Shown: positions 1-64,000 of the stretch, one piece after another
Layout of the letters: every line of letters begins with the position of its first letter
Numbering within the stretch: the first letter of the stretch is position 1
NCBI RefSeq assembly: GCF_026151205.1
Contig: NC_087084.1
Location: 720,312 to 784,311 of the forward strand
Length of the DNA: 64,000 bases
Direction: 5' to 3'
Source of the DNA: Bolinopsis microptera
Lineage: Eukaryota > Ctenophora > Tentaculata > Lobata > Bolinopsidae
Program-made: the position numbers and the translations under genes
Notes under the pieces: generated by a model
What the model saw: only the letters and a program-made list of their open reading frames with translations
Database searches by the model: none
Told to the model about the DNA's origin: nothing

Positions 1-3000
1 TAACACAGTACATTATTAAAATAAGGTGGGTACCCTGAGAGCGTAGTTACAATAACACAGTACATTATTAAAATAAGGTGGGTACCCTGAGAGCGTAGTT
101 ACAATAACATAGTACATTATTAAAATAAGGTGGGTACCCTGAGAGCGTAGTTACAATAACACAGTACATTATTAAAATAAGGTGGGCACCCTGAGAGCGT
201 AGTTACAATAACACAGTACATTATTAAAATAAGGTGGGGACCCTGAGAGCGTAGTTACAATAACATAGTACATTATTAAAATAAGGTGGGTACCCTGAGA
301 GCGTAGTTACAATAACACAGTACATTATTAAAATAAGGTGTTCACCCTGAGAGCGTAGTTACAATAACATAGTACATTATTAAAATAAGGTGGGTACCCT
401 GAGAGCATAGTTACAATAACACAGTACATTATTAAAATAAGGTGGGTACCCTGAGAGCATAGTTACAATAGCACAGTACATTATTAAAATAAGGTGGGTA
501 CCCTGAGAGCATAGTTACAATAACACAGTACATTATTAAAATAAGGTGGGTACCCTGAGAGCATAGTTACAATAACACAGTACATTATTAAAATAAGGTG
601 GGTACCCTGAGAGCGTAGTTACAATAACACAGTACATTATTAAAATAAGGTGGGTACCCTGAGAGCGTAGTTACAATAACACAGTACATTATTAAAATAA
701 GGTGGGTACCCTGAGAGCGTAGTTACAATAACACAGTACATTATTAAAATAAGGTGGGTACCCTGAGAGCATAGTTACAATAACATAGTACATTATTAAA
801 ATAAGGTGGGTACCCTGAGAGGGTAGTTACAATAACATAGTACATTATTAAAATAAGGTGGGTACCCTGAGAGCGTAGTTACAATAACACAGTACATTAT
901 TAAAATAAGGCGGGTACCCTGAGAGCGTAGTTACAATAACACAGTACATTATTAAAATAAGGTGGGTACCCTGAGAGCGTAGTTACAATAACACAGTACA
1001 TTATTAAAATAAGGTGGGTACCCTGAGAGCGTAGTTACAATAACATAGTACATTATTAAAATAAGGTGATCACCCTGAGAGCGTAGTTACAATAACACAG
1101 TACATTATTAAAATAAGGTGGGTACCCTGAGAGCGTAGTTACAATAACACAGTACATTATTAAAATAAGGTGGGTACCCTGAGAGCGTAGTTACAATAAC
1201 ACAGTACATTATTAAAATAAGGTGATCACCCTGAGAGCGTAGTTACAATAACACAGTACATTATTAAAATAAGGTGGGCACCCTGAGAGCGTAGTTACAA
1301 TAACACAGTACATTATTAAAATAAGGTGGGTACCCTGAGAGCGTAGTTACAATAACACAGTACATTATTAAAATAAGGTGGGTACCCTGAGAGCGTAGTT
1401 ACAATAACACAGTACATTATTAAAATAAGGCGGGTACCCTGAGAGCGTAGTTACAATAACACAGTACATTATTAAAATAAGGCGGGTACCCTGAGAGCGT
1501 AGTTACAATAACACAGTACATTATTAAAATAAGGTGGGTACCCTGAGAGCGTAGTTACAATAACACAGTACATTATTAAAATAAGGTGGGTACCCTGAGA
1601 GCGTAGTTACAATAACACAGTACATTATTAAAATAAGGTGGGTACCCTGAGAGCGTAGTTACAATAACACAGTACATTATTAAAATAAGGTGGGTACCCT
1701 GAGAGCGTAGTTACAATAACACAGTACATTATTAAAATAAGGTGGGTACCCTGAGAGCGTAGTTACAATAACACAGTACATTATTAAAATAAGGTGGGTA
1801 CCCTGAGAGCGTAGTTACAATAACACAGTACATTATTAAAATAAGGTTATCACCCTGAGAGCGTAGTAACAATAACACAGTACATTATTAAAATAAGGTG
1901 GGTACCCTGAGAGCGTAGTTACAATAACACAGTACATTATTAAAATAAGGTGGGTACCCTGAGAGCGTAGTTACAATAACATAGTACATTATTAAAATAA
2001 GGCGGGTACCCTGAGAGCGTAGTTACAATAACACAGTACATTATTAAAATAAGGTGGGTACCCTGAGAGCGTAGTTACAATAACACAGTACATTATTAAA
2101 ATAAGGTGGGTACCCTGAGAGCGTAGTTACAATAACACAGTACATTATTAAAATAAGGTGGGTACCCTGAGAGCGTAGTTACAATAACACAGTACATTAT
2201 TAAAATAAGGTGGGTACCCTGAGAGCGTAGTTACAATAACACAGTACATTATTAAAATAAGGCGGGTACCCTGAGAGCGTAGTTACAATAACACAGTACA
2301 TTATTAAAATAAGGTGGGTACCCTGAGAGCGTAGTTACAATAACACAGTACATTATTAAAATAAGGTGGGTACCCTGAGAGCGTAGTTACAATAACACAG
2401 TACATTATTAAAATAAGGTGGGTACCCTGAGAGCGTAGTTACAATAACACAGTACATTATTAAAATAAGGCGGGTACCCTGAGAGCGTAGTTACAATAAC
2501 ACAGTACATTATTAAAATAAGGTGGGTACCCTGAGAGCGTAGTTACAATAACACAGTACATTATTAAAATAAGGTGGGTACCCTGAGAGCGTAGTTACAA
2601 TAACACAGTACATTATTAAAATAAGGTGGGTACCCTGAGAGCGTAGTTACAATAACACAGTACATTATTAAAATAAGGTGGGTACCCTGAGAGCGTAGTT
2701 ACAATAACACAGTACATTATTAAAATAAGGTGGGTACCCTGAGAGCGTAGTTACAATAACACAGTACATTATTAAAATAAGGTGGGTACCCTGAGAGCGT
2801 AGTTACAATAACACAGTACATTATTAAAATAAGGTGGGTACCCTGAGAGCGTAGTTACAATAACACAGTACATTATTAAAATAAGGTGGGTACCCTGAGA
2901 GCGTAGTTACAATAACATAGTACATTATTAAAATAAGGTGGGTACCCTGAGAGCGTAGTTACAATAACACAGTACATTATTAAAATAAGGTGGGTACCCT

Positions 3001-6000
3001 GAGAGCGTAGTTACAATAACACAGTACATTATTAAAATAAGGTGGGTACCCTGAGAGCGTAGTTACAATAACACAGTACATTATTAAAATAAGGTGGGTA
3101 CCCTGAGAGCGTAGTTACAATAACACAGTACATTATTAAAATAAGGTGGGTACCCTGAGAGCGTAGTTACAATAACACAGTACATTATTAAAATAAGGTG
3201 GGTACCCTGAGAGCGTAGTTACAATAACATAGTACATTATTAAAATAAGGCGGGTACCCTGAGAGCGTAGTTACAATAACACAGTACATTATTAAAATAA
3301 GGTGGGTACCCTGAGAGCGTAGTTACAATAACACAGTACATTATTAAAATAAGGTGGGTACCCTGAGAGCGTAGTTACAATAACATAGTACATTATTAAA
3401 ATAAGGCGGGTACCCTGAGAGCGTAGTTACAATAACACAGTACATTATTAAAATAAGGTGGGTACCCTGAGAGCGTAGTTACAATAACACAGTACATTAT
3501 TAGAATAAGGTGGGTACCCTGAGAGCGTAGTTACAATAACATAGTACATTATTAAAATAAGGTGGGTACCCTGAGAGCGTAGTTACAATAACACAGTACA
3601 TTATTAAAATAAGGCGGGTACCCTGAGAGCGTAGTTACAATAACACAGTACATTATTAAAATAAGGTGGGTACCCTGAGAGCGTAGTTACAATAACATAG
3701 TACATTATTAAAATAAGGTGGGTACCCTGAGAGCGTAGTTACAATAACATAGTACATTATTAAAATAAGGTGGGTACCCTGAGAGCGTAGTTACAATAAC
3801 ATAGTACATTATTAAAATAAGGTGGGGACCCTGAGAGCGTAGTTACAATAACACAGTACATTATTAAAATAAGGTGGGTACCCTGAGAGCGTAGTTACAA
3901 TAACACAGTACATTATTAAAATAAGGTGGGTACCCTGAGAGCGTAGTTACAATAACACAGTACATTATTAAAATAAGGTGGGTACCCTGAGAGCGTAGTT
4001 ACAATAACACAGTACATTATTAAAATAAGGTGGGTACCCTGAGAGCGTAGTTACAATAACACAGTACATTATTAAAATAAGGTGGGTACCCTGAGAGCGT
4101 AGTTACAATAACACAGTACATTATTAAAATAAGGTGGGTACCCTGAGAGCGTAGTTACAATAACACAGTACATTATTAAAATAAGGTGGGTACCCTGAGA
4201 GCGTAGTTACAATAACACAGTACATTATTAAAATAAGGTGGGTACCCTGAGAGCGTAGTTACAATAACACAGTACATTATTAAAATAAGGTGGGTACCCT
4301 GAGAGCGTAGTTACAATAACATAGTACATTATTAAAATAAGGTGGGTACCCTGAGAGCGTAGTTACAATAACACAGTACATTATTAAAATAAGGTGGGTA
4401 CCCTGAGAGCGTAGTTACAATAACACAGTACATTATTAAAATAAGGTGGGTACCCTGAGAGCGTAGTTACAATAACACAGTACATTATTAAAATAAGGTG
4501 GGTACCCTGAGAGCGTAGTTACAATAACACAGTCCATTATTAAAATAAGGCGGGTACCCTGAGAGCGTAGTTACAATAACACAGTACATTATTAAAATAA
4601 GGTGGATACCCTGAGAGCGTAGTTACAATAACACAGTACATTATTAAAATAAGGTGGGTACCCTGAGAGCGTAGTTACAATAACACAGTACATTATTAAA
4701 ATAAGGTGGGTACCCTGAGAGCGTAGTTACAATAACATAGTACATTATTAAAATAAGGTGGGTACCCTGAGAGCGTAGTTACAATAACACAGTACATTAT
4801 TAAAATAAGGTGGGTACCCTGAGAGCGTAGTTACAATAACACAGTACATTATTAAAATAAGGCGGGTACCCTGAGAGCGTAGTTACAATAACACAGTACA
4901 TTATTAAAATAAGGTGGGTACCCTGAGAGCGTAGTTACAATAACACAGTACATTATTAAAATAAGGCGGGTACCCTGAGAGCGTAGTTACAATAACACAG
5001 TACATTATTAAAATAAGGTGGGTACCCTGAGAGCGTAGTTACAATAACACAGTACATTATTAAAATAAGGTGGGTACCCTGAGAGCGTAGTTACAATAAC
5101 ACAGTACATTATTAAAATAAGGCGGGTACCCTGAGAGCGTAGTTACAATAACACAGTACATTATTAAAATAAGGTGGGTACCCTGAGAGCGTAGTTACAA
5201 TAACACAGTACATTATTAAAATAAGGTGTTCACCCTGAGAGCGTAGTTACAATAACACAGTACATTATTAAAATAAGGTGGGTACCCTGAGAGCGTAGTT
5301 ACAATAACACAGTACATTATTAAAATAAGGTGTTCACCCTGAGAGCGTAGTTACAATAACACAGTACATTATTAAAATAAGGTGGGTACCCTGAGAGCGT
5401 AGTTACAATAACACAGTACATTATTAAAATAAGGTGATCACCCTGAGAGCGTAGTTACAATAACATAGTACATTATTAAAATAAGGTGATCACCCTGAGA
5501 GCGTAGTTACAATAACACAGTACATTATTAAAATAAGGTGATCACCCTGAGAGCGTAGTTACAATAACACAGTACATTATTAAAATAAGGTGGGTACCCT
5601 GAGAGCGTAGTTACAATAACACAGTACATTATTAAAATAAGGCGGGTACCCTGAGAGCGTAGTTACAATAACACAGTACATTATTAAAATAAGGTGATCA
5701 CCCTGAGAGCGTAGTTACAATAACATAGTACATTATTAAAATAAGGTGATCACCCTGAGAGCGTAGTTACAATAACACAGTACATTATTAAAATAAGGCG
5801 GGTACCCTGAGAGCGTAGTTACAATAACACAGTACATTATTAAAATAAGGTGATCACCCTGAGAGCGTAGTTACAATAACATAGTACATTATTAAAATAA
5901 GGTGATCACCCTGAGAGCGTAGTTACAATAACACAGTACATTATTAAAATAAGGTGATCACCCTGAGAGCGTAGTTACAATAACATAGTACATTATTAAA

Positions 6001-8745
6001 ATAAGGTGATCACCCTGAGAGCGTAGTTACAATAACACAGTACATTATTAAAATAAGGTGATCACCCTGAGAGCGTAGTTACAATAACATAGTACATTAT
6101 TAAAATAAGGTGATCACCCTGAGAGCGTAGTTACAATAACATAGTACATTATTAAAATAAGGTGGGTACCCTGAGAGCGTAGTTACAATAACACAGTACA
6201 TTATTAAAATAAGGTGGGTACCCTGAGAGCGTAGTTACAATAACATAGTACATTATTAAAATAAGGTGATCACCCTGAGAGCGTAGTTACAATAACACAG
6301 TACATTATTAAAATAAGGCGGGTACCCTGAGAGCGTAGTTACAATAACACAGTACATTATTAAAATAAGGTGATCACCCTGAGAGCGTAGTTACAATAAC
6401 ACAGTACATTATTAAAATAAGGTGATCACCCTGAGAGCGTAGTTACAATAACACAGTACATTATTAAAATAAGGTGGGTACCCTGAGAGCGTAGTTACAA
6501 TAACACAGTACATTATTAAAATAAGGCGGGTACCCTGAGAGCGTAGTTACAATAACATAGTACATTATTAAAATAAGGTGATCACCCTGAGAGCGTAGTT
6601 ACAATAACACAGTACATTATTAAAATAAGGTGATCACCCTGAGAGCGTAGTTACAATAACATAGTACATTATTAAAATAAGGTGATCACCCTGAGAGCGT
6701 AGTTACAATAACACAGTACATTATTAAAATAAGGTGATCACCCTGAGAGCGTAGTTACAATAACATAGTACATTATTAAAATAAGGTGATCACCCTGAGA
6801 GCGTAGTTACAATAACATAGTACATTATTAAAATAAGGTGGGTACCCTGAGAGCGTAGTTACAATAACACAGTACATTATTAAAATAAGGTGGGTACCCT
6901 GAGAGCGTAGTTACAATAACATAGTACATTATTAAAATAAGGTGATCACCCTGAGAGCGTAGTTACAATAACACAGTACATTATTAAAATAAGGCGGGTA
7001 CCCTGAGAGCGTAGTTACAATAACACAGTACATTATTAAAATAAGGTGATCACCCTGAGAGCGTAGTTACAATAACACAGTACATTATTAAAATAAGGTG
7101 ATCACCCTGAGAGCGTAGTTACAATAACACAGTACATTATTAAAATAAGGTGGGTACCCTGAGAGCGTAGTTACAATAACACAGTACATTATTAAAATAA
7201 GGCGGGTACCCTGAGAGCGTAGTTACAATAACACAGTACATTATTAAAATAAGGTGATCACCCTGAGAGCGTAGTTACAATAACACAGTACATTATTAAA
7301 ATAAGGTGGGTACCCTGAGAGCGTAGTTACAATAACACAGTACATTATTAAAATAAGGTGGGTACCCTGAGAGCGTAGTTACAATAACACAGTACATTAT
7401 TAAAATAAGGTGATCACCCTGAGAGCGTAGTTACAATAACATAGTACATTATTAAAATAAGGTGATCACCCTGAGAGCGTAGTTACAATAACACAGTACA
7501 TTATTAAAATAAGGTGATCACCCTGAGAGCGTAGTTACAATAACATAGTACATTATTAAAATAAGGTGATCACCCTGAGAGCGTAGTTACAATAACACAG
7601 TACATTATTAAAATAAGGTGATCACCCTGAGAGCGTAGTTACAATAACATAGTACATTATTAAAATAAGGTGATCACCCTGAGAGCGTAGTTACAATAAC
7701 ATAGTACATTATTAAAATAAGGTGATCACCCTGAGAGCGTAGTTACAATAACACAGTACATTATTAAAATAAGGCGGGTACCCTGAGAGCGTAGTTACAA
7801 TAACACAGTACATTATTAAAATAAGGTGGGTACCCTGAGAGCGTAGTTACAATAACACAGTACATTATTAAAATAAGGCGGGTACCCTGAGAGCGTAGTT
7901 ACAATAACACAGTACATTATTAAAATAAGGTGGGTACCCTGAGAGCGTAGTTACAATAACACAGTACATTATTAAAATAAGGTGGGTACCCTGAGAGCGT
8001 AGTTACAATAACATAGTACATTATTAAAATAAGGCGGGTACCCTGAGAGCGTAGTTACAATAACACAGTACATTATTAAAATAAGGTGGGTACCCTGAGA
8101 GCGTAGTTACAATAACACAGTACATTATTAAAATAAGGTGGGTACCCTGAGAGCGTAGTTACAATAACACAGTACATTATTAAAATAAGGCGGGTACCCT
8201 GAGAGCGTAGTTACAATAACACAGTACATTATTAAAATAAGGTGGGTACCCTGAGAGCGTAGTTACAATAACACAGTACATTATTAAAATAAGGTGGGTA
8301 CCCTGAGAGCGTAGTTACAATAACACAGTACATTATTAAAATAAGGCGGGTACCCTGAGAGCGTAGTTACAATAACACAGTACATTATTAAAATAAGGTG
8401 GGTACCCTGAGAGCGTAGTTACAATAACACAGTACATTATTAAAATAAGGTGGGTACCCTGAGAGCGTAGTTACAATAACACAGTACATTATTAAAATAA
8501 GGCGGGTACCCTGAGAGCGTAGTTACAATAACACAGTACATTATTAAAATAAGGTGGGTACCCTGAGAGCGTAGTTACAATAACACAGTACATTATTAAA
8601 ATAAGGTGGGTACCCTGAGAGCGTAGTTACAATAACACAGTACATTATTAAAATAAGGTGGGTACCCTGAGAGCGTAGTTACAATAACACAGTACATTAT
8701 TAAAATAAGGTGGGTACCCTGAGAGCGTAGTTACAATAACACAGT
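1..8745. repeat. 52-bp satellite array, clean copy (left edge, about 168 units)
   Basis: The sequence is a head-to-tail array of a 52-bp unit that starts TAACACAGTACATTATTAAA, continues into AATAAGGTGGGTACCCTGAG and ends AGCGTAGTTACAA. Units differ only by substitutions at a few positions (ACACAG or ACATAG; GGTGGG or GGCGGG; GGGTACC, GATCACC, GTTCACC, GGGCACC or GGGGACC; GCGTAG or GCATAG). There are almost no indels, so the base quality is high. The array runs off the left edge and stops at about 8745, where its last unit merges with a VPS13B exon. On the minus strand each unit reads as the end of that exon followed by intron start. Confidence 0.98.
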
Positions 8746-11700
8746 TTAGTAGTGAGCGAGTGTTGTGCTCCCAGCTTGGTAAGCTGTGAGACCCACAGAG
8801 GGGCGTGCTGGTCCAGGTCAACGCGCGAGCACGTGTAGAACATGCAAACTGGGTGGGTACCGTCTCCCTCTCTGTACGTGGGGTTATTCAATTAGGTAAT
8901 TAGTGGGTTATTCAATCAGGTAATTAGTGGGTTATTCAATTAGGTAATTAATTATTCAATTATGTAATTAGTGGGGTTATACAATTAGGTAATTAGTGGG
9001 TTATTCAATTAGGTAATTAATATTCTTTATTGTAAATAGACGATCAATTTTCATTTTATTCAGGTTGGTGTTCAAGTAAATAAAAACTAATACACTTAAT
9101 AAACAAAATTACCTTTGTTGTGCAGCTGTACAGATGGCTTAAGTGACGTAACAAGAGAAAGAGAAAGAGAAAGTGAAAGTGAAAGTAGCTAACCTAACGT
9201 TGCTCCCTGAGAGATACACAGTAGCACCTAGACACGTAACACTCAGGTGAGACATGACGTGTAGTCGTGTGGTGGAGACAGCACGTTTAGGGTTGGGTTG
9301 GGCGGGCAGACGCTCAAACAGGGCCCACATCGTCTGGGAGAGGTATTATATTATATTTACTTATTTACTTTAGGTAAAATAGCACAAAATGTCTGGAAAT
9401 TCAAAGTTTAACAATTATTACTTTGCAGTCTCGAATGTGAAGGAGACTGAGTGATCGAGGAGCTGAAAGAGAGAAAGAACAAGGAAAGAAAGAGAAAGTG
9501 AAAGAGAAAGAAAAAGCAAACCTTGGAGTTAAAGAAGAGGGAGAGGGAGTTGAGGATGGAGTTATTAAGGAATACAGTAAACTTGTTAGCTACCATTCGT
9601 ATCTCAAACAACTCGGTCTCGTTTCTTTCCAATCTGTCCAATTCGTCCCTGATTTATAGAGATCATTTATTTAATAACTGTAATTTATTTTAATAACTGT
9701 ATAGATTAAAACTTTAAAACTATGTCTTCATCGACCGCCTTCACTATTTTCGCTAATAAAGCATGTACAACCAAACTCTGATTAACCATTTCCTCCAAAC
9801 TTTACGGTAACTCGGGGTTAACCTCACTTAATATTAGCACTATATTGATTATGGTGTGTTGGTGTACAAGATACAAGATATAACGCTGTTTATATTCACC
9901 ACACCATAGTGCAAGAAAATTTCAAGTGAAAGGGATGATAACAATATAGTAAAGGTTGTGTATTTGTACTCACAAAGGGCGCTGTTTGAACTCAGGTATA
10001 ATGTTTAACATACAGAGCCACAGAGCACGGAACTTGGTGAACTTTAGTGTCTCCTCCTCGGTAGCGTGTCTCTTGTCCTGAGTTAACGGAGTTTTCTTTA
10101 ATTAACTTAGTTTTAATTAATTAATAAGTTAATGTAGTTTTCTTTAATTAACTTAGTTTTAATTAATTAATAAGTTAATGTAGTTGTATTTCATTAATTA
10201 ATTACCATATTATTTACACAGATTGTATCACCTCATAGTCTAGTTGAGGCAGCAGGTCGAACAGGGAGCCCTCTGTTAATGTACTCATAGTATCCACCTC
10301 AACATCTCCGAACACAAACATTTGCTCCTTCTGAAACCATTAATCATTATTAACATTGTAAATCAGGGTTTAAAGGTTTAATACCATACTTAAATCAGGG
10401 TTCATGGCATACCAAACTTGTAAAGGGAAAATTAAATTTTGGTTTTCGGTGGTTGGTTTCTGTAAATGGACTAATTTTCTGTTAAAGGGCTGGCAACTCA
10501 TTAAACAACTAAATAACTAACTCATTAAATAACTAACTCATTAACTCATTAAATAACTAAATAACTAAATAACTAACTAAATAACTAACTAACTAACTAA
10601 TTTTCACTAATTAACTAACATGGTGAGAGAGGTTTGCAGTTAAACTACACACTCCCAATGTGAAATGAGAGTAGTAGTATCCCTTAGCAACGCACTCCAT
10701 CGCTAAACCTCGTATCTTCATGTTCAGGAACGGAGTGAACTGGTACTTTGCTGACCTGAGCCACATTTATAATTTAACTAAATATATATATAATATATAA
10801 TATATATATAATAATATAGAGAACATAGTTATTTGCGATAGTTAACCAAGAACACACTGGTTACCCCTAGTAGATTATTAACCGACATTAGGCCATTATA
10901 TTATCAAACCACCAGTACAGTGTTCACTGATGTATATAAAATACAGTTCATTCTCCAAGAATCAAACCTAGAACAACATATTGATCTACACACTGTGACA
11001 TCTTACTATATATAAAGCGAGACGATATATATATATATATATTTGTGCCATTTTACTGACACCACGGCATCAACTTTAACGCGACTTTCCGCAAAAACCG
11101 TAAAAGATATACAACTGAAACTTTTTTGACTGGGTCAAATGCTTTTATGCTTTTCAAATCAGCATGAAAAAATAAAAAATTGGCCAAGGAATAAGAGTTT
11201 TAGAGCCCAAAATTTGGACCCCCAAGTGGTGTCAAAAACGCGAATTAAATAGGTAATAATTATTTTAGTCTCTTGAGTCTTGACACCATTTTAGGGTTAT
11301 ACGGGTTCCTGCTAGTAAAGCTAACCTCTTTCTGCGCTGAGCTAGAACTTGTGTACATGAGATATTGAAACTCTTAACAAAGAGAGAGAAGTTGAAGAGC
11401 ATTTCAGCAGGAGGAGCGGGGGAGACTCCGTAGTCCTCATATGCTGCCATTCCTAGCATACTCCACCCCCAACCAATCCAACCTGGGGACATATAATATA
11501 TCCTTGTGTTTGACTACAGAACACAAAATATATATCATTGTGTAGGACTACAGAACACAAAATATATCATTGTGTTCGACTACACAACACAGAATATATA
11601 TCATTGTGTTTGACTAAATTACATAAAATATATCTGTGTGTTCGACTACACAACACAGAATATATCCTTGTGTTTGACTATTACCTTCCTCGTCAGCTGA

Positions 11701-14280
11701 CATGACGGGAGGGGGAGCAGGGTGGACTACTTGTTTAGTTGTGTCTGAAGAGTTGGTCAGGTAGTACAATCTTCTTAGTAGCACTATCAGGGCAGGGAAC
11801 TGTGGGGGAGCAAGTTATAGTTTCACTAACTATATATAATGTATATATATAATATACATAGTTAGTTATAGTAGTGTTACCTATAGTTACTATATATAAT
11901 ACAGGGTATACAGCAAGTTATAGTTTCACTAACTAAATTATATATATAATATTGTATATATATAATATAGTTACTATATATAGTTCCGGTTGTAAATACT
12001 AGTCATGTTTGTTATTAAGGGGGCCGGGGGGGGGGGGGGTCTTCTTAAGTTAATAAACCAGAGTAATCTACTTGCAGACCTGTTGATCGGAAATGTTGAG
12101 GTTAATATCGTCACACAGAACATGTACGAATATAGCGGAGGGAGAGAAGGAGTAGACGTTAGGGAAGGTGAACAGAGACCTGCAGTTTATGTGCGCTCTG
12201 TAAAGTACTGGCTCTTCGTACACTTCTATTCGACCTGCAAATAGCATACATATAAGATACTGTTATTGGTTACCTTAAATCTGAAATTAAATCTAATATA
12301 AGATACTGTTATTAGTTACTATAGTTACTGTTATTAGTTACCTGACTATGGTTACTATAGTTACTGTTATTAGTTACCTGACTATGGTTACTATAGTTAC
12401 TGTTATTAGTTACCTGACTATGGTTACTATAGTTACTGTTATTAGTTACCTGACTATGGTTACTATAGTTACTGTTATTAGTTACCTGACTATGGTTACT
12501 ATAGTTACTGTTATTAGTTACCTGACTATGGTTACTATAGTTACTGTTATTAGTTACCTGACTATGGTTACCATAGTTACTGTTATTAGTTACCTGACTA
12601 TGGTTACTATAGTTACTGTTATTAGTTACCTGACGCGCTGTTTCTATCCAGACAGATAGTGAGATCTACCAGCTCAATAACTCTTCTCAGAGTCAGTTCA
12701 GGAGACTGTACATCAGAGAAGGCCTGGCTCCACTCAGAGTTTACAGTGTACATACCTGGCGTGTTTTATCTATTTTTATACAATATGTGCATTTGTAACA
12801 ATACATTTTATAATATAATATTGTCATATCATCATGTCTTTACTGAATGTTATTTGTTTATGCCAGCGATTTCAACCATCTGCTTTTATATTTGTTCAAA
12901 CAAATATCAATTTTGTAAGATGAAAAATGTTAGATTATGAAAAAATGTGTCGGAAAACTCACAAGCTGATTTGATGTTGACTGATAGAACAATGTCATCT
13001 TCAATATATTTGAAAATCAGGTTGTTCACGTGAATTTCTACGTTGTTCAGTATCCGCTGCAAAGATAATCTTTCGTTAGCAAAATACAACTTACAGTAAA
13101 ACCATATTCACTGTTTTATTTTCCCCAAATTGTGCACTGAATTAAATACTACATCTCTGTTTATCTACAATTAATTGGTAATACAGTGACACAGCTAAAC
13201 AAGAGTTGTTACCTGAGTGAGAAGCTGCACATAGCTGGGTGCAACAGCTTGTTGTCCGCTAGCATCAGATATACCACTATCTGATTCCTTGTCTTCTTCA
13301 TCTTCTGCTGTACTTGCTGCTTCTAGTTGAGGATGTAATGAGGTTAATGTCTGAACAATTGACATCTTAATGACTCTTTTTATAAAATACATAGATTCTG
13401 TTTAGGTTTATTCAAAGTGTTCAATTTCAATCCAAACCCACATCAAGAAGTAACATTAACATTCAACACATAAGCAGGTAATTGTGCAGCTATAATCAAA
13501 CACCTCTTTTAGTTTCCTCTAGAGGTCTATAAGTCAAGGAACACTCCAAAGTGTTGAGCGTGATAACAACTGAATCAGACCCAAGACTAGTCCAGGGAAT
13601 GTGTATCTTTAGCTCGTGTATCCTACCGCTCAGAAATTTGACTGGGAATAGGAACTCCTGATGTGGCAAAGGAGTTGTTAAGTTGCTCGTAACAGTATTA
13701 TTATATCAGTTTTGTAGAAGCTTAGGGTTGTCTCAATAATATGCAAAAAAACTAGAGACGAGACTCAAGTTATTCTGCATTCATTCACATATAATTTTGA
13801 TAAGCTGAAGATAATTAATAGATCACAATTGGCAAAGAAAATATTAAGAAATTGTATAGCAGTATAATGCACATCCATCATCAACTTATAATTAAGATTG
13901 CAGAATTTAAGATGTTACATTCTGTCACCTGTTCTAAGACGTCAAGTTTGAGCTCCAGATTCTTTAACAACACATCTCCTCCCCAAAGAGACACACCCAG
14001 ATCATTTGGGGAGAGGTTCTGAAACACAAATCATGAGCTGACAAAAAATTATGGAGCAGAAATGTAGTTAAGGAACAAATAAGTTGGTTTTTTTTTCTGT
14101 GTTGACGAGGGATTAACTCATCCTAAAAATTCCTTGCACAAATACTCAATAAGTGAATTTGAACAGTCCTCTGGAAAGAAACAGTTGACGTATCCCTACA
14201 CATTTGGTAGATGTTTGCTAACCTTGATGTACTTGTCCACATAGGACATCAAGAGAGGAGTAATGTACTTCTCCAACATT
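8718..14280 (-). CDS. VPS13B: VPS13B (COH1-like) bridge lipid-transfer protein, N-terminal block, 15 exons
   Basis: VPS13 proteins are very long grooved rods that move phospholipids between membranes at contact sites; VPS13B acts at the Golgi and endosomes. Exons read on the minus strand: 14224-14280, 13929-14018, 13504-13657, 13213-13397, 12963-13056, 12630-12755, 12080-12234, 11685-11799, 11326-11482, 10653-10755, 10232-10330, 9974-10077, 9594-9648, 9228-9333, 8718-8848. The phases chain without a stop and give about 577 residues. The start MLEKYITPLLMSYVDKYIK, then SLWGGDVVLKNLELKLD (exon 2), is the chorein N-terminus. IEDDIVLSVNIKSA (exon 5) and GWIGWGWSM (exon 9) are VPS13B-type rather than VPS13A/C/D-type. 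The family is about 4,000 residues long, so this is a fragment; the continuation is the block at 48-60 kb. The ends of exons 4, 14 and 15 are the least certain. The last exon runs into the 52-bp satellite. Confidence 0.9.
8880..9022. repeat. Intronic AT-rich tandem repeat (about 26 bp, ~6 copies)
   Basis: Imperfect copies of GGTTATTCAATTAGGTAATT follow each other directly upstream (minus sense) of the acceptor of the VPS13B exon at 8718-8848. The repeat lies within the intron and does not include exon sequence. Confidence 0.8.
10091..10190. repeat. 46-bp direct duplication in a VPS13B intron
   Basis: GTTTTCTTTAATTAACTTAG followed by TTTTAATTAATTAATAAG occurs twice, at 10091 and 10137. It lies just upstream (minus sense) of the acceptor of the exon at 9974-10077. 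AT-rich, non-coding. Confidence 0.75.
10497..10617. repeat. Intronic short tandem repeat (ACTAACTCATTAAATA type)
   Basis: Irregular short repeats of CTAACTCATTAAATAACTAA and (ACTA)n lie between the exons at 10232-10330 and 10653-10755. Low complexity; nothing else seen. Confidence 0.7.
11010..11300. repeat. Dispersed interspersed repeat, copy 1
   Basis: The part AAAGCGAGACGATAT ... CCATTTTACTGACACCACGG ... CGCAAAAACCGTAAAA recurs at 51030-51130. The part AAATTTGGACCCCCAAGTGG recurs at 24280-24300. Shared words in unrelated introns indicate an old dispersed element. No coding capacity or terminal repeats were recognised. Confidence 0.6.
11486..11684. repeat. Tandem repeat filling the intron between VPS13B exons 8 and 9
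   Basis: About five diverged copies of a 40-45 bp unit (TTGTGTTTGACTACAGAACA, then CAAAATATATATCA) make up essentially the whole 200-bp intron between the donor at 11684 and the acceptor at 11483. Confidence 0.8.
12309..12634. repeat. 36-bp minisatellite carrying the splice donor of VPS13B exon 6 (about 9 copies)
   Basis: The unit GACTATGGTTACTATAGTTA + CTGTTATTAGTTACCT is repeated with almost no change. On the minus strand every unit contains GTCAG followed by GTAACT, the same exon-end plus donor seen at the real exon 6 boundary (12630). The periodic plus-strand open frame through it (12-residue period) is a by-product of the 36-bp unit and is not called as a gene. Confidence 0.93.
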
Positions 14281-17200
14281 TTGCATCCTAAATAATGGTT
14301 TTGTCAGTGGCGTTGTCAGGCTATATATTTCCAGTCCTATATATTACACCTTTAGTTTATATTATAGGACCTTTGCCTTATATACTGTTACCTTAACTTT
14401 GTTATCTCTCAGGATATATTGTTAACTACATGTACTTGTGCTAATCCTTTGAACACTCTTTTACTATACCCAGTGGAGTATCATTGCCTCGGAACACAGG
14501 CCGACAGCGTAATAAAGGGCCTCTATACTATACATAAATATAGTTAGATTCAGCAATACTCTTAGGTGCAGTGTGATACCCAAATTCTCAAAATTGACCT
14601 GTAATTTGTGATAATTTGGTCCAAGTCTAATGAAATTTGACATCTATGTGTGTTTTAAAAGGGGTGGGTACATTGAAAACTGAGACGAATGTTCTTCTCA
14701 TTCCATGTCAAGTTTAGTTTTGTTGCATTGCACATGTTGCAAAAATTGCAAATTGTAGTCCCTCTAGTCATGTTTTAGGGATACAATTTTTAAAATTATA
14801 TTGAAGTGTTTATTTTAAGGAAACACAATTACAGTTTTTGTTTATACTAATAGAAACTGATTGTCTTTGGTGCATTTACAGTAGTTTAGGAGTGAAATTA
14901 GTAGTCAAACAGTGGTGGTAAGAAAAGCCCTGCTTACTTCCAGTCAGTACGAATTTCGAAAAAGAAATCAGAGAAATTCATGGGATTGAAATAATTTGTT
15001 AAACAGCGGAGTGTTTAATCAGAGGGGAGCCATTTTACCGAATTATAGGTTTTTGTTATTTGGGGTATAAATATTTCCAGGGAATAAAATTTGTTCACAC
15101 CTTTTCAATTTATTTTCCTGTAACAAACAACATTAACCAAACAACCGTTCAAGCGATAATACAAAAAATGTGGTTTGTACCAGTAAAACCAGTTGGAAAA
15201 GGATAAAGCTTGTAAATGGAGTGCTATCATCTTTGGATAATATGGTTCATTCCCACATTGTTATTTTGGTTCTGAATTGTCTTTTCTCAAAAACTTGCCT
15301 TTTCTCTAATATTATTGAATTCATAAATATATGGAAATATTTTTTTGTAATTAAATTCTGTAATGGTTTTTTACAGGTTTCCTTTATATTAAATCATCAT
15401 CATCATCAAACAACTAAGAAAACTTATTTTCATAGAATCCGCGCTCCGTTTATATCATTGGAAAAGTAATTGGGCGTTAAAACACAAACATTGCATTTCC
15501 GGGGCACCAGAAAAAAGCCTAGCAAGGGCAATCATTAAGACACTTAAATAGGATTCATTAAAAGGAGGTCGTATCCTCAAGAAATCCGAAAGAGGACCGC
15601 AAGGAGGAAAATTAAAGACAACGTAGTTGTTGAGTTATCTCAAAATCTCCAGAAAAATCCCATTTCGGGCCGATCAAAAGTATGCAACTTTAACTTTGCG
15701 GATTCTTGTACTCTGATTGGCTGAATTGTGTTACGTGGTAGCTGCTTGAACATTGGAATGCGCCACGCGTTCAAATCATGCTTAATGTCGCGCGCGAGGT
15801 CGAGCCGTCTGTCTAAATTAAACCAATTCTAGTACCACCACCAGCCAGTAACTTTTCCTGGGACTCGTGCGCAGCGGGTCTACAACGCAGAACGTGTAAC
15901 AAATTATGTTTATTTAAACTTTTCTTTTGGCCATTATTGTTTATTAATTTTTCTTTTGAATTAATATTTTAAACGGGTGATACTCTTGTAGCGCGATGCG
16001 TTACTGTGCCGCGCCGCGCACTCAATGAGGCTTCTCACAGCGATCTGGCTAGATCACAGCGATCCGGCTAGATCGGCGAAATGCGCTACTGTGCTGCGCC
16101 GAGCTGCCATGAATTGACATCGTCAATTAAGTGATACTCGTAAAATAATTGTTTCATTAAGTATTACCGTCGACGAGTCCAACTCGGCGCGCGTTTTATT
16201 ACAGTAGGTTTCAAACCTACAAATATTTTTTTGAAATTTTTGATGTACATTTACTTTATTTACAATAGTTACTAAATCAAATTCATTTAAAAATTACTCG
16301 TATTGCGCGCGTGCGTTCATATTAATTTATTTGCTATATAATAAGTTGGATTTTTTGATCTTACAGCGCAGCCAAACCACAAACAAAATATAATTTTACA
16401 TTCTACATTGTAAATTTATAACCTACCAGGACGCGCGCCGAGTTTTTTGAAACAAATATTTTACGAATATCAGCCGTTAAATTGTACATCATACATATTT
16501 GAATTGTACGTTTATAAAATATTAAGTTGCTCCGTAAAACGCAATTGAGCAATTCATCAATATTTACAAAATCGTTGATATGCAAAGCTGCAAATTAAAA
16601 AAGTTGGGATCGTTAATCAAAACCTCTAAGCATTTTAATTTTTACTTTATAAACTTATACATTATATCAATTGGTTAGCAGTATATTTTGCGCTCTGCCG
16701 CAATCTTTTGAAAAGCATTATTATATACTATACGTTGACCATTGTTAATGGTCCGGCCCGGCGAGAAGAAAGCGGCGCGCGCTACTTCGAAGAAATTTAG
16801 ACGAGTAACATCCGTCAATTATATACGCTCCGTCCCAATTAAATAGCGCATTGCTGATTGACAAAGTCTTTTCAAGCAATTAAAACAAATTTAAGAAAAA
16901 CAACTTTCCACTGTCCAGGGTAGCATTTTTAAAGTAATTTTGTATTTATTTAATAAATGTGTGCGCTCCACCAAAAGCACACCCACTTTGATATGTATTA
17001 AGTATATTTATAACTTATTAATTTGTTCTGACAAGTTTTGGCAACTTTTATTCCTTTCTAAAACCCGTTTTCGGTTCAGCAAAATCCAGCTAACTGGAAA
17101 ATACATTAGTACCGGCAAAATCCGGTCTAGCAGATCAAACACCAGACTGGTCAGTTTCTACTTATGACCAGTTGCTCTGATCAGCCTCACACATCATGTT

Positions 17201-18597
17201 TTGGATACAGTCTTGTTTATTTGTTCACCGTGATACAGATCCAAGAAAGTGCGCTAACAAATACATTAAGTACAAATCTTACCATCATCATATGTTGACA
17301 TGCCGTATTTTGGATCTTCTTGGCCCTAAATACAGAATTGCAGTAGTGCCCTGCTTCACATGATGGCCAAAACGAAATTGCTTTAACTCACGTGATGCCT
17401 AAATAAGGTTATAACTTTCTGGTTCCTATCAGCAGTATAATTTATGATTTGATTTACATGAACTTTTGTTAAGAAATATGTAAAGTAATGCTTAAAACCT
17501 GACTTTGTGAACACATCCTGTAACTCAATCAAATCAAGGCTAAACCGATCTCTTCTAGATGCCCAAAGCAGGTTCGATAATGAGTGGCATAATGACAACT
17601 TTAACAGTTTTGGACCATGCTAGATTATTGATAAAAACGTGGAATTTATGTAAACAAATACTTAATTACTTAAATATTGCCGTTTCCGTACGGCGCTATA
17701 CGTAATATATGTTAAAAGCGCGCCGTAGCTACTCCCTACCTCAACATTTGCGCGGGTTTCTTAAGCGCGCACGTACGTTTATTCTTGGCCGTTAATCAGA
17801 CCCATGACATAACGCTATAGGTGGCAGTGACTGTAATTTTCTTCAACAATTACTGAATTATCCATCCATAAAGTGATTTACAAAATGACACCTAAACCTC
17901 GTGTTTCGGTGTTCACTTAAACGGTACTTGGCGGCTGAACTGTGGTGTCTGACGTTTGCAGCTAGATCGGACTCTGCATGATATTGTATTAGCAAATTTG
18001 TATAGTGTATAATTGTTTAGTGTTTATAATACTCTGCAACCTGGTAGCACGGCTGACACAAAAACAAAATGTTGGCCTGGCTTGTGCATAACCAAGTAAA
18101 TAACACGCACTCCGATAAAAGCCGTCTGGAGAAACTCCGCAAAATGTTCATTGTAGTCAACGGGCACAAAGAAGCACTACTAGCAATTGTGTCCTTTACC
18201 CTCCTACATAATTTGAACATTTTTGTGGCTAACTCATTGAACAACATCTGAATTAAAATGTGTCTAGTATTAAAAGATTCAGTAAGTAATTTTTCATGTA
18301 CGCTGTACACTGTAGTTAGTAAATCAAATCAAACTTTTTCGATCAGCCGCGCGCTGAACCAGTGTTGCACTAGGTAAAAATTGTGTATATTTTGTTCATT
18401 TTTTAGCGTAAATTAATTTATTAATTTATCACAAATTATTTTATTATAATATAACCACTTATGTAAATGGTTATTTTGACTTTAAATATTTGAACTAAAT
18501 ATGAATTGATTGTGGGTATAAAATAAAATTTGTTTTACTAAAATTTGTTTTACTAAAAATATCTTACAGCATGTGCTATGAACTGCACTGATTAGAA
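14281..18597. other. Intergenic region between VPS13B and the F-box gene; no gene recognised
   Basis: This 4.3-kb stretch separates two divergent transcription units and must hold their promoters. Open frames of 60-99 codons occur on both strands but have no recognisable domain and lie in AT-rich sequence. Two CpG-rich patches (about 15700-16200 and 17690-17800, with several GCGCGC words) stand out. There is a short direct repeat CACAGCGATC(T/C)GGCTAGATC at about 16036-16073, and an inverted pair AACTCGGCGCGCGT at about 16184 and 16431. It may contain an old unrecognised mobile element. Confidence 0.5.
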
Positions 18598-19239
18598 ATG
18601 GTTGAAACCTTGACTGAGCTTCCGTCAGAACTACTTTACAAAGTCTTGTCGTACCTGGATGTCAAGGACATTCTCCAAGTCTTTGCGTGTTGTTCAGACA
18701 TTTATGAACAATTTTCTACTGATATTCGGCTGTGGAGTTTCCTTTGTTTTCGTGATTATGGCATAAAGCCAGAGTTTGTAGAGCATTCAATGATATTTTA
18801 TCAAAGTTTGCTTTTTCCTAACAAGGTTATGATTGGCAACACATTTAGATGTGGTTCAATGATTGTTATAACAAACAAAATGTCGAAGGGGCTATCAGGA
18901 TTTTATCAAGTTTGGGGCCCAGATGAAGACAAAAAGCCTCTGTTTGAAATCACCATGAACTCCGAAGGGACTATCATTTCAACTTGTTGTCTAGATTCAG
19001 GTGATTTGGATACAATAAGTGAACAGGAATCAAATTTTCGCTGGGAAGAAAATCACTGTGACTCTCTGCATTACTGTTCTGTTGAAGTTCGCTTATCCCG
19101 GAAAGCCCCCAGCCGTCATCCTGAGTACGCAGAAAATCCCTACCATGTGCTACATTTCCTATGTGATAAAGGCTTGTTGTATAGATTTAAAGTCATGGGG
19201 GTTAAAGGAGCCTTTTCTGGAAACACACACAGCTTTTAA
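18598..19239 (+). CDS. F-box protein, single exon, 213 residues
   Basis: The N-terminus (residues about 5-50) is a clear F-box: LTELPSELLYKVLSYLDVKD, followed by ILQVFACCSDIYEQF and the closing Leu-Trp pair (RLWSFLCFRDYGI). F-box proteins use this segment to bind SKP1 and present substrates to SCF ubiquitin ligases. The remaining ~160 residues are acidic and Cys-containing (for example GFYQVWGPDEDKKPLFEITM); I do not recognise a WD, LRR, Kelch or other standard substrate-binding domain. The frame is uninterrupted from the first ATG to a TAA, with no splice sites needed, unlike its intron-rich neighbours. An ATTAAA is present about 150 bp after the stop. It could be an intronless paralogue or a retrocopy. 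Confidence 0.78.
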   Translation: MVETLTELPSELLYKVLSYLDVKDILQVFACCSDIYEQFSTDIRLWSFLCFRDYGIKPEFVEHSMIFYQSLLFPNKVMIGNTFRCGSMIVITNKMSKGLSGFYQVWGPDEDKKPLFEITMNSEGTIISTCCLDSGDLDTISEQESNFRWEENHCDSLHYCSVEVRLSRKAPSRHPEYAENPYHVLHFLCDKGLLYRFKVMGVKGAFSGNTHSF

Positions 19240-20151
19240 CAGTTGCTGATTTATAATTTAAAGTTTTCGTATAATAGTTTGTGATGGATTTTAATCTTGA
19301 CCATTTTGATTATTCACTTTTATGGATCTTGAAACAATAATTTATATTCATTTATTTATTTGATACACTGTTTTTACAGTGACCATATCATTAAAGTTTT
19401 ATATTCATTGCATGAAAGTACTATTTATTTTACGCATAAATTTACCCTCTCGTTTTGGTATAGTTTTTAAGAAAAGTTAATTTTTTGAGAAAAGAAGTAG
19501 TAAATATCTAATTATATGATAATAGATATATTATGTTTTTAATGCTGCACTTTATAGATTAAGTAGTTGGTTATTACTTTGTATTATTATATGGATACAG
19601 TTTACACACATTGCTCTACAGACAATGCACAAAAATTATCAAATCAATGTTTAGATAATTAGATACATAAAATGTAAAAATGTAAATATTCCATGTAAAT
19701 ATAATTATGTGTTGGTATTGGTTCAAATTTTGAAAAATGTTTTGCTGCTGTATCAATATGCTGTTTCAATTCTGAATTCTACCTATTTGATAACACAGTT
19801 TTACTCAATATAGAATATCTTTGCCTAAATTTACTTCTAATTGCTTCTGATTTTTAAAAGTTATGTTTTCAAATCACTAAATACTGCTAGAAAAATTTGA
19901 CAGTATTAGTAGAGAAGACAATCCATTTCTCTGTATTATGCCTCAATTTGTTTTAGTGATTGATAATGCTATGGATGTGAAAGAAATATCTATGATGACG
20001 AGGGTGTTTGGCATGTGCTGATCTTAACTTTTAGTGAGTTCATTGTTATAGCTACCTTAAAATAAGGCTGTGTTGAAAGAAAATTACAATCGACTTCTGT
20101 CAGCAGGTTACCCTAACTAACACGGAATGTTTTGTCAGGAGGTGTTGTCCC
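19240..20151. other. 3' flank of the F-box gene and 5' flank of VPS13; nothing else seen
   Basis: About 0.9 kb of AT-rich single-copy sequence. It presumably holds the F-box 3' UTR (ATTAAA near 19390) and the VPS13 promoter and leader. No open frame or repeat worth calling was seen. Confidence 0.5.
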
Positions 20152-23100
20152 ATGTTTGAGAGGGTTTTAGAGACTGTTTTAGAAAAAGTACTCGGAGAGT
20201 TTGTACAGGATATAAACAGCAAGGACCTTAAACTTGCTGTATGGAGCGGTCAGTTAATTTTGTAATTACTTTCAAACTTTGAAGAGAGTTTTTCAAATCT
20301 CATCATTTGTTTCTCTCTAATGTGACACTCTGAGTTTCCATATTTTCAAAGTCTAACATTTTTTATTTTCAGGGAATGTCGTCCTCAAGAACTTACGACT
20401 CAAAGCTGAGGCATTAGTGCGTACTGCGTAATTATAGTTAAATAATTATATGATCTGATAAGCAACCAGCATTATACAGGGTGGGCCAAAAGTCAGTGTG
20501 CAAACGTTGGGTCTTATACCTCCGCCGTGTTTTATATTTGAGAGCTGTTGCTTTGCAGATGGCATACTGTACTTACTGGTTCGAGGATTCCGTCGTCAAA
20601 ATTTGAAAATTCGAATATTTTAGACCACGCCCATTCAATATTAAAACACCTATATTGTTTTCTCTGAACATGCTGAACGCCTAATTTTTTCAGAGACGGT
20701 AGATTATCAAATGTTGCATATGATCCGAAAACATGAGGCAAAACGGATTAGAAATGACGAAGTTATCAAGCATTTTGTGTATCTCGTTAACAAAATTGAC
20801 TGGGTGATTATGTGACACCGTGACACGACACCTTAATTGGGCACCCTTAACAATTCCCATAATGTTTAACGGGGTAGTTAACGGGGGCACCTTATCACGT
20901 GATTAGGTAAACCAATCACCTGATCACACGTAATGAATAAACTCGTTATGCTTCATATCTCGGTCATCTGAGAAGCTACAGTTCTAATTCTTTCAGGACA
21001 AACGTAATTCGAATGGCCAAACACAATTCAATAACATTTAGCTTGATCCGACTATCCAAACTATCAAATAAATGTGAAAATGAACCTCCATTTGAAAAAA
21101 ATGAACGCGAATATTTTTCGAGTTGACAAATACCTCGAACCAGTGGTGGTACTAAGTCATACCAGAGGGAAGTATTTCAATTGAGCACTCAGTGACTGAG
21201 CTATTAAGGCCAACGTTTGCACACTGACTTTTGGCCCACCCTGTATTATGGCACAACATTATATTTATCTAGGAATATCTTAAATCTTCATACTGTTGCT
21301 GGTATTTTGTCACTATACTGCACTATTTACTATCTGATACTGACTATTATTACAGGCTAAATTTGGTATTTTGTCACTATACTGCACTATTTACTATCTG
21401 ATACTGACTATTATTACAGGCTAAGTTTGACCTGCCAGTGTTTGTGTATGCTGGACTGATAGGGTCTCTGGAACTACAGGTGCCATGGAAAGCACTGTGG
21501 ACTGCTCCTACCAAAGTGGTTGTTGAGGACCTTGTTTTATTAGTCGTTCCTAAAGAAGCTGCTCCTTACAAGTTAGTCCAAACCTTGTTCAATTAATTGT
21601 TAATATATTATATATAAGCAGTGAAACTATTATATTGTATGTGGAGTTTTTCAAGGATAAGGTTATAATAATAGCAGCTGAAAAGTTTGAAAACCATGGA
21701 AAAAAGCAAAAGCATCAAATTATTTTTGTATTATGCCATTTATGAATGTTCACTTTGTTCCAGTGAAGAGAAGGCGAAGAAGGAAGAGAGAGCAAGAAAG
21801 AAGGCAATGTTACAAGCAGTAGAGGAAGCTCAGACCCGCATGTCTGAAACACAGGGAAAGGGACAGAAACAGACCTGGGCTGAGAGCCTCATCACTGCTA
21901 TCATCAAGAATCTGGAGGTAAAGTCCTGCTATTTATTTAAACAATTAGTAGTGATAGCAGGGACTAGGGAGGTAAATTCCTGCTATTTATTTAAACAATT
22001 AGTAGTGATAGCAGGGAGGTGGTTTTTGGAAAAACGCGAATTCAGGGCCGTAAATATAAGCACTGGAGTTAATTTTTGAAACTTGCAAATTTCAGGTTTC
22101 AGCACTGTTTGATTCAGTTGCTGAACCTCTAACCTGTAACCACCCCTCCCAGCTAAATATAAAGAACATCCATATCCGGTACGAGGACCCGGACTCTGGT
22201 TACGCAGCTGGAGTTACACTGGATCACTTGTACGCGACTACTACTGATGAGATGTGGTCACCTGCTGTTATCAGTAATCAGACAATTCAGAGGATATTCA
22301 AGGTAACTCCTTATATGGGCATCACGTGTCTCTACATCTCCTTATATGGGCATCATGTGTCTCTACATCTTCTTGTATGGGCATTGGGCATACCGTGGTT
22401 TCGCTTCTTGTATCAGCTCATTTCTTTTTCTTTTCTGTGTTCTAAATACATTACCTCCCAGCTTGCGAAGATAGAGAACTTCTGTGTATACTGGAACAAC
22501 CCCAGTTTGGAGTTGTTCAACCTCCCTCAGCACAAAATAGAAGCAGAGTTGTTGAAACTCATCGTCACCAAGGCGACCCCAAACTCTCAACATAACTTCG
22601 GTTAGCATTAAAGGCACCATAACGTCATGATGCGTGGTCTGCAAGATTATTTCCTACTTTAATGTACAATAAGTACATACTTTGAGAGAATTCGTATCCC
22701 ATTTTATTTTATTGGATTAGGGTAAGGCACGTAATTTTGTCAGGGTACCTAATTTTGTCATTTTGCTCTGAAAAACTGCCTCGGCTCGGAATTTCAGCTT
22801 GAAAGAAAAGGTTTGTGTATAAAAAGAAAGCTTAGACTTTGCTGAAACTGCTCCTACAAAGTTTAAGTTTCTAGCTCTTTTGCATCTGTGTCAAAAATGA
22901 AGGCGAAACTGTTAACCCGAAAAATAAATAAGATCCTTAAAGTTTTCTTAAGGAATTTTCAAAATTTTGATTTATTGCTATTTCAAAAGTAATTGAGCTA
23001 GCTTCATGCCATTGCATATTTCAAATATCTTCTACAGCAGAAGTATACGTACAAATTTTCAAGTCTCTAGCGCAATTATTGTTCAAGTTACAGAGGGTGA

Positions 23101-26100
23101 CAAAATTAGGTTCGATTTTGCCAAAAGTACCTAATTTTGTCAAAAAAATCGACCTTTCTCAAATTTCTTGTAAATCACAGATTGTGTTGAAAATGGCCTT
23201 ATAGAACTATTCTGAAGTTTTTTTGCCCATAGGATATGTATAAGGCACTTATAATAGCATTTAAACACTTATAATAGCATATTTTCGCCGAGAAATATAT
23301 TGTAATTCTGGGTTTTAAAGAGCTATTGGTAAATATAGTTTCGTGAATCAGTAACCAATATTGATTCATGCGTCATAGAAAGTTTTCAAGATGCCAGTGG
23401 TTTCAGGGGCATTTGGGGGCTATTTTCTAAGATTAGATACCCAAAAAGTGTCATCTTTTCATCAAGCTACAAAACTATGAAAACATCATATCTTTGGGAT
23501 TTTTGAGGTCAATGTTGGTAAAAAAGCGCTCGAATGATGCATCCAGGTAGTCTAAAATACCGAGAAACGGTTAATTTTTGCACAATCTTCAAGTGACAAA
23601 ATTAGGTTCGGGGTGACAAAATTAAGTAAAGTCACCTAATTTTGTCATTTTTTCAAAATAATTTTTTTGAACATCTTCAACCCCAGCAATTTCGATCATT
23701 TTTGTGTTAGAACTTGCCTAGACTGTCTACTATAACATGGTGGAGGTTTCATCTAAATCGGAATTTCAGACGAGGTTAAAACCCATGGTTTATATCAGGC
23801 AGTCGGAAAATTGCCAAAAAATGACAAAATTATGTGCTTTACCCTATGTAATGAGGTATGCATACTATTACTACTGTTGTTACTGCTATGTTACTATGTT
23901 GAATGAGCAATATCCCAGTGATCCACCCTATGGGATGTGAAGTGAAGATGGTGATAGATCCCAGTAACAAGGTTGTTATGGACGTTCCCAAAGCTACAGC
24001 CAGTGTTCACTTCTCCTCTCTCACAACCGAGGTAATACTAATCACGTGGGTAATGTGTGGTGTCCTTATATAGGCATCACGTGTAGTATACACTCCTTAT
24101 ATGGGCATCACGTGTCTCTACAGCCAGTGTTCACTTCTCTTCTCTCACAACCGAGGTAATCACGTGGCAATTATTACTGAACCATAAGTTTTTTGGCGTT
24201 ATGCCATATATGCCGGTTACAGAATGAGAGGAATGTAATTCCTAGCCAAAAAATAATAACTTTGGAGTTTAGGTCCCCAAATTTGGACCCCCAAGTGGTG
24301 TAAATATTGTTTTATCACCACTTTAGGGTAAGATAATGTGGTTTAACACTAACTGTCCCCAGGTGCGTAAGACGCAGTACCTTGATACGATGTCCCTGTT
24401 AGACTCGATGGAGCGCGGAAAGAAGAAACAACCCTTCGCTAAGTGGCACCCTGGTACCCCTATTAAGGGGAACGCTAGGAAATGGTGAGTTACAAAGGGG
24501 GGGGGGGGGGGGGGGGGGGGTGAGTTACAAATGTGGTATCTTTAAAGCCGGGTATCTCCTTCTCTCACTAGCAATCTTGTGGAATAGTCTTGAACTATAT
24601 CCGTATCGGGCCCCCTCTCTTGTGTAAAAGCGACCGTCGCTTTTGATGACGAAAAGTGGCCCTTTTGGGTCACTTTTTTTTTAAACAACGTCGACTTTTG
24701 GTCGCTTTTTTCACGTTGAGGCCGCTTTTTGGTCGCTTCTGGTCGCTTTTTAAATTTTGGTCGCTTCTGGTCGCTTTTAGTCGCTTTTGGTCGCTTCTAG
24801 TCGCTTTTTGGTCGCTTCTGGTCGCTTCTAGTCGCTTCTAGTCGCTTTTTGGTCGCTTTTGGTCGCTTTTTGGTCGCTTCCGGTCGCTTTTGGGTCGCTT
24901 CTGGTCACCTTTTAGGGTTCATGTCGCTTTTACACAAGAGAGGGGGCCCCGTATCTTAGATAGTTAGATGCCTCTTATCAGTCTAGATGAAGCTTATAAT
25001 ATGATGCCATTGGAACACCCCCCCATATGATTGGACCTCCCCTCCCCCCATATTATGATGCGAGCTGTGTTGTTGTAGTAATGGTAGTAATGACACACTA
25101 CAATACAAATACGCGTGTAAAACATTGTCTAGTGTCATGAGCAGCTTGCTCTTTTGTACTACTCAATACACTGAGCTAGTTTATAAAGGAGCAAAATGTG
25201 ATTATAATTAATAATTGTAGTTGTAGTTTTACAGAACTATAGTTACATGGAATTTCATTGACGATTGAGAGTAATGTTGTTAAACTTCATTAAAAGTTTA
25301 TTAAATTATATTATATAATAGTATTATATATTTAATACCTTATAAAATAGTTATAGAATAAATGATTCGAGTTTCTCCGAAATAACGGGACTAAGTAGCA
25401 GCACACTTTGTAAAATATTACTTGCTCCTTTATAAATGTAACCAGGTGGCAGTATCTACACCGGTATTGTGTAGAGACGAGAGTAAAGCGCAGGATAATC
25501 GCGTGGAGATGGAGCAGTATCAGGAGACACAGGGAAATGTGCAGAGAGTACACTAACCTCAGGTTAGTTCTTATAGTGATTATTATTTTACTAGTATTAA
25601 ATCCAGATTCACCTGAATTTGTTAAGCAGCATAAAATATAACACATTAAATGAACAATGTTACTAAAGATCAGACAACTGCCCAGAGTAAGTTACTTGTA
25701 CACTACTACTATATTACATATATAATATTATATACTGTATCTCCATTAAATAACATGTTACATGATTTGTTGGTTTTTAACAATAATTGTGTGTAAAGTG
25801 GCTTACGTAATATTATATAATACTAGTGTAACCCGAGCCTACGGCCGGGATTTCAATATCACAGTTGAAATGCAAAAGTATAAACCCGCCTATTATATTT
25901 TACAAAAACGCATTACATTTTCGTAGAGAGAGTGGAAGAGAGGGAGAGTAAGTGAGACGCTTTAGCATGGGAGTCTTACTATATTACTTAGTTTACACTT
26001 AATTACTGTATAAATATAATACTAATTAATTACTGTAACGTGTAGAAATATGTTAAACTCTAAGGACAGTATAATATGCACATTGCATATTACTATTAAC

Positions 26101-29100
26101 TATATAATATATTTAAATATATAGTGTATAGTGGTGTAATAAAGCTAATAGCCTCGTCAGTAAACAGTGTTAAACTGTATACAGTACTATACTGTAGTGC
26201 CAGTGTAACTAGTGTGTAGTTGTTGCTGGAGCTTATAGCTGTGTTTATTATCATATTAATAATCAAATGAGGTATCTAGTATACTTGGATAATGTAATTT
26301 AGCGTATTATATTATACGTTCAATAATTCAAGATATAATAGAATACAAGTCTTTATCAACTATTACCAGTAGCCTCGACGATACGAGTCTCGTATTACAA
26401 TAATTTTAAATATATACAGTTAAATTAATTAGTGGCTTGATGCCATGATAGCCGAGTGGTATAAGACGGCACACTCCAGACTATCTGTATGGAAGTATTC
26501 TGGTGTTATTGGTTCAAACCCCACTGCTAGCAACTTCCTGCTACTAACCTATCTTGGAATGCAAAACAAAAAGTGTTACATTACAAAATATCATGATAAG
26601 TTCACATTGTTTAACACTACGTCATGTGATATTTAACACTAATGAGAGATAATATATACTGCTATTCACGTGTAAAGAACATGTCAGGATGGCCGAGTGG
26701 TCTAAGGCGCCAGACTCAAGAGATAATATCTTGTCTTCACACGAAGGAGCATTCTGGTCCACGAATGTGGGCGTGGGTTCAAATCCCACTTCTGACACTT
26801 TTACGATTATCATCAACATTCGTTTTTATTTTATCAGTTTAAAATTATAATTTAAAAAAATCTCGCTTCATCTGGTATTCAATTTGTGGTATTCGTTGTT
26901 TATTTCTGCGAAATGTATTTATATTATATATATATAAATATATATAATATTACTACAAATTTTTTAAAAATTTGTATTTATTAAAAAAATAAAATAAAAT
27001 AAATGTGCAACCTACTAAAACCAATGGGGCCCTCCCCGGGGTCATTCCTCTCGCATTTGCTAGAACTAGTATTACTAATAATACTAATAATAGTAGTCCC
27101 TTTTAATAGGGGATCATGTTTTTTGTCCATTTTTGATTTTTGTCCATGCGGTACCCTATATTTTTAAGATGGACAAAAAATAAGGTGGACAATAATAACA
27201 CTACACTTTTTTACACCATACATAAAACAAGGCAAAAGTGTAGTGTAAAAAAGTGTAATTAAAGGTGTAGTGTAAAATAGCCTAAAATAGCCTAAAAAGC
27301 CTTTTTAAAAAGTGTAAAAAAGTGACATTTTTTTCCTCATCAAAGGTATGTTTTACCTTTGGAAATGTACTATGTGAAGACTGATTGGAAAATAATTACA
27401 TGAACTGAAAGTTTTTTCTCGAACATTTAAGATAATCTTAAAATTGTCAGAATTGGGATTTGAGATGTTGTAACACTACACGAAGTGTACACTTACACAG
27501 AACACACTACACGAACAATTAAAATTCATAATACAATATTCAGTAATGTACAGTAATTACCAGCCAATTTTATGAATCTGAGTAGTTTTCATAGAAAAAG
27601 TTCAAACTTCGAAAACATGATATACTTTTTAAAGAAGATTTTAATAATGCATTTTAACAATTTATTTTAACAATGCATTTTAACATAATATACAGTTAAA
27701 TTAATTAGTGGCTTGATGCCAGGATAGCCGAGTGGTATAAGACGGCACACTCTAGACTATCTGTATGGAAGTATTCTGGTGTTATTGGTTCAAACCCCAC
27801 TGCTAGCAACTTCCCGCTACTACCCTATCTTGGAATGCAAAACAAAAAGTGTTACATTACAAAATATCATGATAAGTTCACATTGTTTAACACTACGTCA
27901 TGTGAGATTTAACACTAATGAGAGATAATATATACTGCTATTCACGTGTAAAGAACATGTCAGGATGGCCGAGTGGTCTAAGGCGCCAGACTCAAGAGAT
28001 AATATCTTGTCTTCACACGAAGGAGCATTCTGGTCCACGAATGTGGGCGTGGGTTCAAATCCCACTTCTGACACTTTTACCATTATCATCAACATTCGTT
28101 TTTTTATTTTATCAGTTTAAAATTGTAATTTAAAAAAATCTCGCTTCACCTGGTATTCAATTTGTGGTATTCGTTGTATATTTCTGCGAAATGTATTTAA
28201 TTACTAGTAAAAACTTTTAAAAACTTTTTATTTATAAAATAAAATTCCTCTCACATTTGCTACAAACTAGTATTACTAATAATACTAATAATAGTAGTCC
28301 CTTTTGATAGGGGATAATGTTTTTTGTCCATTTTTGTCCATGCAGTACCCTACATTTTCAACTTTTCAAGATGGACAAAAAATAAGGTGGACAAAAAAAT
28401 AAGGTGGACAAAAATGGACAAATATGGACAATAATGGACACAAATTTCAAAATACATGAAATATTCCGAGATGAAAGGGGAACACGCTAGCTTTTCGGGA
28501 TAAAATCGATTTCTCTACGATTATCACCTCTCTAGATGATTCTTATTTAATTATTTGGCCTTTAGTTCATTTTTGTACTAAATGTATTAATGGTGTTTTG
28601 GGCCACACCCTTTTCCAGAGTTTCGCAATCACTCAAATTTTTGTATTTTAGCCCAGGAAGATCGTAGAGACTATTTCAATACACCAAAATGTGCCCAATA
28701 GCCATATTTATCTACAACTTATGCATTAAAGTATACCTTTAAATGCTTATTTTCGGAATTATGGCCGATGATAATTCTTCTTACTGTCGAAATAAAACGG
28801 TTACGTACTGATAATCGTAAAAGTGTCAGAAGTGGGATTTGAACCCACGCCCACATTCGTGGACCAGAATGCTCCTTCGTGTGAAGACAAGATATTATCT
28901 CTTGAGTCTGGCGCCTTAGACCACTCGGCCATCCTGACATGTTCTTTATAAGTAAATAGCAGTATATATTATCTCTCATTAGTGTTAAATCTCACATGAC
29001 GTAGTGTTAAACAATGTGAACTTATCATGATATTTTGTAATGTAACACTTTTTGTTTTGCATTCCAAGATAGGGTAGTAGCGGGAAGTTGCTAGCAGTGG

Positions 29101-32100
29101 GGTTTGAACCAATAACACCAGAATACTTCCATACAGATAGTCTAGAGTGTGCCGTCTTATACCACTCGGCTATCCTGGCATCTAGCCATAAAGTAATTTA
29201 ACTGTATATTAATATATATATTATAATATGTTAAAATGCATTGTAAAAATAAATTGTTAAAATGCATTGTTAAAATTTTCGAAGTTTGAACTTTTTCTAT
29301 GAAAACTACTCAGATTCATAAAATTGACTGGTAAGAACATTACTGAATATTGTATTATGAATTTTAATTGTTCGTGTAGTGTATTCTGTGTAAGTGTACA
29401 CTTCGTGTAGTGTTACAACATCTCAAATCCCAATTCTGACAATTTTAAGATTATCATAAATGTTCGAGAAAAAAACTTTCAGTTCATGGGCTTATATAAT
29501 ATATAAAATAATTTGGGGATTCATTCACCCGCTGTGTTGTAAACGGAATATTATATATGATACTATATAAAATACTATGTATTATATTCTGTTAACAAAA
29601 TATAATCAGTTTCAAATTAGACTCAAATATGAATCTATTTGCACAGCTAGGAGGCACATTCATTACACTATAGTTACTATGATAAAGCTAGTAAATTACG
29701 TAAACTTGGTATGTAAACTTTGGTATTGTGGTAGTGATAATTTAAGACACATTCATTATTGAACAACAGCTTGGTAGGAAACCTTGCTGAGGCCACTCAT
29801 ATTATATATTTACATGATATTGTTATTTTACTATTTATTACTAACTATTACTAATTATTACTAGAATTATTACTAATTATTACTAATTATTACTAATTAT
29901 TATTAATTATTACTAATTATTACTAATTATTACAAATTATTACTAATTATTACTAATTATAATGTTTTCAGAGTAAAAGAAATGGTAGGTAAGCCTACAC
30001 TGAACGAGTTAGCGAGGATAACAGAGATATTTGACACACTTGATATCGTTAATATCACTATTTGCGAACAGAGTGAGTTAGTATAATATTATTTTAGTGA
30101 TAATTATAATTAAAATATTATTTATGTGATAATCATTTCATATACACATCGCTTCAACATATTTGCTCTTTTCATGTATCTTAACATTTGCAACTCTATA
30201 TTATTATAACAGAAAAATAAGCAAATTCCTAGTTATTTTCCATCAATTAAAGTACAATTAAAATGTTCGTAAAGCATTCATAGTGTACTCTACATATATA
30301 GTGTGATCAGTTGTGATCTTTGTTATCTTATATGCTACTCTATAAACTATAAACTATAAACTATAAACTACCCCCCCCCAGGCGCTAAGTTGGAGGCAGA
30401 TAAGGTGCAGGCGAGTACGTCCTGGTTCGGCGGGTGGTGGGGAGGCGGTACTAGTAGATCTACAACTAGTGTTGTGGACAAGTTCGGGATGAGCACCGAG
30501 GAGAAGGATACACTTTATAGCGCTATAGGTAGGTGTTTACTGTAAACTGTATACAGTATACTGTGTACTATAGGTAGGTGCAAATAATTAGTAATTATTA
30601 AAAAGCCGAAACTAGTCGAGTCATAAGCGGGCTGCCTCGAGATACTTCGTTTCACATTCTGCTACACTCTAATAACCTGCTATTACCCTGCTACTAAAGT
30701 ATTTAGTTCTACTACACCTGCACCTGCTATTACTGTATACTGTATAGTGTATACTGTATACTGTATACTGTATACTGTATACTGTATACTGTATACTGTA
30801 TACTGTATACTGTATACTGTATACTGTATACTGTATACTGTATACTGTATACTGTATACTGTATACTGTATACTGTAAACTGTATACTGTATACTGTATA
30901 CAATATACAGTATACAGTGTATACTGTATATTGTATACTGTATACTGTATACTGTATACTGTATACTGTATACTGTATACTGTATACTGTATACTGTATA
31001 CTGTATACTGTATACTGTATACTGTATACTGTATTACTGTATACTGTATACTGTATACTGTATTACTGTGTACTGTGTACTGTGTACTATGTACTGTGTA
31101 CTGTGTACTGTTTACTGTGTACTGTACACTGTACACTGTATACTGTGTGTTATTCCAATCACCCCATCAATCTAAATGTGTGTTACTGCAGTGTACACCC
31201 TTTCTCATGAGATGACGTGTGTTAAGTACTATAAAGCTATAATTCTGTTCTTACAGATTATTTTAAGCTTCAAGTTCATTTATCATGATTATATTCACAT
31301 TTAATAACATTACACTATTTAATATAGTATACGGGTAACACTAGTATAATATATTACAATGTGTAACACTGATTACCCACTGTTGTCTGAATATGAAAGA
31401 GAGAGAGGAACCTTACTTGCAGATTAGTGACTGTTAATTAGCAGAATTATTAATTTTACAAGTTGTGTAACTCTATTATGTTAATATAATTAATTATGTA
31501 ACATATTGACATAATGAATGCTATAACCGCAGAACAAAGTGAAGCAGCAGCCTCCAGTCAGATTTACCCTGAGAAATATGTGAAGTTCAGACTGAAGCTG
31601 GACGTGGATAAAGTATCGTTCAAACTGAATGATGATATCAGGGTTATAACTGAGGTAGGTACTGATGCTTTAGTTACACTAGTTACCCCCTCCCCCTGCC
31701 CCTGCCCCTCCCCCTGCCCCTCCCCTTCCCGGCTCCCCCTATCGTTCAAACTGAATGATGATATCAGGGTTATAACTGAGGTAGGTACTGATGCTTTAGT
31801 TACACTAGTTACCCCCTCCCCCTGCCCCTTCCCTTGCCCCTCCCCCTGCCCCTCCCCTTCCCGGCTCCCCCTATCGTTCAAACTGAATGATGATATCAGG
31901 GTTATAACTGAGGTAGGTACTGATGCTTTAGTTACACTAGTTACCCCCCTCCCCCTGCCCCTCCCCCTCCCCCTTCCCCTGCCCCTCCCCCTGCCCCTCC
32001 CCCTCCCGGCTCCCCCTATCGTTCAAACTGAATGATGATATCAGGGTTATAACTGAGGTAGGTGCTGATGCTTTAGTTACACTAGCCCCCCCTCCCCCAC

Positions 32101-32968
32101 CACAATATGTAAAAAGCTGCTAATCTTACATTTGTTACAATATGTAAAAAGTTGCACATATTTGCATATTACTGAGTTGCACAATGCACATATTATTGCA
32201 TATAGTAAAAGTGCTTACTTTGTCACTAGTATGAGAGTTGACGCAGAACAATACGGTTATAATACCTTTTGTTCGTGATACAATTGGGGTTTTTACTTTG
32301 TCGATACAAATATTACGAAAACAATGTGCATTCCACATATATTATACATATGTGCATACCTTAATACATGTTATAATATATGTAATAATATATATTATAT
32401 GTGTAATGATGATACCGTGAGAAAAGCACCCCGCAGGTATTACACAGGACTAACCCGTGCTTACTTGAGATTACTACTTTACCAGTATAGATGTGTGCAA
32501 ATGTTTGGGTTATAACATGTTTGAGACTTGTAACATTTAATTACAAATACGGTTCCTACTCAAACTTTCAACATTAAATTGCTTATACCCGTTCTGGGAA
32601 ACAAGCTAGAAGCTCCTATTATTGCAATGAGTTATTATTTATCTGAAACATGATCTGAAAATATCCGTGTAATCTTGCTGAAATTCGACGTCGGACTGTT
32701 TTGAATAGCTCATTAATAAATTGTTTTGAAACGAAAGAACCTGTTACTAGAGTTACACAATAGCATAATATTAATTAACTCAACCTAAAGATAGGAAGGT
32801 GCCTGTATAATTGCTTTATACCCCTGCAGGCTGCAGTTAAAGGAATAACGAGTGAAGTGGGTATAATACCTAACAATAACGGTATAGTGTTGTCCTACCA
32901 AATACACACTGTGTACGTGCTATCGGATAAGGTGGACATTCTCATACCTTCAGATTCTCATGCTATTG
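20152..32968 (+). CDS. VPS13: VPS13A/C-like bridge lipid-transfer protein, N-terminal part, 13 exons
   Basis: Exons: 20152-20248, 20373-20416, 21420-21571, 21764-21917, 22096-22302, 22462-22600, 23919-24031, 24363-24484, 25446-25562, 29972-30072, 30382-30528, 31533-31654, 32830-32968. The phases are continuous across all junctions and give about 551 residues. The chorein N-terminus begins MFERVLETVLEKVLGEFVQD and continues GNVVLKNLRLKAEA and LELQVPWKALWT. NIHIRYEDPDSG and TTDEMW (exon 5) are diagnostic of VPS13A/C. Exons 9-11 give the Arg/Trp-rich helix (WRWSSIRRHREMCREYTN), TLDIVNITICEQ, and WFGGWWGGG before STEEKDTLYSAIG. Full-length members exceed 3,000 residues; after the exon ending at 32968 no further exon is visible before the noisy satellite at 34030, so the gene is truncated here. 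Introns hold MITEs, tRNA genes and splice-junction repeats. Confidence 0.93.
20477..21243. mobile_element. 767-bp MITE with TA target duplication (Tc1/mariner-like ends)
   Basis: The ends are perfect inverted repeats of more than 30 bp, beginning CAGGGTGGGCCAAAAGTCAG and ending with the complement at 21243. They are flanked by TA on both sides (20475-20476 and 21244-21245). It lies in VPS13 intron 2. Open frames on the minus strand inside it are not recognisable as transposase, so it is non-autonomous. A shorter relative is at 57761-58143. Confidence 0.88.
21301..21428 (+). repeat. VPS13: 64-bp duplication of the VPS13 exon 3 acceptor
   Basis: Two adjacent 64-bp copies (21301-21364 and 21365-21428) each contain the polypyrimidine tract, TATTATTACAG and the first bases of exon 3 (GCTAARTTT). 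Only the second copy continues into the exon (acceptor at 21419). Confidence 0.92.
21914..22016 (+). repeat. VPS13: 54-bp duplication spanning the VPS13 exon 4 donor
   Basis: GGAGGTAAAGTCCTGCTATT at the end of exon 4 recurs 54 bp later as GGGAGGTAAATTCCTGCTAT, with a third partial GGGAGGTGG at 22013. The first copy is the functional donor (GAG then GTAAAG). Confidence 0.88.
22303..22395 (+). repeat. VPS13: Donor-proximal intronic repeat in VPS13 intron 5 (about 31 bp, 3 copies)
   Basis: CCTTATATGGGCATCACGTG + TCTCTACATC is repeated directly after the exon 5 donor. The same word reappears in intron 7 (24063-24120), close to the exon 7 donor copies. Confidence 0.8.
22720..23844. mobile_element. 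1.1-kb MITE with 23-bp terminal inverted repeats and TA flanks
   Basis: The left end GGGTAAGGCACGTAATTTTG and the right end (complement GGGTAAAGCACATAATTTTG) match with two differences. The element is bounded by TA (22718-22719, 23845-23846). The motif ACCTAATTTTGTCA recurs inside in both orientations (about 22745, 23108, 23131, 23597, 23633). It sits in VPS13 intron 6 and has no transposase frame. Confidence 0.83.
23996..24160 (+). repeat. VPS13: Duplicated 3' end of VPS13 exon 7 with its donor
   Basis: The last ~36 nt of exon 7 (ACAGCCAGTGTTCACTTCTC ... ACCGAG) plus GTAAT and ACGTGG recur 124 bp downstream at 24120-24167. There is one difference within the exonic part. Confidence 0.92.
24482..24533 (+). 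repeat. VPS13: VPS13 exon 8 donor duplicated around a poly-G tract
   Basis: The donor context GGTGAGTTACAAA occurs at 24484 and again after a run of about 24 G residues (24497-24520). Confidence 0.85.
24608..24950. mobile_element. TIR element with a decamer minisatellite core and 5-bp target duplication
   Basis: The termini are inverted repeats of about 27 bp, GGGCCCCCTCTCTTGTGTAA followed by AAGCGAC at the left and the complement at the right. GTATC flanks both sides (24603-24607, 24951-24955) as a 5-bp target-site duplication. The interior is roughly 30 copies of (T)GGTCGCTTTT/GGTCGCTTC. It lies in VPS13 intron 8. Confidence 0.85.
26442..26531 (+). pseudogene. tRNA-like sequence with A and B boxes, copy 1
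   Basis: An A-box (TAGCCGAGTGGTATAAG) and a B-box (GGTTCAAACCC) are correctly spaced, with a GCC/GGC D-stem. The putative acceptor stem (GCCATGA against TGCTAGC) and T-stem (ATTGG against CCCAC) each contain mismatches, and no clear anticodon stem-loop forms. This is probably a degenerate tRNA or tRNA-derived sequence; the isotype is unassigned. Confidence 0.6.
26683..26797 (+). tRNA. tRNA-Leu(CAA) with a 31-nt intron, copy 1
   Basis: The 7-bp acceptor stem GTCAGGA pairs with TCTGAC. The A-box TGGCCGAGTGGTCTAAGG and B-box GGTTCAAATCC are intact, and the anticodon stem CCAGA/TCTGG closes a loop with CAA. The intron after the anticodon (about 26721-26751) is at the canonical position 37/38, giving a mature tRNA of 84 nt with a long variable arm. 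TTTT follows at once as Pol III terminator. It is nested in VPS13 intron 9, sense strand. Confidence 0.96.
27718..27807 (+). pseudogene. tRNA-like sequence with A and B boxes, copy 2
   Basis: Nearly identical to the copy at 26442-26531 (GCCAGGA instead of GCCATGA; CTAGA instead of CCAGA). It has the same intact A and B boxes and the same non-pairing positions, so the degeneracy was fixed before the duplication. Confidence 0.6.
27959..28073 (+). tRNA. tRNA-Leu(CAA) with intron, copy 2
   Basis: Identical over 115 bp to the copy at 26683-26797, including the 31-nt intron. Confidence 0.96.
28824..28938 (-). tRNA. tRNA-Leu(CAA) with intron, copy 3 (inverted)
   Basis: Identical to the other two copies but on the minus strand, in the right arm of the palindrome. 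It is transcribed against VPS13. Confidence 0.96.
29090..29179 (-). pseudogene. tRNA-like sequence with A and B boxes, copy 3 (inverted)
   Basis: Inverted counterpart of 27718-27807, with the same spacing to its tRNA-Leu partner (about 150 bp). Confidence 0.6.
29826..29962 (+). repeat. VPS13: (TACTAATTAT)n array before the VPS13 exon 10 acceptor
   Basis: About 13 copies of a 10-bp unit TACTAATTAT lie directly before AATGTTTTCAG, the acceptor of exon 10. Each unit contains TACTAAT, close to a branch-point consensus. Confidence 0.85.
30736..31145. repeat. (ACTGTAT)n heptamer array with an internal polarity switch
   Basis: About 400 bp of TGTATAC heptamers, partly decayed to TGTGTAC at the right. 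Around 30897-30915 the motif switches to its complement, giving a perfect 15-bp hairpin (ACTGTATACTGTATA, loop CAA). It lies in VPS13 intron 11. Open frames on both strands through it are artefacts of the periodicity. Confidence 0.92.
31615..32056 (+). repeat. VPS13: Four tandem copies of the VPS13 exon 12 3' end, donor and C-rich intron start
   Basis: Copies start at 31615, 31741, 31873 and 32018 (spacings 126, 132, 145). Each contains the last 40 nt of exon 12 (from ATCGTTCAAACTGAATGATG), the donor GAG-GTAGGT, TTAGTTACACTAG and a C-rich tract. The first two spacings are multiples of three, so reading straight through without splicing stays open across copies 1-3. Confidence 0.95.
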
Positions 32969-33058
32969 GTGAGTACACTATACATAGTACATTATACACA
33001 GTACATTATACACTTATACACATTCTCATACCTTCAGATTCTCATGCTATTGGTGAGG
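32933..33058 (+). repeat. VPS13: Duplicated 3' end and donor of VPS13 exon 13
   Basis: ACATTCTCATACCTTCAGAT + TCTCATGCTATTG followed by GTGAG occurs at the exon end and again at about 33020-33057. The copies are separated by an ACAGTACATTAT microsatellite. Confidence 0.93.
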
Positions 33059-33086
33059 AAGCTTATTTTGTTGTTATTTTATATCA

Positions 33087-33199
33087 GGGGTACCATTCAG
33101 GTGCCTTGAAAATCTTGAATTGTAAATTTATAGATTTTTATTGCAAAATTATACATGATACAAATTAAGAAAATAAGCGATTAAACTGAATGGTACCCC
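33087..33199. mobile_element. 113-bp MITE-like hairpin element
   Basis: Perfect 14-bp inverted termini, GGGGTACCATTCAG and CTGAATGGTACCCC, enclose an AT-rich core. A few bases after it, at 33247, TACAGGGTGTTTCAAAAGTT resembles the end of another transposon family, but no partner terminus was found. Confidence 0.6.
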
Positions 33200-33474
33200 G
33201 GTATTATTGTAAATCCTTGTTTTAATTACATATTTTCTAAATATACAGGGTGTTTCAAAAGTTCTGCAAGGACGTACTTTTTGAATAACTTCTAATCCAT
33301 TAATTGCCTAATTCTGTAAAAAGTTATTGGTACTTCTAAGGTTTAATGGTACATTGATATATCATATAATTATTGTTATGTAATATATTTTAGATAATAT
33401 GTCTTTAATACCAGGTTCGCACCGCATTTCAGAGACTTATAAGTTTCTCCAAGGTTATATTCTGTAGCTGTTGT

Positions 33475-34028
33475 TTTATCAATACAATGTAGTACAATGT
33501 GTACAATGTGTACAATGTGTACAATGCAGTACAATGCAGTACAATGTAGTACAATGTGTACACTGATCTTCTAAATCAGAGAAATATTACCAATTTGTAA
33601 AGCTATTTGATTTCAGTGATTCTTGTCTGCTAGGATAAAAACTTTGATCGGTGTTAAAACAATAAAATTAACTTCTTATTTAAAGAAATTAAGTGATTTA
33701 AGTAATTACGAGATTTAATGAGTTCAACTGAAAATATTCACATTTCTTATTTTGTGTTTTGATATTTTCAACTAAATATATACACAATACACTATAAACA
33801 GTACACTATACACAGTACACTATGTACTATACACTATACACTATACACTATACACTGTACACAGTACACTATACACAGTGCACTATATAATACAGTAAAC
33901 TATACACTATACACAGTACACTATACACAGTACACTATACACATTACACTATACACAGTACACTATACACAGTACACTATACACAGTACACTGTACACTA
34001 TACACACTAAAACAATACACTAAAAAAT
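33475..34028. repeat. GTACAATGT and ACACTATACACAGT microsatellites before the noisy satellite
   Basis: 33475-33565 is (GTACAATGTGTACAATGCA)n. 33780-34020 is (ACACTATACACAGTACACT)n. No exon was seen between 32968 and 34030. Confidence 0.8.
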
Positions 34029-34029
34029 A

Positions 34030-34987
34030 AAGGGGGTACTGACGAGCGTAGTTACAATAAAACAGTACCATTATTAAAATAAGGTGGGTACCCTGAGAGC
34101 GTAGTTACCAATAACACAGTACATTATTAAAATAAGGTGGGGTACCCTGGAAGAGCGTCGTTACAATAAACACAGTACAATTATTAAATAAGGCGGGGGT
34201 ACCCTGAGAGCTTAGTTACATAACACAGTACATTATTAAAATAAGGTGTGGTAACCTGAGAGCGTGTAACAATAACAAGTACATTATTACATAAGGGTGG
34301 GTACCTGAGAGCCGTAGTTACAATAACACAAGTAACATTATTAAATAGGTGGGTACCTGACGAGCGTGAGGTACAATAACACACAGTACATTATTCAAAT
34401 AAGGCGGGTACCCTGAGAGCGAGTTACAATAACCACAGTACAATTATTAAAATAAGGTGGGTACCCTGAGAGCGTAGTTACAATACAGTACATTATAAAT
34501 AGGATGGTTACCCTGAGAAGCGTAGTTACCATAACACAGTACATTATTAAAAATAAGGTGGGTACCCTAGAGAGCGTAGTTACAATAAACACAGTACATT
34601 ATTAAAAATAGGTGGGGTGGTACCCTGAGGAGCGTAGATTTACAATAACACAGTCATTATTAAAAGAAGGTGGGTACCCTGAGGACGTAGTTACACTAAC
34701 ACAGTACATTATTAAAATAGGTGTGTACCCAGAGAGGTAGTTACAATAAACACAGTACATTATTAAAATAAGGTGGGTACCCTGAGAGCGTTAGTTACAA
34801 TCACAACAGTACATTATTAAAAATAAGGTGGGTACCCTGAGCGCGTAGTTACAATTACATAGTACATTATTAAAATAAGGTGGGTACCCTGAGAGCGTAG
34901 TTACAATTAACACAGAACTTTATTAAATTTAAGGTTGGGTACCCTGAGAGCGTAGTTACAATAACCACAGTACATTATTCCACTCAT

Positions 34988-35030
<43 letters not shown>

Positions 35031-38000
35031 CCCCTGAGAGCGTAGTTACAATAACACAGTACATTATTAAAATAAGGTGGGTACCTGAGGCGTTGTTACA
35101 ATAACACGAGTACATTATTAAAATAAGGTGGGTACCCTAGAGTGAGAGGCGTAGTTACAATAACAAAGTTTCATTATTAAAATAGTGGGTACCTGAGAGC
35201 GTAGTTACAATAACTAGTAATTATTACAAATAAGGCGGGTTACCCTGAGAGCGTAGTCTACACTAACATCAGATACATTAGTAAAATACAGGTGTGTACC
35301 TGAGAGGCGTGTTACATAACACAGTACTTATTAAAATAAGGTGGGTACCTGAGAGCGTCGTTACAACTAAACATAGTACATTATTAAATAAGGCGGGTAC
35401 CCTGAAGAGCGTTTAGTTAACATAACTCAGTAATTATTAAAATAAGGTGGTACCCTGGAGAGCGTAGTTACAATAACACAGGACATTATTAGAATAAGGT
35501 GGGTACCTGAGAAGCGTAGTTACAATAACATAGTACATTATTACAAAAGGTGGGTTACCCCTGAGAGCGTAGTTACAATAACACAGTACATTATTAAATA
35601 AGGCGGGTACCCTGAGAGCGTAGTTACAATAACACAGTACATTATTAAATAAGGTGGGTACCCTTGAGAAGCGTTTAGTTACAATAACATAGTACAATAT
35701 TAAAATAAGGTGGGTACCCTGAGAGCGTAGTTACAATAACATAGTACATTATTAAAATAAGGTGGGTACCTGAGAGCGTAGCGTAGTTACAATACATAGT
35801 ACATTATTAAAAAAATAAGGTGGGGACCCTGAGAGCGTAGTTACAAATAACACAGTACATTATTAAAATAAGTGGGTACCTGCGAGCGTAGTCTACTATA
35901 ACACAGTACCATTATTTAAAATAAGGTGGGTACCTGGAGAGCGTAGTTACAATAACACAGTACATATTAAAATAAGGTGGGTACCCTGAGAGCGTAGTGT
36001 ACTTTAACACAGTACATTTTTAAAATAAGGTGGCGTACCTGAGAGAGTCGTTCAATAACACAGTACATCTATTAAATAAGGTGGGTACCCTGAGAGCGTT
36101 AGTTACAATAAACACAGTACATTATTAAAATAAGGTGGGTACCTGAGAGGTAGTTACAATAACACAGTACATTATTAAAATAAGGTGGGTACCACTGAGA
36201 GCGTAGATAACAATAACACAGTACATTATTAATAGGTGGGGACCCTGAGAGGTAGTTACATTATAACCACAGTACATTATTAAAATAGTGCGGACCCTGA
36301 GAGCGTAGTTACAATAAATAGTACTTTATTAAAATAAGGTGGGTACCTGAGAGCGTAGTTACAATAACAACAGTACATTTATTAAAATAGGTGGGTACCC
36401 TGAGAGGTAGTTACAATAACCAGACATTATATAAATAAGGTGGGTACCTGAAGAGCCGTAGTTACAAGAACACAGTAATTATTAACATAAGGTGGGACCC
36501 TGAGAGCGTAGTTACAATAACACAGTCCATTATTAAAATAAGGCGGGTACCCAGAGAGCGTAGTGACAATAACACAGTCCATTATTAAAAATAAGGTGGA
36601 TACCCTCTGAGAGCGTGTTACAATAACACACAGTACACATTATTAAAAATAAGGTGGGTACCTGAGAGCCGTAGTTACAAATAACACAGTACACATTATT
36701 AAAATAAGGTGGGTACCTGGAGCGTAGTTCAATAACATAGTACATTATTATATAAGGGGGTACCCTGGAGAGCGTAGTTCAATAACACGTGTACATTATG
36801 AAAATTAAGGTGGGTACCTGAGAGCGTAGTTACAAATAACACAGTTCATTATTAAAATAAGGCGGGTACTGATGGCGTGTACATAACACAGTACATTATT
36901 ACATAAGGGGGTACCTGAGAGCGTAGTTACAATAACACTGTACCATTATTAAAATAAGGCGGGTCAACCCTGCGAGCGGAGTTCACAATAACACAGTACA
37001 TTATTAAAATAAGGTGGGTACCCTGAGCGCGTAGTTACACTAACACAGTACATTATTAAAATAAGGTGGGTACCCTGAGAGCGTAGTTACAATAACACAG
37101 TACATTATTAAATAAGGCGGGTACCCTGAGAGCGTAGTTACAACTAACACAGTACATTATTAAATAACGTGGGTTACCTGAGAGCGTATGTCAATAAACA
37201 CAGTACATTATTAAATTAAGGTGTTCACCCTGAGAGCGTTAGTCGTTAGTTTACAATAACACAGTTACATTATTAAAATAAGGTGGGTACCCTGAGAGCG
37301 CGTAGTTACAATAAACCAGTACATTATAAAATAAGGTGTTCCACCCTGAGAGCGTAGCTTACAATAACACTCAGTACATTATTAAAATAGTGGGAACCTG
37401 AGAGCGTAGTTGACAATAACACCAGTACATTATTAAATAAGGTGAATCACCCTGAGAGCGTAGCTACATACATAGTACCATTATTAAAATAGGTGATCAC
37501 CCTGCGAGCGTGTTACAATTACACAGTTCATTATTAAAATAACGGTGATCACCTGAGTGCGTAGTCCATAACACAGTACATTATTAAAAATAAGGTGGGT
37601 AGGTACCCTGAGAGGTAGTTACAATAAACACAGTTTACATTATTAAAATTAAGGCGGGATACCCTGAGAGCGTAGTTACAATAACACAGCACATTATTTA
37701 AATAAGTGATACCCTGACGAGGTAGTTACAATAACATAGTTACCATTATTAAAAAATGTGATCACCTGAGAGCGTTAGTTACAATAACACGTTACATTAT
37801 TAAAATAAGGCGGGTACCCTGGAGAGCCGTGTTACAATAACACAGTACATTATTAAAACTAAGGTGATCACCCTGAGAGCGTAGTTACAATAACCTTAGT
37901 ACATATTCTAAATAAGGTGATCACCAGAGAGCGTAGTTTAATATCAACAGTACATTATTAATAAGGTGATCAACCTGGAGCGTAGTTACAATACATAGTA

Positions 38001-41000
38001 CATTATTAAATTAAGGGTGAACACCCTGAGAGCGTAGTTACATAACCACAGTACATTATTAAAAATAAGGTGATCACCCTGAGAGCGTAGTTACAATAAA
38101 ACTAGTACATATTAAATAAGTGATCACTGAGAGCGTATGTTACAATAACTTAGTACATTATTAAAATAAGGTGTGTACCCTGAGAGCGTAGTTACTATAA
38201 ACACAGTACATTAATAAATAGGTGGGTACCCTGAGGAGCGTAGTTACAATAACATAGTACATTATTAAAATAAGTGATCACCTGAGAGAGTAGTTACCAA
38301 TAATACACAGTACATTATTAAAATAAGGCGGGTACCCTGAGTGCGTAGTTACAATAACACAGTATTATTAAAATAGTTGATCAAACCTGAGAGCGTAGTT
38401 ACAATGAACCACATTCCATATTAAAAAGAAGGTGCTCACCCTGAGAGCGTAGTTACAATAACACAGTACATTATTAAAATAAGGTGGGTACCCTGAGAGG
38501 TGAGTTTACATAACACAGTACATTATTAAATAAGGCGGGGACCCCTGCGAGCGTAGTTCAATAACTAGTCCATTATTAAAATAAGGTGATCACCATGAGC
38601 AAGCGTAGTTTCCAATAACACAGACATTAATAAAATAAGGTGATCACCCTGAGAGCGTAGTTACAACTAACATAGTACATTATTAAATAAGGTGATCACC
38701 CTGACGCGCGTAGTTACAATAACACAGTACAGTATTAAAATAAGCGGGGTACCCATGAGAGAGTAGTAAACAAAACATAGTACATTATTAAAATAAGGCG
38801 GGGTACCCTGAGAGCGTAGTTACAATAGACAGTTACTTATTAACAATAAGGTGGGTACCTGAGAGCGATAGTTACAATAACACAGTAATTATTAAAATAA
38901 GGCGGGTACCCTGGAGCGTAAGGTTAAACTTGCACAGTACATTATTAAATATAAGGTGGGTTTCCCGAGAGCGTAGTTACAATAACACAGTACCATTATT
39001 TAAAAATAAGATGGGTACCCTGAGAGCGTGTTACAATAACATAGTACATTATTTAAAAATAAGGTGGGGACCTGAGAGCTAGTTACAATAACATAGTTAC
39101 ATTATTAAAAATAAGGTGGGGGACCCTGAGAGCGTACGTTACATTAACACAGTACATTATTAAAAATAAGGTGGGTAGTACCCTGAGGCGTAGTTACAAT
39201 AACATAGTTACATTATTTAAAATTAAGGTGGGACCCTGAGAGCGTAGTTACAATAACACAGTACATTGATTAAAAAATAAGGTGGTAACCTGAGAGAGTA
39301 GTTACAATAACACGACATTATTAAAATAAGGCGGGGGTACCTTGGAGAGCGTCAGTAACAAAACCAAGTTACATTATTAAAATAAGGAGGTACCAGAGAG
39401 CGTAGTTACTATAACACAGTACATTATTAAAAATAAGGTGTTCACATGAGAGCGTGTTAAATAACACAGTCCATTATTAAAATAGGTGGGTACCCGAGAG
39501 CGTTAGTTACATAACACAGTACATTTATTATAATAAGTGGGTTCCCTGAGAGCGTAGTTACAATAACACAGTACTTATTAAAATTAAGGGGGTACCCTGA
39601 GAGGTAGTTACAATAGCACAGTACCCAATACATCTTAAAATAAGGTGGGTACCCTGAGAGCGTAGTTGTGACAATAACACAGTTACATATGTAAATAAGG
39701 TGGGTTACCCCTGAGAGCGTAGTTCAATAACACAGTACATTATTAACATAAGGCGGGTACCCTGAGAGCGTAGTTACCATAAAAACAGTAATTATAAAAT
39801 AAGGTGGGTACCCCTGAGAAGCGTAGTTACATAACACAGTCATTATTAAAATAAGGTAGGGTACCCTGTGAGCGTAGTTACAATAACACATACATTATTA
39901 AAATAAGGTGGGAACCTGAGAGCGTATTACAATAACACAGTACATTCTATTAAATAAGGTGGGTACCTCTGAGAGCGTAGTTACAATACACAGTACATTA
40001 TTAAAATAAGGTGGGGTACCCTGAGAGCTTGTTACAATAACATTAGTACATTTAAAATAGGTGGGTACCCTGAGGGTAGTCCAATAACACAGTAACATTA
40101 TTAAAATAAGGTGGGCACCCTGAGAGCGTAGTTACAATTAACCCAGTACATTATTAAAATAAGGTGGGGACCTGAGGGTTTGTTACAATAACTTAGTACA
40201 TTATTAAAATAAGGTGGGTACCTGAGAGCGTAGTACAAGAACACAGTAACAATATTAAAATAAAGTGTTCACCTGAGGAGCGTAGTTACACTAACATTGT
40301 ACATTATTAAATATGGTGGGTAACCTGAGAGCATAGTTACAATAACACAGTCATTATTAAAATAAGGGGGGTACCCTGAGAGCATAGTTACAATAGCAGT
40401 ACTTTATTAAATAAGGTGGGTCCCTGAGAGCATGTTACAATAACACCAGTACATTATTAAAATAAGGTGGGTACCCTGTGAGCATAGTTAAATAACCAGG
40501 ACATTTATTAAAATAAGGTGGGTACCTGAGAGGTCGTTTACAAATAACACAGTACATTATTAAAATAAGGTGGGTACCCTGAGAGCGTTAGTTAAATAAC
40601 ACAGTACATTATTAAAATAAGGTGGGTACCTGAGAGCGTAAGTTACAATAACACAGTACATTATTAAATAAGGTGCGGTACCCTGATAGCATAGTTACAA
40701 ATAACATTGGACATTATGAAAAATAAGGTGCGGTACCTGAGAGGGTAGTAGTTACTATAACATAGTACATTATTAAAATAAGGGGGTACCTGAGAGCGTA
40801 GTTACAATAAACAGTACATTATTAAATAGGGGGTACCCTGAGAGCGTAGTTACAATTACACAGTACTTATTAAAATAGGTGGGTAAGCTGAGAAGCGTAG
40901 TGACAATAACTAGGACAGTATTAAAAATAAGGTGGGTACCCTGAGAGCGTAGTTACAATAACATAGTACATTATTAAAATAAGGTGATCACCCTGAGAGC

Positions 41001-44000
41001 GTTGCTTACAATAAACACAGTACATTATTCAAATATGGTGGGTACCCTGAGAGCGTAGTTACATAACACAGTACATTATTAAATAGGTGTGTACCCTGAG
41101 AGCGTAGTTAACATAACACGTACATTATTAAATAAGGGTGATCAACCTGAGCGCGTAGTTACAAATAACACCTTACAAGTTTAAAAGGTGGTGGGCACCC
41201 GAGAGCGTAGTTACAATAACACAGTACATTTATTAAAATAATGTGGGTACCATGAGAGCGTAGTACAATAACACAGTACATTATTAAAATAAGGTGGGAC
41301 CCTGAGGCCGTAGTTACAATAACACAGGTACATATTAAAATTAGGGCGGGTACCTGGAGAGCTTAGGTTTACAATAACACCGTACATTAATTAAAATAAG
41401 GCGGGTACCTGAGAGCGTAGTTACATAACACAGTACATTATTAAATAAGGTGGTACCCTGAGAGCGTAGTTACAATAACACAGTACATTATTAAATAAGG
41501 TGGTTACCCTGAGAGCGTAGTTTACATAACAAGTACAATTTATTAAAAATAAGTGGGTACCCAAGAGCGTAGTTCAATACAGTACATTTTTAAATAAGTT
41601 GGAGTACCCTGAGAGCGTAGTTACATTAACACACAGTACATTACTTAAAATAAGGTGGGTACCCTTGAGAGCGTAGGTACAATAACACAGTACTTATTAA
41701 AATAAGGTGGGTACCTGAGAGAGTAGTTACAATAACCAGACATTATTAAAATAAGGTTATCACCCTGGAGCGTTAGTAACAATAACACAGTTACCATTAT
41801 TAATTAGGTGGGTACCCTGAGAGCGTAGTTACAATAACACAGTAATTATTAAAAATAGGTGGGTACCCTGTGGGGTAGTTACAATAACATAGTACATTAT
41901 TAATATAAGGCGGGTACCCTGAGAGCCGTATGTTACAATAACCAGTACATTATTAAAATAAGGTGGGTTTACACTGAGAAGCGTAGTTACAATAAACACA
42001 GCTCATTATTTAAATAAGGTGGGTACCCTGAGAGCGTAGTTACAATAAACACAGTACATTATTAAAATAAGGTGGGTACCCTGAGAGTGTAGTTACAATA
42101 ACACAGTTACATTATAAATAAGGTGGGTAACCTGAGAGCGTTGGTTACAATAACACAGTACATTATGAAATACGGCGGGTCCCTGAGAGAGCGTAGTTAC
42201 ATATAACACAGTACATTATTTAAAATAAGGTGGGTAACCTGAGAGCGTAGTGCCAATAACACCAGTACATTATTAAATAAGGTGGGTACCCTGAGAGCGT
42301 ATTACATAACACTGTCATTTTAAAATAGGTGGGTACCATGGAGCGTAGTTACAATACACAGTACATATTAAATAAAAGGGGGGGGTGGGGGGGGGGGGGG
42401 CGGGGTAAAAAAACCCCTTTGAGAGCGTAGTTCAATAACACAGTAACATTATTAAAATTAAGGTGGGTACCCTGAGAGCGTTAGTTACATAAAACTGTAC
42501 ATATTAAAATAAGGTGGGTACCCTGAGAGCGTAGTTACAATAACACAGTACTTATTAAATTAAGGTGGTTACCCTGAGAGCGTAGTTACAATAACACCGT
42601 ACATTATTAAAATAAGGTGGGTACCCTGAGAGGCGTAGGTTACAATAACACAGTTCATTATTAAATAAGGTGGGGTACATGAGAGCGTAGTTACAATAAC
42701 ACAGTTACATTATTAAAATAAGGTGGGTACTGAGAGCGTAGTTACAATACACAGTACTTATTAAAATAAGGTGGGTACCCTTGAGAGCGTAGAGACAATA
42801 ACACAGTACATTATTAAAATAATGGTGCGGTACCTGAGAGCGTAGTTACAATAACATAGTCCATTATTAAAATAGGGGGTGTACCCTGAGAGCGTAGTTA
42901 GCAATAAACACAGTAACATTATTAAAATAAGGGGGCGTACCCTGAGAGCGTAGTTACAATTAACACAGTACATGATTAAAATAAGGTGGGTACCTGAGAG
43001 CGTAGTTACAATAACACAGTACATTATTTAAAATAAGGTGGGTACCCTGAGAGAGTAGTTACAATAACACAGTACACTTATTAAAATATGGTGGGTACCC
43101 TGAGAGCGTAGTTACAATAAACACAGTTACATTATTAAAATAAGGTGGGTACCCTGAGAAGCGTAGTTTACAAAAACATAGTAATTATTAAATAAGGCGG
43201 GTACCCTGAGAGCGTAGTTCAATAACACAGAGTACATTATTAAAATAAGGTGGGTACCCGGAGAGCGTAACGGACACTAACACAGTACATTATTAAAAAA
43301 TAAGGTGGGTACCTGAGAGCGTAGTCACAATTAACATGTACATTCTTAAAATAAGGCGGGTACCCTGAGTGCGTAGTTACAATAAAACACAGTACTTTCA
43401 AAATAAGAGTGGGACCCTGAGAGCGTAGTTACAATAAAACACAGTACATTTTTTGAATAAAGGTGGGTAACCTGAGAGCGTAGTTACAATAACATAGTCT
43501 TATTACAATAAGGTGGGTACCCCTGAGAGCGTAGAGTTACAATAACACAGTACATTATTAAAATAAGGCGGGGGCTACCTGAGAGCGTAGTTACAAAACC
43601 ACCAGTACATTATTAGAAATACGGTGGGGTACCCTGAGCGCGTAGTTACAATAACAGAATGTACATTATTTAAAATAAGGTGGGTCCCTGCGAGCGTAGT
43701 TACCATAAACAGTAGTTACATTATAAAATAAGGTGGGTACCCTGAGTGCGTAGTTACAATAACATAGTACCATTATTAAAAATAAGGTGGGGACCCTGAG
43801 AGCGTAGTTACAATAACACAGTACATTATTAAATATAAGGTGGGTACCCTGAGAGCGTAGTTTACTATAACCCAGGTACATTATTTAAATAGGTGGGGTA
43901 CCTGAGAGCGTAGTTTACAAAACACAGTACATAATTAAAATAAGGTGGTGTACCCTGAGAGCGTAGTTAAATTACCACAGTACATTATTAAAATAAGGTG

Positions 44001-47000
44001 GGTACCCTGAGAGCGCGTAGTTACAATTACACAGTACTTATTAAAATAGGTGGGTACCCTGAGAGGCGTAGTTACAATAACACAGTACATTATTAAATCC
44101 CCCCCCCACCCCCCCCCCCCCCCCGTTGGGGTACCCTGAGAGCGTTGTTACAATACACAGTACATTATTAAATTAACGGTGGGTACCCTGAGGCGTAGTT
44201 ACAATAACACAGTACATTATTAAAAATAGGTGGGTACCCTGAGGCGTAGTTACAATAACACAGTACTTGATTAAAATAAGGTGGGTTCCCTGAGCGCGTA
44301 GTTACAATAACATAGTTACATTATTAAAATAAGGTGGGTACCTGAGGCGTAGTTACATAAACACAGTTACATTATTATAAAATAAGGTGGTACCCTGAGA
44401 GCGTAGTTACAATAACACAGTACATTATTAAAATAAGGTGGGTACCCTGAGAGCGTAGTTACAATAAACAGTACATTATTAAATAAGGTGGGACCCTGAG
44501 AAGCGTAGTTACAATAACACAGTCCATTATTAAAATAAGGCGGGTACCCTGACGCGTAGTTACAATAACACAGTCATTATTAAATAGGTGGATACCCTGA
44601 GAGCGTAGAATTACAATAACACAGTCATTATTAAAATAGGTGGGTACCTGAGAGCGTAGTTACAATAAACAGCACATTATTAAAATAAGGTGGGTACCTG
44701 AGAGCGTTAGTACAATAACATAGTACATTATTAATATAAGGTGGGTACCCTGAGAGCGTAGTTACAACATAACACGGTTTCATTATTAAAATAAGGTGGG
44801 TACCCTGAGAGGCGTAGTACAATAACACAGAACATTATTAAAAAAGGCGGGTACCCTGAGAGCGTAGTTACAATAACACAGTACATTATTTAAATAGGTG
44901 GGTTACCCTGAGAGCGTAGTTACTATAACACAGTACATATTAAAATAAGGCGGGTGACCTGAGAGCGTAGTTACAATAAACACAGTAATTATTAAAATAA
45001 GGTGGGGTACCCTTGAGAGCGTAGTTACAATAAAACGTCATTATTAAAATAAGGTGGGTACCCTGAGAGCGTAGTTACAATAACATCCAGTACATTATTA
45101 AATAAGGCGAGGTTACCCTGACGGCGTAGTTACAATAACACAGTACATTATTAAAATAAGGTGGGTACCCTGAGAGCGTAGTTAGTTACAAGAAACACAG
45201 TACATTATTAATAAGGTGTTCACCCTGAGAGCGTAGTTACAATAACAAGTACATTATTAAAATAAGGTGGGTACCTGAGAGCGTAGTTACATTAACACAG
45301 TTACATTATTAAATAAGGTGTTCACCTGAGAGCGTAGTTACAATAACACAGTACATTACTGTAAAATAGGTGGGTACCCTGAGAGCGGAGTTACATAACA
45401 CAGTAATTATTTAAAATAGGTGATCACCCTGAGAGCGTCAGTTACAATAACCTAGTACATATTTAAAATAAGGTGATCACCCTGAGAGCGTTGTTACACT
45501 AACACAGTACATTATTTAAAATAAGGTGATCACCCTGAGAGCTTCAGTTACAATTACACAGTTAATTATTAAATAAGGTGGGTACCCTGGGAATGAGAGC
45601 GTAGTTACAATAACACAGTACATTATTAAAGAAGGCGGGTACCCCTGAGAGCCGTTAGTGACATAACACAGTAATTATTAAATAAGGTGATCACCCTGAG
45701 GCGTAGTTACAATAACATAGTCCATTATTTAAAAGAGGTGATCCACCTGAGGGCGTATTTACATAACACAGTACATTATTAACAATAAGGCGGGGGTACC
45801 CTGAGAGCGTATTACAATAAACACAGTACATTATTAAAAATAAGGTGGATCACCCTGAGAGCGTAGTTACAATAAAACATAGTACATTATTAAAATAGGT
45901 GGATCACCCAGATGAGCGTAGTTACAATAACACAGTACATATTAAAATAGGTGATCACCTGAGAGCGTAGTTACATATAACAAGTACATTATTAAAATTA
46001 AGGTGATCACCCTGAGAGCGTAGTTACAATAACACAGTACATTATTAAAAAAGGTGATCACCCTAGAGCGTAGTTACAATAACATAGTACATATTAAAAT
46101 AAGGTGATCCCCTGAGAGCGTAGTTACAATAAACATAGTACCATATTAAAATAAGGTGGGTACTGAGCGCGTAGTGACCAATAACACAGTACATTATTAA
46201 AATAAGTGGGTACCCTGAGTGGTAGAGTTACATTAACATAGTACATTATTAAAATAAGGTGATCACCTGGAGCGTAGTTACTATAACACAGTACTTATTA
46301 AAATAAGGCGGGGTACCCTGAGAGCGTAGTTACATTAACACAGTACTTATTAAAATAGGTGATCCCCTGAGGAGCGTCCGTTACGATAACACAGTACATT
46401 ATTAAAATAAGGTGATCACTGAGAGCGTAGGTTACAATAACACAGTACATTATTAAAATAAGGTGGGGTACCTGAGAGCGTAGTTACAATAAACACAGTA
46501 CATTATTAAAATAAGGCGGGTACCCTGAGAGCCGTAGTTACAATAACATAGTACATTATTTAAATCGGTGATCACTCCTGAGAGCGTAGTTACAATAACA
46601 CAGTACATTGTTAAAATAGGTGATCCACCCTGAGAGCGTAGTTACCAATAACATAGTACATTATTAAAATAAGGTGATCACCCAGAGAGCGTAGTTACAA
46701 ATAACACAGTACATTATTAAAATAAGGCGCGGTACCCTGAGAGCGTAGTAACAATAACCTAGTACATTATTAAAATAAGGCGGGTACCTGAGAGCGTATT
46801 TAAATTGCACAGACTTTATTAAATTAGGTTGGGTACCGAGAAGCGTAGTGACAAACACAGTTACATTAATTAAATTTTAAGGCGGGTACCCTGAGAGCGT
46901 AGTTACAATAGCAAGTACATTATTAAAATAAGGTGGGTACCTGAGAGCGTAGTTACAATAAAACAGTACATATTAAAATTAAGGTGGGTACCCCTGAGAG

Positions 47001-47500
47001 CGTAGTTACAATAACATAGTACATTCATTAAAATTAAGGTGGGCGACACCCTGAGAGCGTAGTTACAATAACATAGTACATTATTAAAATAAGGTGGGGA
47101 CCCTGAGAGCCTAGTTACCAATAACCACAGTACATTATTAAAAATAAGGTGGGTACCCTGAGAGCGTAGTTACAAATAACATAGAACATTATTAAATAAA
47201 GGTTGGAAGACCCTGAGAGCCGTAGTTACAATAACACAGTACATTATTAAAATAGGTGGGTACCCTGAGAGCGTAGTTACATATAAACCACAGTACATTA
47301 TTTAAATAAGCGGGTTTACCCTGAGAGCGTAGTAACAATAACACAGTAACATTATTAAAATAGGCGGGTACCCTGAGAGAGTAGTTCACAATAACACAGT
47401 ACATTATTAAAATAGGTGTTCACCTGAGAAGCCGTAGTTACAAATAACACGTACATTATGAAAATAAGGTGGTAACTGAGAGCGGGTTACAATAACACAC
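34030..47500. repeat. 52-bp satellite array, indel-rich (noisy) copy, about 260 units
   Basis: Same unit and same orientation as the arrays at both window ends, but nearly every unit has one or more single-base insertions or deletions. There are also foreign-looking homopolymer runs: about 40 C near 34988, a G-rich run near 42375 and a C run near 44098. Rare variants occur in the same order as in the clean left array: TTAGAATAAGG, GGTTATCACC, ACAGTCCATT then GGTGGATACC, GTTCACC pairs, and GCATAG clusters. I read it as uncorrected long-read sequence of the satellite. Confidence 0.95.
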
Positions 47501-48320
47501 TAACTTGATAATGGAGAGGGTAAGAGCCCTACTTAAGATATAATTTGAAAAGGAGGGGGTAAAGACCCTATCTTAAGTTACAATTGATAATGGAGAGGTT
47601 AGAACCCATTTTAAGTAGTACTAACTTGAAAAGGGAGGGTTAGAACCCTACTTAAGAGACTAATTTGAAAATGGAGGGGGTAAGAGCCCCATCTTAATAG
47701 TACTAACTTGATAAGGGAGGGGAAGAGACCCTTCTTAATGAAACAAACTTGATAATGGAGGGGTAAGAAACCCAATTTTAAAGTGTAACAACTTGAAAGG
47801 AGAGGGAAAGAGCCCCTATCAAAGTAGTACTAACTTGATAATGGAGGGGTAAGAACCCTATTTTAAAGTAGTACTAATTGAAAAATGGAGGGGTTAGAGA
47901 CCCCTACTTAAGTATACAAATTTGAAATGGAGGGGAAGAGACCCATTTTAAGTGTACAATTTGAAAATGGGGGGGGTTAAGCCCCCATTTTAAGTAGTAC
48001 AAATTGAAATGGAAAAGGGTTAGAGACCCACTTAAGAAAACTAATTGATAATGGAGGGGGTAAGAGACCCCTATCTTAAGTATACTAACTTGATTATAGA
48101 AGGTTGAGACCCTTCTTAAGTATACAAACTTGATAATGGAGGGGTTAAGCCCCTTTTTAAGTATACTAACTTGAAAATGGAGGGGGTTTAGAGACCCTAT
48201 CAAATAGACTAACTTGTAATGGAAAAAGGTTAGGACCCTAAAAAGTAGTTAACTTGAAATGGAGAGGGTAAAGACCCATCTTAAGTAGTACTAACTTGTA
48301 ATAGAGGGGGTTAGGACCCT
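47500..48320. repeat. Noisy ~44-bp tandem array at the exon 48322-48418 boundary
   Basis: Roughly 19 copies of a unit containing TAACTTGATAATGGAGGGG, TAAGAGACCCTATCTTAAG and TAGTAC, with frequent indels like the preceding satellite. On the minus strand the unit contains CTTAAGATAGGGTC, which matches the end of the adjoining VPS13B exon (CTGAAGATAGGGTCC). Confidence 0.88.
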
Positions 48321-48321
48321 A

Positions 48322-51300
48322 TCTTCAGTTTCTTAGTCAGTAGTAATCCCTCCAGATCGGTACTAGCTGTAATATCTTCTGCTTCTATTTTCAGTGTGTC
48401 GTCCAATGTTACAGAGATCTGAGAACATTCCCTCAAGTTAGAGTTATTTTATAATAATAAGGATGGTAAGATCAGTGCGTATTGGTGAGGTTTAACGAGG
48501 TAAAATAATATTGTTAATTGTGGTTTATTATGTCAAGTGAGGTTTCGCGAGATTAAGCGAGGTTTAGTGAGGATAGGTGAGGTTACTTGAGGTATAAGTG
48601 AGGTATAAGTGAGGTATAAGTGAGGTATAAGTGAGGTATAAATGAGGTATAAGTGAGGTTTCGTGAGATTAAGTGGTGTTACTTGAGGTATAAGTGAGGT
48701 TAAGTGAGGTTACTTGAGTATAGGTGGGTATAATTGGGGTATAAGGGGGGGGGGGGTGTCATGTCCGTCTATGTCCGCCTATGTCCTGTCCTTTTTGGAT
48801 TCTATGAGACAACGGGACGTGTTTTTTTGGACCTTGCGGACACGGACGGACATTGGCGGACTCGGACGGACATTGGCGGACTCGGACGACATTGGCGGAC
48901 TCGGACGGACATTGGCGGACCCGTACGGACATTGCGGTCCCGGACGGACAGTGGCGGACTTGGATGGACATTGGGTGGACATTAGCGGACAAAAATTTTG
49001 AGGACTGAAGAGTACTGAAGAGTACTGAAGAGTACTGAGGAGGATGGCTGAGAAGGATGGCTGAGGAGGATGACTGATCACTGAGGAGGATGACTGAGGA
49101 GGATGACTGAGAGGGAGGAGAAGATCAGGAAGACCCTGGAGGAGGAGGACCCAGAAGGAGGACCTATGAGGAGGAGGAGGAGAACTGAGGAGGATGATCT
49201 AGAGGAGGGAGGAGGACTCAGAGGGAGGAACTGAGAAGGAGGAGGACTGAGGAGGATGGCTGAGGAGATGGCTGAGGGAGGATGACTGAGAGGGAGGAGG
49301 AGAGGAAGAGGGGGAAGAGGACTGAGGAGGAGGAGGGAGAAGGACAGAGGAGGAGAAGGAGGACCCAGAGGGAGGAGGACCCAGGAGGAGGAGGACCCAG
49401 GAAAAGGCCCCAGGAGGATGAGAACTGTTGAGGACTGATGAGGAGGACTGAGGACGATGAGGAGGAGTAGGATGAGGACTGAGAGGGGAGGAGAAGAGAC
49501 TGGGGAAGATCAGGAAGACCCAGAGGACCCAGGAGGAGGAGGTGGACCCAGGAGGAGGAGGAGACTGAGAGGACTGAGAGGGAGGACTGACGATGACTGA
49601 GAAGGAGGAGGACTGAGGAGTACTGAGGAGGAGGACTGAGGAGAACTGAGGAGGAGGAGGAGGAGGAGGAGGACTGAATAGGGAGGAGGAAAGGAGGGGG
49701 ACTGGGAGAGGACTGGGGAGGAGGAGGACTGATGAGAAGGATGAGGAGGAGGACTCAGGAGGAGGACTCAGAGGAGGACTTAGGAGAAATGAGAAGGAGA
49801 CTGAGGAGAACTTAGGAGGGAGGAGGAGGAGGGACTGAATAGGAGGAGGAGAAGAGGGGGACTGGGAGAGGACTGGGGAGGAGGAGGACTGATGAGAAGG
49901 ATGAGGAGGAGGACCCCAGGAGGAGGAGGACTGAGTGACCGAGGAGGAAGATGAAGAGGAGGAGGAGGACCCAGGGAGGAGGAGGGACTGAGGAGGAGGG
50001 ACTGAGGAGGACTGAGGAGATGGCTGAGGAGGATGACTGAGAGGGAACTGGGAAGAGAGGAGGGGACGGAGGAGGAGGAGGAGGACTGAGAGGACTGAGA
50101 AGGAGGGAGGAGGAGGATGAGGACTGAATAGGAGGAGGAGGATGGAGGACTGAGGAGAAGGATGAGGAGGAGGACTGAGGAGACTGAGGACTGAGGAGGA
50201 AGAGGGAGGAGGATGAAGAGGAGGAGGAGGACCCAGGAGGAGGACCCAGGAGGAGACTCAGGAGGAGGAGGAGGACTGGGGAGGAGAAGGACTGTTGACG
50301 ACTGATGAGGAGGACTGAGGACGAGGAGGAGGAGTAGGAGGAGGACTGAGGAGGGGAGGAGGAAGAGGACTGAGGAAGATCAGGAAGACCCAGGGGGAGG
50401 AGGAGGAAGAGTAGGAGGATGAAGCATCTAAATGTTATTTCCATTTTTGGCCGTTATTGTCCATTTTTGTCCGCTCTATTTTTTGTCCGTTTTGAAAATA
50501 TAGGGTACCGAACGGACAAAAACATGATCCCCTATAACAGCAAAAATTGAACATTTTATTTAGCAATTTAGGTGTCCATTAATGTCCGCCTATGTCCGCC
50601 TATGTCCGTCTATGTCCGCCTATGTCCGTCTATGTCCGCCTATGTCCGCCTATGTCCGCCTATGTCCTGTCCTTTTTGGATTCTATGAGACAAGCGGACA
50701 TAGACGGACGTGACACCCCTATAAGTGAGGTTTCACGAGATAAAGTGAGGTATAAGTGAGGTATAAGCGAGGTTTAGTGAGGTATAAGTGAGGTGTACTA
50801 ATAACAGGTGACATCCTACCTTTGGTATAGCGTACTGTAGCCACACGTAAAGGAAAGGTTTAGAGTCCCCCTCATTGTCTGGTATAACACTACCACTATC
50901 AGTATAGTACACTAGATCTGGTAGGTAGGTGTGGATTGAGGAGATCTCAGAGCCTGAGGGGGATATTACAGTGTTAATATCTGGAGGGGGATATAATCTT
51001 AGTACTATATAGTATATACTTATATATATAATAAAGCGAGACGATATTATATATGGATGGATGTGTTTATCCGTACCATTTTACTGACACCACGGCATCA
51101 ACTTTAACGCGACATTCCGCAAAAACCGTAAAATATATAATAGAGGGGTTGTTTATCTAGCGTTAACATTTCACATCACAGCTACTACACATGTTACTAC
51201 ACATGTTACTACACATGTTACTACACGACACATGTTACTACACATGATACTACACATGTTACTACACATGTTACTACACATGTTACTACACATGTTACTA

Positions 51301-54300
51301 CACATGTTACTACACATGTTACTACACATGTTACTACACATGTTACTACACATGTTACTACACATGTTACTACACGTGTTAATACACAAGTTACTACACA
51401 TGTTACTACACATGTTACTAACACATGTTACTACACATGTACTACCATGTTACTACAACATGTTACTACACATGTTACTACTCATGTTACTACACATGTT
51501 ACAAAACATGTTACTTTCCAAAGTTACTACACATGTTAAATAAACATGTTACTAAAACCCCTGTTTACTACACGTGTTTTTCTACACGTGTTACTTAAAA
51601 CATGTTTTCTACACATGTTTCACACATGTTACTACACACAATACACTGCACTAGTTACCTGTGGTAGATACTTGAGTGAGAGGAGTGTCCAGACTACTAG
51701 CCACACTAAACGAGCGTGTAAGGGAGGCCACTACACGTAACACTAGTCTTATCTGCAGTGGTAATCAATTAGTTAATTAGCAAACTAATTGGTTAGTTGA
51801 CTGGGTAATTGCAGTGGTGATTAATCAATTAGTTAATTAGCAAACTAATTGGTTAGTTGACTGGGTAATTGCAGTGTTAATCAATTAGTTAATTAGCAAA
51901 CTAATTGGTTAGTTGACTGGGTAATTGCAGTGTTAATCAATTAGTTAATTAGCAAACTAATTGGTTAGTTGACTGGGTAATTGATTAATGAATACAATAA
52001 TTGTGTTGATGGAATTCGGAGAGATATGAACTGTATTATGAACCTATATAATATGAACCTATACCTGATCCAGATGTACAGCTACTGATATGGGATGGGT
52101 GTCAGCGTGTAAACAAATGTCATTACTTCCTCTGCTGCCCAGAGCTAGTACCACCTGAGAAACATGTCTCTTAATTATTTTAATGTTAATTTAATTAATT
52201 ATTAAGTTATTTTAATGTTAATTACTTGATTAGCAATATTAGAAATATTAGCATCCTTATAAAGATGTATAATTGAAGTTAAAATGACAGATTTTTGATT
52301 GAACATTTTATTTATTCGCTCCAAACCGAGTAATAACTGTACGATATGCAAATTTTCCATCGGTTTATTGATTAATTAACTAATTAGCTAATTAGCTCAC
52401 GTCAAGAGACAGAGGAGCAAGGAGCGGTTGAACAGTGTGGAGACGGTGGTACAGCCAAGTTGCTGAGGGATATCTTCCAGGGTAGAGTTTTTATAATCAG
52501 TAGGATTACCTACTAGTCCACCTGTTGTAGTTACTGATAGGGGTAATTCCCTGGGGAGAAAGGGTTTTATAATCAGTAGGATTACCTACTAGGTCCACCA
52601 GTTGTAGTTACTGATAGGGGTAATTCCTGGGGAGAAAGGGTTTTTATAATCAGTAGGATTACCCACTAGTCCACCAGTTGTAGTTACTGATAGGGGTAAT
52701 TCCTGGGAGAAAGGGTTTATAATCAGTAGGATTACCTACTAGTCCACCTGTTGTAGTTACTGATAGGGGTAATTTCCTGGGGAGAAAGGGTTTTATAATC
52801 AGTAGGATTACCTACTAGTCCACCTGTTGTAGTTACTGATAGGGGTATTCCTGGGGAGAAAGGGTTTTATAATCAGTAGGATTACCTACTAGTCCACCAG
52901 TTGTAGTTACTGATAGGGGAAATTCTGGGGAGAAAGGGTTTTATAATCAGTAGGATTACCCACTAGTCCACCAGTTGTAGTTACTGATAGGGGTAATTCC
53001 TGGGGAGAAAGGGTTTTATAATCAGTAGGATTACCTACTAGTCCACCAGTTGTAGTTACTGATAGGGTTAATTCCTGGGGAGAAAGGGTTATATAATCAG
53101 TAGGATTACCTACTAGTCCACCTGTTGTAGTTACTGATAGGGGTAATTCCCTGGGAGGAAAGGGTTTTTATAATCAGTAGGATTACCCACTAGTCACCAG
53201 TTGTAGTTACTGATAGGGGTAATTCCTGGGGAGAAAGGGTTTTAAAATCAGTAGGATTACCTACTAGTCCACCTGTTGTAGTTACTGATAGGGGGTAATT
53301 CCTGGGGAGAAGGGTTTTATAATCAGTAGGATTACCCACTAGTCCACCTGTTGTAGTTACTGATAGGGGTAATTCCTGGGGAGAGAGGGTTTTATAGTCA
53401 GTAGGATTACCTACTAGTCCACCAGTTGTAGTTACTGATAGGGTAATTCCTGGGGAGAAAGGGTTTTATAATCAGTAGGATTACCTACTAGTCCACCAGT
53501 TGTAGTTACTGATAGGGGTAATTCCTGGGGAGAAAAGGGTTTTATAATCAGTAGGATTACCTACTAGTCCACCGGTTGTATGTTACTGATAGGGGTAATT
53601 CCTGGGGAGATAGGGTTTTTATAATCAGTAAGGGGAGGATTACCCACTAGTCCACCTGTTGTAGTTTACTGATAGGGTAATTCCTGGGGAGAAAGGGTTT
53701 TATAATCAGTAGGATTACCCACTAGTCCACCAGTTGTAGTTACTGATAGGGGTAATTCCTGGGGAGAGAGGCATATTACAGACTTTTAGAGAGTTACTTT
53801 AACTCACTATGAAGTTACTATTACTCACTATAAAGTTACTATAACTCACTACAGAGTTACTATTCCTCACTATAAAGTTACTATTCCTCACTATAAAGTT
53901 ACTATTCCTCACTATAGAGTTACTATTCCTCACTATAGAGTTACTATAACTCACTATAAAGTTACTATTCCTCACTATAAAGTTACTATTCCTCACCTGA
54001 GGGTTGATAAGTCCACAAGTTGTAGTCTGGTTAGTAACGAGTAGAGCAGGTAAGCAGATCAGCACTGCGTCCAGATCCGCGCTGTTCTGCGCGTACTCTA
54101 ACACGTCCCCTTGAGGTGAGCCACACCCTGCTGAGCTGACTAGCAGTACTATTGGGGACACCACCATCTGGAGAGAGGAGGGAGGTTAGTGGGATGTTAG
54201 TGGGGAGGTTAGTTGGGAGGTTAGTGGGGAGGTTAGTGGGGAGGTTAGTGGGGAGGTTAGTGGGGAGGTTAGTGGGGAGGTTAGTGGGGAGGTTAGTGGG

Positions 54301-57300
54301 GAGGTTAGTGGGGAGGTTAGTGGGGAGGTTAGTGGGAGGTTAGTGGGGAGGTTAGTGGGAGGTTAGTGGGGAGGTTAGTGGGGAGGTTAGTGGGGAGGTT
54401 AGTGGGGAGGTTAGTGGGGAGGTTAGTGGGGAGGTTAGTGGGGGAGGTTAGTGGGGGAGGTTAGTGGGGAGGTTAGTGGGGAGGTTAGTGGGGAGGTTAG
54501 TGGGGAGGTTAGTACTCTAACACGTCCCCTTGAGGTGAACCACACCCTGCTGAGCTTATTAGCACTACTATTGGGGACACCACCATCTGGAAGGAGAGAG
54601 GAGGTTAGTGGGGAGGTTAGTGGGGAGGTTAGTGGGGAGGTTAGTGGGGAGGTTAGTGGGGAGGTTAGTGGGGAGGTTAGTGGGGAGGTTAGTGGGGAGG
54701 TTAGTTGGGAGGTTAGTGGGGAGGTTAGTGGGGAGGTTAGTGGGGAGGTTAGTGGGGAGGTTAGTGGGGAGGTTAGTGGGGAGGTTAGTGGGGAGGTTAG
54801 TTGGGAGGTTAGTGGGGAGGTTAGTGGGGAGGTTAGTGGGGAGGTTAGTGGGGAGGTTAGTGGGGAGGTTAGTGGGGAGGTTAGTGGGAGGTTAGTGGGG
54901 AGGTTAGTGGGGAGGTTAGTGGGGAGGTTAGTGGGGAGGTTAGTGGGGAGGTTAGTGGGGAGGTTAGTACTCTAACACGTCTCCTTGAGGTGAGCCACAC
55001 CCTGCTGAGCTTACTAGCAGTACTATTGGGGACACCACCATCTGGAGAGAGGAGGGGAGGTTAGTGGGGATGTTAGTGGGGAGGTTAGTTGGGAGGTTAG
55101 TGGGGAGGTTAGTGGGGAGGTTAGTGGGGAGGTTAGTGGGGAGGTTAGTGGGGAGGTTAGTGGGGAGGTTAGTGGGGAGGTTAGTGGGGAGGTTAGTGGG
55201 GAGGTTAGTGGGGAGGTTAGTGGGGAGGTTAGTGGGGAGGTTAGTACTCTAACACGTCCCCTTGAGGAGAACCACACCCTGCTGAGCTTATTAGCAGTAC
55301 TATTGGGGACACCACCATCTGGGGGGAGAGAGAGGAGTTTAGACTCAACTTTTATCATAAAGTTGAGGGGATCAGAGTTTAGACACAACTTTTATCATAA
55401 AGTTGGAGGTATATACTCCTATATTATAGTATCCTTACCTTCTTATTTTATATTATAAAGCATGTTTTAATTTTACCTGCACAGCAAGATACTCCACTAC
55501 ATGCCACAAACTAGTTACCTGGTTACCTGGTTACCTGGTTACCTGGTTACCTGGTTACCTGGTTAATTTTACCTGCACAGCAAGATACTCCACTACATGC
55601 CACAAACTAGTGCTTTCCACCGAGTCAGTGACACGTGACGAGGAGCCACTAGCTGACACGTCACGTGGTATGACGTCATGTGCTGTGACGTCACGCGGTA
55701 TGACGTCATGTGTTGTGTCGTCATCAGGAGAGTACCGTGTGTCGGGGACTTTATTGTCTGGAAGAGTGGTCATTATACACCTCAGTCCTCAGAAAATGAG
55801 CATGTAGCATGTAACCTCAGTCCTCAGGGGTGTAGTACCTCTGGTCCTCAGTATCATTATAAACATACTCAAACTCTCAACAATTAGAGCAACTAATCTG
55901 TTTAATTAACCTGATGGTGTGGAAGCAGGAGTAGTGAAGTTGTTAGGAGAGGGGCCTGTGGAAGAGGGTGCTGTGGAAGAGGGAGCAGTGGAAGAGGCGG
56001 GTGTAGAGCTAGCTACACTTTCTAGTGAACAAGACCTGAGGTTTATAATTGAGTATCAGTAACCAACTAGTAACCAACTAGTAACCAACTAAGGATGCTA
56101 CTGTTTAAACTAAACTAATTTCAATAAAGTACTTTAAAGATTTTGCATTCGATTTTGAAAATCTTGGACCTCGTTTTTTGATGATTTTTCGAGGTCCACG
56201 ATTTTCAAAATCGAACAAAAAAATTTAAAGGCCTATCTCAAAATTCTGTCGGGCTCATTTCTTCTAAATGATCCCTAGAACATATCCTGAAAGTTTCAGG
56301 GTGATTGCTCAAAGAATGTAGGAGAAGATAGATTTTTAGACTAGATTTTCAGGGCACGCGATCAAAAATCGCTGGCCCAATACAATTACACACACGCGCT
56401 GACCTTTGACCGGCAATAATTTTGGCTAGGAACGATATTTTTCCACGGGATCAAAAGCATCTGATAGATATTACCCCCCTCTATCAGAAACAACTAAAAA
56501 ATCGATTTTGAGACAATTTCCATGAAGACCACCCCCTGGCCCTTAATAATGTTATCGTAGTGTTGAGTAGTGGTGACTACTAAAACCGCTCACCTCACAT
56601 AAGTACCAGAGTTGACAGGGGGCTGATAAGCAAGGAGAGCAGGAAGGGCTTTGTCCCAACATATCACTACACCGCTACTGTGCACTATTAACACTGGCCT
56701 GTCTGATGGGGTCGAACCTGAGCAAAACACAAGGATATATTTTATAAGGGAAAATGTAAAACACAAGGATATATTTTATAAGGGAAAATGTAAAACACAA
56801 GGATATATTTTATAAAGGAAAATGTAAAACACAAGGATATATTTTATAAGGGAAAATGTAAAACACAAGCATATATTTTATAAGGGAAAATGTAAAACAC
56901 AAGGATATATTTTATAAAGGAAAATGTAAAACACAAGGATATATTTTATAAGGGAAAATGTAAAACACAAGCATATATTTTATAAGAAAAATGTAAAACA
57001 CAAGGATATATTTTATAAAGGAAAATGTAAAACACAAGGATATATTTTATGAAGGAAAATGTAAAACACAAGGATATATTTTATAAAGGAAGATCTAAAA
57101 TATCATTGAAACTCTTTAAAACACGCAGATTTTTTACCAACGTAAATTTACGAGACAAGTGCAATTCTTCTTGTAATATGATAAATATTAGAACGGTTAT
57201 GATAAAGTTATAGAACTGGGTACCACGTGTACTTACTGGTGGTAAAGGGAACGTGAGGCCACTGAACAGTAACACTCAATAAACTGGGTACCACGTGTAC

Positions 57301-59960
57301 ATCAGAAGGTTGCTCCAGCGACCTGAACAGTTAGGTGACATAGGTAGGTGATTACTTACTAATTGATAATTCTTTACTTATTAACATCAGTTACTAAATT
57401 TTGTAACCAAATTTTGTAAATTCAAATTTAATCATTAGTTTAGTAGTGATTATATTACCTGTATACATCTTTAGTGAAGTAGGGCCCAGATAAAATGCAT
57501 ACCGCCTCATCCGCTGTAACGAAATAATTGTTAGCACATAATTTAGTTAGCACATAGTTTTATAGTTTAGTTAGTACTTTAGTACAAAGTTCATATCCAT
57601 TGTTCATTCTCGTTGTAGTCTCTGACATTTAAATAATTTATGTTTTGCACTATTATTTTACAGCAGTTATTTGTTAATAAAATAAAAAATAGCGAGAATA
57701 AAATAAATCTGATCAGCTAACCAAAATATAAGCCAATTAAAAATCAATCTATACTAAATACAGGGTGGGCCAAAAGTCAGTGTGCAAACGTTGGCCTTAA
57801 TAGCTCAGTCACTGAGTGCCCAATTGAAATAATTTGTTCTGGTATGACTTACTACCACCACTGGTTCGAGAAATTTGTTTGATAACTTCGTCATTTCTAA
57901 TCCATTCAACATTTAATAATCTACCGTCTCTGAAAAATTAGGCGTCCACCATGTTCAGAGAGAATAAGATAGGTGTTTTAATATTGAATGGGCGTAGTCT
58001 AAAACACTCGAATTTTCAAATTTGGCGACGGAATCCTCGAACAAGTAGGTACAGCAAAGCAACAACTCTCAAATATAAAACACGGCGGAGGTATAAGACA
58101 AACTTTTGCGCACTAACTTTTGCCCCCCGGCCCCCCCCCCCTGTATATTTATCAGGAGATAATAATAATAAATAATTAAACATACTAAATTTGTAGATAA
58201 AGAGCCCCCCCCCCCCCCCGCTGTATATTTATCAGGAGATAATAATAATAAATTATTTAACATACTAGATTTGTAGAGAAAGAGCCCCCCCCCCCTGTAT
58301 ATTTATCAGGAGATAATAATAATAAATAATTAAACATACTAGATTTGTAGAGAAAGAGCCCCCCCCCCCCTGTATATTTATCAGGAGATATTAATAAATA
58401 ATTAAACATACTAGATTTGTAGAGAAAGAGCCCCCCCCCCCCCCTGTATATTTATCAGGAGATAATGATAATAAATAATAACACATACTAGATTTGTAGA
58501 GAAAGAGCCCCCCCCCCGCTGTATATTTATCAGGAGATATTAATAAATAATTAAACATACTAGATTTGTAGAGAAAGAGCCCCCCCCCCCCCTGTATATT
58601 TATCAGGAGATATTAATAAATATTTAAACATACTAGATTTGTAGAGAAAGAGCCCCCCCCCCTGTATATTTATCAGGAGATAATAATAATAAATATTTAA
58701 ACATACTAGATTTGTAGAGAAAGAGCCCCCCCCCCCTGTATATTTATCAGGAGATAATAAATTATTTAACATACTAGATTTGTAGAGAAAGAGCCCCCCC
58801 CCCCCCCCCTGTATATTTATCAGGAGATAATAAATTATTTAACATACTAGATTTGTAGAGAAAGAGCCCCCCCCCCCCCTGTATATTTATCAGGAGATAA
58901 TAAATTATTAAACATACTAGATTTGTAGAGAAAGAGCCCCCCCCCCCCTGTATATTTATCAGGAGATAATAATAACATAATTAAACATACTAGATTTGTA
59001 GAGAAAGAGCCCCCCCCCCCCCCCCCTGTATATTTATCAGGAGATAATAATAATAAATAATTAAACATACTAGCCCCCCCCCCCCCCCCTGTATATTTAT
59101 CAGGAGATAATAATAATAATAAATAATTACTAGATTTGTAGAGAAAGAGCTCAGCGCCCCTGTATATTTATCAGGAGATAATAATAAATAACATACTAGA
59201 TTTGTAGAGAAAGAGCTCAGCGCCGCGCAGTGTCAACATAGCAGAGTTAACTACCGTAGTTTGACAATACTTCATCCCAATGTGCGAAACACACAGTTCT
59301 ACACTCAACTGCTCTTCTGTGATATAATAGTGTTATTAACTAATTAACTAATTAAATAATACCATATTATTAGTATCAAATTAATGGTTGTTTTATTAAG
59401 GGTTCCCTTAAAATCGCGGTTTAAATTTATTTCATTTGAAAATTGACAGCCTCTTAAAAAACCTGCTCCCTTAATCACTTTTTCTTAACTGACATAACCC
59501 TAACCTATATCTAGAGCTTGCTGGGCTAGTGTTCTGAGTGCAGTGTCTAACCTATATCTAGAGCTTGCTGGGCTAGTGTTCTGAGTGCAGTGTCTAACCT
59601 ATATCTAGAGCTTGCTGGGCTAGTGTTCTGAGTGCAGTGCCGTGTAACAACTCCCCCTCCAACACTCCACCACACAGTTTGTTAGTCCAGTAATATAGGA
59701 AGTGATAGGAGAGGTGAACTTGTGGCATTGTCAGCATCACCGTGATCTGGGGCACTTCTAGTCGCACCTCTAATAAACCTTGCATTGTGGAGACCCTGAG
59801 GGAAGTAATAATAATAATAATACTATAGTATACTATATAATACATACTAAGTAGATATTATGGAAGAGGAATTAAAGTGAAAGATAAAGTAGACCCTGAT
59901 AACTGTACGTAAGTTTGTAAGAATGTAGCAGGTAAGACTTTGTGAGGCAGAAGATAAGTG

Positions 59961-59991
<31 letters not shown>

Positions 59992-60130
59992 AAGAGAAAT
60001 TTACAAACCAGCTCAGAGGGTAGCAATACACTTTGATAACAGTTTGTAGGAAGGTAGCAGGTAGAATAACTATACTGGACAAAATCTTCAGGTCTCTTAC
60101 TGAACAGAATCCTGCTGAGTTGTCAGTAAC
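48322..60130 (-). CDS. VPS13B: VPS13B continuation block (about 13 exons), partial at both ends
   Basis: Exons on the minus strand: about 60041-60130, 59599-59795, 57459-57513, 57237-57322, 56594-56717, 55911-56035, 55573-55787, 53997-54167, 52401-52550, 52065-52154, 51659-51752, 50820-50980, about 48322-48418. Most phases chain; the junctions around 52401-52550 and the end of the first exon are unresolved. Segments resemble, in order, human VPS13B after the region where the 8.7-14.3 kb block stops: [14 protein letters not shown], the S/T/P linker [53 protein letters not shown], then [12 protein letters not shown]. This resemblance is from memory of the family, not an alignment. About 550 residues are encoded. 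The exon at 55573-55787 holds a short DVIPRDV repeat. The gene should continue left of 48322, but only noisy repeat follows. Confidence 0.8.
48540..48745. repeat. GTGAGGTATAA 11-bp array, left half
   Basis: Tandem TAAGTGAGGTA units in a VPS13B intron. The same array resumes at 50722-50800, so the segment between looks like an insertion into it. Confidence 0.8.
48746..50721. mobile_element. ~2-kb TIR element with tandem-repeat interior
   Basis: The left end GTGTCATGTCCGTCTATGTC and the right end (complement GTGTCACGTCCGTCTATGTC) are inverted. Both lead into GGATTCTATGAGACAA. TATAA sits at both borders, within the split 11-bp array. The interior holds 20-mers of GGACATTGGCGGACTCGGAC, a 1.4-kb GA-rich tract, and near 50440-50535 an inverted relative of the ATGTTTTTTGTCCATTTTTG element at 27110 and 28315. 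No transposase was recognised. Confidence 0.65.
49000..50425. repeat. GA-rich low-complexity tract (GAGGAGGACTGAGGA type), 1.4 kb
   Basis: Extreme strand asymmetry, almost pure purine on the plus strand with regular ACTGAGGAGGA words. The long Ser/Pro-rich minus frame through it is low-complexity translation, not a gene. Confidence 0.9.
50722..50800. repeat. GTGAGGTATAA 11-bp array, right half
   Basis: Continuation of the array at 48540-48745 on the other side of the inserted element. Confidence 0.75.
51030..51135. repeat. Dispersed interspersed repeat, copy 2
   Basis: Matches 11010-11110 over AAAGCGAGACGATAT, CCATTTTACTGACACCACGG, CATCAACTTTAACGCGAC and CGCAAAAACCGTAAAA. Confidence 0.6.
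51177..51640. repeat. (ACACATGTTACT)n 12-bp array beside a VPS13B donor
   Basis: About 38 units, degenerate at the right. On the minus strand the unit GTAACATGTGTA resembles the first intron bases at the neighbouring donor (GTAACTAGTGCA at 51658), about 20 bp away. Confidence 0.92.
51753..51985. repeat. 58-bp tandem repeat at the acceptor of the VPS13B exon 51659-51752
   Basis: Four copies of AATCAATTAGTTAATTAGCA + AACTAATTGGTTAGTTGACT + GGGTAATTGCAGTG. On the minus strand each carries CACTGCA, the acceptor core; the exon-proximal copy reads CACTGCAG before the exon. Confidence 0.9.
52491..53770. repeat. VPS13B: 76-bp array duplicating the acceptor and 5' part of a VPS13B exon (17 copies)
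   Basis: Each unit on the minus strand contains TTTCTCCCCAG, then about 58 nt of exon (GAATTACCCCTATCAGTAAC ... GATTATAAAA). Only the copy at 52491-52560 continues into the rest of the exon (to 52401). Most copies begin the exon with GAATTA, in phase with the preceding exon; the exon-proximal copy has one extra G. Confidence 0.95.
53787..53996. repeat. 21-bp donor-like array after the VPS13B exon 53997-54167
   Basis: About nine copies, on the minus strand, of GTGAGGAATAGTAACTTTAT. The first is the real donor (CAG followed by GTGAGG), so every unit opens with a donor-like GTGAG. Confidence 0.9.
54100..55335. repeat. VPS13B: Four partial copies of a VPS13B exon separated by 12-bp polypyrimidine arrays
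   Basis: The 5' ~70 nt of the exon at 53997-54167, with its acceptor, recurs at about 54513-54587, 54969-55047 and 55246-55319. Between and after the copies run (GTTAGTGGGGAG)n arrays of about 27, 31 and 15 units. On the minus strand the unit is ACTAACCTCCCC, a CTAAC branch-point-like word plus a pyrimidine tract. Long plus-strand frames rich in Gly, Arg, Leu and Val through the arrays are not genes. Confidence 0.95.
55466..55572. repeat. VPS13B: Duplicated 3' end and donor of the VPS13B exon 55573-55787 plus (GGTTACCT)n
   Basis: The sequence TTTTACCTGCACAGCAAGAT ... CACAAACTAGT is present at 55475-55516 and at the real exon end (55568-55611). An octamer array of GGTTACCT separates the two. 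Confidence 0.92.
56149..56214. repeat. 25-bp inverted repeat hairpin in a VPS13B intron
   Basis: Arms 56149-56173 and 56190-56214 (TCGATTTTGAAAATCTTGGA and complement) pair with one mismatch across a 16-nt loop. The following 300 bp to 56530 is single-copy and unassigned; it may be the end of an unrecognised element. Confidence 0.65.
56724..57090. repeat. 34-bp tandem array before the acceptor of the VPS13B exon 56594-56717
   Basis: About 11 copies of AAAACACAAGGATATATTTT + ATAAGGGAAAATGT. The exon-proximal copy abuts the acceptor (TTTTGCTCAG). Confidence 0.93.
57761..58143. mobile_element. Shorter relative of the 20477-21243 MITE, with a decayed right end
   Basis: Starts CAGGGTGGGCCAAAAGTCAG after TA and shares interior sequence with the element at 20477-21243, including GGTATGACTTACTACCACCA and CACGGCGGAGGTATAAGAC. 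The right terminus is degenerate and dissolves into a C-run, where the next tandem array begins. Confidence 0.82.
58133..59215. repeat. ~74-bp array with poly-C tracts (about 15 units)
   Basis: The unit is a 9-17 nt C run, CTGTATATTTATCAGGAGAT, an AATAAT stretch, ACATACTAGATTTGTAGAGA and AAGAG. The first unit starts at the terminal CCC...CTGTA of the MITE at 57761. It lies in the intron between VPS13B exons 59599-59795 and 57459-57513. Confidence 0.93.
59501..59641. repeat. VPS13B: 47-bp triplication of the 3' end and donor of the VPS13B exon 59599-59795
   Basis: TAACCTATATCTAGAGCTTG + CTGGGCTAGTGTTCTGAGTG occurs at 59501, 59548 and 59595. On the minus strand each is the exon end CTAGATATAG followed by GTTAG. 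Confidence 0.94.
59850..60065. repeat. Diverged duplication of the end of the first exon of the 48-60 kb block, with (GAAAGT)n
   Basis: On the minus strand CTACCTGCTACCTTCCTACA (about 60045-60064) has a diverged copy, CTACATTCTTACAAACTTAC, near 59910-59930. A (TTTCAC)n hexamer run lies between them (59958-59997). Confidence 0.7.
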
Positions 60131-60573
60131 CTGGTGGTTATTAGGTGGTAATAGTAAACTAATTACAACACTACAAATCTATTACATTTATTGAGAATTA
60201 TGTAATGTAACGTGATGGAAATATTTTAAGCGGGCATATACTGTCCAAACCCAGGATGCATTACAAGAAGAATTTGTTCTAACTTTGTATGAATGAAAAG
60301 CATTAATAGTATTGTAACGGTATTGTTATGCTGTTACACTATTGTATAGTTACACTTATTGATATTTGTTATCATCGTACCGTATAATAATGGATAAACT
60401 GCACTATACTTTAGTTATACTATATTATTAGCATATAGCTATGCTAGTATATATTATTACCGCATGGGACCTCAGTCGTTAAATGTAACATTTATACTAT
60501 CAACATAGTAAATATAATGGTAAAATCAACATTTCGTTCATTTAATGAACCTATACAGCTATACTATGTGTTT

Positions 60574-60895
60574 GGGGGTGCTTAATCCAAAAACAAAACC
60601 CCGAACCAACCCCAAATGGGAATTTGAGATAAAATTGGGGTTTTTGGGTTTATTTAAGAATTGTGTTATGTTAGAATTGATAATACTTACACCTTCATTC
60701 TACATTTATTTGAGACTAAGTTATAAGTTATACCCCTTCACTCCCATTATCAATTATGATATGTTTCATTTGTAAATTGTATTATGTATTTTTGCATTTT
60801 TAGTTACAAATTATTTAGTTACAAAAAAAGGGAAAAAACCCAATTAAAACCCAAACCCAAAATGGAAATTTGAGTTTTTGGGGTTTGCACCCCCC
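60574..60895. mobile_element. ~320-bp MITE-like element with C-rich inverted ends
   Basis: The left end GGGGGTGCTTAATCCAAAAAC and the right end (complement GGGGGGTGCAAACCCCAAAAAC) are inverted. Several further words such as AAATGGGAATTTGAG and AAATGGAAATTTGAG are shared by the two halves. No target duplication was assigned. Confidence 0.6.
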
Positions 60896-60958
60896 ATGTT
60901 TTGAAAAATACGTACAAATGAACTTTCTAATATCATTACATAATAATATAATAAATGA

Positions 60959-63900
60959 TACATTATTAAAATAAGGTGGGTACCCTGAGAGCGTAGTTAC
61001 AATAACATAGTACATTATTAAAATAAGGTGGGTACCCTGAGAGCGTAGTTACAATAACACAGTACATTATTAAAATAAGGTGGGTACCCTGAGAGCGTAG
61101 TTACAATAACATAGTACATTATTAAAATAAGGTGGGTACCCTGAGAGCGTAGTTACAATAACACAGTACATTATTAAAATAAGGTGGGTACCCTGAGAGC
61201 GTAGTTACAATAACACAGTACATTATTAAAATAAGGTGGGTACCCTGAGAGCGTAGTTACAATAACACAGTACATTATTAAAATAAGGCGGGTACCCTGG
61301 GAGCGTAGTTACAATAACACAGTACATTATTAAAATAAGGTGGGTACCCTGAGAGCGTAGTTACAATAACACAGTACATTATTAAAATAAGGTGGGTACC
61401 CTGAGAGCGTAGTTACAATAACACAGTACATTATTAAAATAAGGCGGGTACCCTGAGAGCGTAGTTACAATAACACAGTACATTATTAAATTAAGGTGGG
61501 TACCCTGAGAGCGTAGTTACAATAACACAGTACATTATTAAAATAAGGTGGGTACCCTGAGAGCGTAGTTACAATAACACAGTACATTATTAAAATAAGG
61601 TGGGTACCCTGAGAGCGTAGTTACAATAACACAGTACATTATTAAAATAAGGTGGGTACCCTGAGAGCGTAGTTACAATAACACAGTACATTATTAAAAT
61701 AAGGTGGGTACCCTGAGAGCGTAGTTACAATAACACAGTACATTATTAAAATAAGGTGGGTACCCTGAGAGCGTAGTTACAATAACATAGTACATTATTA
61801 AAATAAGGCGGGTACCCTGAGAGCGTAGTTACAATAACATAGTACATTATTAAAATAAGGCGGGTACCCTGAGAGCGTAGTTACAATAACACAGTACATT
61901 ATTAAAATAAGGTGGGTACCCTGAGAGCGTAGTTACAATAACATAGTACATTATTAAAATAAGGTGGGTACCCTGAGAGCGTAGTTACAATAACATAGTA
62001 CATTATTAAAATAAGGTGGGTACCCTGAGAGCGTAGTTACAATAACATAGTACATTATTAAAATAAGGTGGGTACCCTGAGAGCGTAGTTACAATAACAC
62101 AGTACATTATTAAAATAAGGTAGGTACCCTGAGAGCGTAGTTACAATAACACAGTACATTATTAAAATAAGGTGGGTACCCTGAGAGCGTAGTTACAATA
62201 ACACAGTACATTATTAAAATAAGGTGGGTACCCTGAGAGCGTAGTTACAATAACACAGTACATTATTAAAATAAGGCGGGTACCCTGAGAGCGTAGTTAC
62301 AATAACATAGTACATTATTAAAATAAGGTGGGTACCCTGAGAGCGTAGTTACAATAACACAGTACATTATTAAAATAAGGTGGGTACCCTGAGAGCGTAG
62401 TTACAATAACACAGTACATTATTAAAATAAGGTGGGTACCCTGAGAGCGTAGTTACAATAACACAGTACATTATTAAAATAAGGTGGGTACCCTGAGAGC
62501 GTAGTTACAATAACATAGTACATTATTAAAATAAGGTGGGTACCCTGAGAGCGTAGTTACAATAACATAGTACATTATTAAAATAAGGTGGGTACCCTGA
62601 GAGCGTAGTTACAATAACACAGTACATTATTAAAATAAGGTGGGTACCCTGAGAGCGTAGTTACAATAACACAGTACATTATTAAAATAAGGTGGGTACC
62701 CTGAGAGCGTAGTTACAATAACACAGTACATTATCAAAATAAGGCGGGTACCCTGAGAGCGTAGTTACAATAACATAGTACATTATTAAAATAAGGTAGG
62801 TACCCTGAGAGCGTAGTTACAATAACACAGTACATTATTAAAATAAGGCGGGTACCCTGAGAGCGTAGTTACAATAACATGATACATTATTAAAATAAGG
62901 TGGGTACCCTGAGAGCGTAGTTACAATAACACAGTACATTATTAAAATAAGGTGGGTACCCTGAGAGCGTAGTTACAATAACACAGTACATTATTAAAAT
63001 AAGGCGGGTACCCTGAGAGCGTAGTTACAATAACACAGTACATTATTAAAATAAGGCGGGTACCCTGAGAGCGTAGTTACAATAACACAGTACATTATTA
63101 AAATAAGGCGGGTACCCTGAGAGCGTAGTTACAATAACACAGTACATTATTAAAATAAGGCGGGTACCCTGAGAGCGTAGTTACAATAACACAGTACATT
63201 ATTAAAATAAGGTGATCACCCTGAGAGCGTAGTTACAATAACACAGTACATTATTAAAATAAGGTGGGTACCCTGAGAGCGTAGTTACAATAACACAGTA
63301 CATTATTAAAATAAGGCGGGTACCCTGAGAGCGTAGTTACAATAACACAGTACATTATTAAAATAAGGTGGGTACCCTGAGAGCGTAGTTACAATAACAT
63401 AGTACATTATTAAAATAAGGTGGGTACCCTGAGAGCGTAGTTACAATAACACAGTACATTATTAAAATAAGGTGGGTACCCTGAGAGCGTAGTTACAATA
63501 ACACAGTACATTATTAAAATAAGGCGGGTACCCTGAGAGCGTAGTTACAATAACACAGTACATTATTAAAATAAGGTGGGTACCCTGAGAGCGTAGTTAC
63601 AATAACACAGTACATTATTAAAATAAGGTGGGTACCCTGAGAGCGTAGTTACAATTACATAGTACATTATTAAAATAAGGTGGGTACCCTGAGAGCGTAG
63701 TTACAATAACACAGTACATTATTAAAATAAGGTGGGTACCCTGAGAGCGTAGTTACAATAACACAGTACATTATTAAAATAAGGTGGGTACCCTGAGAGC
63801 GTAGTTACAATAACACAGTACATTATTAAAATAAGGTGGGTACCCTGAGAGCGTAGTTACAATAACATAGTACATTATTAAAATAAGGTGGGTACCCTGA

Positions 63901-64000
63901 GAGCGTAGTTACAATAACACAGTACATTATTAAAATAAGTTGGGTACCCTGAGAGCGTAGTTACAATAACACAGTACATTATTAAAATAAGGCGGGTACC
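60959..64000. repeat. 52-bp satellite array, clean copy (right edge, about 58 units)
   Basis: Same unit and orientation as 1-8745, with few variants (ACATAG, GGCGGG, one GATCACC near 63212) and almost no indels. It starts abruptly inside a unit (TACATTATTAAAATAAGG) and runs off the right edge. Confidence 0.98.

Follow-up and report, generated by a model that had tools for sequence, protein, structure and literature searches.

Why do so many minisatellites in this ctenophore locus run across the borders between exons and introns? About a dozen repeat blocks in two large genes overrun an exon edge and multiply the splice site, and the initial annotation of the window (the whole 64,000-nucleotide stretch analysed here) had read this as a repeated mutational process directed at exon edges. 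The chromosome-scale contig that carries the locus ends 0.72 Mb away. We consider it likely that the pattern reflects minisatellites turning over in the ordinary way close to chromosome ends, which is tolerated because splicing can still use the exon-proximal site.

Gene models and duplicated splice sites

Exon edges in the window were placed using open frames, GT/AG edges and Pfam. The 5' model of a VPS13 gene of the A/C type (20152-32968, forward strand; 13 exons, 551 aa, open frame, GT/AG edges) matched VPS13_N at 1e-105 in a Pfam search, and the 5' model of a VPS13B-like gene (8718-14279, reverse strand; exons A1-A16, 538 aa) matched it at 1.2e-55, with the reading frame intact through A1-A14 and a tentative A14/A15 join. 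A block of 13 exons termed VPS13B-mid (48322-59795, reverse strand; 403 and 147 aa) has a problematic reading frame at 52550 and at the donor 52401 and had no Pfam match over the cut-off. Thus, the gene labels proposed initially are backed by VPS13_N matches in both 5' models, while the VPS13B label of 48322-59795 derives from position only.

Fourteen junctions had been named as duplicated (10 donors, including 48322, and 4 acceptors), and local alignment within the window left ten of these firm, with copies at 97-100% identity, one conditional, and three weak or failing. On the forward strand, the donor of VPS13 exon 4 (E4, ending at 21917) is overrun by two 54-bp units (21914-22017; TRF and local alignment), with a copy of 4 exonic and 46 intronic nt (49/50 matching); by eye, this duplication is bounded by two GGAGGT words. 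The end of E7 and its donor occur twice (23994-24049 and 24118-24167; 38 exonic and 18 intronic nt, 49/50, one gap) with sequence of a 31-bp family between the copies, and the donors of E12 (exon end 31654) and E13 (exon end 32968) are covered by four units of 126-145 bp (31614-32098; 41 exonic and 60 intronic nt, 101/101, one gap, with three more copies) and two 84-bp units (32936-33057; 33 exonic and 5 intronic nt, 38/38). The firm donors on the reverse strand are those of exon A6 at 12630 (36-bp unit, 8.9 copies, 12315-12634; 5 exonic and 60 intronic nt, 63/65), of the exon ending at 59599 (47-bp unit, three copies, 59500-59639 by TRF and local alignment; 38 exonic and 52 intronic nt, 90/90), and of the exon ending at 55573, where the exon end occurs twice together with its donor (55467-55611; 39 exonic and 10 intronic nt, 49/49), on either side of an 8-bp array. 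Among the acceptors, that of E3 (exon start 21420, forward strand) lies in a 64-bp unit present twice (21300-21429; 60/60), which includes 10 exonic nt by TRF and 4 in the alignment, where the alignment ended. The acceptor at 54167 and its exon start are found in four copies (54167, 54586, 55041 and 55318, within 54093-55325, reverse strand) set among 12-bp arrays (75 exonic nt, 133/135, two gaps), and the acceptor at 52550 is multiplied by a 75-bp unit repeated 17 times (52489-53771, reverse strand; 62 exonic nt, 118/120, four gaps).

The conditional case is the donor at 8718, at the uncertain end of exon A16, which is contained in the first unit of a 52-bp array (1-8745, reverse strand) with 28 exonic nt in the copy (88/88); since this exon end is not secured by the reading frame, the junction may instead coincide with the array edge. 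Exact 32-mers of the 52-bp unit number 323 in the genome, on one strand throughout, and 150 of them fall within the window. The copies at the E8 donor (1 exonic nt, 13/13 overall) and at 48322 (8 exonic nt, 24/26; the surrounding sequence carries 12% indels) are marginal, and the 56-bp array at 51752 (51754-51983, reverse strand) ends 1 nt short of the exon and so abuts it without crossing. We also found a duplicated donor at 59197 that had been missed, overrun by a 73-bp unit repeated 15 times (58131-59216, reverse strand, by TRF and local alignment; 28 exonic nt, 67/67, 3 gaps). A 21-bp array (53792-53996, reverse strand) begins at the first intron base after the donor 53997, and a 31-bp array from a dispersed family (22307-22384, forward strand) starts 4 nt into intron 5. 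Units within crossing arrays are mostly 92-100% alike by TRF (87% in 58131-59216).

The initial description of a recurrent pattern with many different units was borne out, and it extends beyond one gene. In a kinesin gene on another chromosome (C12), 0.77 Mb from the contig end, a 33-bp unit repeated 52 times lies over a donor and a 26-bp unit repeated 112 times over an acceptor, placing 2 of 8 modelled junctions within large arrays. The proposal that no family of elements is involved is doubtful. Relatives of the 31-bp unit, which adjoins E5 and sits inside the E7 duplication, occur on many chromosomes at identities of up to 98%, and those of the 36-bp unit are also numerous, at 67-78% identity. 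Introner-like mobile introns are defined by one element that has formed introns at many sites; here the junction-crossing units differ in sequence and length, and the 31-bp and 36-bp units have dispersed relatives.

Crossing counts, array edges and donor-like words

Whole arrays were re-placed at random, with overhang allowed, as a null model for junction crossing. Nine arrays crossed a junction in the three near-end loci, compared with 9.8 expected, and the window alone held 7 against 8.1, so the suggestion that crossings exceed chance fails. No array crossed a junction in the interior genes (59 introns far from contig ends; 1.3 expected). Among junction 20-mers, each with four exonic bases, 4/39 at donors and 2/39 at acceptors were duplicated, compared with a fraction of 0.32 for all intron 20-mers of the same genes; in the other genes the counts were 0/64 and 1/64 against 0.114 over introns (64 introns, after 4/68 were removed for low score and 17 exon pairs were left out for too large profile gaps or overlaps). 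With crossings at the null level and duplication rarer at junctions than across introns, a process aimed at exon edges is unsupported. Two other nulls were set aside: one confining arrays wholly to introns was dropped for the overhang null since crossings are impossible under it, and an expectation that related unit length to the full length of the intron (4.8 against 7 observed in the window, p 0.19) was superseded by whole-array placement. A stricter copy test demanding 8 exonic nt was also rejected, as it misses copies with indels or few exonic bases.

Repeats made up 0.43, 0.54 and 0.74 of the sequence in the three loci less than 1 Mb from a contig end (one of which, L065, was chosen for its near-end position). 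The 20 loci lying deeper in the contigs averaged 0.068 (Mann-Whitney p = 0.005 for the comparison), although one interior 3-kb locus reached 0.51. Taking contig ends as chromosome ends, the density is raised close to them, as in subtelomeric minisatellite clusters; compared with the clustering described in human subtelomeres, it is seen here in only three near-end loci versus 20 others.

Array edges gave a different signal. In the near-end loci 12 edges lay no more than 10 nt from a junction, and in the interior genes 3 did, compared with 3.5 and 0.8 expected under random placement; this excess counts against ordinary turnover. By eye, part but not all of these edges are pyrimidine-rich tracts ahead of acceptors. 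Six donor-like 7-mers produced 10 word-by-array hits in 165 arrays, compared with 3.3 for shuffled words (p 0.02), falling to 6 versus 2.2 when the window was removed (p 0.05) and to 5 versus 2.0 when L065 was removed as well (p 0.08), and the best donor score per unit exceeded that of reversed units (p 0.0007; 168 arrays, with the 52-bp unit entered three times). Genome-wide, the donor word CAGGTAAGT formed 474 close pairs (at least 12 loci among the 100 pairs listed) besides 2462 single occurrences, and the same word read backwards formed no close pair in 1212 occurrences, which is lower than ordinary turnover predicts. The contrast of 474 to 0 was nevertheless rejected as a test of genome-wide targeting, as CAGGTAAGT shows no clear enrichment beside words of the same composition: these gave 0.83-1.4 word-loci per 100 occurrences across four parts of the sample (0.83 in interior genes), and the close pairing of CAGGTAAGT is near that rate. 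An unrelated control word formed 117 pairs in raw count (at least 6 loci among the 100 listed), and its reverse 5. With the same-composition rate so near and the control word also pairing, reversal of the donor word may have given a control that pairs exceptionally seldom.

These edge and word signals would fit a view of splice junctions as hot spots of tandem-repeat birth, for example through microhomology between donor and intron in short words such as GGAGGT or AGGTAA, or through co-transcriptional DNA structures, and the excess of near-junction edges, the over-represented donor-like words, the unpaired backward word and the GGAGGT words on either side of the E4 duplication all speak for it. 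We regard this explanation as unlikely, given that crossings are not in excess, that duplication is less frequent at junctions than across introns, that genome-wide pairing of the donor word is close to the sample average and that the unrelated word pairs too. A related and similarly improbable reading holds that junctions, chiefly donors, are preferred edges for newborn arrays: arrays would start at or a few bases from the 5' splice site, with the donor motif as the source of short homology for the initial duplication, and near-end amplification would then lead to recurrent intron growth by splice-site multiplication.

A second copy of the locus

The assembly places a second copy of the locus, either an allele or a paralogue, at a distance of 64-76 kb, and judged from alignment geometry, unit numbers differ between the two copies at 6 of 6 tested junctions. 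Two units correspond to one at E3, where the second copy can be aligned no further upstream than the first base of unit 2 (the weakest comparison, with the upstream intron unaligned and 40/1235 candidates scored), and likewise, with about one fewer, at E4; both E7 copies map to a single place in the second locus copy, which lacks the insert (two versus one). The four units at E12 face one (500 bp to 153 bp), the two at E13 about seven, in five extra 90-bp steps, and the 8.9 units of the A6 array about 18.7. Within the window, 52-bp and 85-bp arrays (34024-48324, unstranded) carry 11-12% indels, compared with 97% matches and 0% indels by TRF in the other two 52-bp arrays; this stretch is a suspect assembly join, probably a gap fill linking the two locus copies.

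The error-rich stretch, the nearby second copy and the use of TGS-Gapcloser to close gaps in the published assembly would fit a view in which much of the pattern is an artefact, with false repeats arising from error-prone gap filling or uncollapsed haplotypes. This appears the least probable of the explanations, as most crossing arrays have closely similar units (92-100% alike), the firm junction copies are nearly identical and the kinesin locus on another chromosome has the same pattern. Selection on the junction copies, with tandem donors and acceptors supplying alternative in-frame inserts or buffering splicing, would accord with the open frame across three E12 units, with the 75-bp unit at 52550 equalling 25 codons, and with accounts that CBS (discussed below) arrays can accompany changed enzyme activity or splicing. 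However, many units (64, 47 and 52 bp) are not divisible by three and unit number changes at every tested junction, making this, too, very unlikely.

Known systems and the proposed turnover

The initial view that no such system had been described was wrong as regards single cases. The human CBS 31-bp VNTR is described as a minisatellite of variable copy number at the exon 13-intron 13 boundary and, like the ctenophore arrays, sits on an exon-intron edge; as in such VNTRs, exon sequence, splice site and intron sequence are all present in the tandem unit here. It concerns one locus in one gene, whereas the ctenophore arrays involve roughly a dozen junctions across two neighbouring genes, plus two in the kinesin gene. 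A 68-bp insertion in the same human gene, 844ins68, is reported to duplicate the intron 7 acceptor and in this resembles the 64-bp E3 acceptor duplication, but it is a single polymorphic two-copy event and no array. De Grassi and Ciccarelli (2009; PMC2812944) reported minisatellites that lie where exons meet introns in human genes of segmental duplications and vary between gene copies, with 27 intron modifications; by that account the repeats give recent paralogues new introns and alternative transcripts, whereas here existing introns seem to grow, judged from DNA alone. Tandem duplication over an intron-exon boundary, as found here, has also been described with re-use of the inherited splice signals, the new intron that results being a feature of that system (PMC4974935).

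For the ctenophore arrays, ordinary turnover would proceed as follows. Short tandem duplications would be frequent in near-end DNA, by slippage or break repair, and would then gain and lose units as minisatellites do; the founder segments, some 20-145 bp long, may land anywhere within or beside introns, and one straddling an exon edge by chance would duplicate the splice site with it. Such a duplication would be tolerated because the outermost original site remains beside the exon, which for a donor would be the 5'-most copy and for an acceptor the 3'-most copy. As surplus exon pieces turn into intron, the array would be free to expand, presumably under neutrality.

If this is correct, gene models and assemblies in such repeat-crowded regions are unreliable. 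Minisatellites that span splice sites, so far described in individual human genes, can then be frequent in genes near ctenophore chromosome ends, and two copies of one locus can carry different numbers of units. They would offer a natural experiment on how the spliceosome chooses among identical sites, since a single exon may adjoin a series of donors or acceptors that runs into the dozens.

Splice junctions carried within tandem repeats

The window (C13:720312-784311) contains two VPS13-type genes, one on the plus strand (20152-32968; Pfam VPS13_N, 1e-105; 13 exons modelled) and a VPS13B-like one on the minus strand (14279-8718; VPS13_N, 1.2e-55; 16 exons), together with a minus-strand block (59795-48322) of 13 modelled exons in good frames. 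No Pfam match above the cut-off was found for this block, so VPS13B, its label in the initial annotation, is tentative for it. A single-exon F-box gene (18595-19239, +; F-box-like, 2.9e-8) sits between the two VPS13 genes. Three tRNA genes of ~115 bp each (Rfam tRNA; 26683-26797 and 27959-28073 on the plus strand, 28824-28938 on the minus strand), none of which was found by ARAGORN, probably contain introns; they sit in a repeated, partly inverted unit that, by eye, holds a second tRNA-like sequence ~230 bp upstream.

We aligned each of the 14 junctions described as duplicated against its own neighbourhood. For ten, local alignment gave a firm duplicate extending into exonic sequence, and the claim holds for these; the copy at 8718 is conditional on the exon end, those at VPS13 exon 8 and 48322 are marginal, and at 51752 the array only abuts the junction. 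The donor at 59197 is an additional firm duplicated junction absent from that list. Splice sites are carried within tandem units in this window. The units had also been called unrelated, and most look so; however, the 31-bp unit (beside VPS13 exon 5 and inside the exon 7 duplication) has many relatives on other chromosomes at up to 98% identity, and the 36-bp unit has many at 67-78%. The exon 7 case looks like a dispersed-repeat insert flanked by a ~50-bp duplication of the exon end and donor. VPS13 intron 2 holds a ~770-bp element with inverted ends (CAGGGTGGGCCAAAAGTCAGTGTGCAAACG; 20477-21250), and ~50 bp from its end gave at least 38 matches on many contigs.

We further used 73 myosin and 109 kinesin exon hits from the same genome and examined eight myosin and six kinesin gene regions (14 in all). 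Homology placed 68 introns with GT/AG edges, of which 64 were kept (four dropped for low score; 17 exon pairs skipped), and no tandem array crossed any of their 128 junctions; one acceptor (C12:14.83 Mb) had a nearby copy outside any crossing array. At C3:9154012-9154485, two consecutive myosin exon hits match one and the same part of the profile (105-167 and 102-167), so an exon may be duplicated there. A further kinesin locus, L065 (C12:14.43 Mb), chosen later because it lies near a contig end, showed two striking cases among eight modelled junctions: a donor array of 52 copies of a 33-bp unit, which holds 26 nt of conserved coding sequence plus GTAAGT, and an acceptor array of 112 copies of a 26-bp unit containing the acceptor. 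Junction-spanning arrays are therefore real and recur on a chromosome other than that of the window.

A second copy of the locus

The VPS13_N profile search placed a second copy of the locus at C13:797.8-798.4 kb and 816.4-817.8 kb; the distance between its two genes exceeds that in the window by ~12 kb. Unit number differs between the copies at all six junctions compared, the second-copy numbers coming from alignment geometry: two units in the window versus one at VPS13 exons 3 (the least secure of the six), 4 and 7, four versus one at exon 12, two versus about 7 at exon 13, and 8.9 versus about 18.7 at exon 6 of the VPS13B-like gene. The exon 7 insert and its flanking duplication are absent from the second copy, and intron 2 seems much shorter there at the place of the ~770-bp element. 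Aligned stretches are 96-99% identical for two queries, and 89-93% and 80-93% for two others. The copies could be alleles of a very heterozygous animal (the ctenophore Hormiphora is reported at ~3.2% overall; PMC8527503), and tandem paralogues are a possible alternative.

The order VPS13B-5', VPS13-5', VPS13B-mid in the window is not that of one gene. A 52-bp array occupies 1-8745, 34024-47499 and 60959-64000 and reaches left to at least C13:714495; one of its 32-mers has 323 exact copies in the genome, every one on the same strand and, among the matches listed, all of them on C13. Units within 34024-48324 differ by 11-12% indels, whereas the 52-bp unit has none in its other two arrays. The published assembly is described as gap-closed using TGS-Gapcloser (PMC10232365). 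We infer that the window probably passes, through this error-rich stretch, from one locus copy into the middle of another.

Placement of arrays relative to exon edges

The proposal that a mutational process targets exon edges was not supported, apart from one residual signal. When arrays were randomly re-placed in or beside their own introns (overhang of at most one unit), crossings were at or below expectation in the window (7 observed, 8.1 expected), in all near-end loci, i.e., the window and two others <1 Mb from a contig end (9 and 9.8), and in genes farther in (0 and 1.3). We also measured the fraction of 20-mers with a local copy over the exon edge. For window 20-mers with four exonic bases, a local copy was present at 4/39 donors and 2/39 acceptors, and the fraction climbs inward, with 0.32 for all intron 20-mers of the same genes; the 64 other introns gave 0/64 donors and 1/64 acceptors versus 0.114 over introns. 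No peak of duplication at junctions was found in either set. Genome-wide, the donor word CAGGTAAGT formed 474 close pairs in 2462 occurrences (at least 12 loci, from 100 of the 474 pairs), and none in 1212 occurrences when read backwards. Despite the latter, we read this as no clear enrichment, since words of that composition averaged 0.83 loci for every 100 occurrences in interior genes, with values elsewhere in the sample reaching 1.4, and a control word formed 117 close pairs (at least 6 loci, from 100 of the 117; 5 pairs for its reverse).

The residual signal lies in array edges 0-10 nt inside the intron, which exceeded expectation in the window (9 vs 2.8), near-end loci (12 vs 3.5) and interior genes (3 vs 0.8). 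Part of this excess, but not all, reflects pyrimidine-rich tracts preceding acceptors (by eye); arrays also begin at the donor itself, both at 53996 in the window and in the C12:14.83 Mb kinesin gene. Donor-like 7-mers gave 10 word-by-array hits in 165 arrays versus 3.3 with shuffled words (6 vs 2.2 without the window; 5 vs 2.0 without the window and L065). The edge excess and these 7-mers leave room for a preference for junctions in array birth, which we nevertheless consider unlikely.

Probable repeat turnover near contig ends, and known precedents

The three loci <1 Mb from a contig end had repeat fractions of 0.43, 0.54 and 0.74, versus a mean of 0.068 in 20 other loci. This sample comprised the window, L065, the 14 gene regions and seven small loci on C1, and excluded two C11 loci (L013, L014). 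One interior 3-kb locus reached 0.51, so high density is not restricted to ends. A purine-rich GAG/GGA repeat of ~1.2 kb (49138-50419) lies within an intron of the minus-strand block. As the best explanation of the junction arrays we favour turnover of repeats close to chromosome ends, in which the exon-proximal splice site would survive.

The view that no such system had been described is contradicted, for single cases, by precedents. Human CBS is reported to carry a 31-bp VNTR at the border between an exon and an intron, as well as a 68-bp duplication that copies an acceptor; minisatellites at exon-intron boundaries are reported in human segmental-duplication genes (PMC2812944), and tandem duplication across an intron-exon edge has been described as one way in which introns are gained (PMC4974935). 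The window resembles the human cases in having repeats or duplications at exon-intron edges, but here many junctions cluster; no comparable cluster was found in the literature on ctenophore genomes, tandem repeats and splice-site minisatellites, as represented mostly by titles and abstracts and by few subscription papers. Together, the window case is real, recurrent, locally dense and of an already described type, and the residual edge signal deserves genome-wide attention.
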